Source of the DNA: a virus
Reading direction: 5' to 3' (one strand)
IMG/VR virus record: IMGVR_UViG_3300036985_003764
Span: 1 to 51,263 of that record
Length of the DNA: 51,263 nt
Below are positions 1 through 51,263 of this stretch, one piece after another. The notes beneath the pieces are model-generated. The model searched no databases. It was not told where the DNA came from and saw only the letters and a program-made list of their open reading frames with translations. How positions within the stretch are numbered: position 1 is the first letter of the stretch; the number at the start of each line of letters is the position of its first letter. The translations under genes and the position numbers were made by a program.

Positions 1-2060
1 GAGTGAAAGACTTCATGATATGCGTCAGTAAGATTAGAACCTTTAAATAGACTAATAGTATTCTGTAAGAAAGATGCAATAAACTGAGGGCCTTTAGAAT
101 GTTCTTTACCTGTCATTACAAGCTGTAGTACATTCAACCATCCAGAATCCTTTAACCAATCCATAGCCAAAGTTTCCTCAGTCCAATTTAATCCCGATAA
201 AATATTATCTTCCCTAATAGGAGTATCTAATGATTGAAACTTTGTTGCATCAATCTCAGCATCAATATCCTCAATAGTAACTTCAGGTTTAAAAGCAATA
301 TATGGAAAATACGAATGTAACTCATTACTATCATTAACCACCACATCAGTATACATATTTTCAATCAAATAATCTTTTAGTGGTATTACTTCAACATCAA
401 ACTTTTTACCATTAACGTTAACACCAACAACTCTATAAATCATTCCAGAATCAATTGTACTTACATCAGGAAACACTCCTTGAGATACTGTAGGTTTCAT
501 TGCAAGCATGGGCGTACCATTCACAATTACATATTCTTGCTGACTTGTTACTTTAGATAATACTTGTTCAGCTGTTCCCTCTAAAGGAACATAATTAAGA
601 GGTCTAGGAAAGTTCTCTCCTATTGGAATTAATTGATATGTAGATATAAATCCTAAAAAAGCTTCTGTTAATGCCTTTATATTTTCTTCTTTCTTTGGAC
701 CTTTAACGCTTGATCCACTTATAACATAACGTACACCATTAAAGGTTACTCCTCCAACTTGTCCATTTTTAGGATTAATGTCTACATTGAAAGGAACTCT
801 TCCTTTAACTCCTACACTAAACATAGGCATATAAGAAGATATAAGTCTTGCTCTTTCCTTAGCGGTTATAAATACAGAATTATTTGTAAGTAACTCAATA
901 AACAAAGCTATTTGCTTTTCTCCTAATGATTCAAAAGGTTTTTCATAAACAGCAATAGTTGTATGATAATTAGGGATTTTTATTGAGGCATTACGCGAAG
1001 CACCAATTTGTTTTATTTCAAAAGCTAAAGTATCAATATTTTTAACATCACTTAAATTAGATTGAAGCTTAGTATTACGTTCTAAGTTTCCAGTACTAGA
1101 TTCCCCTAAGTTAATATTAAAATATACGTCTTCATTATTTCTAACCTTTGCTATTGATTGATTTAACCATCCTAGATATTCATTAATTTTATTATCAAAT
1201 TCTTTTTCTGCATCCTTAACTGTTACACCTTTTGCTATTTCAGAACGTACATAATTTTCACGTTGATATTCAAATTGACTTTCTCTACCTTTAATATTTA
1301 GTATTGGAAACTTTCCTTTTTGAGAAGCATTACCTTGTTCATCAAACAAAGCTATATTATTTGTTTTATCTACAAGTACAAGAACGTACATACCTACGTT
1401 TGCTATCTCAGATGAATCAAAACCAAAAACAGCATTAGGATCATTAATAACATCCTCCTTCTTAACCATTTTTAATCTATAGTTCAGTTTGTTTCCATCA
1501 TTAATTACACTTCTTTGAACATTTGCTGTAAATATTTTCTTTGGATCTTTTAACTGATTCCCTTTATAGGATTGCTTTTCTTCATCCCATGTAGCTTCTT
1601 GGTTAATTATTGCATACAAAGGAAGTCTAATAGCCTCCCAACGGCCTACAACAGCATTTCCAATTGGAGCTGTTATTTCTTTAATACCTAAAGATTGAGC
1701 AATGTTATTAACTACAGAAGCAAATGCGGATTCTTTATCATCTTTAATTGCAGTAAGAATAGACAGATTAGCTTTTTCAACTTCTTGTTTTAAAGAATCG
1801 TTTGCAAGTAATGGATTATTATTTATTTCTGTAATTAACAACTGAGGTACAATAGTTAAATGCTGAAGTACTAATTCTTCTATTGAAAAATCTCCTGATG
1901 TTATTTGTCCCGGTTTAACTTTTAAATCAGAAAGAGCCTTAGTATAAAGCTCTTTTATAATCTGATTATATGTTTGTCCTGAATTAACTAGATTCGGTAT
2001 ATTCTTATTAAAATAGGTTGCTAATAATTTTAATGATTGAGGTGAAATACAAACTTTCAT
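1..2060 (-). CDS. Large virion protein with zincin-like HExxH motif (N-terminal part, cut by window edge)
   Basis: An open frame runs from an ATG at 2060 to the left edge without a stop, giving at least 686 residues; it starts 2 bases after the stop of the preceding gene. The protein opens MKVCISPQSLKLLATYF and is mostly soluble and mixed alpha/beta. The last residues before the edge read DAYHEVFHS, a canonical HExxH zinc-metallopeptidase motif (about residues 682-686) preceded by hydrophobic LFKGSNL. In crAss-like phages the giant genes after the tail genes include virion-packaged RNA polymerase subunits, and as I recall a zincin-like domain has been noted in such proteins. No DxDxD-type polymerase motif is seen in the visible part. 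The peptidase call rests on the motif alone; the third zinc ligand lies outside the window. Confidence 0.7.
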   Translation of the reverse strand, partial: MKVCISPQSLKLLATYFNKNIPNLVNSGQTYNQIIKELYTKALSDLKVKPGQITSGDFSIEELVLQHLTIVPQLLITEINNNPLLANDSLKQEVEKANLSILTAIKDDKESAFASVVNNIAQSLGIKEITAPIGNAVVGRWEAIRLPLYAIINQEATWDEEKQSYKGNQLKDPKKIFTANVQRSVINDGNKLNYRLKMVKKEDVINDPNAVFGFDSSEIANVGMYVLVLVDKTNNIALFDEQGNASQKGKFPILNIKGRESQFEYQRENYVRSEIAKGVTVKDAEKEFDNKINEYLGWLNQSIAKVRNNEDVYFNINLGESSTGNLERNTKLQSNLSDVKNIDTLAFEIKQIGASRNASIKIPNYHTTIAVYEKPFESLGEKQIALFIELLTNNSVFITAKERARLISSYMPMFSVGVKGRVPFNVDINPKNGQVGGVTFNGVRYVISGSSVKGPKKEENIKALTEAFLGFISTYQLIPIGENFPRPLNYVPLEGTAEQVLSKVTSQQEYVIVNGTPMLAMKPTVSQGVFPDVSTIDSGMIYRVVGVNVNGKKFDVEVIPLKDYLIENMYTDVVVNDSNELHSYFPYIAFKPEVTIEDIDAEIDATKFQSLDTPIREDNILSGLNWTEETLAMDWLKDSGWLNVLQLVMTGKEHSKGPQFIASFLQNTISLFKGSNLTDAYHEVFH

Positions 2061-2062
2061 AG

Positions 2063-5000
2063 TTACTTGCAATTATTAAATTCATTATTAATTTGAGCTA
2101 TAAGCTCTTCGTCTGGTATACTTTCAAATTCAGAAACGTTACTATTAAAATTACTAAAAATATTTTTAATAGAAGCTTTAATAGTTTCATTATCTTCATT
2201 TGTCAAAGATAAGTTTAAAGTTTGAGAATTAATACTTTCTCCCGGCTCATAAATATTTTCTACAGCACCCATTAAATCTAACACGTTTACCGTATAAGGA
2301 ATATTATTTTTTATTTCCGTAATACGTAATCCTATATTAGGACTAAGAGTCATATTAGATTGAAGCATATAGGTTCCTGCAGGAAGTATAATACCATTTC
2401 CTAAATCAATAGAACGTAACTCTACAGTTACAACACCCTCATTTAATAAAACATCTTGAAAAACTGAAACTCTAGTTTGTATTCTATTATTAATAATTAT
2501 TTTTTGGTCTGTTGAATATTTACCCAAAGGATTATTAACTACACTATAAATTAATATTATATTGTTAATGGATGTAGCTCTCTCAATATCATCGATCATT
2601 TTTTTAATCTGCATGCTATTGCTTAAACCTTGATATCTTTCACTAAATAAAGAAACTTGAATTTCAAATGCTGTACTTTTTGGAAGATTATCCATAAAGT
2701 CATCTTCTTCTTTATCTTTCTTTTCAGATACTTTACCTTTAGGATTAATAGTATCATACAACTCTTTTTGTTTAGTAGTAAGAGCATTATAATTTCCTTT
2801 ATATTGTCCTGTTAAGATTTGATATTCTATAGATGATTGAAAATCAATTTGTATAGTATTATCTTCTTTATTTTTTTCAGCTGAAGTTAAATATAATTGT
2901 AATAAATCTTCATCTGATAATCTACCCTCATAATCTTCATCAGCACCTGTTTCACTAAAATATACATCTTCAAAATAATTAGCCATTTCAGATAAACTGG
3001 TATTTTCGCTTAATAATTCAATAAAAATATTTGCTCTACTTCCCCAAGTGTTTTTAAAAGCTATAGTCATACCGTCTAAAAACACATCAGCAAAGCCGTC
3101 AGCTGTTTTAAATGGAGATGTATTAGATAATAATGACCTATATAGTTTTAATGCACTTGGGGTTACTCCACTTGAAAATATATCACCTAAAATTTCAGGA
3201 TGCAATTTCTCTGTTTTTAATGCATCATATAACAAGTACTTAGCTTGGTCCTCTGTAAGAAAATCACTATTTCCCGTAAAATAATCACCAATTTCATTAG
3301 CTAATTGTGTTTTTTTATTGACTCTTTTAGTCATTTGTGACTTTGACTTTGTTGTAACTTTAACTGCTGAAGAGCCTTTTTTAGAAAGTATTGTATACTT
3401 AATTACCTTATCTGACTTGACCTGACTTAATTTTCTATTTAATGCAGTTATTACTTTTGTTCCCGCAATATTATTAATTAAAGCATATTTTAATTGATCC
3501 ATTACAATTTTTTCTACTTCAGATTGACCTAAATTCACATCAATAGTTTTTATTGATTTTGATAAATCTTCAGCTTCTTGTAATTTTTCAAGTACAGCAT
3601 TTAAGAATTCTTCTTTAGGTAAAGAGAATAAATCAAAACTAGAATATCTTATATAATCAACGTCTTTTTGATTTATTGTCCAAAGTCTATAATCATCTTT
3701 ATCTGATTTATACTGTTTACGTAAACGAGGATCATTTCCAGTATATCGATAACCTTGTTCTGCAACTAATAATCCCCAATTACTTTTTTTATTTTCTACT
3801 TTGTTTTCAAAATCAGCTTTAGTATTTGTAGAAACAGGAGTTACTTTTTTCTTATTAATTCTTCTTTGTTCTAAAGCTTCTCCAATATCTTCAAGATAAC
3901 TTGCAAAAGCTTTAGCATCTGTAATGTTGGATAATTCAGTAGAAATGATTTCTAATTCAGCATCAGTAAAAAAATCTTCAATTCCTACATACTCATTTTT
4001 AATTTCTTGAGCTGTTGTAAAAATATTAAACTTTGGAGCTGTACTCTTAATAGAAGAACGTGTTGACTTTACTGCAGGATCAAATGGTTCTATAATGCTA
4101 CCAAAAAATCCTATAATTAAATCAAATCTATCATTAAGAGTAGATATTTTACCAATATTATTTCTATGACTTCGTATAGCTCCATTGATTGGATTAACGT
4201 ACATGTCATAATATTTACCCTCTTTATTGTCAGTTCTTAAAGCAATAACATGAATCATTCCTGAAGGTAATATTTTAACTTTTTCAATTAAAATTTCTAC
4301 TTCAGTTACAACATCTCCAACTAAAGCTTTAAATGTTTTACCTAAAATGTTATTTGTATTATTTGCCCAACCATCAATAGCGTAAGTATCAGCAATTATC
4401 TTTCTTAAAGAAATATCAGAATCAGCATTAATAGTTTCTTCTACTCCTAGATGATTAACAAATGTAGTTGTTACTCCTCCAATAGCAGCATCCATTATTC
4501 CAGCATAAGCTCTTTCTCTTGTAGCTTTAAATTCTTTTTCTGCAGCGTCTGAAAACAAAATAAGACTTAAATCGTCATCTTCTGTTTCTTCTTCATCTAC
4601 TATCTCAGCTGTAGATGTTGGTTTATTGCTATTAAATTGTCCTATAACATCAATAAAACTTGGCAGATGCATGTTATCTTCTATACTTTGAATAATATCA
4701 TCAGTAAGCTCATCTAAAAGTTCTCGCATAGGTGGAGTAGCTTTACCTATGCTTATGTAGTATTTTTTAGCTAAAAGATATTGAAGTTCTTCCGGAAGAG
4801 TTTCAAATTTTGAAAAACTATTAATAATAGTTTGGCCTGCATCATCAACTTGATTGATAGCTGTATTTGATTCAGGAACAATAACCGTATCTGTTGTGGT
4901 TACAACTTTATCAATTGCTTCTAAACGTTCATATTCTTTAAGTAAACCGTCTACTTCAATATTAATATTATCAATTTCTTTTTTTATAATAAAAATAGAA

Positions 5001-8000
5001 CGAAACTTAAGAGAACTAGTTTTAGTTTTTCTAGTTTCTAAACCCTCAACATCTTTTCGTAATTTTTTAATTCTAGTTTGAATTTCTTTCTTTTTAGCTA
5101 TTCTCTCTTCTATTGTGGAAGTAGGCAATACTATTTCTTCTTCTGGTTCTTCAATGACCACCTCTTCTTCTTCTGTAACCTCTTCTTCAGTTTCCGTAAG
5201 ATCTTCTTCAGTTTCTTGTTCTGCTACAGTTGGGCTTTCAACTACTTCTTCTATTTCAGATTCAGCTAAACTTAATTGAGCAATCCCAAGAACTTGATCT
5301 AGCATTGTTCCTTTAATATCTCCTCCAAGTTCCAATCTTAAAGTACGATTTAAATCTTTCCATACAGAAGCATTAGTAGCATCAACATCACTTTCAATAC
5401 TTGCTAATACTAATTGAAAATCTTTATTTGTAAAAGATTCTACAATAAAAACTAATGGGTTATTAAAAAGACTGCTTGATGTAATATCTGAGATTTGTTG
5501 CGTAGCACTTGTTGTATCTTTTTCTTCATCAACAATTCGTGCAATATAAGCTTGCTTTGCTTCATTCATCATAGATGTTATGTCTGAAACAAATTCTTGA
5601 TTTTCTTCTATTTTCTTAGAAAAAATATTTTGAACTAAACCGCTTATAGCAACATATTCAAAAGGTAGTTCAGCCATAACATAATCTGAAGCACCAAAAC
5701 GAATATCTAATACTAAATCTCCAGCTTCATTAAAAGATATTGGACCGTCTGCTGTATCAGTAAGAATAACATTATTTGTAAAAGGTATTAAGCTAAATTT
5801 TTCAAGTAATGCAATTTCACTTTTTGTTAAATATGTATTTCCTTTAGCCAATAACTTATTAATAAAATCCTTAACTGTAATAGGTTCATTTAATTTATTT
5901 TTTCCAGCATAAGCATTAAGTAACCCGGAAGCTTTACGTTTATCTCCTTTAGCTTTAGCTCTTGCTCCTAAATCTTTTGAACCTTTGTAACCTTTAATTT
6001 TTTTACCCGTAAGACTTTTATACTTTTTTCCAATTATTTTAACAGCAAGGTCATATTTTTCTGAAGTTACTTCATTATTTGTATCTACATCATATAACTT
6101 TGAAGGCATTACTCCTTTATCAAGTAGATCGTCCAATTCATCAAGTTCAAATATAATACCGTTATCCAACAATTCAGCAAGCATAGCGTCAGAAGTTTCA
6201 CGTTCTTGCCAACTTTCTATTGAGCTTTTTATATAAGCTTTTTTATTATTACCTACCTCTATTAAAAATGCTTTACGTGCTTCTAACCATTTAGCTGAAG
6301 ACTTAGGATTATTAAGTATATCTGCATAATACTCAAGTTCTTTTTGTTCATCTGTAATTTGATATAAATCAAAAAGGTCTTTAAATTTTTTAGTGTATCT
6401 AGAATAAAGATTTTTATCAGAAGCCAAAGATGATTCATTAGGAATAGAATTTAACTCTGTATTAACTGCCAGCATGTATCTACCAAAAGAATCTTCCATT
6501 GCTGAATAAATGTCATTTATATCAGACTCATCTGTAGAAGCATCTAAACTTATAAATCCTTTTTGTAAATCTTTAAGTGCATTCAACTTAATTAAAGCTT
6601 TTTGATGGTCCTTAGTATCATCCATCTTATACTCCTTGTTAGAAGCAACTTGTTCTTCAAGTAATTTAATTTGCTCTTTTAAATCTTCACGGTTAGTTAA
6701 TGCTGAAATTTCAGTATCTGTAAGCTTACTATTGTCTTTTAAGTTATTAGCAATTCCTTTTTTACGTTCAGCAAAATTTCTAATCTTATCTCCAGCAAAT
6801 AACATTTGTTCTTTCAAAGAATCCCATGCTATAATTTCTAAAACGCGTTCTTGTTTTTGGTCACCTGTTAATGTAGAATCTCGTAATACACTATCTACAT
6901 TACCTTTAGAAGGCATTTCAAGATTAATTCTGTCATATTCTTTTTTAAGAGATGAAATGTCAGCTTTACGTTTTTCTATTTTTTCAAAAAAGTCTGCTTT
7001 ATTATCTTCTGTAATATCAAGACGGTCTAAAGATTCATTTAATTCTTTTGCAGAATAACCACTCATTTGATTTAAATGGTCAATCAATTCTTTCTCCATT
7101 CCATTCTTGAATAATTCACGCATACCCAATTGGAAAATCTCAGTCTTCTTATCTTCAAATATTTTTTGATCACCAGTTCTTCCAGCTTCTAACATTTGCT
7201 CACGAAGACCAATCATTCTATGTGATGTAGCATTGATATCAACTTCAAAAGAAGCTCCTTGTGATTGAAATAACTGAGTCATTATTTCAGCTGACTCTTC
7301 ACGTTGTTTCCATAGCTCTGAATATTTTTTTCTACCTTCTGCAGACCAAGCATTATATTCAGAACCAAAACCTCTTTCTCCAAAAGAATATTCACTAGCA
7401 ACTTTAGTAGCCATATTTACCGGTGAGGCAAAAACTCCCATTAAAGCTCCTGACGCAAAAGTTGAAAATTTACTATCTCCTAATGAATTAGAAACGTCAT
7501 TCCAATAAGCACCAAGACTCATATTTTTAGCTGACCTCTTAACATTTCCAAAAACAGGAATCTTTTCCTTTCCTATCTTTTTACCTTCCTCATTGTACTT
7601 ATCTTTGTAAACTAATTTACCTTTAATATCTCTTTCAAAACCTAAATCCTCAAACTCTATTACTCCATACTTTTTAGCAGCAGAAGCTATTATATCTTGA
7701 CCGTACTCTTGTACACCCTCCATTGATGCTTGTACACTAGCTTTTATTACTCCTGGTAATGTAATAGATGATAATTTTTTTGTAACATAGCTTTTAATAG
7801 ATGGAGCTAAAGATTTTATACTAACATTTCTAAATCCTGTACCTGAAATACCAAAATTATCTATTGATCTAAGGAGCGTATTTGTTGGAGAAAAACCTTT
7901 AAATAAACCTTCAAAGGTAATTGCATTAGTAATATATATTAATCCAAAGTTTGTAGTATAAGTTTTATCGTAAGCAGCTTGCGATTTAGCTAAAATAAAA

Positions 8001-8944
8001 TCATTATCTTTTCTTGATATACTTTCTCCTGGGTGAGCTATTTGCCATTTTTTAATAGCGTCATCATAAATTTCATCTTTAACAAAATTTGCTTCAAGTT
8101 TAGATTCAGAATGAGATAAATAAATTTTACGAGCATCTCTAGATAAAGCAGCCGCACCCATAACAGTTTTAGTTAAACCATTTAAATTTTTAAAGTTTGC
8201 TGCAGCCACAGCCATATCTTTACCAATAGTTTCAGCAGGTTTAAACATTCTTAAAAAATCTGCTGTATTTCCAAATGGTAATAAAGTTTTACCAAAACCA
8301 GCAACTGTACTATGAAACATACGAGCATCTTCAATGTTACGTAGTTTAGCTAATTTACCAATTTTTGAATCAAATTGTGCAATACCTCTACCTAATTTAC
8401 TTAATAGTGATCCAGCTCTTGTTGCTTCAGCCGCCATTAAAGGAGCTGTAACACCTCCCGCAGCACCTCCTGATAAAAAGGTTGCTGCACCTAATAATAG
8501 TTCTTCTGCAGCTACTGAAGCAATAATACCCATAGTATATCCAGCCGATAATTGTGTATTAGCCCAAAATTCAGTAGCTCCACCTCGTCGAGAACCATAG
8601 TCAGACATTATTTTTCCAAAATCTTTATGGTTTTCTTCACTACCAAATGCACCAAATGCAAATGAATCTGACATACCTACACCTGCCAATTTAATCATTC
8701 CATTAAATCCACGCGATATATCTTTAGTCCATGGAGTTTCTTGTTGATATTTAGATTCATTATCCCTATAAGGATTATAACCTAACTGCCCATAAGCTTT
8801 AGAACCGTATGTTAAATACCTATCTGCATTTTTAGCACTAAAATTTAATGTTTTTCCCGCATTGGAAAATTCATTCATTTCAACAGGAGTCTGTTCTGCT
8901 ATTTGACCTAAAGATAATTTTGGTTTTACTGGATCAATTGCCAT
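2063..8944 (-). CDS. Giant putative internal/ejected virion protein (2293 aa)
   Basis: This is the largest gene of the window, 18 bases after the 823-residue gene and 2 bases before the metallopeptidase-like gene. Residues 54-63 read LGYNPYRDNE, a phrase I associate with very large phage virion proteins. Residues about 132-172 are long, hydrophobic and Gly/Ala-rich and could insert into a membrane during ejection. A run of Glu/Asp/Val/Thr at about residues 1222-1270 forms a low-complexity acidic linker, followed by a basic coiled-coil-like segment (to about 1345). Size and place match the cargo or RNA-polymerase-associated giant proteins of crAss-like phages. I see no polymerase DxDxD motif and no peptidase motif. 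The function is inferred from position and composition only. Confidence 0.75.
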   Translation of the reverse strand: MAIDPVKPKLSLGQIAEQTPVEMNEFSNAGKTLNFSAKNADRYLTYGSKAYGQLGYNPYRDNESKYQQETPWTKDISRGFNGMIKLAGVGMSDSFAFGAFGSEENHKDFGKIMSDYGSRRGGATEFWANTQLSAGYTMGIIASVAAEELLLGAATFLSGGAAGGVTAPLMAAEATRAGSLLSKLGRGIAQFDSKIGKLAKLRNIEDARMFHSTVAGFGKTLLPFGNTADFLRMFKPAETIGKDMAVAAANFKNLNGLTKTVMGAAALSRDARKIYLSHSESKLEANFVKDEIYDDAIKKWQIAHPGESISRKDNDFILAKSQAAYDKTYTTNFGLIYITNAITFEGLFKGFSPTNTLLRSIDNFGISGTGFRNVSIKSLAPSIKSYVTKKLSSITLPGVIKASVQASMEGVQEYGQDIIASAAKKYGVIEFEDLGFERDIKGKLVYKDKYNEEGKKIGKEKIPVFGNVKRSAKNMSLGAYWNDVSNSLGDSKFSTFASGALMGVFASPVNMATKVASEYSFGERGFGSEYNAWSAEGRKKYSELWKQREESAEIMTQLFQSQGASFEVDINATSHRMIGLREQMLEAGRTGDQKIFEDKKTEIFQLGMRELFKNGMEKELIDHLNQMSGYSAKELNESLDRLDITEDNKADFFEKIEKRKADISSLKKEYDRINLEMPSKGNVDSVLRDSTLTGDQKQERVLEIIAWDSLKEQMLFAGDKIRNFAERKKGIANNLKDNSKLTDTEISALTNREDLKEQIKLLEEQVASNKEYKMDDTKDHQKALIKLNALKDLQKGFISLDASTDESDINDIYSAMEDSFGRYMLAVNTELNSIPNESSLASDKNLYSRYTKKFKDLFDLYQITDEQKELEYYADILNNPKSSAKWLEARKAFLIEVGNNKKAYIKSSIESWQERETSDAMLAELLDNGIIFELDELDDLLDKGVMPSKLYDVDTNNEVTSEKYDLAVKIIGKKYKSLTGKKIKGYKGSKDLGARAKAKGDKRKASGLLNAYAGKNKLNEPITVKDFINKLLAKGNTYLTKSEIALLEKFSLIPFTNNVILTDTADGPISFNEAGDLVLDIRFGASDYVMAELPFEYVAISGLVQNIFSKKIEENQEFVSDITSMMNEAKQAYIARIVDEEKDTTSATQQISDITSSSLFNNPLVFIVESFTNKDFQLVLASIESDVDATNASVWKDLNRTLRLELGGDIKGTMLDQVLGIAQLSLAESEIEEVVESPTVAEQETEEDLTETEEEVTEEEEVVIEEPEEEIVLPTSTIEERIAKKKEIQTRIKKLRKDVEGLETRKTKTSSLKFRSIFIIKKEIDNINIEVDGLLKEYERLEAIDKVVTTTDTVIVPESNTAINQVDDAGQTIINSFSKFETLPEELQYLLAKKYYISIGKATPPMRELLDELTDDIIQSIEDNMHLPSFIDVIGQFNSNKPTSTAEIVDEEETEDDDLSLILFSDAAEKEFKATRERAYAGIMDAAIGGVTTTFVNHLGVEETINADSDISLRKIIADTYAIDGWANNTNNILGKTFKALVGDVVTEVEILIEKVKILPSGMIHVIALRTDNKEGKYYDMYVNPINGAIRSHRNNIGKISTLNDRFDLIIGFFGSIIEPFDPAVKSTRSSIKSTAPKFNIFTTAQEIKNEYVGIEDFFTDAELEIISTELSNITDAKAFASYLEDIGEALEQRRINKKKVTPVSTNTKADFENKVENKKSNWGLLVAEQGYRYTGNDPRLRKQYKSDKDDYRLWTINQKDVDYIRYSSFDLFSLPKEEFLNAVLEKLQEAEDLSKSIKTIDVNLGQSEVEKIVMDQLKYALINNIAGTKVITALNRKLSQVKSDKVIKYTILSKKGSSAVKVTTKSKSQMTKRVNKKTQLANEIGDYFTGNSDFLTEDQAKYLLYDALKTEKLHPEILGDIFSSGVTPSALKLYRSLLSNTSPFKTADGFADVFLDGMTIAFKNTWGSRANIFIELLSENTSLSEMANYFEDVYFSETGADEDYEGRLSDEDLLQLYLTSAEKNKEDNTIQIDFQSSIEYQILTGQYKGNYNALTTKQKELYDTINPKGKVSEKKDKEEDDFMDNLPKSTAFEIQVSLFSERYQGLSNSMQIKKMIDDIERATSINNIILIYSVVNNPLGKYSTDQKIIINNRIQTRVSVFQDVLLNEGVVTVELRSIDLGNGIILPAGTYMLQSNMTLSPNIGLRITEIKNNIPYTVNVLDLMGAVENIYEPGESINSQTLNLSLTNEDNETIKASIKNIFSNFNSNVSEFESIPDEELIAQINNEFNNCK

Positions 8945-8962
8945 AATAATTTTAGTATATTC

Positions 8963-11434
8963 TTATTTGTACTGAGCTTCATATTCTTTCAAAATCGCCA
9001 TTGCTTTTGCAACTGCATTATCAAGAGTAAGGTATTGGTTATGTCCTAAAGGTATACTTTCATAACCTGTAAACTGTAGAATTCCTTTTTTATCAGGTTC
9101 GTACATACTTGTTCTTAATTCTTTTTGTCCTGAGTTTTTATTATAAACAATCTCTGAATCTTTGACATACTTTAATTTATCCGCACCATAAAATTTTAAA
9201 GACTGTCTACCAACATTATCAAAATAAAAATCATCGTCATCATTATACTCATTAGAAGCAAATTGTTCACCCATATTTTTTGCTGTAGATTTAGGTAATA
9301 CTATTGATATTTGTTTCTTAGTTGTTAGATCAGTAAACATATATAAAGCTTGACCAGAATCTTTAATAGTATTTACATAAGCCATATCGTACTTATGTTT
9401 ATCTTGATTTTTAAAAAAATCATTAAGTAATTTATTACCTTTAATGGAAGCATCCTCATCTTGAAAATCTTTAATTGAATCAAGATAAGACCATTTACCA
9501 TCTTTTACATAAACACCACTTCCTGGTTTTGCTGTTAACTTAACAACGTTCTTTACAATGTTATTGGCATTTACAGCTTTTATAGTTTCAGCATTTAAAT
9601 CTATAGCTCTTTGTCCTAAAGCATATTGCCCTTTAGCATTTAAGCCAGCATTCATAGAAGATTCAGCATAAATTAGATTACCCTCATAATCATTCCATTT
9701 TTGCTTATAAGAACTTTTAAAAGATTGATATTGTTCTTGTAATGCAGAAACAAGAACTGGTGCTGTACCCGATTGTTTTTGACCAAAGTTTTTAATACCT
9801 GGCCTATTACCATAAACACTTCTAAAGAACTCAATTTCTTGCATACCTTTTTTACCAACAGCTTTTTCTAAATTTCTCTGAGCATTTTCAGCACCGGGAT
9901 TTGATCTATATTCATCAGTACTAAAACTATCAAGACGAGGAACAACAGAATTACTAGAAGCAATCCATTTCTGAACAGCCGGAGTATAATATTTAGATTT
10001 AAGTCCATCTTTAGGCAAGTTAGAATAAAACTGACCAAATGAACGCAAATCTCCTTGACCATTAAACATTAATTCTTTAAAGTTTTCTTGAAGTTTATCG
10101 GTAGGTACAAGTTCATTACGATATGTTTCTTTTGTCTTACTATATTCTTTTTTGCGTTCAGAAGACATATCAAGATACATAGTAATCTCTTTATCTAAAC
10201 GAGCAGTTCTTTGAGCAACAGCTGTCATTAAATCAACGCCTGATTTTTCAGAATAACTTTTTAAATCATTTGAATTAATATATTTTGGAGTATTAAAACT
10301 AGGTTTGTATTTTTTATAAAGACGCTCTCTTGAAGCATGAGCAAAAGCACTACTACTTACTAATCCAGTAATTTGTTGAACAAATACAGGATTTTGATAA
10401 ATTTTAGTTCTTTCGTCATAACTAATACCTTTTCTATTTACTTGAGCATTTAATTTTAAAGCATCTCGTTTAATTTCAGCATCTGGACTATTAATTCCTT
10501 CTTTAATAATATCTTGAACTAAATAACTAGCATTTATACGATTCTTTTTAAAATCAATTGCCGTACTAAAACCATCTTTATGATTTTCATTAATATAAGT
10601 TAATGACTGCTGTGTCCAATTTTTTACAACGTAATTAACTTTTGATTTTAATTCAGGTTTAACTTTTCCTGTTTCCTTAATCCAAACTTTATAACCTTGG
10701 TCTGGTGTAATATCTTGTAGAACAGTCATATCTATTTCATTAAGACCTAATGATTTACTTACTCCTCCTCCTGGTCCCATAGCGTTCCACATATCAACAT
10801 ACCAAGGATCATCTTTTTTAGTTTTTAAATTAGTATAAAAATCATCTTCACGATAAACATCATTACTTAATTCTTCATATCGCCCTTGAGTTATTAATTG
10901 ATGTGTTTCATCATCATAACGATATCTATTTTTATTATCCTCTAAATTTATAGGTTTTTTATCCCCACTTTTAAGTTTACTATAATCATCAACATTTTTA
11001 TCCCAAACTTCAAAAGAAGAGCTTTTAGCTAATTGTTGATAATTAATAAAATCACTACGCATTTTATTAAGCTGATCGGCTTGACTTTGAGTCATTGTGT
11101 TTTTATTAGTATTATAAAACTCAGCCATCTGCTTTCCTTTAATATAAGTTTGTTTCCACAAATTAAAAGTTTTAGGTTGAGTTTTTTGCATAGCTTCATA
11201 TGCTTTTATATCTTTACCGTTCATTAAATTCTCATACGTTTTTTGTAAAAGCTCTCCTTGTTCTGGATTATCTTTATTCTCAAATAATCCATTCCAATTT
11301 TCACTAGTAAGATTAGAATAATTTGTTTTGAAATCTACTTGTGCGGGAGCTTTACCCGTACCTTGAGGTGCAGTTTTAGTTGTAGGTTTACCTATAGCAT
11401 CTAATCTTGCTTGTTGTGATGGTGTAAGTGCCAT
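8963..11434 (-). CDS. Putative virion cargo protein (823 aa)
   Basis: The gene begins MALTPSQQARLDAIGKP and lies 6 bases after the 623-residue gene and 18 before the giant one, so it is part of one operon. It is hydrophilic, rich in Lys, Asn, Gln and Tyr, has no signal peptide or membrane segment, and looks largely alpha-helical. In crAss-like phages, proteins in this place (between muzzle and RNA polymerase genes) are packaged in the capsid or tail and ejected. No catalytic motif is convincing: AESSMNAGLNAKGQYALGQ faintly resembles a lytic transglycosylase active-site region but lacks the usual following motifs. I do not recognise a specific family. Confidence 0.72.
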   Translation of the reverse strand: MALTPSQQARLDAIGKPTTKTAPQGTGKAPAQVDFKTNYSNLTSENWNGLFENKDNPEQGELLQKTYENLMNGKDIKAYEAMQKTQPKTFNLWKQTYIKGKQMAEFYNTNKNTMTQSQADQLNKMRSDFINYQQLAKSSSFEVWDKNVDDYSKLKSGDKKPINLEDNKNRYRYDDETHQLITQGRYEELSNDVYREDDFYTNLKTKKDDPWYVDMWNAMGPGGGVSKSLGLNEIDMTVLQDITPDQGYKVWIKETGKVKPELKSKVNYVVKNWTQQSLTYINENHKDGFSTAIDFKKNRINASYLVQDIIKEGINSPDAEIKRDALKLNAQVNRKGISYDERTKIYQNPVFVQQITGLVSSSAFAHASRERLYKKYKPSFNTPKYINSNDLKSYSEKSGVDLMTAVAQRTARLDKEITMYLDMSSERKKEYSKTKETYRNELVPTDKLQENFKELMFNGQGDLRSFGQFYSNLPKDGLKSKYYTPAVQKWIASSNSVVPRLDSFSTDEYRSNPGAENAQRNLEKAVGKKGMQEIEFFRSVYGNRPGIKNFGQKQSGTAPVLVSALQEQYQSFKSSYKQKWNDYEGNLIYAESSMNAGLNAKGQYALGQRAIDLNAETIKAVNANNIVKNVVKLTAKPGSGVYVKDGKWSYLDSIKDFQDEDASIKGNKLLNDFFKNQDKHKYDMAYVNTIKDSGQALYMFTDLTTKKQISIVLPKSTAKNMGEQFASNEYNDDDDFYFDNVGRQSLKFYGADKLKYVKDSEIVYNKNSGQKELRTSMYEPDKKGILQFTGYESIPLGHNQYLTLDNAVAKAMAILKEYEAQYK

Positions 11435-11440
11435 AAAAAA

Positions 11441-13312
11441 TTATTTAGGATTATCGATTCCAATACCAAACAGATTGTTGGTCAAAGAAATGTTGGACAT
11501 AGGTAAATGTGTAATAGGATTAACAGGGCCAGCAGGTGTAACAGGTTTAGCTGGATTAGTTGGAGCTGTACCTCCACCATAAGTTTCGCCAAGTTCTTGA
11601 AGATGTGTATTATCTGGATTATTTATTGCCCATTCTTTAAGTTGATATTTATCTTGATCTGTAAGAGCTGGACCATATAAAACAGGAGTATTTATAGTAC
11701 CTCCTTTTGTTATAGATTTCTCAAGCATATCTAAAGCTTTAGCATTAGCTTCTTTTTGTTTTACTAAATAAGCATTAGTAGAAGAAGCATAAGCAGCTTC
11801 ATAAGCAGCTTTATCTGTAGCACTATCTAAAGCTTTTAAAATTGCAGTCTTTCTTTGTTCTACACTTAAACTTGTATTATTAACAATATCAATTAAAGCG
11901 TCATCAGCAACTAATAAATCTGAGCCCGTATTATTATTAAGGATTGTAAATGCAGAAAGTACAGGATCATATTTATCTACCGCTAATTTAGCATTCTCAT
12001 ATACTTGTGCCGCTATAAAAGTATCAGCACTAAACTTCCCTCCTTCTAAAGAAGCTTTAATTTCTCCTTTAGTTAACTCAAGGTCTATTGCATTTTGATG
12101 TTTTATAGATTCCATAGCTACATCATATCCATGTTCAATACGCATTTTAGCTTTCTCTTCTAACTTAATAGTTTGCTCATATCCTTTATTCTTTAAACTA
12201 TCTACAATATCAGTCAACTCTCCAGTGAATAACGCATTAGCAGTAATATCATCAAGGTAATCTGAAAGATTATTAAGTGATTGTTGACTGTGCATATTTT
12301 TTTGAGCATTGAGATACGTTTTGTTATACCCTTCTAAAGCTACAGCACTTTCATAAAGTTTTTCAGTTTCTTGCATTTCATCATACTCAGCTTGAGTCAT
12401 AGTTTTAGCTTCACGATCTTCATAATGAGCTTCCAACTTAGATTTTAATTCATTTTTATCATGTGTAATTTCAGCACTTCTTTCATTAAAAGCTTTCTCA
12501 CGTTGATCTCTAAATTCTTGAATGTATCCTACATTTGCTTCATTTAAACTTTTATATGTACCGTCTTGCATTTTACTATACATCCAATCGTTTCTTTCAT
12601 TATAAGACATTACCTTATACATATCATGAAATTCTGGATTCTTCTGATACATTTGACTAAACAAAGCAATTAATGGTTCTTTAACTTGAGCTCCATTTTT
12701 TGTAGTATAAATATAATCGCCATCAATAACATCTTGTGTCATATCAAAACCACCCATTTCTTTAAGGTCTGCAAGAGCTTCCTCCATCATATTATTGTAT
12801 GGTATGTATCTAACATCACTCATTCCTAATGCCTCATCAGCTGAAGCATTTTTATATTCTTCACGTTTATATGACATAAACTTTTCACCATCCTCCCAGT
12901 ACATACCTCCACATTTTGTATGGTCTACACAGTTTTTAAAACCATCAGCCCTTTTCTGTTGTGATTGGTAGTTCTTAGTCCACACCATATCTTTTACAAG
13001 ATAATTGTTGGTATAAATTTGTTTAAATACGCCTTGTGCTTTTGATACATTAGAATCAAGTGATAAATCCATTCCTGCAACTTTTTGTAAATCGCCTTGA
13101 ACTAATTTAAAAAACTCTTCTCTAGCAGCAATATTATCACTCCGGGTTAAACCAGAATTTAATATTGTACCATACATCTTACTTAATTTAGCATGCGATT
13201 GGTCATAATCACTTTGCTTCATTTGAAGCAATTGCATATTAAATTGCAACCCTGGATCCGGTGGATTCAAAGAAGTTGTTGCATCGGTAATACCAGCAAG
13301 ATACGTAGCCAT
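11441..13312 (-). CDS. Putative virion cargo protein (623 aa), partner of the adjacent homing endonuclease site
   Basis: The protein begins MATYLAGITDATTSLNPPDP and is then largely helical and charged, with coiled-coil stretches in the middle (about residues 260-330) and a Pro/Thr/Gly-rich tail (TNPAKPVTPAGPVNP). Its start codon overlaps the stop of the GIY-YIG gene by one base (TAATG), so the two are translationally coupled. The position points to an internal or ejected crAss-like virion protein. An odd point is that its first five residues, and the DNA coding for them, closely match the start of the upstream endonuclease gene. No enzymatic motif is visible. Confidence 0.72.
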   Translation of the reverse strand: MATYLAGITDATTSLNPPDPGLQFNMQLLQMKQSDYDQSHAKLSKMYGTILNSGLTRSDNIAAREEFFKLVQGDLQKVAGMDLSLDSNVSKAQGVFKQIYTNNYLVKDMVWTKNYQSQQKRADGFKNCVDHTKCGGMYWEDGEKFMSYKREEYKNASADEALGMSDVRYIPYNNMMEEALADLKEMGGFDMTQDVIDGDYIYTTKNGAQVKEPLIALFSQMYQKNPEFHDMYKVMSYNERNDWMYSKMQDGTYKSLNEANVGYIQEFRDQREKAFNERSAEITHDKNELKSKLEAHYEDREAKTMTQAEYDEMQETEKLYESAVALEGYNKTYLNAQKNMHSQQSLNNLSDYLDDITANALFTGELTDIVDSLKNKGYEQTIKLEEKAKMRIEHGYDVAMESIKHQNAIDLELTKGEIKASLEGGKFSADTFIAAQVYENAKLAVDKYDPVLSAFTILNNNTGSDLLVADDALIDIVNNTSLSVEQRKTAILKALDSATDKAAYEAAYASSTNAYLVKQKEANAKALDMLEKSITKGGTINTPVLYGPALTDQDKYQLKEWAINNPDNTHLQELGETYGGGTAPTNPAKPVTPAGPVNPITHLPMSNISLTNNLFGIGIDNPK

Positions 13313-13953
13313 TATAAATAAATTAAATTTGTATTATTTTTTCTTTTCCCTAAAATGCGTCTTGACAATTCATACTTAGGAACATTAGTAATAGTAGATG
13401 CATGCTGTAAAGAATCATATACTTCTCCAGTAATTATATTCATTACTTGTTTCTTCTTTGGCGCATTTACTTCATTAAAATCTACACGTGTTAATTTTTT
13501 ACGTGCCTCAATTAAATTGTTTTTACACAATTCAGATTTATTATAAACTCTTCCTGCATCATAACATTTTAAACTTGGTTTTATTCCTTTATTGGCAATT
13601 CTTAATTTTTGTTTTGTTTCTTCTGAATGAATAGAATGTCCGTTAGGATCTGTTGGTTTTAAATTATAACCTATTGACTTATCCAAACAATTCAACTGAG
13701 TAACCCAATAATGTTCTTTAGAATGCAAGTCAGCTACAGTACATTCTTCAAGTACTTCAAATTGAAAATTTTCTTCACCGTATTTTACCCATGCTTTTTG
13801 CAAATAACTATTACCATGTTTACCATTTCTTAAATCATGATAATGTCCTCGTTTTCTATTTTTTATATTAGAAGTACATCCAATATATATCTTGCCACTA
13901 ATTATATTAGTGATTTTATATATCCCTGATTCGCCTTGTAGATAAGTTGCCAT
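13312..13953 (-). CDS. Free-standing GIY-YIG homing endonuclease
   Basis: The 213-residue protein has a GIY-YIG nuclease domain at the N-terminus: GIYKITN (residues 10-16), YIGCTS (23-28), Arg residues in KNRKRGH (31-37) and the catalytic-type Glu in HSKEHYW (78-84). Behind it come NUMOD-type DNA-binding motifs: HSEETKQKLRIANKG (109-123) and a C-terminal segment ending with LSRRILGKRKNNTNLIYL. This is the usual architecture of phage homing endonucleases, which cut cognate DNA at a defined site and spread by repair. It interrupts the cargo gene series between the 707- and 623-residue genes. The residues ahead of the GIY motif (MATYLQGES) copy the start of the downstream gene. A TACTTTTG box 15 bases upstream could serve as its own promoter. 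Confidence 0.93.
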   Translation of the reverse strand: MATYLQGESGIYKITNIISGKIYIGCTSNIKNRKRGHYHDLRNGKHGNSYLQKAWVKYGEENFQFEVLEECTVADLHSKEHYWVTQLNCLDKSIGYNLKPTDPNGHSIHSEETKQKLRIANKGIKPSLKCYDAGRVYNKSELCKNNLIEARKKLTRVDFNEVNAPKKKQVMNIITGEVYDSLQHASTITNVPKYELSRRILGKRKNNTNLIYL

Positions 13954-13967
13954 TTATTAAATTTTAT

Positions 13968-13975
13968 CAAAAGTA
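13968..13975 (-). promoter_or_regulatory. Candidate -7 box TACTTTTG before the homing endonuclease
   Basis: The minus strand reads TACTTTTG, matching TAnnTTTG, 15 bases ahead of the endonuclease ATG at 13953, in the 48-base gap after the 707-residue gene. A private promoter is common for free-standing homing endonucleases, but the short distance to the start and the missing -33 element make this weak. Confidence 0.25.
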
Positions 13976-14001
13976 TTAATTAAAGGATAAACATAAATTG
14001 T

Positions 14002-16125
14002 TTACCCTAAATAATTGTCAGCGTTATATTCATCGTCTGAATTAGTTACTTTGTATTTATCAGAGTGCATAGACATAGCTAATTTAGCAATAATTTCATC
14101 TGAAGCTTCTGGTAACTCAGCTCGTAATGTTGAATAAGTATCTGAAAGTCCTGTTGTAGATGAAGTATCAGGAAAGAAATCTTTTCCTTTCATAAACATT
14201 TGAACTCCTGTATTAGGATCAGTACGATATTGTTCTCCAATTGCAGTTTCAGAATTAATTCTATCAGCACGTTCTTTATGCATAGCAATTTCTTGCATTG
14301 CAATATTATTATCTGCATTTGTAGCAGCCGTTCTATACTGTTGTTTTAATGTTGCCCACTCATTAGCATTACCTTTTACTGCAGCACTTAATCTATTAGA
14401 TGCCTGTTGAGCAATATTGGTATTCATTAACCGTTCATTATTATAAGCAGCAACATTCTTGTCAGCATACTCACTTATAACAGCATTCATTTTACCATAC
14501 TCTTGATCTGCTAACTGATTAGCTAACTGTGTTTGTGGAGAACCAAACATTCCTTGTTGTTCACCACGCGTAGAAGACAATGACTGAAAAGCATTAATTG
14601 CTTGGTCAGGATTATAATATATTGAATCAGTATAATAAGTTTCTGGAACAGGAGTAAATGGAGTAATAAAAGGAATATTACGTCTATTCTTTTTAGCTTG
14701 TGCTAAAGCTCTTCTATTTTCCCAACGATAATCCATATTGGGATCATTAGGAATACCATCAGGAATATTTTTAACATCCCATTTATATAACTTTTCTAAA
14801 TCTTTTGGATCAGCTTCTACTTGTGTAACATTCCCATTCTCATCAATAATATAAGCTTCATACTTACCATTACCTTTATATAAATATCTCTTACCTCCTT
14901 GGTCAATTCCTTCAGCATCTAATATAGGTTTTAACTTATTAAACTCATCTTGACTAACTTTTTTAACTTTAGATGTTACCATACGGTACCACCACTTATT
15001 ATCATTATATGCCTCTAATACATCAGTAGAAGCTAAACCTTTTGTAGGATCAGCTTTACGTTCAGCCATCATTTTTTTCAAATCAGCATTAGTAAAAGTA
15101 CCATCAGAACCTGTAGGTTTTATTGCTGAACGACCAGCTTTAACAGATTCTTTCATTTTGTCTTGAAGCTTATCGTTAGGTCTATGACTTTTTTGATTAT
15201 CATCACCTTCAACCATAAAATCTACTACTAAATCAGGGTTGTCTTCAATTGCTCTAAGTTGAGCTTTACTAACCTTATCCAATACAGTTTCTTTATTCCA
15301 TCCTTTTTGAGTATCAATTTTATCAATATTATAATCAGTTAAAAATTGATTCAATTGATTAATACCTTGTTCTGTAAAAGCATTTGCTTCTGTATATTCA
15401 GGAATATCAACAAAGTGTGTATGACCAGCTACCCCACCATCGTGAAACTCTACAAGCTTTTGCGTAATTGGAGTAAATGCAATAGGATTAACTTCACCAC
15501 CATACGGATATACACCACCATTTTTCATTGGTTTTTCTTCAGTGTTATCTGTTGGTGCATCTTCAAGATTATCGCCATCTAATAATTCGTCATAATTTAA
15601 ACGAGTTCTTTCTAAGAATGGTTCAAAATGACGAGAGTGTTCTTGTTGCTCACCTTTCTTTTCTTCATGAAATTGCTGAAGAGTAAATAAAAGACTTAAT
15701 TTAAAATTAGCATCTTTAATACTTTTTTCTAATGACGTTTTAGCAATCTTATCAATATTGATATCTGGGTTTTCTAAACTTTTATTTAGTTCCGATAACT
15801 TATACTGCTTACTTATATCGGCAAAAGTCTTAGGTTTATTTCCTTTATAACCAAAAAGACTAAGCATCTTCTCATCCTTTAATTTTAAATGGTCAGAAAA
15901 AATAGCACTGCCCGGAGGTAAATCTAAAAACGTACCACCATCTTCATGTGTTCTACCACCAATATGAGCAAGTTCTTTTTTATTACCAACATTACCTGAA
16001 GTAGTTAATACAGTTTCTCCTTTCTCTGCTTCTACTGTTGCTTTGTTTGGATCATCTCCAGTCAGCATAGGTGTACTTGGAGCATACTGTTTTGAACTAC
16101 TATCTTTTACAACTCTTACTTTCAT
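14002..16125 (-). CDS. Putative virion cargo protein with THEDGG domain (707 aa)
   Basis: The N-terminus carries a compact domain: VEAEKGETVLTTSGN (about residues 31-45), then GGRTHEDGGTFLDLPPGS (56-73) and IFSDHLK. A closely similar pattern recurs, in my memory, in many Bacteroidota phage structural proteins, but I cannot name its function. A MKNGGVYPYGGE segment (200-211) and FHDGG (227-231) repeat the Gly-Gly motif seen in neighbouring proteins. The remainder is charged and helical. It follows the 1044-residue gene by 2 bases. It probably belongs to the set of proteins carried in the virion; an assembly or ejection role is inferred from neighbours. Confidence 0.75.
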   Translation of the reverse strand: MKVRVVKDSSSKQYAPSTPMLTGDDPNKATVEAEKGETVLTTSGNVGNKKELAHIGGRTHEDGGTFLDLPPGSAIFSDHLKLKDEKMLSLFGYKGNKPKTFADISKQYKLSELNKSLENPDINIDKIAKTSLEKSIKDANFKLSLLFTLQQFHEEKKGEQQEHSRHFEPFLERTRLNYDELLDGDNLEDAPTDNTEEKPMKNGGVYPYGGEVNPIAFTPITQKLVEFHDGGVAGHTHFVDIPEYTEANAFTEQGINQLNQFLTDYNIDKIDTQKGWNKETVLDKVSKAQLRAIEDNPDLVVDFMVEGDDNQKSHRPNDKLQDKMKESVKAGRSAIKPTGSDGTFTNADLKKMMAERKADPTKGLASTDVLEAYNDNKWWYRMVTSKVKKVSQDEFNKLKPILDAEGIDQGGKRYLYKGNGKYEAYIIDENGNVTQVEADPKDLEKLYKWDVKNIPDGIPNDPNMDYRWENRRALAQAKKNRRNIPFITPFTPVPETYYTDSIYYNPDQAINAFQSLSSTRGEQQGMFGSPQTQLANQLADQEYGKMNAVISEYADKNVAAYNNERLMNTNIAQQASNRLSAAVKGNANEWATLKQQYRTAATNADNNIAMQEIAMHKERADRINSETAIGEQYRTDPNTGVQMFMKGKDFFPDTSSTTGLSDTYSTLRAELPEASDEIIAKLAMSMHSDKYKVTNSDDEYNADNYLG

Positions 16126-16127
16126 AA

Positions 16128-19100
16128 TTAAAGCATTTCTAATTTAAGACCAAGTTTTTTTAAATATGGTGCCAATTCATTCATATCCTCATCTGAAAGG
16201 TCATACTCTTGATTAATTTCAATTCCATTTTGAGCATAGTTTAATATACCACCATTTCTAGAAAATAGATTAACTCCTCCTGGATTTAAATCTTCATAAA
16301 CATTATTAGCTGCACCCGTACCATAAACCGTTTGGTCTGTACCTGTTCCCGGACGTACTTGATTACCTGTACGGTCAGCAATAAATTGTCCAGTTAAAGC
16401 ATTATAAACTCCTTCTCCTCCACTTGCGGGAGTTACAGCATTAAATATTCCTGCTCTAGCTTCTGCAGCTTGGTCAGATGAAGTAAGACTATTTAATAAT
16501 CTTTTCTTTTCATTTATGTTACTAGCCATGCCGTAAGTACTATCGGCAAGAACATCCCAATTTAGACCTGATTTTTGTTGAACTGCATCAAACCCTTCTG
16601 TATAGTTTATTTTACTAGCATCCTTTTTAAGCATTGAATCAAGTGATGTTTCTAAACCATTTACTGCAAAGAATGCAGGCATTTTTTTGAAACGTTTATT
16701 TTGTACATCCCAAATAATTTCACCTTTTAGTTCTCCACCTTGAGCATAAAAACCTTTTTCTGGATCATATCCTGTAGAACCTGAAGGATTAAATTGTTCA
16801 TATTTCTTTGTTTTAGTATTATAATAATTTCTAATACCTTGTTGATTTTCTCCGTAAAATTTCAACTCAGGACGACCTTTAATATCATAAGCTCCGGGAT
16901 TTGCTTTAATATATTCTTCATTTGCTGGATCATAGGCATCTACTTCTCCATCATAATTAAATCCTGTTGTATCTGGATCCATATCATTTTTACTATCCAT
17001 TGAATAGTTATCAAAGTTTTTACCATACCATGCTGAATTACCCGGTTTAAAATAATCAGGATTAGTCAAAGTAGGACTTCCACTAAAACTTACTTCACCC
17101 GTAGCTGGATCAGTTATAGAATAAGCTCTATTTAAATCACCTGTAACAGGAGTTACTGTATTAGCTGGTTTAACATAAGGAGTATCAATACCTTCTGCTT
17201 CAAGTCTATCCATTTCATCATAGATAGCTTCTTCTGTTGCATTAGAACCAAGATTAAGTAGAGCTTTCTCTTGTAATTTTTCATTATTAGCTACTGTGTT
17301 ACCATAACCAGTGCCATCAGAAGTTCCTGCTTTAGCGTTAGCTTCTTTATTTTTAAAATAATCTTCGGCTGCTTTACGTGTCCATTTATCTTCTGACTGT
17401 AAGTCTTTATATAATTGTCCTTCATTTATAGTTGGAGATGATGCTTTTCCTGCGGCATCATTTACTTGAGAATTATTTGCTTGAGGGTTATCTGTTTCAA
17501 GATAATCAGCAATACCGTTTCCATTGCTATCTGCGTTAAATCCAGAATAACCCGGATCTTCTGTTGTACCATCAACTTTAGTGTCTGTTTTATCAGTAAC
17601 TGTTTCAGCTTTTCCTGTTGCTGGATTCCACAAGATACGTTGACCAATGATTCTTTTCTTTTCTCTTCCAAACATTCCTTTTTTGTGAATATCCTCAAAA
17701 GCAATTTTTCCTTCAACTTTAGATGGATCAGACATAATCTCTTTTACTCTAGCTTGTATTGCTTCAGGAGTAGAACCCGACAAAGCACCAATTCCTTGAA
17801 TAAAAGGTTGATAGTTTCTATTTCTTATTTCTTTAGCCATATCAGTAATACCTCTTCCAAAAGGACTTGCTGAACGATACCTTGAACCATTTAAAGACCT
17901 AGCGTATTCTGATTCTTGTCCCGGAAAATAATGTTGTGTTCCACTACCATCTGATGTACTTGAACCTGACCATTGAGTACCATTCCAAATTTTATCTGAA
18001 TATTGACCACCATAAGGTTGTTTATTTCTCGTAGCCCATTGAGCATAACTTTCACCTTGCATTGGAGAAGTTGAATTACTCCCTCCTCCTGTTGTAGTTC
18101 CACTTCCTCCACTAGTTGAAGTTCCATCAGTTTCTATTTTTTTTGATGGAGCCGGTACGTCCAAAAGTGTATTATCATTCCTATGTCTGGCTATAGCATC
18201 TGCATATTGTTGATTTGAAATAACCTTATCATCCCAATCTTTATTTAAATCGTCTATATTCTTATATGTTTTTTTACCTCCAGTACCTTCAATCTCAATA
18301 CCATTTACAGCTTTTGGTAAAGGCATATTATTTTCAGGAATTTCATCAAATAAAGCAAGATTATCTTCTGTACGTTTTTTAATTAATCCTAACTTGTTAT
18401 TAGTAGTTACCCAATTAGAAATAGCACCCTTTAAATTTTCAATATAAGATTCAGTATTAGATTTATCAAACCCTTCTGTTTTACCACCATTCTTATATTT
18501 CTTCATCATTTGTGAACCAATCTCTTTAAAATCTTGAGGTGTAGGTCCACCATAACGCATAACGGAAGATTCTTGTCCTCCCATCATTGGAGATGGTTGT
18601 TGTTGTTGTTCAGGTCCACCTTGCCCCATTCCTTGAGATGGATTTTGAGGTTGAGTTTGTTGCTCTTGAATTTGCATAATAGCTTGATCTAATTGTTCAG
18701 CTACAGCGTCAGCATCGCCATTCTGTTCAATCATATCTGTAACCATCTGTTCAACTTCACGAACATCTTTTCCAACTAATTCAGCATAAACAGCAATTTG
18801 TTCATTGAGTTGTGTTTCTCCACCCAATAGCATAGGAGGTTGTCCTTGTTGCGGTGCTTCCATCATTTCTTCTTGAGGATTTGATGAGGCACCTTCCATT
18901 TGTTCTTCTTCTGGAGATTGTTGTTGAGCTTGTTGCATATTAGCCATTTCTTGCTGAATCATTTCACTAGCTTGTTGTTCACCTTGAACAAGACCTACTT
19001 GCATAATAATTTGCATGATAATTTCTGGTGGTATACCATTTTGTAACAAACCACCTATAACAACATTAGGAGGAGCTCCTTGTTGTACCATTGCTTGAAC

Positions 19101-19262
19101 TTGTTGCAATAATGCTTCCATTTGTGGATCCATACCTCCACCTTGTTGACCTCCTTGTGGAGGCATACCTTCAGGAGCCATTTGTTGCTCACCTTGAGCG
19201 GCCATTGCTATCTCTTCTGGAAGTACCCCTCCTTGTGCGTATACTCTAACTTTTCTTTTCAT
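16128..19262 (-). CDS. Gln/Met-rich putative virion protein with Gly-Gly motifs (1044 aa)
   Basis: The protein starts MKRKVRVYAQGGVLPEEIAM and continues into about 220 residues extremely rich in Gln, Met, Pro and Glu (low complexity, helical), then a Thr/Ser/Gly-rich linker and a long region of polar, repeat-like sequence. Gly-Gly motifs recur: YAQGG (8-12), MRYGG, YKNGG, FYAQGG and RNGG (1002-1005). The C-terminal tail (DLSDEDMNEL, then KKLGLKLEML) resembles the C-terminal module of the 480-residue gene. A 59-base gap ahead of the gene contains a TAAATTTG box, so it may have its own promoter. The family role is unknown; location suggests a virion cargo or tail-associated protein. Confidence 0.75.
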   Translation of the reverse strand: MKRKVRVYAQGGVLPEEIAMAAQGEQQMAPEGMPPQGGQQGGGMDPQMEALLQQVQAMVQQGAPPNVVIGGLLQNGIPPEIIMQIIMQVGLVQGEQQASEMIQQEMANMQQAQQQSPEEEQMEGASSNPQEEMMEAPQQGQPPMLLGGETQLNEQIAVYAELVGKDVREVEQMVTDMIEQNGDADAVAEQLDQAIMQIQEQQTQPQNPSQGMGQGGPEQQQQPSPMMGGQESSVMRYGGPTPQDFKEIGSQMMKKYKNGGKTEGFDKSNTESYIENLKGAISNWVTTNNKLGLIKKRTEDNLALFDEIPENNMPLPKAVNGIEIEGTGGKKTYKNIDDLNKDWDDKVISNQQYADAIARHRNDNTLLDVPAPSKKIETDGTSTSGGSGTTTGGGSNSTSPMQGESYAQWATRNKQPYGGQYSDKIWNGTQWSGSSTSDGSGTQHYFPGQESEYARSLNGSRYRSASPFGRGITDMAKEIRNRNYQPFIQGIGALSGSTPEAIQARVKEIMSDPSKVEGKIAFEDIHKKGMFGREKKRIIGQRILWNPATGKAETVTDKTDTKVDGTTEDPGYSGFNADSNGNGIADYLETDNPQANNSQVNDAAGKASSPTINEGQLYKDLQSEDKWTRKAAEDYFKNKEANAKAGTSDGTGYGNTVANNEKLQEKALLNLGSNATEEAIYDEMDRLEAEGIDTPYVKPANTVTPVTGDLNRAYSITDPATGEVSFSGSPTLTNPDYFKPGNSAWYGKNFDNYSMDSKNDMDPDTTGFNYDGEVDAYDPANEEYIKANPGAYDIKGRPELKFYGENQQGIRNYYNTKTKKYEQFNPSGSTGYDPEKGFYAQGGELKGEIIWDVQNKRFKKMPAFFAVNGLETSLDSMLKKDASKINYTEGFDAVQQKSGLNWDVLADSTYGMASNINEKKRLLNSLTSSDQAAEARAGIFNAVTPASGGEGVYNALTGQFIADRTGNQVRPGTGTDQTVYGTGAANNVYEDLNPGGVNLFSRNGGILNYAQNGIEINQEYDLSDEDMNELAPYLKKLGLKLEML

Positions 19263-19288
19263 AAGAACGTTTATATATTAAATATAGT

Positions 19289-19296
19289 CAAATTTA
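19289..19296 (-). promoter_or_regulatory. Candidate Bacteroidota -7 box TAAATTTG
   Basis: On the minus strand the intergenic gap between the 480- and 1044-residue genes contains TAAATTTG, which fits the Bacteroidota housekeeping -7 consensus TAnnTTTG, about 27 bases before the ATG at 19262. I see no good -33 TTTG at the expected distance, and such octamers arise easily in A+T-rich DNA. Confidence 0.3.
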
Positions 19297-19321
19297 AAAT
19301 AACATCTTAACTATTAAATGT

Positions 19322-20764
19322 TTAAGTTAAATCTTTAATTTTAAAACCTAATGCTTTATATTTTGCAATATCTCTAGCTGATAACTCAACATCTATATAA
19401 CTTTTTTTTGCTTTAGGTAATACTCCACCATTTTTAAAAGCTACGGGACCTTCGGTATTAGTTAAAAAAGATTTTTGTTCTTCATCAGCTATTAATGGAT
19501 TTTCAGTTGCAATATTTCTACCTTGAACATTAGTCAAAGGTCTATATCCTATTTTTCTATCTTCATCTACTGCATGTTGAAATGTAGGATGTGTTGGAGC
19601 TTTTAAATACTCTCCAGTTTTACTATTAACGCTATAGGCATGATAAAAACCATCTTCTTGTTTTGGTTGACTATAATCAAATGTTTCAGGTCTTCCTTCT
19701 GAATCCCAATAACCTCTTATGTCATACTCTGGATCATCTTGCATTAAATTATCAGGAAGAGTAGAATAAAATTTTTGAAAAGCTGTTTCTTCTTTATCTG
19801 TTAATTTAGTTATATTAACTCCACCATTTTTAAAATTATTTAAACGGGCAACGTAAATTCTTTTAGGATCTATTTTATTATCAAACATTTCTGTTCTATC
19901 GCCAATACCTTTTGTATTTGGTTGTGAACTTCTATACTTAATACCAACCCTATTACCTTTATCGTCAGTTACCCAATCTTTAAATATAACACTATGACCT
20001 GAACCATTATTTCTCCAAATTTGTGCAATATCCCCAGGTTTAGCTTCTTTATGTTCTATACGTTTACCAAGATTATAATCTTCTAATGCTTTAGTAGATA
20101 ATGTTTCTGACTTGCCTTTTTCAAAATCTTTAGCACCATACCAAGTCTTTTGAAAATTTTTAAGTTGTTCAGGTGTCATATCATTAAGCATACCTCTTTC
20201 TTGCATAGTTTTCATTGCAACTCCACACGTATATCCAGAACAGTATGTTCCGTCAGTAGCTGCAGATAAAATTTCTTGACCTCCATGCGATATAACAAAT
20301 GGAGTACCTGTCCCAGCAAATGCTTTATTATAACCACCTCCAGATACTGATTCACCAACTTTAAGTATATCATTATTAATTGGATTAGCCATATATTTAA
20401 CAGCTGTCATTACGTTACTCATTGCTGAAAATGGAGCAGTTTTAGCTTTATCACCAGCATGATATATTGCTTGTTCATTTAATAATTTAGTTCTACTACC
20501 TGTTGGATCTTCAATTTTAATATACTCTTTATTGGTGCCTGGCGCATTGATATACCAACCATCATTTTTTTTCATATATCTAGCATCTGGTCTTCCTTCA
20601 TATGAAAAATAATTACCACCATTTTGATAACTATCTATCTGTGGAGTATCCTCAATAACATAACCGCCATTTTTAAATTGTTCTATTTGTGCATCACCTA
20701 AATATACATCAACAAACTTTATAGGAATAGTTTTTGTTTTACGTTTATTGCCAGCCATAATCAT
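19322..20764 (-). CDS. Papain-like (CHAP/NlpC-type) cysteine hydrolase with Gly-Gly end modules (480 aa)
   Basis: Residues about 155-300 look like a papain-fold hydrolase: TYCSGYTC (173-180) with a candidate nucleophile Cys175, PGDIAQIW (243-250) and SGHSVIFKDW (255-264) with catalytic-type His257. Such domains are amidases or peptidases that cut peptidoglycan or proteins. A second domain (about 320-410) has LPDNL, EYDIRGYW and PTHPTF, a combination I associate with large-phage virion proteins. FKNGG occurs three times (30-34, 311-315, 443-447) and YQNGG once (46-50). The N-terminal VDVYLGDAQIEQFKNGGYVI aligns with the C-terminal IDVELSARDIAKYKALGFKI. A role in cell-wall passage during ejection is the plain reading; protein processing is the alternative. 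The start overlaps the small upstream gene by ATGA. Confidence 0.78.
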   Translation of the reverse strand: MIMAGNKRKTKTIPIKFVDVYLGDAQIEQFKNGGYVIEDTPQIDSYQNGGNYFSYEGRPDARYMKKNDGWYINAPGTNKEYIKIEDPTGSRTKLLNEQAIYHAGDKAKTAPFSAMSNVMTAVKYMANPINNDILKVGESVSGGGYNKAFAGTGTPFVISHGGQEILSAATDGTYCSGYTCGVAMKTMQERGMLNDMTPEQLKNFQKTWYGAKDFEKGKSETLSTKALEDYNLGKRIEHKEAKPGDIAQIWRNNGSGHSVIFKDWVTDDKGNRVGIKYRSSQPNTKGIGDRTEMFDNKIDPKRIYVARLNNFKNGGVNITKLTDKEETAFQKFYSTLPDNLMQDDPEYDIRGYWDSEGRPETFDYSQPKQEDGFYHAYSVNSKTGEYLKAPTHPTFQHAVDEDRKIGYRPLTNVQGRNIATENPLIADEEQKSFLTNTEGPVAFKNGGVLPKAKKSYIDVELSARDIAKYKALGFKIKDLT

Positions 20765-20898
20765 TTAGATTTGTTAGGATTCTTCATTTTAACAGGAGGT
20801 CTTTTTTTTGCAACGTCAGATGCCTTTTTAAGAATTCCTTGGTTTGTCTTCTTTTCTTTTGAAGCCGGTCTATAATATTGGTCTACATTTAAACTCAT
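20761..20898 (-). CDS. Small basic protein (45 aa), overlapping both neighbours
   Basis: A 45-codon frame starts at ATG 20898, reads MSLNVDQYYRPASKEKK and ends in a Lys/Pro/Asn-rich tail with TGA at 20761-20763. Both ends are ATGA overlaps: its ATG overlaps the TGA of the muzzle gene, and its TGA overlaps the ATG of the papain-like gene. That exact double coupling, the lack of any other use for these 130 bases and the coherent basic composition argue for a real gene. The function is unknown; it could bind nucleic acid or another tail protein. Confidence 0.7.
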   Translation of the reverse strand: MSLNVDQYYRPASKEKKTNQGILKKASDVAKKRPPVKMKNPNKSK

Positions 20899-23800
20899 CT
20901 GCTAGAATTTTGAATTTTAGTATTATTTAGAATCATTAACATGTTATTATTTCCAGAAACAATTCTTCTTAAAATTACTCTATTATTATTATGTCTTATT
21001 TTTTTTCTTTCAAATTCAGCTTTAGCATAATTAAGATTAACTGGATTTAAATTTTTAACATAACCATTGACTTCTGTTATCCATATAGATTCTTCAGTTA
21101 TGGTAAATTCTCCACGGTCTTTTGTTATATCCCAAAATTGATTAAATCTATATTTTTGTTCTTCTTTAGAATAAAGAATATCTATTTGATTTAATCCTAC
21201 AATAGGATACTGTGCTAATGCTGTAACATTATTTTTTGGAGTTAAATTTAACTTAAGTAATCCTGAAACTTGTTCTGAATTATAAATTACAGCTTCATCA
21301 AAGTTAAATTCTAATACATGATATCTATCTCTACAGTTTTCTTTAAATCTAAAAACTTGCATGTAATACTCTATACTCCTTACAGTTGTAACAGATGGAA
21401 GATTATCTATTTGAAACTCTAGTTCAAAAGGAAAGTCTTGATTATAATAGTTACAATATAAATCACATCTTACATTATGTTTCCAAACACTTTGACCTTT
21501 AGTTGTCATAAATGTATTTGTTGCTCCCATTGTTAAGTCTGGGTGCCAATCGTGCCATGAAATAAAAGATGCTATTTTAGGATCAAAACTCATAGTCCAA
21601 GAAGCATTATCAAAATAGTTTGGGTCTCCTGTTTCAATTCTAGCAATACCGTCAACAAGAAATATACCTCCACTTAAATATACCATTCGTGAAAGAAATT
21701 CCGGTTTAACTCTATAATCCTTTTTACAAAAATAAATAAGGGCCCATTCATTGTCATATACAGACTGACAACCTATTCCAGCAACAGGGTTATCTAAAAG
21801 GTCATAGTTAGGAAAATCCAATAGGAGCTGATACGGTAAATACTGATTAATCCAACTTTCATTTCCATTTATAGAAACTTCAGTTAAACCGTTTGTAATA
21901 CCAAAAATTTTACCTTGTTCTAATGATAAATAATAAATTCCTACAGGAGTATTAATTGCACCTCTCCTACTTTGACATGAGCCAAATTCATGTTCTCTAT
22001 CTGAATTAATTAGAGATTGCATTTCTCGTAAGAACAATCCACCATCACCTACAGTTATTGAAGTTCCACTTTTTAATTGTAATTCATCTACTCCCGGAAA
22101 TATCCCTGGAGCTTCGTGTTCAAAAAATAAACATATTCCTGTTTTTTGATAAGCTTTAATTGTTGAAATTTTACTTCTAAAATCTTTATAATTATTTGCT
22201 AAGAAGACACTCCAATTATCTTTTTTTAATAATGTTTGTTGAGGTAATGAATATATTAATCGTTGTGGAAACTCAGTATAACAAGTTTCAGCTTTTAATG
22301 GATCATAGTCGCGGTCTTGCATTCTTCCCCAACGCAATTTAACTGCTGGGTGTTGAGAAACTGAAAGAGACCTGTCTAAAGAATAATAATTACCGGCACG
22401 AATAATTTCTGTATCAAACATTTGAGGTAAGTCAGATAAATAAGGCCAATGTCTTTGTGAAATTAAATCTCCGTAATCTCTATGGTCAATATTTAATTCA
22501 GATTCAACAAAGAAATCTCTTACGCTTGAATGAAATAGATACATATAAACATTCTTTAAAGCCAAGAATCCTGTGTTATTTAATCTATCAAAACAATGTT
22601 TGTCTGAAGGAGTTACAATATCATTAAAGATATCAGCAGGACTACCTGAAGTAAAAGCGTTTTGAATTGCTTGCCCAACACTATTTACAAACTCACCTGT
22701 ATCAAATGGGTCTGTGTCCATCCAAAAAGCTTGATGTTGAACAGTATCATATAAATGATAATTCCATTCCGATCTATCGGGTTGGTCATACAACCATTGA
22801 TAAAAATGAAAAAATGTATTCTTTTCTTGATATCTTCCAATATAAGTATCTCCACCAAAAATAGTTCCAGAAGAAGTTTCTTTGCTGTCTATAAGGCAAT
22901 AGCTTGCTTGTAACTGACGAATAGCTGTTAATTGACCATATTGATTGCGTAGTCTATTTTTAAAGGCTACATAATGACTAGAGGCCCTTCTAGTGAACAC
23001 ACCAAATAAGTCATCGTTACCTAAATCAGAAGCTTTCATATCTTCTAATGTAATATCTTGCAATGCTCCAATCAAATCATCAACGTCAGCACTAGTATCA
23101 AAAGTTACAGTTTTAAAACGTAAGATATTATTTATACGTTGTGTTAAACCATAATTTTGTAATTGACTATCTAAATAAAAAGCATCATTTATTAAACGTC
23201 TTCTATTAGCATTATAAGGAAGACCAAAAGATTCGTATCCGCAATAAGCAAGATATTGTAAAGCATACTGTCTTGGTTTACTAAAATTATAAATAAGGTC
23301 TAAAGTTAAATCTGTACCTTGACTTAAATTTGTTGTAAACATTGGCATTGCCTGAATAACTTTTAAAGCTGTAGGTACTTGATCTTTCCCTTCATAAATA
23401 TATTCAGCTCCTTCCCATTTTACACCTAATCCTGGAGTTGCCAGAGTTCCTGCACCTGTATCGGCAGCAGTATTTAAAGATGATTCAGTAGTATCTACAC
23501 CTGTCAGCGCACTTACCATTCCATTAATATTCTTATTTACAGTTTCAGCGCCACTTAAAGCACTATCTCCACCTTGCCATATAGCATAACCAGCAGCATT
23601 AAGTCCGGGACTTGTCATTGATGAATTAACTGCTGTTCCTAAAAGTAACTCATAAGAATAATAAGAAGGTCGTACCATCTTAGTACTTCTCTTACCTACT
23701 TGTTTTGCAATAGCAAAGCCTATACCTATAATCACACTAACAATAAATGCAGCATCTGTTACAAATACATGTTTAGGATGTTTATTTGGATGTTGATAAT

Positions 23801-25769
23801 TACATTCAGCTATCCCATATAATGCTCCATAAATTTTTAATTCTTTCTGACTTAAGAAAGGTTTATTAAACATTGTGTCTGGAGAGTGAAAGGTAAAATT
23901 CCTTTTACTATAGTTTGGATTAGGATTATAGTCTATTAAACCTTCAGCCGATTCATAACTTGTTTCTGTAGTTGAAGTAAATGGATCTGGTAATAAAGAA
24001 TTAAAAGGATAATTAGGATACAATCCTTGACGATTAAGGGCAACAGATGCAGGAATTGTATACTCACGCATATTATTTATCATTCCCTTAAACAAAACAG
24101 TTTTATTACCTTGACGAGAACCTCTTAAAATTTCATATCCAACAACATTAGGAATTGGATTTCCATTATTATCTAAAGGCGGTTGTATATTATCAAAAGC
24201 TACAGCAAGAATTCTAATTATCTTTTGACCATCAACATAATGATTTGTAATTGTACTTGCTCCTGGGCCTCCATATAAACTATTTTCTGGAAACTTATGG
24301 TGACGAATAGGTTGTCCACATAAATCAAGGTCAGGGCGACCTAATATATCAGAGTTCCAAATTTCAGGATGTAAGTCGTCATAAATTTCAGCAGACTGCC
24401 AATAACCCATTTGCCCTTCAGCAGTAACCACACCTCCGTCAGCTAAAGGAATATTTACGTTAGTTCCATTTGCTGTATTATACATTTCAAAAACATAAGG
24501 AATACCTCCTTGTAAGTTTTCAATATTATTATTATTTATAGGAAGAAATAAAGCATCTTCATTTAAAACTCCATATCCATCAGGAGTAATATAAGGCAAT
24601 GGTCCACGACCAGGAATATGATAACTCTTTGATTTATCTCCCGTATTATATATCCATCTAATAAAATAAGGATATACTTCATCTCGCATGTGACCTATAT
24701 TTACTCCACCTTTTTTATAATAGTCTTCTGGATATTCAACTACCTGCCATTTTGTAATTATTTGATTTGCTATAGGTTGATAATTAAAATCAAATTTACT
24801 AATCACATCAGTTCTTAATAAGTAATTTCCTACAGCAAACATTCCTCCTGACCTATCAGCTATTGGATTAGTAATAGGTAATGTATTTACATCAACTGCG
24901 GGCAATGTTGGATCAATTAAATCTAAAGTAATATAAGTTTGATTAGTACTATAAATTCCTACTTTATAAGCTGAAAGTTTTTCAGCAATAAATTGTACTA
25001 TTACCAATTCATATTCATCAAAATTAGGATCTAAATTTTCAAGATTAATATCTAAAGAAAAATTAATATTATCATGCTCAAATAAACTAAGATAATTTGA
25101 CATTGTAAAATAATCAGTTACCCTTTGGCTATTTACCAAATAAGCTATTTGAACATAATACATTCCATTGTAAATATTACCTCCAGAAAAACCACGCGAT
25201 AATGTTACACATGGTTGTTGTATAATTGATTCTAATAATATTCTATCGCAATCTAATACATCTGTATCAGTACAAGTAATACAGCCATCATCGTCAATGC
25301 AAATTTGAATCCACGGAACATCTTGAATATCTAAAGCTCTATCAGGATTTAATTTATCTTGCCAATAAACTCTAAAAGAACAATCAAATGTAGGGCGAGA
25401 TGCACCTGTAATTAAATGTGTTGTTTGAAAATTTAAACAAGGATCATTAACTATAGTTGTATAAGTACAAGTATCTTCATTAAATGTACCTATTTCAGAA
25501 TCTGTATTATTAGTAGAATATAAAACCCATGATGATTTTTCTAAATGTATAGCACCAATAATAGTATAAGGAGCTGAAGCACAAAACAAATTTCCAGGTT
25601 CATTACCAATTTCTCCTAAATCTCCAATATGCGTAGCCTGAATTGCATTCCTAGCATTTGTAAAAGACTGTGTATTTAAATGATAATCTCTAACATCTGT
25701 AACTAGAGCCTTATCAAATGTATTACTTGATTGCTCAACACCTCTAGAACTATTATTTTTTTTTGCCAT
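20895..25769 (-). CDS. Tail muzzle / stabilisation protein, crAss type (1624 aa)
   Basis: This large beta-rich protein directly follows the ring proteins (TAATG overlap with the 313-residue gene). The N-terminal region has NSSRGVEQSSNTFDKALVTD and DYHLNTQSFTNARNA, the pattern of the long protein that crAss-like phages place after their tail tubular genes, called tail stabilisation or muzzle protein; it forms the distal tube that gates ejection. There is no signal peptide; hydrophobic residues about 675-695 may be a buried helix or a membrane-active segment. Cys residues cluster in the first 240 residues. It is translated into the 45-codon gene through an ATGA overlap. I am confident of the family and less so of the exact position in the tail. 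Confidence 0.85.
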   Translation of the reverse strand: MAKKNNSSRGVEQSSNTFDKALVTDVRDYHLNTQSFTNARNAIQATHIGDLGEIGNEPGNLFCASAPYTIIGAIHLEKSSWVLYSTNNTDSEIGTFNEDTCTYTTIVNDPCLNFQTTHLITGASRPTFDCSFRVYWQDKLNPDRALDIQDVPWIQICIDDDGCITCTDTDVLDCDRILLESIIQQPCVTLSRGFSGGNIYNGMYYVQIAYLVNSQRVTDYFTMSNYLSLFEHDNINFSLDINLENLDPNFDEYELVIVQFIAEKLSAYKVGIYSTNQTYITLDLIDPTLPAVDVNTLPITNPIADRSGGMFAVGNYLLRTDVISKFDFNYQPIANQIITKWQVVEYPEDYYKKGGVNIGHMRDEVYPYFIRWIYNTGDKSKSYHIPGRGPLPYITPDGYGVLNEDALFLPINNNNIENLQGGIPYVFEMYNTANGTNVNIPLADGGVVTAEGQMGYWQSAEIYDDLHPEIWNSDILGRPDLDLCGQPIRHHKFPENSLYGGPGASTITNHYVDGQKIIRILAVAFDNIQPPLDNNGNPIPNVVGYEILRGSRQGNKTVLFKGMINNMREYTIPASVALNRQGLYPNYPFNSLLPDPFTSTTETSYESAEGLIDYNPNPNYSKRNFTFHSPDTMFNKPFLSQKELKIYGALYGIAECNYQHPNKHPKHVFVTDAAFIVSVIIGIGFAIAKQVGKRSTKMVRPSYYSYELLLGTAVNSSMTSPGLNAAGYAIWQGGDSALSGAETVNKNINGMVSALTGVDTTESSLNTAADTGAGTLATPGLGVKWEGAEYIYEGKDQVPTALKVIQAMPMFTTNLSQGTDLTLDLIYNFSKPRQYALQYLAYCGYESFGLPYNANRRRLINDAFYLDSQLQNYGLTQRINNILRFKTVTFDTSADVDDLIGALQDITLEDMKASDLGNDDLFGVFTRRASSHYVAFKNRLRNQYGQLTAIRQLQASYCLIDSKETSSGTIFGGDTYIGRYQEKNTFFHFYQWLYDQPDRSEWNYHLYDTVQHQAFWMDTDPFDTGEFVNSVGQAIQNAFTSGSPADIFNDIVTPSDKHCFDRLNNTGFLALKNVYMYLFHSSVRDFFVESELNIDHRDYGDLISQRHWPYLSDLPQMFDTEIIRAGNYYSLDRSLSVSQHPAVKLRWGRMQDRDYDPLKAETCYTEFPQRLIYSLPQQTLLKKDNWSVFLANNYKDFRSKISTIKAYQKTGICLFFEHEAPGIFPGVDELQLKSGTSITVGDGGLFLREMQSLINSDREHEFGSCQSRRGAINTPVGIYYLSLEQGKIFGITNGLTEVSINGNESWINQYLPYQLLLDFPNYDLLDNPVAGIGCQSVYDNEWALIYFCKKDYRVKPEFLSRMVYLSGGIFLVDGIARIETGDPNYFDNASWTMSFDPKIASFISWHDWHPDLTMGATNTFMTTKGQSVWKHNVRCDLYCNYYNQDFPFELEFQIDNLPSVTTVRSIEYYMQVFRFKENCRDRYHVLEFNFDEAVIYNSEQVSGLLKLNLTPKNNVTALAQYPIVGLNQIDILYSKEEQKYRFNQFWDITKDRGEFTITEESIWITEVNGYVKNLNPVNLNYAKAEFERKKIRHNNNRVILRRIVSGNNNMLMILNNTKIQNSSR

Positions 25770-26710
25770 TATGTAAACATTTTATAATATTTATTAAACA
25801 TAGCTGTTCTGTTTAATTGCCACATTTCTTTTAGTTCAGCAAAGTCTGGAGTATTAACAATACTTAAAGAGTTGTTTCTTGCAGCTCTTAATTTAGCATC
25901 AATTCGTGCAATAAGATTTGGATTTACTTGTTCTTGATTGGCCATTAAATTTTCAAGCAATCTTTCTTTAAAAGCATATTCATAAAAATCATTAATGTAG
26001 TCATGGTCTAAAACTAATAAAGCTCCTGATTCATCTTCCATCATACCTTGATAGTTAAGATAAATTTTTCCTGTCTTAAAAGAAGTATAAATATATCCAT
26101 CTCTAACGCGGGCAACTATTTGAGCATTCCAATTTAAATTAGGACACAAAGGATCAAAATCCATACTTTCTCCTACAAGCTTAATACGATAGAACTCTCT
26201 CCATCTTCTTGTTTCATATTTAACTTTTTGAATTAAAGTCATTTCTTGTCCTTTACAATTAATCCAAGTAGAACAGTTACAAGTATTACAACCGCAAGGT
26301 TGAGGAGATTGACAAGGATCAGGACATGCTGGTTCTGGTGTAGGACATGTAGAAGGAACTGCACAAATATCAATTGTTGGAGAACCTGGATGATACACAG
26401 GAGCAGCTAAAGGTATTTGTTCTACATGCGTTCCTTGAATTACAGGAGTCATAGTTTCATATTCACCTAAACCTAAAACATAATTAATAGTAAGTATATC
26501 ATCAGGTAGTTTTGCTCTACCATGGTCAACTTCCAATACTACATTTTTAGTTTGGTTAATCTTTAACCCTAATTCATAGTTGACACGTTTTGCAACCTTA
26601 ATGAATTGTTGGGGTTTGATTAAGTCTTCTAAATTATAAGATTCAAAATCACTTTTTATTTCAGCTAGAAGTTGATCAAACGTTTTATATTTTAAATTAT
26701 ATTTAGCCAT
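25769..26710 (-). CDS. Tail ring/tubular protein with Cys-rich insertion (313 aa)
   Basis: The N-terminus (KYKTFDQLLAEIKSDFESYN, then LEDLIKPQQFIKVAKRVNYE) and the C-terminal helices fit the crAss-like conserved tail tubular or ring proteins between portal and muzzle. In the middle, about residues 112-153, sits an insertion with nine Cys and many Pro residues, including PCGCNTCNCS, unlike the rest of the protein. The gene lies 5 bases after the P22-gp4-like gene and overlaps the muzzle start by one base. Its role is to form a ring of the neck/tail; which ring cannot be decided from sequence. The Cys-rich loop may bind metal or form disulfides at the virion surface. Confidence 0.82.
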   Translation of the reverse strand: MAKYNLKYKTFDQLLAEIKSDFESYNLEDLIKPQQFIKVAKRVNYELGLKINQTKNVVLEVDHGRAKLPDDILTINYVLGLGEYETMTPVIQGTHVEQIPLAAPVYHPGSPTIDICAVPSTCPTPEPACPDPCQSPQPCGCNTCNCSTWINCKGQEMTLIQKVKYETRRWREFYRIKLVGESMDFDPLCPNLNWNAQIVARVRDGYIYTSFKTGKIYLNYQGMMEDESGALLVLDHDYINDFYEYAFKERLLENLMANQEQVNPNLIARIDAKLRAARNNSLSIVNTPDFAELKEMWQLNRTAMFNKYYKMFT

Positions 26711-26715
26711 AATAT

Positions 26716-27387
26716 TTATCTTAATAAGTTTTGAGCATTATCTGCACCATCTGTTGGAACTTTAAGAGTAAAAGTTAACTCTTGTTCTGCTTGTTGTTCT
26801 ACTTCAGCAAATAAATAATCAGGTATAGGTAATATCTGTTCTTGCATTGGTAGACAATCATTATTTTCTGCAGTACAAAAATTATCTAATGTATCTTCCC
26901 ATAAAGCTTCAACCATAACAGCTTCTAATTGAACATTAGGAAAATATAAATAACCGTTTCTAAACCAAAAGTATCTTGTCTTATTGTATTTAAAATTTGT
27001 AGATAAGGATAAAGCTATATATGATGCGGGTGAAACTTGTACAAAATCAGAAGAACTATCAATAGAATAAACCTTTCTAATTAATGGACCACGAGAGCTA
27101 CTAAATACTTTAGGTATTTTTTGTTCTGTTCGTTTAATTGTACAGTTAGTACTAAAGCCAGCGCAATCAGCTTCAATTGTATCTACATCAATAAGATCAA
27201 CAAATGGTAACACTTGAAATAAATCTTCATGTTTCATTAATTGATTTATTACCTGTTGCTTTCGTAATACTAATTTTGCATACTTTGAAATAATGCTATA
27301 TACAAAACGATCAGTAAGAAATGAATCTTCATTTGTACCTTTTAATATTCCACGAACTCTTGATATACTCTCTCCTATTGTTGTCAT
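26716..27387 (-). CDS. Tail tubular / ring protein, P22 gp4-like (223 aa)
   Basis: The opening MTTIGESISRVRGILKGTNE and the following helices, then a beta-rich middle and a helical end (PDYLFAEVEQQAEQELTF), match the conserved crAss-like protein annotated as tail tubular or head-tail adaptor of the P22 gp4 type. Such proteins form a dodecameric ring under the portal. It sits 2 bases after the 167-residue gene and 5 before the next ring gene, inside one operon. The assignment comes from remembered family pattern and gene order rather than a residue-level alignment. Confidence 0.82.
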   Translation of the reverse strand: MTTIGESISRVRGILKGTNEDSFLTDRFVYSIISKYAKLVLRKQQVINQLMKHEDLFQVLPFVDLIDVDTIEADCAGFSTNCTIKRTEQKIPKVFSSSRGPLIRKVYSIDSSSDFVQVSPASYIALSLSTNFKYNKTRYFWFRNGYLYFPNVQLEAVMVEALWEDTLDNFCTAENNDCLPMQEQILPIPDYLFAEVEQQAEQELTFTLKVPTDGADNAQNLLR

Positions 27388-27389
27388 AA

Positions 27390-27893
27390 TTAAATGTCTT
27401 TAAAGCCGTCTATTTTATTATTAAAGTAAACATACTTTTGCCAATTTTTATTTACTGCTAACGATACTTCTTTTTTAAATTCTCTAGTTGGAAGAAATCC
27501 ATAAAAACGACTATTTTTATTACCATATTTTTTAACCGTACTATTGTACATAATTTTACATAAACGATTATCTGTATTCCAGTTTTTAAAAAAACTTAAT
27601 ATTCCTGTTTTATTTGATGTACCAAAATCAACTATTTTCTTTTTAGGTCTAGAAAAAGTAATAATTGATAATCTTCCTATATTCTCAGGAAGAACTACAC
27701 CGTCTCTATTACTAGTTGCTGTATTAATAACTTCAGAATTAAAAGCACGAATTATATCTGAAAAATCCTTCAATGTAAGATCAACATACTCAGGATGCTT
27801 TGTTCTGAATTTCATTAATTCTGTAGTTGACATAATAGATACCGATTTAGGTCTATTACGAGGAGCTTTTCTATCTGGAATTTTATATGCCAT
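27390..27893 (-). CDS. Conserved crAss-like tail-region protein of unknown function (167 aa)
   Basis: This is the first gene after the terminator at 27968-27991 and so the head of the ring-muzzle-cargo block. It reads MAYKIPDRKAPRNRPKSVSI and later HPEYVDLTLKDFSDIIRAFN, a pattern I recall as conserved directly ahead of the ring protein genes in crAss-like phages. It is basic, without membrane segments or catalytic motifs. A CGTATATTATTA element lies 6-17 bases upstream of the ATG. A structural or assembly role in the neck is inferred from its fixed neighbours. Confidence 0.78.
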   Translation of the reverse strand: MAYKIPDRKAPRNRPKSVSIMSTTELMKFRTKHPEYVDLTLKDFSDIIRAFNSEVINTATSNRDGVVLPENIGRLSIITFSRPKKKIVDFGTSNKTGILSFFKNWNTDNRLCKIMYNSTVKKYGNKNSRFYGFLPTREFKKEVSLAVNKNWQKYVYFNNKIDGFKDI

Positions 27894-27898
27894 ACTAT

Positions 27899-27910
27899 TA
27901 ATAATATACG
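27899..27910 (-). promoter_or_regulatory. Repeated element CGTATATTATTA before the ring-protein block
   Basis: The minus strand carries CGTATATTATTA just ahead of the ATG at 27893, preceded by an A-rich run. The identical 12-mer stands ahead of the gene at 31327, and these two places begin new transcription blocks (one lies behind a terminator). It could be a promoter or operator; it does not match the TAnnTTTG host consensus. Confidence 0.4.
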
Positions 27911-27967
27911 GATTTTTTAAGAGACTTGCAATTCAAGTTTAGTAAAGATAAAGATAATATAAATAAA

Positions 27968-27991
27968 CCCTAGCTAATTTCTTAACTAGGG
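27968..27991 (-). terminator. Rho-independent terminator closing the fibre block
   Basis: CCCTAG (27968-27973) pairs with CTAGGG (27986-27991), with further partial pairing inside the 12-base spacer. On the minus strand the stem is followed by TTTATTTATATT. On the plus strand it is followed by CTTTTTG, so it could work both ways. It lies 42 bases after the stop of the collagen-like gene at 28033. Confidence 0.8.
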
Positions 27992-28001
27992 CTTTTTGTC
28001 A

Positions 28002-28029
28002 GTCACAAAAGAAACCAACCAACTGTGAC
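28002..28029. repeat. Small inverted repeat between fibre gene stop and terminator
   Basis: GTCACA (28002-28007) and TGTGAC (28024-28029) can form a six-pair hairpin with a 16-base loop, directly after the stop codon at 28033 and ahead of the terminator stem. It may protect the 3' end of the transcript. There is no U-run of its own. Confidence 0.4.
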
Positions 28030-28032
28030 ACC

Positions 28033-28758
28033 TTACAATTCTTGTACTACTAATTGAGCTTTCTTTAAAAATCCTGAGTTTCCGTTTTTTGCTTTAAATT
28101 GAAGACTTACACTTTCTCCGGGATTTAATGTTAAGTATTTAAAAAACGCTGTATTTGATGGTATTATAATTGAAGTGAATCTTACTTCAACATGATTTTC
28201 TAAATTATCTACTACGTAATCTGTAGTTCCAGCATCTACAACATCTCCAGCTAAAGGACCATTATATAAATTTGAAGAAATTATCATATGTCCGTCAGAT
28301 TCCCATTGCGTGGTATCTACACCAAGAACAGTTTTAATAATTGCTCCTTCAACCCAATTACCATGAGCTGCAATATTAGTACCTAGAGCTGGTGCAGCAT
28401 CATAAGAAACTTGAACTAAGTATGTTTTAGCAACTAAAGTTCCATTAGTATAAGTTAATCCTGTATATCCAAGAGGAAAATAATAAGTCCATGTTCCATT
28501 ATCAACATTAACTGTAGAAACAACTTCGTCATAGAAAAATTCTTTAGGTCTTCCTACAGTATAAGTAGTAACAAGTCCTACAGTATTGTTTGTTACAACA
28601 ATATCATCTATTCCTACAACAACTGCTTGATTTGGAAATCCAGATGGCCCGCTAGGTCCTTGAGGTCCTTGTTCTCCTTGTTCTCCTTGTATTCCTTGTG
28701 GACCTCGTAAACCACGATCACCTCTTTTTGGAACACACTCATTACAACATTTTGACAT
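28033..28758 (-). CDS. Collagen-like tail/head fibre protein with C-terminal beta domain (241 aa)
   Basis: After a Cys-containing start (MSKCCNECVPKRGDRG) come Gly-X-Y triplets from about residue 12 to 40 (GLRGPQGIQGEQGEQGPQGP), a phage collagen-like stalk that trimerises. The remaining 200 residues are beta-rich, with many Asn, Thr and Val residues, like a C1q/TNF-type or receptor-binding knob. It is the last gene of the fibre block, followed by a hairpin and a terminator, 19 bases after the 356-residue gene. Likely role: a trimeric fibre contacting the host surface. Confidence 0.85.
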   Translation of the reverse strand: MSKCCNECVPKRGDRGLRGPQGIQGEQGEQGPQGPSGPSGFPNQAVVVGIDDIVVTNNTVGLVTTYTVGRPKEFFYDEVVSTVNVDNGTWTYYFPLGYTGLTYTNGTLVAKTYLVQVSYDAAPALGTNIAAHGNWVEGAIIKTVLGVDTTQWESDGHMIISSNLYNGPLAGDVVDAGTTDYVVDNLENHVEVRFTSIIIPSNTAFFKYLTLNPGESVSLQFKAKNGNSGFLKKAQLVVQEL

Positions 28759-28777
28759 AATTTCTAATTTTATTTAT

Positions 28778-29848
28778 TTATTCACAAGGTAAACTTTCTA
28801 TTAAAATACAAGCCGGCGCACCATAACAATCTGAATAAGTAGTTTCTGGATCTGGACAACTCCATGTTCCTACAGCTCCTGATGCAGCAACCACTATAGG
28901 TCCATTAGGAGGAAACACTTTTAGATTCTTTGTTGAAAATAAAATATGAGGATCTAAATCAGCAACAGTAGCACCTATACCCATAAGCGTTATCATTTCA
29001 GCTTGAGTACGATCATAAATTTCAGCAGCAACGGTATGATTACCAAATTCATTATATCCAGATAAAATAACTGTATGTGAACCTATAGGTAAAGTAATAG
29101 GAAGTAAAAACCATCTATTAAAAGGTTCTGTTATCAAGGGATTGTGAAGTGTTCCTGCGGCATCTGATGCAGAATATATTGTAATTACTTCTACTAATCC
29201 TCCATAAGAAGGAGAGTTTATTTCAACTCTAGTATGATTATCTCCACCAATACCAATAACATATTGTTTTTCTTCTGTAATAGTAATACAAAACGTAAAA
29301 GAAAGCCAACCGTCATTTGGACCTGGCACATTATCTTCCCAAGGAAAAGCCCAGATTCCTGAAATATTTAATCTTCCTGTTGTAGAGTTTACAGATTTAA
29401 AAATACTATTTACTGATAATGCTATTGGAGATATTAGAGTTCCTGTACCTGTAGTATCTTTTAAAACAAATGTACTTGACGGTTTAAATCCTCTTATTGG
29501 CCATGTATATAAATCTAAACTAGGATACATATATCCACCAGCATATCCATAATTAGCATTAGTGTCGCCTGATATTATGTTTGCAGTTGCTCCCGTAAAC
29601 GTTGCTTGAAGCAATACAGCTCTTTCACAAACACCTGAATCTTCATTAAAAAAATATCCCGGTGCACAAAAACAAGGACAAACTATAGGTACCCATGCAC
29701 AACCATCCCAATATTTAGTAACACAATTTCTAGGATCCAATAGTTGCCATACAGAACTAGAATCTAAAAGATGAATATTGCAATCGCAAGGACTCACCCA
29801 ATTTGTACCATTAAACATTTTAAACTTTTCCATAATTGTTATAGGCAA
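28778..29848 (-). CDS. Putative tail/head appendage protein, Cys-rich N-terminus (356 aa)
   Basis: The first 75 residues hold Trp and Cys clusters (SPCDCNIH, CAWVPIVCPCFCAPGYF), resembling short adhesion repeats; the rest is beta-rich with TGRLNISGIWAFPWE and long stretches of Thr, Ile and Gly, ending CILIESLPCE. The start overlaps the end of the collagen-like gene by 10 bases. There is no enzyme motif. The composition and neighbours (two collagen-like proteins) point to a fibre or fibre-tip component, perhaps carbohydrate-binding. The first in-frame ATG is used here; a second Met at residue 5 is equally possible. Confidence 0.75.
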   Translation of the reverse strand: MPITIMEKFKMFNGTNWVSPCDCNIHLLDSSSVWQLLDPRNCVTKYWDGCAWVPIVCPCFCAPGYFFNEDSGVCERAVLLQATFTGATANIISGDTNANYGYAGGYMYPSLDLYTWPIRGFKPSSTFVLKDTTGTGTLISPIALSVNSIFKSVNSTTGRLNISGIWAFPWEDNVPGPNDGWLSFTFCITITEEKQYVIGIGGDNHTRVEINSPSYGGLVEVITIYSASDAAGTLHNPLITEPFNRWFLLPITLPIGSHTVILSGYNEFGNHTVAAEIYDRTQAEMITLMGIGATVADLDPHILFSTKNLKVFPPNGPIVVAASGAVGTWSCPDPETTYSDCYGAPACILIESLPCE

Positions 29849-30255
29849 GGTTCAATCCAAATATCCCCCGGTTTTATTTGATTATTTCCTGTTATATAAT
29901 TTACACCAAAACCTTCAATTGTTCCGTAGTTAGTATTAAAGTCTGTGGCGTTTGGTTGTAAAATTTGAGCAAATACAGCTATTCCTCTACCTGACTTACC
30001 ATTAATTCCGTTTATACCATTTACTCCAGCAGCTCCGGGAACACCGGGAGGTCCAGTTAATCCTGGAATTCCAGCAGCTCCATTTGCCCCTGTTAATCCT
30101 GTTGCTCCATTTGCACCTACGGGACCTGTAGCACCCGTAAGACCTGGAGTTCCGGCAACTCCTTGAATACCTTGAATACCTTGAACGCCTTGATTTCCTT
30201 GAATACCTTGAGAACCTCTAGCACCATCTTTACATTCACATCCTAAACAAGCCAT
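29839..30255 (-). CDS. Collagen-like fibre protein (138 aa)
   Basis: After MACLGCECKDGARG the protein is a nearly continuous run of Gly-X-Y triplets from about residue 12 to 90 (for example GIQGVAGTPGLTGATGPVGA), followed by a short 45-residue end with QPNATDFNTNYGTIEGFG. Such triplet proteins form collagen-like trimeric stalks in phage fibres. It lies 2 bases after the 187-residue gene and overlaps the next by 10. The short C-terminal domain probably starts trimer folding. The Cys residues at positions 3, 6 and 8 could cross-link chains. Confidence 0.87.
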   Translation of the reverse strand: MACLGCECKDGARGSQGIQGNQGVQGIQGIQGVAGTPGLTGATGPVGANGATGLTGANGAAGIPGLTGPPGVPGAAGVNGINGINGKSGRGIAVFAQILQPNATDFNTNYGTIEGFGVNYITGNNQIKPGDIWIEPCL

Positions 30256-30257
30256 AA

Positions 30258-30821
30258 TTAATTAGTTATAATGATTCGAGCATTAATAGGATATGTTATA
30301 AGAGTCGGCAATGAAGCAATAACTAAAACATTTCCATTAACATCAATATATATTTCTGTTTTTTCTTTATGAGTAAATTCAGTCCAAGAAAGTGTTAAAG
30401 AATTATACCAATAACCTGTAACAACAATATCAGTAAGAGATGGAGTAGCTGTTCCACAATATTCAGAAGATGTTAAACATGGAAGATATTCGGTAAATAA
30501 AATAGTTGTATCTAGACTATCAGCGTCTGGAAAAATAGTTTCTTTAACAAATTTCTTTTTTAAAGGCATATTGTCAATAGCATTACAAAAATAAGCTATA
30601 GTATTTGCTACTGCTTGAGCCATAGATTCACCCGCAGTAACTAAAGTAATACCGTTACATTTAATATCAGCACCTGTATAAATTGAACACGTAGCATCAA
30701 ATGATTCAGAACATTCTTCAGTATCACATACAATAGGATTACATATTTGATTTATATGTAATTCTTCACTAGTACATCCGCAATCTGCGTTATTATTTCC
30801 ATTACAATTACTGCATCCCAT
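30258..30821 (-). CDS. Cys-rich fibre-block protein (187 aa)
   Basis: The N-terminal 60 residues contain nine Cys (MGCSNCNGNNNADCGC, then CNPIVCDTEEC), twelve in all. The rest holds one helix region (AGESMAQAVANTIAYFCNAI) and beta strands. It sits 11 bases after the 164-residue gene and 2 before the collagen-like gene. A related layout, Cys-rich start plus short helical trimer-like segment, is seen in the neighbouring gene. I take it as an attachment or connector protein of the fibres; no enzymatic motif is present. Confidence 0.7.
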   Translation of the reverse strand: MGCSNCNGNNNADCGCTSEELHINQICNPIVCDTEECSESFDATCSIYTGADIKCNGITLVTAGESMAQAVANTIAYFCNAIDNMPLKKKFVKETIFPDADSLDTTILFTEYLPCLTSSEYCGTATPSLTDIVVTGYWYNSLTLSWTEFTHKEKTEIYIDVNGNVLVIASLPTLITYPINARIIITN

Positions 30822-30832
30822 GACTTTGATTA

Positions 30833-31327
30833 TTAATGATATGATTCTAATACTTCAACGCGTGCTAATAATTGTTGAATAGCTACTTGTTGATTTTGAA
30901 TTGTTAATTCTTGAGCACAAACCTTATTTCCTATTGCGGTAAGATAACTCTGTAGAGTTTGAATTGGACCTCCTTCTGCACTAAAACAAGCAGCTACAAC
31001 AAACGTTTCTGTATTTGGTGTATTATTTCCAATAGTTTCACTACAGCAAGTAGCTTCAATATTACAAATACGGTCAATAATTAATTGAATAAAATCTTTA
31101 AATGTATGAGGAATATCACATGTAGCAATTTCCAAACATGTTAAATCGTAGGTATCTGGATCTAATTGGTCTTGCAATAAACATACTAAACATGCAAGTT
31201 TAAATGTTACATCTGATATAGTATCTCCTTTACAAATCTGTAAACAAGGTATATCATCTCCTTGCCAAACAATACAGTTTGATGATGTTGGGGTACAAGG
31301 AAGAGTTTTTTTATTTGTAGGTTTCAT
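30833..31327 (-). CDS. Conserved crAss-like fibre protein with C-terminal coiled coil (164 aa)
   Basis: The N-terminal SSNCIVWQGDDIPCLQICKG is a pattern I recognise from crAss-like phage fibre-region proteins. Thirteen Cys residues are spread over the first 140 residues. The C-terminal 30 residues (CAQELTIQNQQVAIQQLLAR) form a clear heptad coiled coil, likely trimeric. It is the first gene after the beta-propeller gene, in a new block marked by CGTATATTATTA upstream. Likely an anchor or stalk protein of head or tail fibres. Confidence 0.78.
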   Translation of the reverse strand: MKPTNKKTLPCTPTSSNCIVWQGDDIPCLQICKGDTISDVTFKLACLVCLLQDQLDPDTYDLTCLEIATCDIPHTFKDFIQLIIDRICNIEATCCSETIGNNTPNTETFVVAACFSAEGGPIQTLQSYLTAIGNKVCAQELTIQNQQVAIQQLLARVEVLESYH

Positions 31328-31341
31328 ACTTACGGTATTTA

Positions 31342-31353
31342 TAATAATATACG
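31342..31353 (-). promoter_or_regulatory. Repeated element CGTATATTATTA before the fibre block
   Basis: Same 12-mer as at 27899-27910, here 15-26 bases upstream of the ATG at 31327 in the 30-base gap after the propeller gene; both copies are preceded by TTAAAA-type A/T runs. Shared position and identity suggest a promoter-like or regulatory role. Confidence 0.4.
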
Positions 31354-31357
31354 CATT

Positions 31358-33154
31358 TTAATTTAGAATACAAGGTCTTACAAAGACAAGATTTTGATTT
31401 GTAACACAAATAACATTAGCATCGCAACTTTCATTTGAAGCATATGTTAGAATAGAATCAAAAAATATTGTTCCTCTTTCAGCACAAAATCTTATAGGAG
31501 AACAATTAGAAACACATGAAGGAATAGTAATTATTCGCGTTATACCTAAAGAGTCAACATAAGTTAAAACAAATGAAATTGCTCCATCAGGTCTTGCTAA
31601 ATAGTATTCATTAATAATAGGTTCGTCACTACAAGGATCTGGAGTAGGGTTAGTTGATGTAAGAAGAAGTAATTTTATTTTTTCATAATTCATATAAAGT
31701 TTATCCTCATCTTCAGGACAACAATCTTTTATATCAAATCTTTTCTTTTGAACTTGCTTATATTTATTTTCTCCATTTTTACAAAAGACAGCTTCAACAA
31801 TATCCGGATCACAATTACCTGTTGTATAGTTTGGATATACTGACCTTGGTACTATAGGGCAAGGAGTTAATGGAATTGGCAAACAATCTTCACAAGTTTC
31901 AAAACAACTATAAATATCAATAATAATATCTATTTCAATAGGAAAATAAGTTACAGTAAAGATTTCCCAACAACCATCTAAAGGTTTATTATTATCGTCA
32001 GCAATTGTAATGATTTGTCCAACAAATCCAGACAAATTATAATTAGTAAAAATATCTTCTTGAATTCCAGCACAATCTACTAATTGATAAGTAATACCTG
32101 TAGAGCCACTTGTCCATATAGCTTCGTATGATGCTAATGGAGCAATATTAGAATGAGATACTATACCTGATGCTCCTCCATTATTAGTTGAGTCTATATA
32201 ATTTATTCCTCCTTCATGATATGAATAATATCCATCATATGCTGTATAAAAATGAGCTCCTAGAATTTGAATTGCTGTATTTGTTGGAGGTATTACAATA
32301 GGAAAATAGTAAGCTCTTATAGTTTGATATGTAAGTCCTGAATCAGTTGATTCATTTACTTCAAATGGTGCACCACCCACATGTCTGAAATATTGAGGAT
32401 TTGGAGCATACGTAGGAAACCATGTTAAATGAACTCCTGAACGTTCAAAAGATTCTAGTTGATCGGTCCAAGTTAATCCTCCATCTAAAGAAAGATACTG
32501 ATTATATCCTGATCCAACAACAATTTTTTGTTGGTTAGGTGACATCCATATTCCATTAGCATTACCAATATCATTAAATGTAGTAGGTTCAGGGGGAGGT
32601 AAACTTGCACCACTAAGCATAGTCCAAGTAGTTCCGCCATCTATTGTTTTCCAAACATATAATGAAGATTGTGTGACTGATGATGTAGGAGAACCTAATA
32701 CAACAGCTACCTGATTATCTAATGCATGTATTGCCGCTGTAAATTGAATATCTCCCGCTACAATTAATCCTGGTGCTGTAGGAACAATATTAAAATTTAA
32801 TCCGCCATCTGTAGAAAGAACAACAATCCCGTTATCAGCAACAGCCCATATAACATTTGCATTAACAACCCAAACTTCATAATAAGTTGTTCTTACCTGA
32901 GTAGTTGCCCAAGTACCTCCAGGTAAATTCCATGTTACTCCAGCATCTGAAGAATACTGAATACCTGAATAACTTAATGGGTAATATGGCGAAGCTCCAA
33001 CAATAAATACTTTATCTGAATTGTTAGGGTCAGTCATTACATCGTTCCATGCATTTTTATCATCACCTAATGGGATTAATGTAACCCACGGTCCAGTATG
33101 ATTATCTAAACGAACTGCAGAATTATTTCTACCAACAGCATAAGTTCTTACCAT
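31358..33154 (-). CDS. Asp-box (BNR/sortilin-like) beta-propeller tail or fibre protein (598 aa)
   Basis: Five Asp-box repeats lie at regular spacing: SSDAGVTW (68-75), STDGGLNF (114-121), TIDGGTTW (170-177), SLDGGLTW (222-229) and STDSGLTY (269-276). This indicates a beta-propeller of the sialidase/sortilin-like fold covering about residues 1-340. The propeller has no Cys, whereas residues 365-598 hold about 17 (CFETCEDC, DIKDCCPEDEDK, CVSNC), so the C-terminal part is a separate module, probably virion-attached. Catalytic sialidase residues are not evident, so binding rather than cleavage is favoured. The gene follows the 54-residue Cys-rich gene by one base. Its likely role is recognition of surface glycans or proteins. 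Confidence 0.83.
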   Translation of the reverse strand: MVRTYAVGRNNSAVRLDNHTGPWVTLIPLGDDKNAWNDVMTDPNNSDKVFIVGASPYYPLSYSGIQYSSDAGVTWNLPGGTWATTQVRTTYYEVWVVNANVIWAVADNGIVVLSTDGGLNFNIVPTAPGLIVAGDIQFTAAIHALDNQVAVVLGSPTSSVTQSSLYVWKTIDGGTTWTMLSGASLPPPEPTTFNDIGNANGIWMSPNQQKIVVGSGYNQYLSLDGGLTWTDQLESFERSGVHLTWFPTYAPNPQYFRHVGGAPFEVNESTDSGLTYQTIRAYYFPIVIPPTNTAIQILGAHFYTAYDGYYSYHEGGINYIDSTNNGGASGIVSHSNIAPLASYEAIWTSGSTGITYQLVDCAGIQEDIFTNYNLSGFVGQIITIADDNNKPLDGCWEIFTVTYFPIEIDIIIDIYSCFETCEDCLPIPLTPCPIVPRSVYPNYTTGNCDPDIVEAVFCKNGENKYKQVQKKRFDIKDCCPEDEDKLYMNYEKIKLLLLTSTNPTPDPCSDEPIINEYYLARPDGAISFVLTYVDSLGITRIITIPSCVSNCSPIRFCAERGTIFFDSILTYASNESCDANVICVTNQNLVFVRPCILN

Positions 33155-33155
33155 T

Positions 33156-33320
33156 TTATTCTACTTTATTGTCAACCTTATTTATATTTCTCTTTACAGT
33201 TAAAGAAGTTTCATAAATAGCTAGACATCCTTTACAACAATTTTTTCCATCAGAAGCTACGCGTCTTTGACAAGAGCATCCTAAAATTTTTCCACAGTTA
33301 ATACATTTTGATTTTGACAT
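33156..33320 (-). CDS. Small zinc-finger-like protein (54 aa)
   Basis: A frame from ATG 33320 to TAA 33156 codes for MSKSKCINCGKILGCSCQRR followed by KNCCKGC. Seven Cys are arranged as CxxC, CxC and CCxxC, which can hold one or two zinc ions. It lies 10 bases after the 185-residue gene and one base before the propeller gene, so it fits tightly in the operon. The leader contains AAACCAAC, shared with other late genes. Function unknown; such tiny Cys-rich proteins sit next to Cys-rich fibre genes here and may assist their folding or assembly. Confidence 0.78.
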   Translation of the reverse strand: MSKSKCINCGKILGCSCQRRVASDGKNCCKGCLAIYETSLTVKRNINKVDNKVE

Positions 33321-33330
33321 GATGGTTGGT

Positions 33331-33888
33331 TTAACAGTTCTGACAATTCATTTTTCTTAATCTTTTTAAAGCATAATTGTATAAGTCCATACCCTTACTT
33401 GCTTTATGGCAAAATTCAACCATGTTTTTTGCAGCTTCAAGATAAGACTTTATTTCCATTAATTCGTTTAGTCTTACTTTTTTATCTGCAGGCGGATCAC
33501 ATGGAGCTAGTTCTAACTCACACATATAAGTATTCCATTGTTTTAATGCTTGTGTAATACGAAGATGATTATATTCAACATATACTATTTCATTAGGAGA
33601 AATGCTATATCTGATTACATATATTCCATCAGGAAGACAGTCAAATATAGTACCGCAGTTTGTTGATTGTAAATCTAAATTACAAGCAGATAGATTTAAT
33701 ACAAATCCTTGTTGAACAAATACTGGAGTATCTTCTGTAAAAGTTGCAGCTTTAATAAAACCCGGAGCTAATACTTGTAGTGTTGGACAAGACACAGGAA
33801 TCAATGCTGCATAGATACTTGAATCTTGAATAGTCAATGACCAATCATTCATAGTATCTGCAATAATTAAACTTAAAGCGTGCTTCAT
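33331..33888 (-). CDS. Conserved crAss-like structural protein (185 aa)
   Basis: The N-terminal half is beta-rich (MKHALSLIIADTMNDWSLTI), the C-terminal half helical (YNHLRITQALKQWNTYMCEL and EIKSYLEAAKNMVEFCHKAS), ending RKMNCQNC. I recall this architecture as a conserved protein of crAss-like and related Bacteroidota phages next to the capsid and fibre genes. It begins a new block after the terminator at 33908-33942. A fibre-attachment or head-tail role is likely; the exact place is not decided by the sequence. Confidence 0.75.
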   Translation of the reverse strand: MKHALSLIIADTMNDWSLTIQDSSIYAALIPVSCPTLQVLAPGFIKAATFTEDTPVFVQQGFVLNLSACNLDLQSTNCGTIFDCLPDGIYVIRYSISPNEIVYVEYNHLRITQALKQWNTYMCELELAPCDPPADKKVRLNELMEIKSYLEAAKNMVEFCHKASKGMDLYNYALKRLRKMNCQNC

Positions 33889-33907
33889 AATTTTTATTTA
33901 ATATAAA

Positions 33908-33942
33908 AAAGAGAGAACAGAGAAAGACTCTATTCTCTCTTT
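33908..33942 (-). terminator. Rho-independent terminator after the capsid-associated gene
   Basis: AAAGAGAGAA (33908-33917) pairs perfectly over ten bases with TTCTCTCTTT (33933-33942), loop 15 bases. On the minus strand the stem runs into a T-rich tail (TTTTTTAT), 31 bases after the stop of the 542-residue gene. Confidence 0.9.
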
Positions 33943-33972
33943 CAAGAATTATATAATTACCTTTTAATGACC

Positions 33973-35601
33973 TTATGTGAATCTAGGGATTGGTACAGGC
34001 TCACAAGATGTATGACCAAATGTTTCAATTCCTTCAGTATCTAAAGCATCTCCAAGTGGATTTCCCGCAGCCATTAACCATACTTCCATGAAGTTTTCTA
34101 AAGCTGTAGCTGTTGCTCCAGCAGGAACATAAATTACCAAGTCATATTGGTCATCATCATGAACTGAAGATGGGTTATTATAACGAGGAACAACGTGCTG
34201 AATAACATACTTGTCATAGAATATTGCTACATTACCACCTGTAACCGGAGGAAGAGCATCATAGATATCTGTACCTTGAGTAATCTCACGAATACGTAAA
34301 TCTGTAGAGAATTTATTTTGTAAATAAGATTCAGCCATTACTAACTCACGTAAGTAAGTATCACCAAATCCTTGTCCACCAAAACCACAACATTCTTGTT
34401 CTACACATAAACCATTGAATGTACAAGGATCTCCATTCTCATCAGAAAGAACAATATCCATTTGTACAATTTCTTTACCATAGTAGTCAGAAGTTTGGAA
34501 TGTACATGAACCAAAACGTGTATCTACATAAGCACCAATAAGACGAATACCTGCAAGAGCACCACCAATGTGTCCAGTTGATACATAGTTATCCCAAATT
34601 TGTGTTGCTGGCCAACCTTCAACCGTAGCTTCAGCAGCAGTAGCAAACCAAGGATTTCCTAATTCATCAAATACAATAGGTCTAATAAAATCCTTCAAGT
34701 ATGGAGATGTGATAATTTGATTAGCCCAATTAATCATTACTAATGTTGAGTCAACAGCAATAGGAGAAATAGTTCCTTCTGGACAACATCCAGTATAAGC
34801 AGCTAAATTACGATAAGAATCGTGATTTAATACGCGAAGAACAGGATTGCCATATAATTGAATAAACAAGTTATAAGTTTCTCCACAAAGGAATTCAAAC
34901 TCACAACTTTGAGTACCAACAGTTGCAATTTCAGTTGTAGTACATTCTATACTAACTCCATCATGACCAAGAGCTAAAGGATCTGGAGTGATAAAATCAC
35001 CAACAAGATAACCCGTTCCAACTTGATTTTCAATCATAGATATAATTTCTCCTGTTGCACCTACAACAACATCAACAGTTAATCCAATACCAGCTCCACC
35101 TGTTGTAGTAGCAACGTTAGTATAAGAACCTGGAGTATATCCCGCACCACAAGGAGCAAGAAAAAGTAAAGAAGAACCTGTTTGGAAATTAGTAACACCA
35201 ATGTGCCAAATTGATTGCTCAGGAGCCGCAGCTTCCATTTTGTAAAAGTTATTAACCATTTTAGGATTAATATACTTTGACTTGTTTGATTCTTGGTATC
35301 CTCCATGAAAAGGTCCAATCTTATCATTACTCATTAAAGAAGCACCCGCTAAAATTAAAGCTTGCCCTTGAGTAACTTCTAAAGAAGCAGCTGTTACAGA
35401 AAGGTAAGTGTTCTTGTTAAAGAAACCGTATGTACCTACTCCTAAAGAGTTTGGTGCTGCAGCATTCTTAAGATTGTTAGTTGGAATACCAGCAGTGTTA
35501 AGCATTCCTATAACTACCGCGTTTGATGTTCCAGGAACTGCAGCTTGTGAAGCTTTAGTTCCAACAAAAGCCTTTTTAAAGGCATGATTAAAATAACTCA
35601 T
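33973..35601 (-). CDS. Capsid-associated (auxiliary/decoration) structural protein, crAss type (542 aa)
   Basis: The protein opens MSYFNHAFKKAFVGTKASQA and contains IGPFHGGYQESNKSKYINPK and IWHIGVTNFQTG, then a beta-rich body. It is, by my recollection, a conserved member of the crAss structural block downstream of the major capsid protein. The gene has its own long leader with a hairpin (35638-35671) and its own terminator, which suggests separate, high expression, as for an abundant virion protein. A role as head auxiliary protein is inferred; its size being close to that of the capsid protein made me consider a second capsid protein, but the fold cannot be read from the sequence. Confidence 0.75.
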   Translation of the reverse strand: MSYFNHAFKKAFVGTKASQAAVPGTSNAVVIGMLNTAGIPTNNLKNAAAPNSLGVGTYGFFNKNTYLSVTAASLEVTQGQALILAGASLMSNDKIGPFHGGYQESNKSKYINPKMVNNFYKMEAAAPEQSIWHIGVTNFQTGSSLLFLAPCGAGYTPGSYTNVATTTGGAGIGLTVDVVVGATGEIISMIENQVGTGYLVGDFITPDPLALGHDGVSIECTTTEIATVGTQSCEFEFLCGETYNLFIQLYGNPVLRVLNHDSYRNLAAYTGCCPEGTISPIAVDSTLVMINWANQIITSPYLKDFIRPIVFDELGNPWFATAAEATVEGWPATQIWDNYVSTGHIGGALAGIRLIGAYVDTRFGSCTFQTSDYYGKEIVQMDIVLSDENGDPCTFNGLCVEQECCGFGGQGFGDTYLRELVMAESYLQNKFSTDLRIREITQGTDIYDALPPVTGGNVAIFYDKYVIQHVVPRYNNPSSVHDDDQYDLVIYVPAGATATALENFMEVWLMAAGNPLGDALDTEGIETFGHTSCEPVPIPRFT

Positions 35602-35637
35602 TGTTTTTTATTTTTAATTAATACACATATATATAAT

Positions 35638-35671
35638 CTAATCATTTAATGTGTAATATCCAAATGATTAG
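35638..35671. repeat. Perfect 10-bp hairpin in the leader of the 542-residue gene
   Basis: CTAATCATTT (35638-35647) and AAATGATTAG (35662-35671) form a perfect ten-pair stem with a 14-base loop. On the minus strand no U-run follows (ATTATATATATG instead); the T-run is on the plus-strand side. It is thus either a weak terminator or antisense terminator, or a 5' leader structure that stabilises the transcript of the downstream structural gene. Confidence 0.55.
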
Positions 35672-35701
35672 TTATTTTTTTATTATCCTATTGGAAACAA
35701 C

Positions 35702-36400
35702 TTAGTTATTTGATTCAACTTGATTGTCAGCCAATTGGTTTGTATTGAAGTTTTCAATATCAGCCGCTAATATTTTAACAGCTTCGTCAATTAATACTTC
35801 AACGATATCATCTTTAAATTCAGATATTACTTCTACTGTAGAAACAATACCAGTATAAGGATCCGAAGTTCCTAAAAATTCAATTCTTCTTGGTTGTTTG
35901 TAGTAAGTTACTAAAACTTCTGTGACCTCAAAATTATTATTAGTAAATACCTTCATAGTATTTCCTAACAATGTACAAAAGGTTTCTCTCCATTTAAAGT
36001 TAGGATTTTTATTTGGATCCTTTAAGTAAATATCTATGTTTGCTTCTTCTACAAGATAAACAACAAAATCATCTGCTTTACAACATTCGGATGCTGCTTT
36101 TATTCCTATTCTTTTATACTCAAAATAATCAGTAGGAACGGAAAAGTCATAGAACTTATCTTGCTTTGTTAAAGTCGGATTTGCATTTACCAATAAGACT
36201 TGAAGGTCATCAATTCTTCTTTTAGTTTGTTCATCTCCAGTTTTAGTTAAGTTGGTGCCATGCAATTGACGACGACACCAACTTACGGTACCCTTATTAA
36301 AAGCTTCAATAATTTGCCAATTCTGAATATTATCGTAATCAAAACTAGCTAACTTGTTAAGCCTTTCTTTAATCTTCAGTTTAATTGTCAAATTATCCAT
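35702..36400 (-). CDS. Putative head-tail connector/adaptor protein (232 aa)
   Basis: The N-terminal helices (LKIKERLNKLASFDYDNIQN, WQIIEAFNKGTVSWCRRQLH), a beta middle with VLVTYYKQPRRIEFLG and a helical end (DIVEVLIDEAVKILAADIEN) follow the helix-strand-helix plan of small head-tail adaptor proteins; the phrase of aromatic YYK followed by P is typical of such adaptors. It lies 12 bases after the 334-residue gene. In crAss-like phages a conserved protein of this size sits between capsid and tail genes. The adaptor role is inference; a ring or plug protein is possible. Confidence 0.72.
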   Translation of the reverse strand: MDNLTIKLKIKERLNKLASFDYDNIQNWQIIEAFNKGTVSWCRRQLHGTNLTKTGDEQTKRRIDDLQVLLVNANPTLTKQDKFYDFSVPTDYFEYKRIGIKAASECCKADDFVVYLVEEANIDIYLKDPNKNPNFKWRETFCTLLGNTMKVFTNNNFEVTEVLVTYYKQPRRIEFLGTSDPYTGIVSTVEVISEFKDDIVEVLIDEAVKILAADIENFNTNQLADNQVESNN

Positions 36401-36412
36401 AGTCTTTTATTA

Positions 36413-37417
36413 TTACCAAGTTTGTTCAACTTGATCTTGTAACATCACTAAAATTGTTTCATTTAAAGGATTAACTAGATATTCATATACCTCTGATGAG
36501 TTTCTACCTAGCATTACATTATCTTTTGAATAATAAAGTAATCCGTCACCTTTTTGAATTATAAACTTGTAGAACGTAGCATCTCTTACCATACTGCGTA
36601 CTTTTAATTCTTGCATTTCTAATGAAGCATAATCAATAAACTGTTGTGCAGCTTTTTTGATACTTGTTTCACTTTCATTTCCATTAATATATTCATCTAA
36701 GTAATCGTAGATAATATCATTAATAGTTGAATTTTTATATTGCGTACTTACCGTAGAAATTAATTTAGCAATATAAAATAATTTACGAGGCATCTCACTA
36801 GAGATATTATCTAATTCACTAATGGCTTTGTTTTTCAATTTAGTTACAGAAGCTTTACCAACAGCTGTATCAATTTGTCTATCAAGATACCATTTTCTTT
36901 TATGTGTCCCAGATGAACAGTCTTCTTTACTTTTTGCAATAATAGGAAATCCTCCTGCTTCAATTGCTAAAACTTTAAGTAGGTCTTCTGTTTTATTTGC
37001 TGGATCTAAATTTATTATATCATTAGCAACTTCCATTGTTATTGTACTCCAAAGAGCGCTATTATTTGGTTTATAGGTTTCAACCTTATTCCAAAAATCA
37101 ACATCTTCTATATCAATAGTATTGTAATGTTTTTCAAATTCTAACATTGCTACAATACTTCTAATCTCACGTATTTTAGCTTTTTGTTTTTCAGGATCAG
37201 ATATAGCTTTAACTTCTGGAGCAGATTCATCAAGTCCATTTAAATAACGGATTCTACCATTTTGCTCAATACAAGCCATTGGTTCTCTTTGAACTGTTCC
37301 CGGAAATACAACCATGTTATAGGTTTCTAAACCCATATTTTCTTTTTTAGGATCAGAATAAGGTCTTACCGATATTTTTCCTGCAGTTTTAAAACGTGCT
37401 TTAACTTCTTCAATCAT
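36413..37417 (-). CDS. Conserved crAss-like head-region protein of unknown function (334 aa)
   Basis: The soluble protein begins MIEEVKARFKTAGKISVRPY and is mainly helical after residue 80, without membrane segments or recognisable catalytic motifs. It follows the major capsid gene behind a terminator and begins a two-gene unit with the 232-residue gene. Its leader shares CACATAAAAA and CCAACAA with that of the scaffold-like gene. A head-assembly or capsid-associated function is inferred from place only. Confidence 0.72.
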   Translation of the reverse strand: MIEEVKARFKTAGKISVRPYSDPKKENMGLETYNMVVFPGTVQREPMACIEQNGRIRYLNGLDESAPEVKAISDPEKQKAKIREIRSIVAMLEFEKHYNTIDIEDVDFWNKVETYKPNNSALWSTITMEVANDIINLDPANKTEDLLKVLAIEAGGFPIIAKSKEDCSSGTHKRKWYLDRQIDTAVGKASVTKLKNKAISELDNISSEMPRKLFYIAKLISTVSTQYKNSTINDIIYDYLDEYINGNESETSIKKAAQQFIDYASLEMQELKVRSMVRDATFYKFIIQKGDGLLYYSKDNVMLGRNSSEVYEYLVNPLNETILVMLQDQVEQTW

Positions 37418-37436
37418 TTTGTTGGTTTTTTATGTG
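37418..37436 (-). promoter_or_regulatory. A-rich leader motif shared by capsid-block genes
   Basis: Directly ahead of the ATG at 37417 the minus strand reads CACATAAAAAACCAACAAA. Nearly the same string stands ahead of the ATG at 40386. There is no Shine-Dalgarno site, so this A-rich element may serve as the translation-enhancing leader usual in Bacteroidota. Confidence 0.5.
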
Positions 37437-37441
37437 ATAGA

Positions 37442-37449
37442 CAAATTTA
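37442..37449 (-). promoter_or_regulatory. Candidate -7 box TAAATTTG after the capsid terminator
   Basis: TAAATTTG on the minus strand lies immediately after the terminator stem at 37451-37482 and 25 bases ahead of the ATG at 37417, where a new promoter would be needed. It fits TAnnTTTG; the -33 element is not clear. Confidence 0.4.
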
Positions 37450-37450
37450 A

Positions 37451-37482
37451 AAAACTCCTCGATATAATTACCGAGGAGTTTT
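37451..37482 (-). terminator. Strong rho-independent terminator after the major capsid gene
   Basis: AAAACTCCTCG (37451-37461) and CGAGGAGTTTT (37472-37482) form an eleven-pair perfect stem with a ten-base loop. On the minus strand a run of T follows the stem. It begins about 18 bases after the capsid stop codon. Termination just after the capsid gene is common for the most abundant virion protein. Confidence 0.93.
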
Positions 37483-37499
37483 GTATAAGTTTCAAGTTA

Positions 37500-39110
37500 T
37501 TATAAACTAAATCCTGTAATAGGGTTTCTCATAACAATCTTCAAGACTTTTGTTGGATCCTCTACCCAAATAGCAGGCATAGCTTGTGTCATGTAAACAC
37601 GATATCCATTAAATTGTCCTGATGATGCAAATCCTTGAGTACGTCCCATATAATCCATAGTACCATTTTGATACCACCATTTCAATTCAGAATCCCATTT
37701 CTTACGAAGTAATTTAATGTTATCACTTCCATTGTCAGTTACATCAAAGATAATAAATGAGTAAGAAGAAAGAGGATATCCGTCAATGATTGGATTTTCA
37801 ATTTTATTTTGGTGAACGTTATCAAATGCTGGATTCAATACAAACTTAACGTTAGCTAAGAAAGCAATATGGTAAGATGTAAATGCAAATCCAAATCCTA
37901 AGTCCATTCCTTTTCTTTCAACAGCTCCAAGTTCAGTAGCATTAAGAACTAATCCTGATTGAACAGCTTCTCTAAGAACTGCATCGTTAATCATTTTCAT
38001 TCCAGCCATACCTGTTTGAACAATTAATTCACGTTTAGAATCTGGACCTTCAAACTCTACTTTACCTCTAAAGAAGTTAAGTAATTCAGCACGGAACATA
38101 TCCAAACGGAAATCAACTTTATTATAAACATGCTTGAATGCATTGTCTAATTGTTTCCACAAACCTACAGATAAACGTAAATCATCTGGACCATCTTGTG
38201 TGATACGTCCTCCTTTACCCCACATAAGGTAAGTTTCAATATCATAAGCAATTTTAGAAAGGTGAGCAGCTTCCATTTTAGTTAAGAAAGTCTTAACCAA
38301 ATCTCCACTTTCAACAGCTCTCTTAACATAATCAGAACCTTTAGCCTTAATCATTCCATCCAAAGAATTGATTGAAGGATCCAAAGAAGTATCAAATGAA
38401 CGCCAAATTTCTGTTACTGGAATTTTACCATCAAGTGTCATTCCTCCTTTTTCCATCAATTTAACTTGAGAAGAAACAGAATAATGTACGTGAGCTTCTG
38501 CATTTCCAACGAAGTTATAAAACTCACGACTAGATGCAGATGTAGTCATATCAGAGAATCTTTCTCCATATTCACCACGAGCTGAAGTTACACGGAAATA
38601 TTCTGTGTTACACTCAAGGTATGCTGGGTCAAGGAAAGCATTAACATCATTATCTACAAGACGAACAGTATAGATAACGCCATCTCCAAGATCTAAAATA
38701 TCATCAGAGGTAATAAATAATTCAAGACCATTGTACTTATCGTAAGTGATGATGTCGCCATGACCAAATACTCTTTTGTTCAATTTAATCTTAAATGTTG
38801 TACCGTCCATTCCTGGTTGTGCGATACCTGAAATATCTTCTGTACTGTAAGGCATTTCTTCAGATACAGGAGTTCTCCATGTAAACTCTCCATTTGGATG
38901 TTCAACGCTAATTACATTTTTTCCTTGGAAAGAAGACATTTGATAAAGAGGCATTTCAACTTTTTGAAGTTGAGCCCACATATCAATAGGTCCTAAATCG
39001 TCAGGTTTAGAATCTTTCATAAGATTCATTAAGTGGTAGCTGTCTACGTGAGAAGATGCAACATATGCATTATCTCTTAGGAAGAGGCCGTTGTTTAAAC
39101 TTGGTGTCAT
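37500..39110 (-). CDS. Major capsid protein, crAss-type HK97 fold (536 aa)
   Basis: The protein starts MTPSLNNGLFLRDNAYVASS and contains MWAQLQKVEMPLYQMSSFQG, NGEFTWRTPV, ARGEYGERFSDMTTSASSRE and a C-terminal MRNPITGFSL. Length, order (terminase, portal, scaffold-like, this gene) and sequence style match the major capsid protein of crAss-like phages, which has an HK97 fold and builds the icosahedral head. The codons look cleaner and less A+T-extreme than in neighbouring accessory genes, as expected for a highly expressed protein. A strong terminator follows directly. The start at 39110 is preceded by an A-rich leader. Confidence 0.93.
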   Translation of the reverse strand: MTPSLNNGLFLRDNAYVASSHVDSYHLMNLMKDSKPDDLGPIDMWAQLQKVEMPLYQMSSFQGKNVISVEHPNGEFTWRTPVSEEMPYSTEDISGIAQPGMDGTTFKIKLNKRVFGHGDIITYDKYNGLELFITSDDILDLGDGVIYTVRLVDNDVNAFLDPAYLECNTEYFRVTSARGEYGERFSDMTTSASSREFYNFVGNAEAHVHYSVSSQVKLMEKGGMTLDGKIPVTEIWRSFDTSLDPSINSLDGMIKAKGSDYVKRAVESGDLVKTFLTKMEAAHLSKIAYDIETYLMWGKGGRITQDGPDDLRLSVGLWKQLDNAFKHVYNKVDFRLDMFRAELLNFFRGKVEFEGPDSKRELIVQTGMAGMKMINDAVLREAVQSGLVLNATELGAVERKGMDLGFGFAFTSYHIAFLANVKFVLNPAFDNVHQNKIENPIIDGYPLSSYSFIIFDVTDNGSDNIKLLRKKWDSELKWWYQNGTMDYMGRTQGFASSGQFNGYRVYMTQAMPAIWVEDPTKVLKIVMRNPITGFSL

Positions 39111-39135
39111 TGTATGTTTGTTTTAAATTTACTAA

Positions 39136-40386
39136 TTAATCTCTTGAAAAAATATTTCTAGAGTTTTTACCTTTTGTGCGTTGAAGAGATGCTCTACTTG
39201 GAGTTCCCCTTTCTTCACCTTGTTTAGATGACGGTGTTATACGTTCACCTTCTGCAGTTTTTAAGCTTCTGTAAGTTTTTACATGAGCTTGTTGTTGTCC
39301 TACGGAAAGAACAGATTGTCTGTATCCCGCTGGATCTTTTAATAACCAAAGAGCTTCCAATAGGACAGAAGGATTAGCTTCTTTACCAAATTGGTACTTT
39401 TCTAAAAGATAACCTAACTCGTTTGTTGGGTTACCTTCTCGGTCTTGATAATGTGTACTATCGGTTAAACCATAATACAAAGCTGTTTGCACTCTATTGT
39501 TAAGTTTTAATCCATTCAATTCTGGATTGTCTAAGTGTGCATAAATTGTTTGAGCATAATTTTTACTAGCTTCTTCAGCATCTTTACGTTTTTGTTCTTG
39601 CTCAACTATTTTAATTTCCATCACCTCTGCTTGTTTTTTATCAAGCTTTGGTTTAAATTGATTTGCTTTTTTACTAATTTCATTACGGTCAGCAAGTGAA
39701 GTAATTTCATCTTCTATTTCTTCATCTGTATAACTACCAGATACTCTTAACCATTCCCTTACAATTCTTTCTTGATCATCTTCGTTATCTAAACTTAAAT
39801 CAGAAATTTCTTGAGCTCTTGCTACATTCTTAAGTACTGTAGTAATATCAGTTCCTCCATTAAGAGCATAAGAAATAACATCTTGTAGCTTTGGATCTAG
39901 TTTACCAAAAACTTCTAAAGGTGCTTGGTGAGCAACTTCATTAACTTTAGTAACAATATTACTTTCAAGTAACTCTTCTAAATCATCAAGTGTGTAGGAT
40001 GAAATATCTTGATTGTCTGAAAATAAATCTATCAACCCTTTCTTTACAAGTTTATCAACTACTTCTACTAATCCAGGTTTTCTTCCTACCTTTTGTGATG
40101 CTTTCTGTTGACTAGATGTATCTTCATCCTCATCTTCATCTTCTGTTTTAATGTCATCATCTAAAATATTAGATAATTCATTTGTTACAGCAGTTGGATT
40201 ACTCTTGTTATCGATTTGTCCATCATTATCCATATTGTCAAGGAACGAAGTATCAACATTTGTATTTTCAAGTACAGACTTTCTGGATTCTTCAGTAGGT
40301 ATAATTACAGTTGCTGCTTTTGTACCTAATAGTTCATCCATATCATTGAACTCTATTTCTTTTACTTCTGTTGCGTTTGTTGTCAT
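39136..40386 (-). CDS. Scaffold-like acidic/helical capsid assembly protein (416 aa)
   Basis: The gene lies between portal and major capsid genes, the usual place for a scaffolding protein. The N-terminal 100 residues are acidic with a run of EDEDEDED-type residues, the middle has ELLESNIVTKVNEVA and helical repeats, a charged coiled-coil region follows (KPKLDKKQAEVMEIKIVEQE), and the C-terminus is basic (RASLQRTKGKNSRNIFSRD). This acid-coil-basic plan is typical of scaffolds. No protease motif is visible. The stop lies 25 bases before the capsid start, so both are likely transcribed together. Confidence 0.78.
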   Translation of the reverse strand: MTTNATEVKEIEFNDMDELLGTKAATVIIPTEESRKSVLENTNVDTSFLDNMDNDGQIDNKSNPTAVTNELSNILDDDIKTEDEDEDEDTSSQQKASQKVGRKPGLVEVVDKLVKKGLIDLFSDNQDISSYTLDDLEELLESNIVTKVNEVAHQAPLEVFGKLDPKLQDVISYALNGGTDITTVLKNVARAQEISDLSLDNEDDQERIVREWLRVSGSYTDEEIEDEITSLADRNEISKKANQFKPKLDKKQAEVMEIKIVEQEQKRKDAEEASKNYAQTIYAHLDNPELNGLKLNNRVQTALYYGLTDSTHYQDREGNPTNELGYLLEKYQFGKEANPSVLLEALWLLKDPAGYRQSVLSVGQQQAHVKTYRSLKTAEGERITPSSKQGEERGTPSRASLQRTKGKNSRNIFSRD

Positions 40387-40405
40387 AATTGTTGGTTTTT
40401 ATGTG
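40387..40405 (-). promoter_or_regulatory. A-rich leader motif of the scaffold-like gene
   Basis: The minus strand reads CACATAAAAACCAACAATT immediately before the ATG at 40386. It shares CACATAAAAA and ACCAACAA with the leader at 37418-37436. The rest of the 127-base gap up to the portal gene is A+T-rich, includes an imperfect AAACA/TGTTT dyad at 40443-40457 and holds no clear terminator. Confidence 0.5.
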
Positions 40406-40513
40406 TTTGACTTATTATAATTTAAGAATAATCTTTAGAATAAACAATTAATGTTTAAATAAATTAATAATTGATTTTAAAAAAATAGCAGTAGATAACT
40501 AAAACTAGAATTG

Positions 40514-43288
40514 TTATTTAGAAGACGTATTTCTTTTTCCATTATTTATTTCACTTTTAGTTAAATTCTCTCTAGCTATTTTTAAGTTGTTTTCGGAATC
40601 CTGTCTACTAACCTCTAATCTTTGTTCTTCTATATCTAATTTTCGGCTACCTAAAGATGCTTTAGTTTCTTCACTTTTATTTTTAAGAGCCATGGTCTCT
40701 GAATATTGTTCAGAAGATTTAACTTCTTGTAGAGCATCCATAAAATCAGACTGTTGATTTTGATTAAGGTCTTGTTGTGCACCATAACCAGCAGCTTTAA
40801 TTTCTGCTTCCATTAATCTTGCTCTTCTATCTTTTTCTTTTTCCCTAGCTTGATGATCTTGTTCCATTTTCATTTCATCTTTCTTAGCCTGGATTTTCAT
40901 TTGTTCAATTTCTTGTTCTCTTTGACCTTGCTTTTCTGCACGTTCTTGTGCTTGATCATCCATTTTCTTAAGCTTTGTATTTAATACGCCTAATGAATCA
41001 GCACCAACTACTTGACCTAATTCATATATTGATGCTCCTGAAGTATTATTTGTTATTGCAATTTGCTGAATCTTTTCCATTACAGCTCTTGTATTCGCAT
41101 TAGTCCTACAGAATACATTTAAGTCAACAAGTAATAAGTCAGTACCACTAATTTCAAAGAATGCTCTTTCATCAGGAGATATCATATTTTGTAACCTAAT
41201 GGATGATTTATTTGAATGATAATATTGAGCTAAGTCTGTACGCATTTGATGTACTCTTGGCATAAGATAATCTGAATGCTGAATAAAATACATTTCAGTT
41301 TGAGCATATGATCCTACTACAGCTTGTTCAACAGCTCTGGCTGTATCAGTTTGTCCAACTTGTTGTCCAAGTCTTTGAGGAGTTATCCCAATCACTTCTA
41401 ATGCTTGTTGCTTAAAGAAGTTTGCCATTTGAATTCTAGTCATTAAACGATTTGATTGTTCAAGGTTTAATGTCTGATAATGTTGGAAATTTAAAGCATT
41501 CTCTGTATTAGTAATAGAAGTATCCAAAGGAAGAATTGAAAAGTCTTTCATTGCTACATAAGCCTTAGCATAATTACCTTTACCCCAATCTTCACCTAAT
41601 GAATGTCTTGGTAAAGCATTTTGGTCTAAGGCAATAACAGTTCCTATTTCATCAATAAGAATATCAGCTATTTGATTATTAACTAAATTAAATCCAATTT
41701 GAGCAGGTTTCATTAAATCAACAAGAGCTGTAGATTTAGTATTACGTTCAGTAAATATTTTTCCTTCAACCGGTAATTTACAACCATATAAAGAATCGTC
41801 CCCTTTAAATTGAAAACGCATAGGACCAATTTTATTTGAACCTATACCAATATAAATTGGTAACATATCATCTTTATCCAAAGTGTCTTGAAACACCATA
41901 CGGTTAGGCCCAATCTTAACTCCACCTCTTACTTGATTAATCCATATCCATTCAATGTGAGTTCCAAATACTAAAGTTTCAGCATTCTTACGTTTGTCAA
42001 ATTTATTATTGTATATAGGATTATTTGTTATAACTATGTTTTCATCTACAATATCAATCGTTGTTTCACCACCCTCATTAATATCTGTCATATAACCAAC
42101 TCTTCTTTGTGATTTCCAATAGGCTGTAGTAACACGTAACATTTGAGCATCAGTTAAAATTCCCGTATGTTCACTTTGTCCTATAATCCAAGAAACAACA
42201 TCATCCGGATTATAGGAATTTTCCATAAAAGAAAGATGTTTTTTCATTGCTAATGACGGAGCCATATTTTTATCATGGTCTATACCTGGATTATAAAAAG
42301 AACCATCATTTTGTACACCTTCTAAAAGATATCTTCCTGCACGTACTGGATATAATTGTTCTAATTGTGCTAGTTGGTCTGTATTTAATAAAGGACCATA
42401 GAAATCAATAACATCTGATATTGTAAGCATCTCTACTTTACCAACCCAACTCCCTTGTGATATATAACGTATCTCTGGAGATTTATGATAAAATGTAAGA
42501 ACAGGATTCCATAATTCTATATTATAATCTTCCTCTAGCATTTTAAAATGCCAAAATTCACGATCTGTAACAAGCATATCACGAAAAGCAATTTCTTCTA
42601 ATTCATCTAATTTAAAACGATTAACGTCAACGTTGTGTTGCTTTACTGCCCATTGTTCAGCTAATGTTTGATATGTCTTAGAATAAAAGTCTTCAATCTC
42701 AGGTAATTTTTTAATTGCATCAGGATTCATTTGTTGTTGGGCTTCCTCAGAATTAGGATCCATTCCCATTTCCACCATCTTAGCTATAAGTTTATCTTGA
42801 GCGTCTTCTAATAAAACACCTTCAATTTCAGCCATCTTATGATTAAGAATTTCATTATAGGAGTATTCGTCTATAGCTCTATAATCAATCTTTGTATTTC
42901 TTTTAGCAAACTCTGCAACTAATACATTTACAACATTAGGAATGATTGGATAGAACTTCAATTCCATAGCATCCGTTGTATTCTGCGAATTAACATAATC
43001 AGAAGATAAAATATCAACTAACTCTCCTGTATCATTTGCTTCTGTAGGAATATAATCTGACTTATCAATAGTTCCTTTTGCTAATTTATAATTCTTTAGC
43101 AATCTAGGAGCATTATAACGTATGTGTTTTATACCTTGCCATTCCAACCAATCTAAATTGTGTTGACTCCATTCATCATTCTTTTCTATTTCTGGAAGAA
43201 ACTGAATAGGTTGCGTAAAGGAATTAAATCCTCTAGGAGATGCACTATTACCTTCATCTCTTATCTGTAATGCGTTTTTAATTTGCAT
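40514..43288 (-). CDS. Portal protein, crAss type (924 aa)
   Basis: This large protein directly follows the terminase gene by 2 bases. It contains a long conserved-looking core (IWINQVRGGVKIGPNRMVFQ, IGFNLVNNQIADILIDEIGT, ALEVIGITPQRLGQQVGQTD) and a C-terminal charged helical region (AQERAEKQGQREQEIEQMKI, then KEKDRRARLMEAEIKAAGYG), the usual plan of a portal with a long helical barrel/crown extension. Length near 900 residues agrees with crAss-like portals. The portal forms the dodecameric channel for DNA at one vertex and meets the terminase during packaging. Confidence 0.92.
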   Translation of the reverse strand: MQIKNALQIRDEGNSASPRGFNSFTQPIQFLPEIEKNDEWSQHNLDWLEWQGIKHIRYNAPRLLKNYKLAKGTIDKSDYIPTEANDTGELVDILSSDYVNSQNTTDAMELKFYPIIPNVVNVLVAEFAKRNTKIDYRAIDEYSYNEILNHKMAEIEGVLLEDAQDKLIAKMVEMGMDPNSEEAQQQMNPDAIKKLPEIEDFYSKTYQTLAEQWAVKQHNVDVNRFKLDELEEIAFRDMLVTDREFWHFKMLEEDYNIELWNPVLTFYHKSPEIRYISQGSWVGKVEMLTISDVIDFYGPLLNTDQLAQLEQLYPVRAGRYLLEGVQNDGSFYNPGIDHDKNMAPSLAMKKHLSFMENSYNPDDVVSWIIGQSEHTGILTDAQMLRVTTAYWKSQRRVGYMTDINEGGETTIDIVDENIVITNNPIYNNKFDKRKNAETLVFGTHIEWIWINQVRGGVKIGPNRMVFQDTLDKDDMLPIYIGIGSNKIGPMRFQFKGDDSLYGCKLPVEGKIFTERNTKSTALVDLMKPAQIGFNLVNNQIADILIDEIGTVIALDQNALPRHSLGEDWGKGNYAKAYVAMKDFSILPLDTSITNTENALNFQHYQTLNLEQSNRLMTRIQMANFFKQQALEVIGITPQRLGQQVGQTDTARAVEQAVVGSYAQTEMYFIQHSDYLMPRVHQMRTDLAQYYHSNKSSIRLQNMISPDERAFFEISGTDLLLVDLNVFCRTNANTRAVMEKIQQIAITNNTSGASIYELGQVVGADSLGVLNTKLKKMDDQAQERAEKQGQREQEIEQMKIQAKKDEMKMEQDHQAREKEKDRRARLMEAEIKAAGYGAQQDLNQNQQSDFMDALQEVKSSEQYSETMALKNKSEETKASLGSRKLDIEEQRLEVSRQDSENNLKIARENLTKSEINNGKRNTSSK

Positions 43289-43290
43289 AA

Positions 43291-45522
43291 TTATTTGAGT
43301 CTTCTAAACGGGTTTCTATTAGTTTTCATATTCAAACCTGTATTAGCCTTTCCAATGTTTTTAAAAGGGCTACGTACACTTAAGTTATAAATTTTATCTG
43401 AGTTTTGCAAATGTTCGTTGTCTATACTTTCAATTTTCTTTTTAAATCCTCTATTTGCGTTCTGTAATTTAACAAAAGCAATCAATGCAGATAAGGATAT
43501 TAAACGGTCAACATTTAGTCCATGCTCATACTGCCTCATTTCTTCCAATGCCATAGGATCCGGAATACGTTGAATACCATAAACAGCTTTTACAAGATTT
43601 CCATTTTCATCAGTTTCCTCATATACCTTCTCTTTAAGAGATTCAATTAAGTATGTCAAGAGGTTATTGACAAAGATTGTTCCTGTATTTTTCCAACCAT
43701 ATTCTTGATGTGTACTATTATTAAAACCATGTTCCTTTAAGAACATCATTTCGGATTTAGGAACTAAATACTTTTGTAATCTATGATGTATCATATAAAG
43801 AATAAATAACGATACATTGGCTTCAACTAATGTCCATGCATTATACCATTTAATAATTAACTCTAAACGTTTATGTGTATCATTAATATCATCAAATCTT
43901 CCAGTCCATGAACATACAATTTTATCTCCTTCAATAAATGTTTGTGATTTTCCATTCTCAAACCTTGTTACTTGTATTGGATTTTTGTAAACAAATATAG
44001 AACAAAGTGAATCAGAAGATGTTGTTTTACCTTCTGATACGGGGTCAATAGAAGCATAATAAGTTTGCCATTCAGGTTTTTCATCAGGTCTTTCCCAAAC
44101 AACAATAGATCCAGATTTATCCACCATCTTTTTATCTACAGGAAATTCACGAATAGGAGGTTTTGTTGTTAATTTTACTTCTAGTATTCCATCTATTTTT
44201 TCTGATAAATTAATTAATTCATAAGGGTACTTTCCATCATCTACTTCTAATTTATGACTTTCTATAAGAGCTAATGGAAAACGAGATTCAACTCTAGCTG
44301 CAAAAGCAACCTCCATATTAATAGGTCTTTGAGATTTTCTGATTTGACAAGTTTCTGGTTCTAAATCACGTTCCCATTCAGCATATAATTCTTTTAGTCT
44401 TGCAGTAGCTTCTTCAACCATTGAGTTACCAAAAACATCAATGTATGGAGGCATTGAATATTGTTCAGGAACAAATAGACCTGTTTCTTGAATATTGTTT
44501 TTCCAATTAACCCATTTATTTTTTACAGCATAAAAACCATTTTTTTTAGCTTTATACATATATGTTCTTAATGGTTTACATTGGTCAAGGTCTCCAACAG
44601 TTCCGGCAGCAACAAAAAATCCAGTTGTAATATCTCCAGCTTGCATAGCGGGTAAAAGAAACTCTAATGTTTTATCCATTCTTGGAGCAATACCGGCTTC
44701 TTCATAAAAAAACATTGTTGTTAAACCTCCTACACCTGCAGTATCACTTTGTTGAAAAGATATTGATTGTAAAGTTCCTCCTAAACCAACATCATATTTT
44801 CTACCTCCTTCACTAACTTCTTGTTTTTGTACCCATTCTCCAACAGTTCCTGGATTCATTTCTCTAGTCCAAGCTGTGTGTTTATTAAGGTGCGTTCTAT
44901 ACATCTGAGCATATTTCCATGAACCATTAACTCCTGTTAGATAAGTCTCAAGCGATCCTCCAAGTTTTAATACTGGAGCGTCCTCAAACCATAAAAGATT
45001 TATAAGTTTAGCTATATGGTATAATGAAGAACCAAACTGTCGTTTTTTAAGAATAGCTCCATGTTGATATTTTAATTCAGCTATAAACTCATATAAGTCC
45101 ATCCATATTTGAGAATCCCATATATCATTTAACCGTCTTAATTTTTTAACCTTATCTATAATTGGAAGAAAGTTAATCCAAAAATAATAGTACCTAGATA
45201 AATAATATTTGTTTTCTCCTTTCCAATAGAATACTCCTTTACGAGATTTAAGTTTTTCAAAATCCCAATATTCTTCATGGTCTAATGATCCTTCTAAAAA
45301 GTCACAATAGTAATCATCCTTTTCAAATTTATTAGCTTGACTTTTAAATTCAAAAATTACATCGTCAAGATTGTATTCTCCAGGTTCTTTAAAGTAATCT
45401 GTTTCTAATAATTCAGCAAATTTTTCACGAGAATCAAAGGATATAAGTTTCCAAATACCATTATCATAACAAGGTATATTTTCGTAGATTTCTCCAATTT
45501 TTTTAGTATTATATTTTATCAT
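43291..45522 (-). CDS. terL: Terminase large subunit
   Basis: The protein has an N-terminal ATPase and a C-terminal nuclease. GAILKKRQFGSS (155-166) is the degenerate Walker A, TMFFYEEAG (269-277) the Walker B with catalytic Glu, and FFVAAGTVGD (302-311) the coupling motif. The RNase H-like nuclease begins at YYASIDPVSEG (488-498) with Asp493, and Asp504 follows. The size (743 residues) is as in crAss-like phages. It packages and cuts DNA at the portal. The start overlaps the stop of the preceding gene (ATGA), and the portal gene follows after 2 bases. Confidence 0.95.
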   Translation of the reverse strand: MIKYNTKKIGEIYENIPCYDNGIWKLISFDSREKFAELLETDYFKEPGEYNLDDVIFEFKSQANKFEKDDYYCDFLEGSLDHEEYWDFEKLKSRKGVFYWKGENKYYLSRYYYFWINFLPIIDKVKKLRRLNDIWDSQIWMDLYEFIAELKYQHGAILKKRQFGSSLYHIAKLINLLWFEDAPVLKLGGSLETYLTGVNGSWKYAQMYRTHLNKHTAWTREMNPGTVGEWVQKQEVSEGGRKYDVGLGGTLQSISFQQSDTAGVGGLTTMFFYEEAGIAPRMDKTLEFLLPAMQAGDITTGFFVAAGTVGDLDQCKPLRTYMYKAKKNGFYAVKNKWVNWKNNIQETGLFVPEQYSMPPYIDVFGNSMVEEATARLKELYAEWERDLEPETCQIRKSQRPINMEVAFAARVESRFPLALIESHKLEVDDGKYPYELINLSEKIDGILEVKLTTKPPIREFPVDKKMVDKSGSIVVWERPDEKPEWQTYYASIDPVSEGKTTSSDSLCSIFVYKNPIQVTRFENGKSQTFIEGDKIVCSWTGRFDDINDTHKRLELIIKWYNAWTLVEANVSLFILYMIHHRLQKYLVPKSEMMFLKEHGFNNSTHQEYGWKNTGTIFVNNLLTYLIESLKEKVYEETDENGNLVKAVYGIQRIPDPMALEEMRQYEHGLNVDRLISLSALIAFVKLQNANRGFKKKIESIDNEHLQNSDKIYNLSVRSPFKNIGKANTGLNMKTNRNPFRRLK

Positions 45523-46034
45523 CTTAAATCATATGGTAGTTTAGAACTTCCTCTAGCTTTAATTTTATTTTCTTCTTGAACATCTTCATACACTCCTTTA
45601 AAGGATTCACGAACAGCTTTAAATTCTTTTGCTACTCGTAATAAAGCTCCTATGTTTCCATCTCTACCGTCAGTAATCTCTGTATGTTTTAAATAGACAT
45701 TTAGATTTTCCAACATTGATTTTATTGCATCATAAGACCTCATTGTTGGTGTCATAAATAAATCACGACATTGGTCAATAGCATAAAGAATAGCAGGATC
45801 TTCAATGTTAAATTCTGGTTGTAAATCTTTAAGGATTTTATCTTCTCTATCGGTTTCTGAAATATTAAAATAGGGATTGTCAGGACCAACGTAAGTCATA
45901 TAATAGATATACGCAAATACTTTAACGTTATCTTCGGGGTAGGTGTCAATGATTTTCTTAAGCCAGCTAATCATGTAACAATGTTCAGTTGGTTTTACAA
46001 CTTTACCTTCTAATTCAAATAGTCTTATGTGCAT
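45519..46034 (-). CDS. Unknown protein directly upstream of terminase (171 aa)
   Basis: A soluble, helical protein beginning MHIRLFELEGKVVKPTEHCY with WLKKIIDTYPEDNVKVFAYI and GNIGALLRVAKEFKAVRES. It overlaps the nuclease gene by 20 bases and the terminase start by ATGA. The position suggests a packaging helper, and a small-terminase or DNA-recognition role is possible, but I see no helix-turn-helix and no firm family match. Confidence 0.7.
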   Translation of the reverse strand: MHIRLFELEGKVVKPTEHCYMISWLKKIIDTYPEDNVKVFAYIYYMTYVGPDNPYFNISETDREDKILKDLQPEFNIEDPAILYAIDQCRDLFMTPTMRSYDAIKSMLENLNVYLKHTEITDGRDGNIGALLRVAKEFKAVRESFKGVYEDVQEENKIKARGSSKLPYDLR

Positions 46035-46860
46035 TATATAGAATTTGTTTTTTATTAATTTGTAACCATTTTAATACAGAAATAACTTCTTTTTTTAAAT
46101 AAGGAAGTTTAATTGGGTTAACTGCTTTTACAATAGGATTACCTATAGGATCTAACGCATGAATAGGATAACCAAAATCATTTATACCTTCAATTTCAAA
46201 TTCAATATGATGTATTTCTAAAGCTCCCGGTTCTAAGTTGTAATTGTATTTAAGTATGACGTACATATAAATACTTAACTGTAACGCGTAATGATTAAAT
46301 TCGCAGTCTTCTAAATGACGTAAAGGGCCTAATAACATTTTTCTTTTTCCATCATAAAACTGATGCCCTCTTAATTTTATTTCTTTACTTGTTTTATAAT
46401 CATAAACGTCAACTTTATTTGCATAAACTTCAATTCTATCTGCTTGACCACAGATACTAGCTGACCGTAAATAAACAAAATGTTCTGGATATATTCCTTC
46501 TGATAGAGTTTGTTCTGGAGCAAATTTAGTTTTCCCTTCAATTAAAGGATTGATAATTGATAACTCAATACCATCTCTTGTGATTGTACTACATTGCAAA
46601 GTAGCTTTCTCACGTTCATTATGATACCAAGAACCTAGTTTAGTAGCACGTTCATTTTCTTTATTCCAAGCATCCATAATATCTTCAGCTTTTCTACCAA
46701 AATATTTTGGATTTTTTCCTTTAGCACATTTTTCAGCTACAGTTTTTGTGTCAAAAGGTTCCTTGAATTGTTCTACAAGTTTTGTAACACTTATCCATTG
46801 AAAATCATCATTTTCATCAATAGAAGTGTAAACGTGTCCATCTTCAATAAACTTTAACAT
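46015..46860 (-). CDS. PD-(D/E)XK superfamily nuclease (281 aa)
   Basis: Motifs in order: LGSWYHNEREKA (75-86), GQADRIEVY (138-146) with Asp141, DVYDYKTSKEI (151-161) giving D154 and K156, and HYALQLSIYMYVI (190-202), the QxxxY motif of RecB/Cas4-type exonucleases. This is a complete active site for a Mg-dependent DNase. Unlike Cas4 and AddB it lacks the four iron-sulfur Cys in the chain itself. It lies in frame with the preceding zinc-ribbon gene, separated only by TAG and ATT. Likely roles are DNA processing or recombination before packaging, or attack on foreign or host DNA. Confidence 0.88.
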   Translation of the reverse strand: MLKFIEDGHVYTSIDENDDFQWISVTKLVEQFKEPFDTKTVAEKCAKGKNPKYFGRKAEDIMDAWNKENERATKLGSWYHNEREKATLQCSTITRDGIELSIINPLIEGKTKFAPEQTLSEGIYPEHFVYLRSASICGQADRIEVYANKVDVYDYKTSKEIKLRGHQFYDGKRKMLLGPLRHLEDCEFNHYALQLSIYMYVILKYNYNLEPGALEIHHIEFEIEGINDFGYPIHALDPIGNPIVKAVNPIKLPYLKKEVISVLKWLQINKKQILYNAHKTI

Positions 46861-46863
46861 AAT

Positions 46864-47175
46864 CTAGTCTGTTTCGTTATTTAAATCTTCGTGCATTAGT
46901 TCTTCTTCATCTGTTAAAACTGCAGACCAATGACCTTCTGGACACTCGCTAGATAAACTTCTTAACTTAAATTTAAGAGAGCAACCACAGCTTCCACAAC
47001 AAGGTTGTGTATTTGCAACCATACATCTATCTCCAGTATTATCTATTAAAGAACAATCATTACATTTCTTTTCTCGTTCTGTAGCTATAATCTCAACAGC
47101 TTCTTTTTTAAAAATATTGTTTTTTATTCCCTCTAGAATTTCACTTCTATTTTTCCAAATTACTGATAAATCCAT
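46864..47175 (-). CDS. Zinc-ribbon protein (103 aa), in frame with the following nuclease
   Basis: The N-terminal helix (RSEILEGIKNNIFKKEAVEI) leads into a Cys cluster: KCNDCS (residues 38-43), DRC, then QPCCGSCGCSLKFKLRS and a last SSECPEGHW, eight Cys in all. This is a typical Zn-ribbon of small phage proteins. It overlaps the HU/IHF-like gene by 29 bases. It ends in TAG, and six bases later, in the same frame, the nuclease ATG begins. Readthrough of the single TAG would give a zinc-ribbon-nuclease fusion. It may bind DNA or assist the nuclease. Confidence 0.82.
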   Translation of the reverse strand: MDLSVIWKNRSEILEGIKNNIFKKEAVEIIATEREKKCNDCSLIDNTGDRCMVANTQPCCGSCGCSLKFKLRSLSSECPEGHWSAVLTDEEELMHEDLNNETD

Positions 47176-47491
47176 CTTTATTTAATTTTAACATTAATAC
47201 TTTTTGTTCTTCTAAAGCAATCTCAAGCTTTTTACGTTTGATTATATGCTTAAAGCTTTTTATTTTGTCGCCAGCTAAAGCAACCGTTAATTTATCTATT
47301 GACCTTTGTAATCTTTCCTTTCTAATGTGGAGTACACCTAAACCTGTTATTCTTATTCTATTTGCACCAAAGGTTTCTACTTTGTTTCGTACTATACGGT
47401 AATAATAATTTACTACATCTTCAATTAGTTCTTCTGGAGCATTTAATTCTTTAGCAATTTTAGGAATTAGATTTTTCGATTTGATCAGCAT
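47147..47491 (-). CDS. HU/IHF-like DNA-binding protein (half-length, crAss type)
   Basis: The N-terminal helices (NLIPKIAKELNAPEELIEDV) and RIRITGLGVLHIRKERLQRS (46-65) reproduce the HU/IHF start with its GFGxFxxR-like turn. The beta arm and C-terminal helix of normal HU are not recognisable; a basic helical tail (IIKRKKLEIALEEQKVLML) takes their place. crAss-like phages carry IHF-like genes near the terminase, in agreement. It probably bends or organises DNA for packaging or transcription. It ends with TAG inside the next gene and overlaps its upstream neighbour by 32 bases. Confidence 0.82.
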   Translation of the reverse strand: MLIKSKNLIPKIAKELNAPEELIEDVVNYYYRIVRNKVETFGANRIRITGLGVLHIRKERLQRSIDKLTVALAGDKIKSFKHIIKRKKLEIALEEQKVLMLKLNKDGFISNLEK

Positions 47492-47840
47492 GGTATACCT
47501 TTAAATTAATTAAAATTGTTCCTGAGTTTAATAAAGAAAAAACATTAGATAATTCTATATTTTTATTCCCCAAACCTTTACGTATAATGTAACCATCCTT
47601 AACGCATTTTATTATAAAGTTTCTTACTGTTTGAGGATTTGTAAATAATTCTAAATCTGTAACTTGTTGACAGAAATCAGAAATATTTATTTCTCCCCAT
47701 AAACCTAAGTATGATAATGTGTCCAATTGAGCAGGAGCAATACGAATATTGTTCATGAAACAATAGAAGTGCATCTGATATCTAATTATATCAAATAAAC
47801 TTAAGGGCACGTTCTTTTCTATTACTAATGCCTTTGCCAT
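47460..47840 (-). CDS. Winged-helix-like protein (126 aa)
   Basis: The sequence holds LSLFDIIRYQMHFYCFMNNI, then ISDFCQQVTDLELFTNPQTV and RNFIIKCVKDGYIIRKGLGN, a helix-turn-helix followed by a hairpin, as in winged-helix DNA-binding domains (phage replication or regulator type). It overlaps the coiled-coil gene by one base and the HU-like gene by 32. Likely a DNA-binding packaging or regulatory protein; the call rests on pattern, not on a family signature. Confidence 0.65.
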   Translation of the reverse strand: MAKALVIEKNVPLSLFDIIRYQMHFYCFMNNIRIAPAQLDTLSYLGLWGEINISDFCQQVTDLELFTNPQTVRNFIIKCVKDGYIIRKGLGNKNIELSNVFSLLNSGTILINLKVYHADQIEKSNS

Positions 47841-48100
47841 TATTCTACTTCTTTATCAATATCATTATCAGAACCTCTTGTTTTGCTCATATCTGTTTGT
47901 TGAGGATTTCTTAACTGAGCAAGTTTTACTTTAGCTAATGTTTCCTCAAAGGTGTGTTGAGCAATTAAACATTTCATTCTAGAATAGTTTTCTTGAATTT
48001 CTAATACTTCCATTTGTTCTTTCATGAAAGTTATTTGTTTTGCTTTTAACTCCAGAATCTCGTCTAAAGTTAAATTTTGAATGTTGGTTTCTTCTGACAT
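47840..48100 (-). CDS. Small coiled-coil protein heading the packaging operon (86 aa)
   Basis: The sequence MSEETNIQNLTLDEILELKA and MKEQMEVLEIQENYSRMKCL shows heptads over residues 12-65, then a polar tail ending DKEVE. It is the first gene after the terminator at 48165-48188. It lacks enzyme motifs. Its position resembles that of small packaging or regulatory proteins. The gene ends by sharing one base with the next ATG. Confidence 0.7.
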   Translation of the reverse strand: MSEETNIQNLTLDEILELKAKQITFMKEQMEVLEIQENYSRMKCLIAQHTFEETLAKVKLAQLRNPQQTDMSKTRGSDNDIDKEVE

Positions 48101-48121
48101 AATTTTAAATATTTATTGTTT

Positions 48122-48129
48122 CAAATATA
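48122..48129 (-). promoter_or_regulatory. Candidate -7 box TATATTTG of the packaging operon
   Basis: On the minus strand TATATTTG lies 22 bases before the ATG at 48100 and just after the terminator at 48165-48188, so it would be well placed to start the packaging operon. It fits the Bacteroidota TAnnTTTG. A TTTG at the usual -33 distance is not found. Confidence 0.45.
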
Positions 48130-48164
48130 CAACAAATCATTAACTAATTAATGTTTAAAATAAA

Positions 48165-48188
48165 AAAGCATCTATTACTAGATGCTTT
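48165..48188 (-). terminator. Rho-independent terminator of the lysis/small-protein block
   Basis: AAAGCATCTA (48165-48174) and TAGATGCTTT (48179-48188) make a perfect ten-pair stem with a TTAC loop on the plus-strand reading. On the minus strand the stem is followed by TTTATTTTAAAC. It lies about 31 bases after the stop codon of the 105-residue gene. Confidence 0.93.
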
Positions 48189-48218
48189 AGCTTAAGAAAT
48201 AAAATTCAAAAGGTTGCG

Positions 48219-48536
48219 TTATTTTTTTTTAGGATTGTTTCCTTTCCCATTTCTAGCTCTATTAGTAGACTGTTTTTCGTTAACAAGTTTTCCTAATTTA
48301 GTATGAGATTTATCTTTGCCATCTCCATTACCATAAGTTCCTGAATCTCTATTAGATTTATTGAGTTTTGCTCTATAATTCTTACGTTCTTCAGTAGCAT
48401 GATATTCTTTATTGTACGCGTCTTTTTTAGCCTTAGCTTCAGGATTTTCTCTAAAGTATTTTGCAGACTTACTTTTACCTTTAGAGGTTCCAGCTAATCC
48501 ATTTCTTTTCTTTGAGTTTGTTCCTGATGCTGCCAT
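48219..48536 (-). CDS. Small basic protein with GTYGNGDGKD signature (105 aa)
   Basis: The protein is very basic (many Lys, Arg, Asn) and contains KSAKYFRENPEAKAKKDAYN, then NYRAKLNKSNRD and GTYGNGDGKDKSH. I recall the last motif (NRxxGTYGNGDxKDxSH) from small late proteins of many unrelated large phages, without a known function. Its start overlaps the stop of the 40-residue gene (TAATG), so the two are coupled. A DNA- or RNA-binding or virion-packaged role is conceivable from its charge. Confidence 0.8.
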   Translation of the reverse strand: MAASGTNSKKRNGLAGTSKGKSKSAKYFRENPEAKAKKDAYNKEYHATEERKNYRAKLNKSNRDSGTYGNGDGKDKSHTKLGKLVNEKQSTNRARNGKGNNPKKK

Positions 48537-48658
48537 TACTTTTTCTTTTTAGTTGTGGATTTATTCATCCTCTGTCCAACCATCATTCCTGCAGTAAAAG
48601 CTTTTTTACTTTTCTCCCCACATTCTGATTTTTTTGGTGTTTTCTTAGTTGTTGCCAT
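48536..48658 (-). CDS. Tiny Lys-rich protein (40 aa)
   Basis: From ATG 48658 the frame reads MATTKKTPKKSECGEKSKKA and continues with FTAGMMVGQRMN to a Lys tail, stopping with TAA at 48536-48538. The stop shares its last A with the ATG of the next gene. The leader has ATAAAAACCAA, as in other late genes. Coupling, leader and coherent composition support a real gene. Function unknown. Confidence 0.72.
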   Translation of the reverse strand: MATTKKTPKKSECGEKSKKAFTAGMMVGQRMNKSTTKKKK

Positions 48659-48674
48659 TTGGTTTTTATTTTAA

Positions 48675-49271
48675 TTATAAATTAGTAGTAGTAATTAACG
48701 TATATGAAAATGAATTTCCATGAATAGCTTTTGCCTTATTCATAATTACCATAAACTCTTTAAAGTCTTTTAGTCTTTTAAATACTTGACATCCTTCACT
48801 CCAGTTCTCAACATATTCAGATTGAGTCTTAGGATTTGACCTATGACCATTGATTCCAAAAACTCCTTCAACAATTAATGTTTCATCAAAAATCATATCC
48901 TTGTTTTTATCTCTCCATCCTTTACAAGGTTTTACCTGACGCATGGCTTCATATTTGCCTTGATGAAAACCAATTGTCCACATACCTCTATATTGTCCGG
49001 GAATCAATCTAAATACACCTGCAGGATTATGAAACTCTTTCATTGCTTTTGTTCCAGGATCAGTTGTAATATCCCATTCGTGAAATTTCCAAACTCCTGT
49101 TTCATCTTTATAAGATAAAGTCATCTTATCGTCAAAAAGATTAGTTACCTTTCTTCCCGGCAATAAGTTTCTTACACCAACAATGTTTACATCATAGCTT
49201 TTGTTTGCGTCATCATTAAACCAAACATATCCCTTTGCTTTTACAGCAGATTCTATTCCTTCTCTTGTCAT
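48675..49271 (-). CDS. L,D-transpeptidase-like (YkuD-fold) putative endolysin (198 aa)
   Basis: The key motif is GINGHRSNPKTQ (139-150) with His143, then NWSEGCQVFKR (156-166) with Ser158, Gly160 and Cys161, the HxnSxGC pattern of YkuD-type L,D-transpeptidases and of a related family frequent in Bacteroidota phages and prophages. Because it stands in the lysis block with holin and spanin genes, a peptidoglycan-cleaving endolysin is the most likely role. No signal peptide is visible, so release would need the holin. It follows the 33-codon frame by 7 bases. Confidence 0.78.
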   Translation of the reverse strand: MTREGIESAVKAKGYVWFNDDANKSYDVNIVGVRNLLPGRKVTNLFDDKMTLSYKDETGVWKFHEWDITTDPGTKAMKEFHNPAGVFRLIPGQYRGMWTIGFHQGKYEAMRQVKPCKGWRDKNKDMIFDETLIVEGVFGINGHRSNPKTQSEYVENWSEGCQVFKRLKDFKEFMVIMNKAKAIHGNSFSYTLITTTNL

Positions 49272-49278
49272 AATTAAT

Positions 49279-49380
49279 TTATTTAACTTTTTTAAGATTT
49301 GAATTTTTACGTTTAGCTGAGGGAGATGCTTCTATTGCATCTAAATGCTCTTTAAGTGTAAATACTTTTGGTTCTGCCGT
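49279..49380 (-). CDS. Small protein with apparent ACG start (33 codons)
   Basis: A coding-like frame reads (T)AEPKVFTLKEHLDAIEASPS and ends in basic KNSNLKKVK with TAA at 49279-49281. No ATG, GTG or TTG opens it: the first codon placed exactly in the stop overlap (TAACG in place of TAATG) is ACG at 49378-49380. The junction is otherwise identical in layout to the TAATG overlap at 48536. Options: ACG initiation, a -1 slip at the AAAAAG just before the stop of the upstream gene (which would fuse the two), or a sequence error at one base. The amino-acid pattern supports coding. Confidence 0.5.
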   Translation of the reverse strand, partial: TAEPKVFTLKEHLDAIEASPSAKRKNSNLKKVK

Positions 49381-49724
49381 TACTTTTTCTTTTTAACAAC
49401 ACCACCTTTTTTGTAAGTTGCTCCGCCATTCTTTCTTACAGTTTTATTATATACTGTACCGTCAGGTTTTGTTACTTTAATATATGTTGTACCATCTGCT
49501 GCTGAGTATGTTTTGGTATTTACTCCAGCACTACTAGTATAATTTTTACCTCTTAACCCAAGTGCTGAATTTATACTTTGTAGTGTATTTTCTTGCACTG
49601 TATCTCTTTTTGCTGTACCCATGCCATTTTCTGCTTTAGGAACTCTTTTTGTAACAGTTCCGTTTTTTGCTTTAGGAGTTCTTTTTGCAGTAGCTCCTCC
49701 AGTTTTCATCATTTTAGTTTTCAT
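49380..49724 (-). CDS. Lys/Gly-rich protein with Gly-Gly motifs (114 aa)
   Basis: The sequence begins MKTKMMKTGGATAKRTPKAK and ends RKNGGATYKKGG plus a Lys tail. Between them lies a short segment with KNYTSSAGVNTKTYSAADGT and YIKVTKPDGTVY, two beta hairpins. The KTGG/KNGG/KKGG motifs recur in the neighbouring small genes and in the large cargo genes. Function unknown; the charge suggests a virion-packaged or nucleic-acid-associated protein. It ends in the ACG overlap. Confidence 0.72.
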   Translation of the reverse strand: MKTKMMKTGGATAKRTPKAKNGTVTKRVPKAENGMGTAKRDTVQENTLQSINSALGLRGKNYTSSAGVNTKTYSAADGTTYIKVTKPDGTVYNKTVRKNGGATYKKGGVVKKKK

Positions 49725-49746
49725 TTTATTTTGATTTAGTTAAATT

Positions 49747-50043
49747 TTACTTTTTATTTTTGGATAAACTAGGATTAAAAAAAGAATTAGTTTTTTTGGT
49801 TACTCCTCCCTTTTTTTGAAACTCCATAGCCCCCTCTGCATTTTCCATTTTTGTCTTGTTTATCAGCTCATTAGAATATTCAGAACCTTTAAGTGTATTA
49901 AGATATGCTCTATATTGCGCTGGTGACATATCACTAGGATTTACATAATCCTCTTTTACATTTAATGCTCCAGACTGTATTTGACCTTCTGCTTTTCTTA
50001 CTGCTCTATCAAATTTTCTAGCAGTTCTTTTTGGACTCCTCAT
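49747..50043 (-). CDS. Basic protein of unknown function (98 aa)
   Basis: The protein starts MRSPKRTARKFDRAVRKAEG, contains DMSPAQYRAYLNTLKGSEYS and ends with FQKKGGVTKKTN and a Lys-rich tail. It carries KKGG (77-80). It lies 21 bases after the 52-codon gene and 22 before the 114-residue gene. No known domain. The basic start and the Gly-Gly tail place it with the other small late proteins. Confidence 0.7.
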   Translation of the reverse strand: MRSPKRTARKFDRAVRKAEGQIQSGALNVKEDYVNPSDMSPAQYRAYLNTLKGSEYSNELINKTKMENAEGAMEFQKKGGVTKKTNSFFNPSLSKNKK

Positions 50044-50064
50044 AATTTCCTATTGTTTATAAAA

Positions 50065-50223
50065 TTAACATTTTTTTGACTTAACCATTCCACCTTTTTT
50101 AGCTTTAACCATGGTTTTAGATGTTGTACCACCATTACTCATTTTTTTATGAGTAGTTCCACTACATTTCATACAACCACCTTTCTTCATAGGAGATTTG
50201 CATTTTGAACACATTGTTTTCAT
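50065..50223 (-). CDS. Tiny Cys- and Lys-rich protein with two CxxC (52 aa)
   Basis: From ATG 50223 the frame reads MKTMCSKCKSPMKKGGCMKC and continues with SNGG, KAKKGGMVKSKKC to TAA at 50065-50067. The two CxxC pairs (residues 5-8 and 17-20) form a potential zinc knuckle; KKGG occurs at 13-16 and 42-45, SNGG at 29-32. It fills the only gap between the 70- and 98-residue genes (2 bases after the former), which supports a real gene. Function unknown. Confidence 0.73.
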   Translation of the reverse strand: MKTMCSKCKSPMKKGGCMKCSGTTHKKMSNGGTTSKTMVKAKKGGMVKSKKC

Positions 50224-50225
50224 AG

Positions 50226-50438
50226 TTATTTATTTTTATTGTTTATTATGTCTTCTACATACTTATCTCTTTGCTGAATTAAGTATGCTTCTCTATTACG
50301 CATTATTTCTAGTTGCTCTTCAAATAGTTTATTCTGGTAGTATAATCCTCCAAGCATTAGTATAATAATAAAAGATTGTTCTTTTACTTTAGATAAGAAT
50401 GTATCCATTATACTTGAAGAATTATTAGTTAAGCTCAT
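50226..50438 (-). CDS. One-TM protein, possible second holin or antiholin (70 aa)
   Basis: After a short polar start there is one membrane segment (SFIIILMLGGLYY, about residues 22-34), followed by a charged helix (NKLFEEQLEIMRNREAYLIQ and QRDKYVEDIINNK). Size and shape recall BhlA/UviB-like small holins. It overlaps the holin gene by 14 bases. It may adjust the timing of lysis or form small holes itself; the name is by analogy. Confidence 0.65.
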   Translation of the reverse strand: MSLTNNSSSIMDTFLSKVKEQSFIIILMLGGLYYQNKLFEEQLEIMRNREAYLIQQRDKYVEDIINNKNK

Positions 50439-50868
50439 TTAGATTTTTTTTTATGTTCTTAGCTTTCATTACTAAATCAATAATCTTCTTAAGAAAAGAA
50501 TATCCTTTTACAGCAGTAAAATTTTCATCTATACTTTTTACTTCAATAGAAAGAAGTACAAGCGCAATTACTTTTGTAAATAAGAAGTCTATACTTATTA
50601 CAGAATGCGTAATAACATTTATCATAAGAAAGTCCGCAGCATACACTAACATTATAGCAACTACATAAGAAATCATTTTAGGAATTAAGCCATGTCTAAA
50701 TATTTTAGAGGAGACATCTTCTCCTGTCTTATATGCTCTCCAAACACCAAACCCTGTGTCTATCAATACTGATAATATAACAAGTATTATAATTCCATTA
50801 ATAGGCGCAAAAAATAAAAGTAGTGTTTTCAAAATAGTCATGATATGTGCAGAGATATAGTTTTTCAT
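50425..50868 (-). CDS. Holin, phage holin family 4 (TcdE-like) type (147 aa)
   Basis: Membrane segments occur at about residues 15-38 (LLLFFAPINGIIILVILSVL) and 66-85, and a third around 90-108, with the typical motif DTGFGVWRAYKTGEDVSSKI after the first and KVIALVLLSIEVKSIDENF near the end. These are features of holin family 4, which opens the inner membrane so that endolysin can reach the wall. It follows the spanin-like gene by 2 bases and overlaps the one-TM gene. Confidence 0.85.
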   Translation of the reverse strand: MKNYISAHIMTILKTLLLFFAPINGIIILVILSVLIDTGFGVWRAYKTGEDVSSKIFRHGLIPKMISYVVAIMLVYAADFLMINVITHSVISIDFLFTKVIALVLLSIEVKSIDENFTAVKGYSFLKKIIDLVMKAKNIKKNLNELN

Positions 50869-50870
50869 TG

Positions 50871-51263
50871 TTATAAAAGTTTTGACTTAGCTACCTTATA
50901 TATAGTATAGATAACAGTTATGATTAGTAAAAATACAAAAATCCAATTGATAATCTTTTTCCATAGTGGAACTTTCTCATATATTCTTATTGGAATCTTT
51001 CTTGTAACTATCTTATCAATGTACACAGTATCACATTTACCTTGGATATAAACTTTATTATATCTATCCATCCATACTTTTACTTTAAGTTGTTCTTGCT
51101 CTAAGTAAACTGTATCATATAACTGTTGAAGTGTTACAACGGTGTCTAAGTGTACTTCAGGAACTGTTACTCTAATAGTATCATGAATAGTAATAGAGTC
51201 AATAGAAGTAAGCTCAGGGTGTTTTCTGAGCAATCTTTCTAGTCTTCTCTGTGGAGTACAAGA
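50871..51263 (-). CDS. Candidate unimolecular spanin (N-terminus cut by window edge)
   Basis: The frame is open to the right edge, so the TTG at 51233 is not the true start. The visible protein begins S-C followed by TPQRRLERLLRKHPELTS. The Cys directly after Ser, at the very edge, fits a lipobox whose signal peptide lies outside the window. The central part is polar and beta/coil (TIRVTVPEVHLDTVVTLQQL), and the C-terminus has a membrane segment (IINWIFVFLLIITVIYTIYK). A lipoprotein N-terminus plus C-terminal anchor is the plan of a unimolecular spanin, which joins outer and inner membrane in the last step of lysis. The adjoining holin and endolysin agree. Confidence 0.68.
   Translation of the reverse strand, partial: SCTPQRRLERLLRKHPELTSIDSITIHDTIRVTVPEVHLDTVVTLQQLYDTVYLEQEQLKVKVWMDRYNKVYIQGKCDTVYIDKIVTRKIPIRIYEKVPLWKKIINWIFVFLLIITVIYTIYKVAKSKLL

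Follow-up and report, generated by a model that had tools for sequence, protein, structure and literature searches.

Gly-Gly elements in presumed cargo proteins and small basic proteins of a crass-like phage: candidate address elements for virion packaging

Genome, lineage and presumed cargo genes

The window analysed here, i.e. the complete stretch of 51,263 nucleotides of IMG/VR record IMGVR_UViG_3300036985_003764 from which 41 genes were translated, displays the gene order of PhicrAss001: head genes, ring-type proteins, muzzle, cargo genes and large proteins of the RNA-polymerase region. Its terminase has low-identity matches in 106 records of crass-like and Flavobacterium phages, its MCP has low-identity matches to csAssE-Sib and Cellulophaga phages, and its muzzle is homologous to those of phi17:2 and Leptolyngbya phage Lbo-JY46. 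Judged from these three homologies together with the gene order, the window is a crass-like phage; because of the low identities, this label alone and not the formal order Crassvirales is claimed. A search for near-identical DNA of the window among phages yielded no match. Relatives of the MCP are encoded in at least 598 stretches of viral contigs, and about 20 relatives were sampled, comprising cargo regions and regions upstream of the MCP. Among named isolates, the MCP is best matched in PP438436 (loci L130 and L135), whose recorded host, the cyanobacterium Leptolyngbya boryana, is unusual for crass-like phages.

Next to the cargo region, a gene for a GIY-YIG homing endonuclease (13312-13953, minus strand; region 11441-13953) begins with MATYLQG, as does the gene of the 623-aa family that follows it; the start of this family reads MATYLAG in the window and MATYLQG in relatives. 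From these sequences, the endonuclease gene looks to have been inserted just behind the start of the 623-aa family gene, with restoration of that start.

Three genes are presumed, on the basis of gene order and distant homologues, to code for cargo proteins:

19322..20764, minus strand: 480-aa presumed cargo gene (A position) for an accessory mosaic protein; 4 motif copies vs 0.14 expected
20663-20674, 20615-20626, 19820-19831 and 19424-19435, minus strand: four [FY][KQ]NGG sites of the 480-aa protein
19847..20299, minus strand: presumed papain/NlpC-like region of the 480-aa protein (CSGYTC ... GHSVIF), from its sequence pattern
16128..19262, minus strand: 1044-aa presumed cargo gene (B position); broad motif 13-fold enriched in the B family of relatives
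Minus strand: motif sites of the 1044-aa protein, i.e. YAQGG (19227-19241), MRYGG, YKNGG (18483-18494), YAQGG (16734-16748) and RNGG (16248-16259)
14002..16125, minus strand: 707-aa presumed cargo gene; one MKNGG at 15514-15525

The 707-aa protein matches phi17:2 gp041, which is recorded as a virion structural protein. In distant relatives (L089-L100), the 707 family ends in a different conserved sequence, KKGG..YVMGSNVFPFMFY-COOH, which the window protein lacks. The 480-aa gene is missing from the closest relative (G001), where a 45-aa and then a 1152-aa gene follow the muzzle, and is therefore accessory, yet it carries the same elements. Its product is a mosaic: directly behind three of its four GG motifs lie modules (residues 52-102, residues 316-430 and the C-terminal module) that are found rearranged in the cargo proteins of relatives. 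Two small modules of this protein, Y.YxxRPxSxYKKxxGKWLIKN...DPKGtRTKxLN (20459-20611) and LTxxEExxFQxFYxxLPxNL...DGYYHaYS (19475-19819), are likewise found differently arranged in the cargo of relatives; no family name was found for either. For the 480-aa protein, tblastn in phages gave no match and neither a PDB sequence search nor Foldseek a significant one, and Pfam and PHROGs returned nothing useful for the cargo genes of the window and its relatives apart from an endolysin hint in L091.

Recurrence and context of the Gly-Gly motif

The first-pass annotation had reported the motif [KRQ][NKQ]GG from six genes, i.e. the three cargo genes and genes for small proteins of 114, 98 and 52 residues, and translation of the window genes located the sites in the genes it named. 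Copies were counted in the 41 window proteins against 1000 shuffles preserving the composition of each protein. Fourteen copies were observed vs 2.40 expected, a number attained by 0 of the 1000 shuffles, which bears out the recurrence in the six genes; plain GG was not enriched (89 vs 82.6 expected). Thirteen of the 14 copies reside in these genes, eight in the cargo genes, where 0.70 are expected, and five in the small genes, where 0.20 are expected, and all other genes together hold one (1.46 expected), i.e. a chance-level YKKGG at 24705-24716 in the 1624-aa tail (muzzle-like) protein. QQGG at 19137-19148 lies within a Gln-rich stretch and is given little weight, and SNGG of the 52-aa protein, previously listed as a copy, falls outside the pattern as originally defined. 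The description of the six proteins as unrelated holds in part, since one C-terminal module is common to the 480- and 1044-aa proteins. Codons at the motif sites vary synonymously, and the recurrence is therefore one at the protein level.

Across the relatives, [KRQ][NKQ]GG was enriched exclusively in three families encoded after the muzzle, namely gene A (33 vs 5.1), gene B (1044-like; 29 vs 7.2) and the 707-like family (11 vs 4.2); homologues are non-independent samples, so shuffle counts overstate significance and the ratios count for more. Zero copies were found in portal, terminase and the 416-aa gene, whose product has a net charge of -28, and the 623-like and 2293-like families remained below chance. 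Within the cargo families, GG is preceded by His/Met/Tyr/Phe at -3 and Ala/Gln/Arg/Lys at -2 and has Ile/Val/Leu as the second residue after it; GG in other proteins lacks the aromatic/Met context. Counted as the broader linker motif [YFMH][AKRQ]xGG, this context occurs in the relatives 73 times in B, where 5.5 are expected (13-fold), 42 times in A (4.0 expected) and 24 times in the 707 family (3.7 expected), with none in portal or terminase. The broad motif, defined on the environmental relatives alone, was next tested on five named phages held out from its definition; there, the genes between muzzle and RNA-polymerase block contained 12 vs 1.77 and other large proteins 4 vs 5.05. On this comparison of sequences, [KRQ][NKQ]GG is a fragment of three larger elements: the linker motif, an acidic C-terminal module and a basic C-terminal tag.

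Cargo gp45 (C1) of PhicrAss001 resembles the window cargo in the location of its gene directly after the muzzle, in its length and Gly-richness and in enrichment of the same [YFH][A]xGG motif; it differs by lacking the acidic C-terminal module and BLAST-level homology to the 480- and 1044-aa proteins. Ten gp45 homologues contain 19 copies of [YFMH][AKRQ]xGG vs 2.64 expected, with GG pairs conserved at 427-428 and 562-563 (10/10 each), 447-448 (9/10), and 209-210 and 828-829 (7/10 each), and many of them end in a looser form of the basic tag (KGG plus Lys). The cargo nature of gp45 was established by cryo-EM, in which the portal wing carries the ordered residues 425-552, and residues 214-245 are resolved within the tail barrel (PMC10172136); PDB entries containing gp45 are 7qog, 7qoi, 7qoj, 7qol and 8ckb. 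Relative to these docked segments (PMC10172136), the pairs 209-210, 427-428 and 562-563 are adjoining ones: 209-210 stands four residues before segment 214-245, and the AFGG motif with GG 427-428 forms the first ordered residues of the portal domain. This placement supports a location of GG at the borders of docked segments and counts against a cut after residue 428. The portal domain of gp45 and the N-terminal domain of the 707 family gave a weak hhalign match (probability 65 over 33 columns).

Gly-Gly is a cleavage site of certain cysteine peptidases, and a papain-like nature of one motif carrier, the 480-aa protein, had led to the proposal that GG marks a processing site. Its CSGYTC ... GHSVIF region is presumed to be papain-like from a sequence pattern resembling NlpC/P60 and CHAP enzymes; Pfam, PDB and Foldseek yielded nothing for it, and 2251 proteins of relatives contained no homologue of the presumed catalytic region. 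Cleavage at GG by the 480-aa protein is not supported, as the closest relative lacks this gene and retains the motif; the presumed protease gene is thus not present everywhere the motif is. More generally, a phage protease could cut after GG during head maturation and remove C-terminal tags in the way T4 gp21 removes propeptides, for which the position of GG at module borders and just before C-terminal tags would be suitable. We regard this as quite improbable, given that residues following GG differ widely between sites, that at the C-termini they are conserved to the stop codon, and that the ordered range 425-552 of gp45 (PMC10172136) crosses GG 427-428.

Acidic and basic C-terminal elements

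The acidic module comprises about 25 residues, GG..DL[ST]xEEIxxFLxxG[YG]xIExL-COOH, and is common to successive cargo proteins: in relatives, the last 25-30 residues of A and B align as GG, a few residues, DL[ST]xEEIxxFLxxG[YG]xIExL and stop. A profile built with the window and its closest relative excluded from the seeds detected three copies in the window:

20645..20716, minus strand: internal acidic-module copy FVDVYLGDAQIEQFKNGGYVIEDT, residues 19-39 of the 480-aa protein (9.2 bits, held-out profile)
19325..19438, minus strand: C-terminal FKNGG and acidic module FKNGGVLPKAKKSYIDVELSARDIAKYKALGFKIKDLT-COOH, residues 445-479 of the 480-aa protein (9.5 bits, held-out profile)
16131..16229, minus strand: C-terminal acidic module NGIEINQEYDLSDEDMNELAPYLKKLGLKLEML-COOH of the 1044-aa protein (8.9 bits, held-out profile; same ending in the closest relative)

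The window copies are weak singly (E 0.03-0.06), yet they occur at the expected places; the best shuffled or reversed match scored 4.2 bits, and every match above 8 bits fell in an A- or B-type gene. Beyond the seeds, internal copies were detected in gene A of relatives (E down to 8e-8). AlphaFold predicted an extended-helix-extended arrangement for the C-terminal module of the 480-aa protein (pLDDT 85-91 over the module, pTM 0.38). By six-frame searches, the module was detected in most records reaching the cargo region; a first-look search of this type missed relatives such as G002 and G005, though their B genes carry it. In the isolate Lbo-JY46 (PP438436), the second gene after the muzzle homologue ends, as in the window lineage, in an acidic module, FQQGGYNLGEEIDLSPEEVAKLIELGYDFEVV-COOH (E 2e-8, profile built on others); unlike in the window, the gene directly after the muzzle lacks the module, and the recorded host is a cyanobacterium. 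Profile and six-frame searches of PhicrAss001 and phi17:2 detected no acidic module, and the match in csAssE-Sib is weak and internal.

The three small genes and the related slot in the head-gene cluster are:

49380..49724, minus strand: 114-aa basic protein with basic tag YKKGGVVKKKK-COOH (49383-49415; basic-tag set) and a further KNGG (49422-49433)
49747..50043, minus strand: 98-aa basic protein with QKKGGVTKK (49804-49815; motif count), a looser form located 22 residues from the end
50065..50223, minus strand: 52-aa Cys/Lys-rich protein with basic tag AKKGGMVKSKKC-COOH (50068-50103; basic-tag set), a further KKGG (50176-50187) and SNGG (50128-50139)
36401..36412, no strand: empty slot of 12 bases between the 334- and 232-aa genes, a variable island in relatives

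The basic tag, KKGGxVKxKKK-COOH, ends 62 of 1785 distinct proteins of relatives and window, compared with 5.4 for shuffled C-termini and 6.0 for internal stretches. Without their tags, the 62 proteins form 22 BLAST clusters, the largest of which is probably joined by Lys-rich stretches. The logo reads KKGG[ST]VK[KSR]KKK-COOH, mostly with 5-8 residues after GG and with Val/Ile at +2 in 50 of the 62. Among 60 tagged genes in MCP loci of relatives, 52 lie between homologues of the 334- and 232-aa genes, 5 after the 334 gene in contigs ending before the 232 gene, and 3 before the terminase. The last position is also that of the tagged window genes, the 334/232 slot being empty there. In relatives (loci L002-L081), this slot is hypervariable and contains 0-10 small basic genes; of 50 slots for which both flanks are present, 44 are occupied, 31 of these 44 with a tagged gene among others. 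By eye, the N-terminus of the 98-aa protein resembles a tagged protein of L110; that of the 52-aa protein resembles island proteins of relatives (e.g. L023, L064). No match was obtained by tblastn in phages for the 114-aa protein and the L110 counterpart, nor by Pfam and PHROGs for ten basic-tagged proteins each.

Two side observations concern the distribution of such ends. The portal protein ends in a basic tag, YDKGGSVKNKK-COOH, in two relatives (L035, 5863-8613; L065, 1698-4448). Variants MKKGGRVKKKKK or YKKGGKVKKKKK end proteins of L159, L162, L171, L177, L180 and L181, i.e. in stretches without homologues of the window lineage, and similar ends therefore occur in other kinds of phage; no identity was found for the 600-aa protein with a similar basic end in L162.

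An artefact would have the motif reflect Lys/Gly-rich composition, or a ribosome-binding site or promoter read as protein, and indeed the genome is AT-rich and Lys-rich and AAAGGTGG looks like a ribosome-binding site. We consider this hardly credible: both forms are contradicted by the shuffle tests, by synonymous codon variation and by a search of 2.9 million viral contigs with the tag's 12 codons as pattern, which returned 38 stretches vs 0 for a permuted pattern. Thirty of these 38 hold structural-gene homologues of the window lineage, and 28 records have its MCP. AGY as well as TCN codons are used for Ser after GG, which points to selection on the protein, and GGAGG occurs in only 8 of the 62 tags.

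For the small proteins, the main rival explanation sees them as histone-like condensers of packaged DNA that need no docking partner; their basic tags would be tails that bind DNA unspecifically, and the GG linkers would be no more than flexible hinges. The tags are almost pure Lys, their island neighbours are basic as well (including DUF5872 and DUF6321 proteins), and all four GG sites of the 480-aa protein lie in low-confidence linkers of the predicted model (mean pLDDT 51). A generic Lys tail would not demand so exact a logo, with KKGG, Val/Ile at +2 and constant spacing from the carboxyl end; DNA binding is no explanation for the acidic module; and linkers of other proteins lack the aromatic/Met context. 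Overall, this explanation appears unlikely to us.

A possible role as address elements

GG stands before the acidic C-terminal module of A and B, at module borders and inside the basic tag of the small proteins. With a confidence slightly above even, we propose from these sequence patterns that the GG motif is the core of short address elements and that the tags dock virion proteins for packaging and ordering. During head assembly, the tags would dock proteins on partners that they have in common (portal, scaffold, tail barrel or each other), and the [aromatic][A/K]xGG linkers may act as hinges flanking docked segments of long, poorly folded cargo, which would later be threaded out via the tail, its residues probably uncut at GG. 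The first-pass annotation had suggested a shared function, among others as a packaging/ejection tag or as contact for a common partner; this part stands as an inference, given that the motif is confined to cargo-type genes, occurs at C-termini and is enriched in the known cargo gp45, while the processing part was not sustained. A more far-reaching version, a two-code address, is put forward tentatively and is in our view rather doubtful: many unrelated proteins of the lineage, including those of the hypervariable island, would be loaded via C-terminal GG tags of opposite charge (KKGGxVKxKKK-COOH and GG..L[ST]xEEIxxFLxxGGxIEYL-COOH) binding a common core or each other, such that the tag alone would predict the packaged and injected set.

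Short sequences common to otherwise different packaged proteins are known from the capsid-targeting sequence of T4 internal proteins, which is N-terminal and removed by the prohead protease; the tags of the window lineage, by comparison, are both C-terminal, of other sequence and of two charge types. The encapsulin cargo-loading peptide is a short C-terminal peptide on unrelated cargo, joined by a Gly-rich linker, and in this respect similar to the basic tag with its 22 clusters; it differs in sequence and in its host particle, which is here a phage head with DNA. By analogy, the tags thus resemble capsid-targeting and cargo-loading peptides, membership in neither being claimed. In the literature searched, which covered few subscription journals, no description of such tags or of Lbo-JY46 was found.

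The tags bear on the way in which crass-like and other podophages select, load and order their injected proteins, for which gp45 of PhicrAss001 provides a concrete test case, since this phage is in culture and structures are available. Should the tags be packaging signals, a single short sequence would suffice to predict which proteins are packaged by an abundant group of environmental phages, and these would include many small proteins of unknown function.
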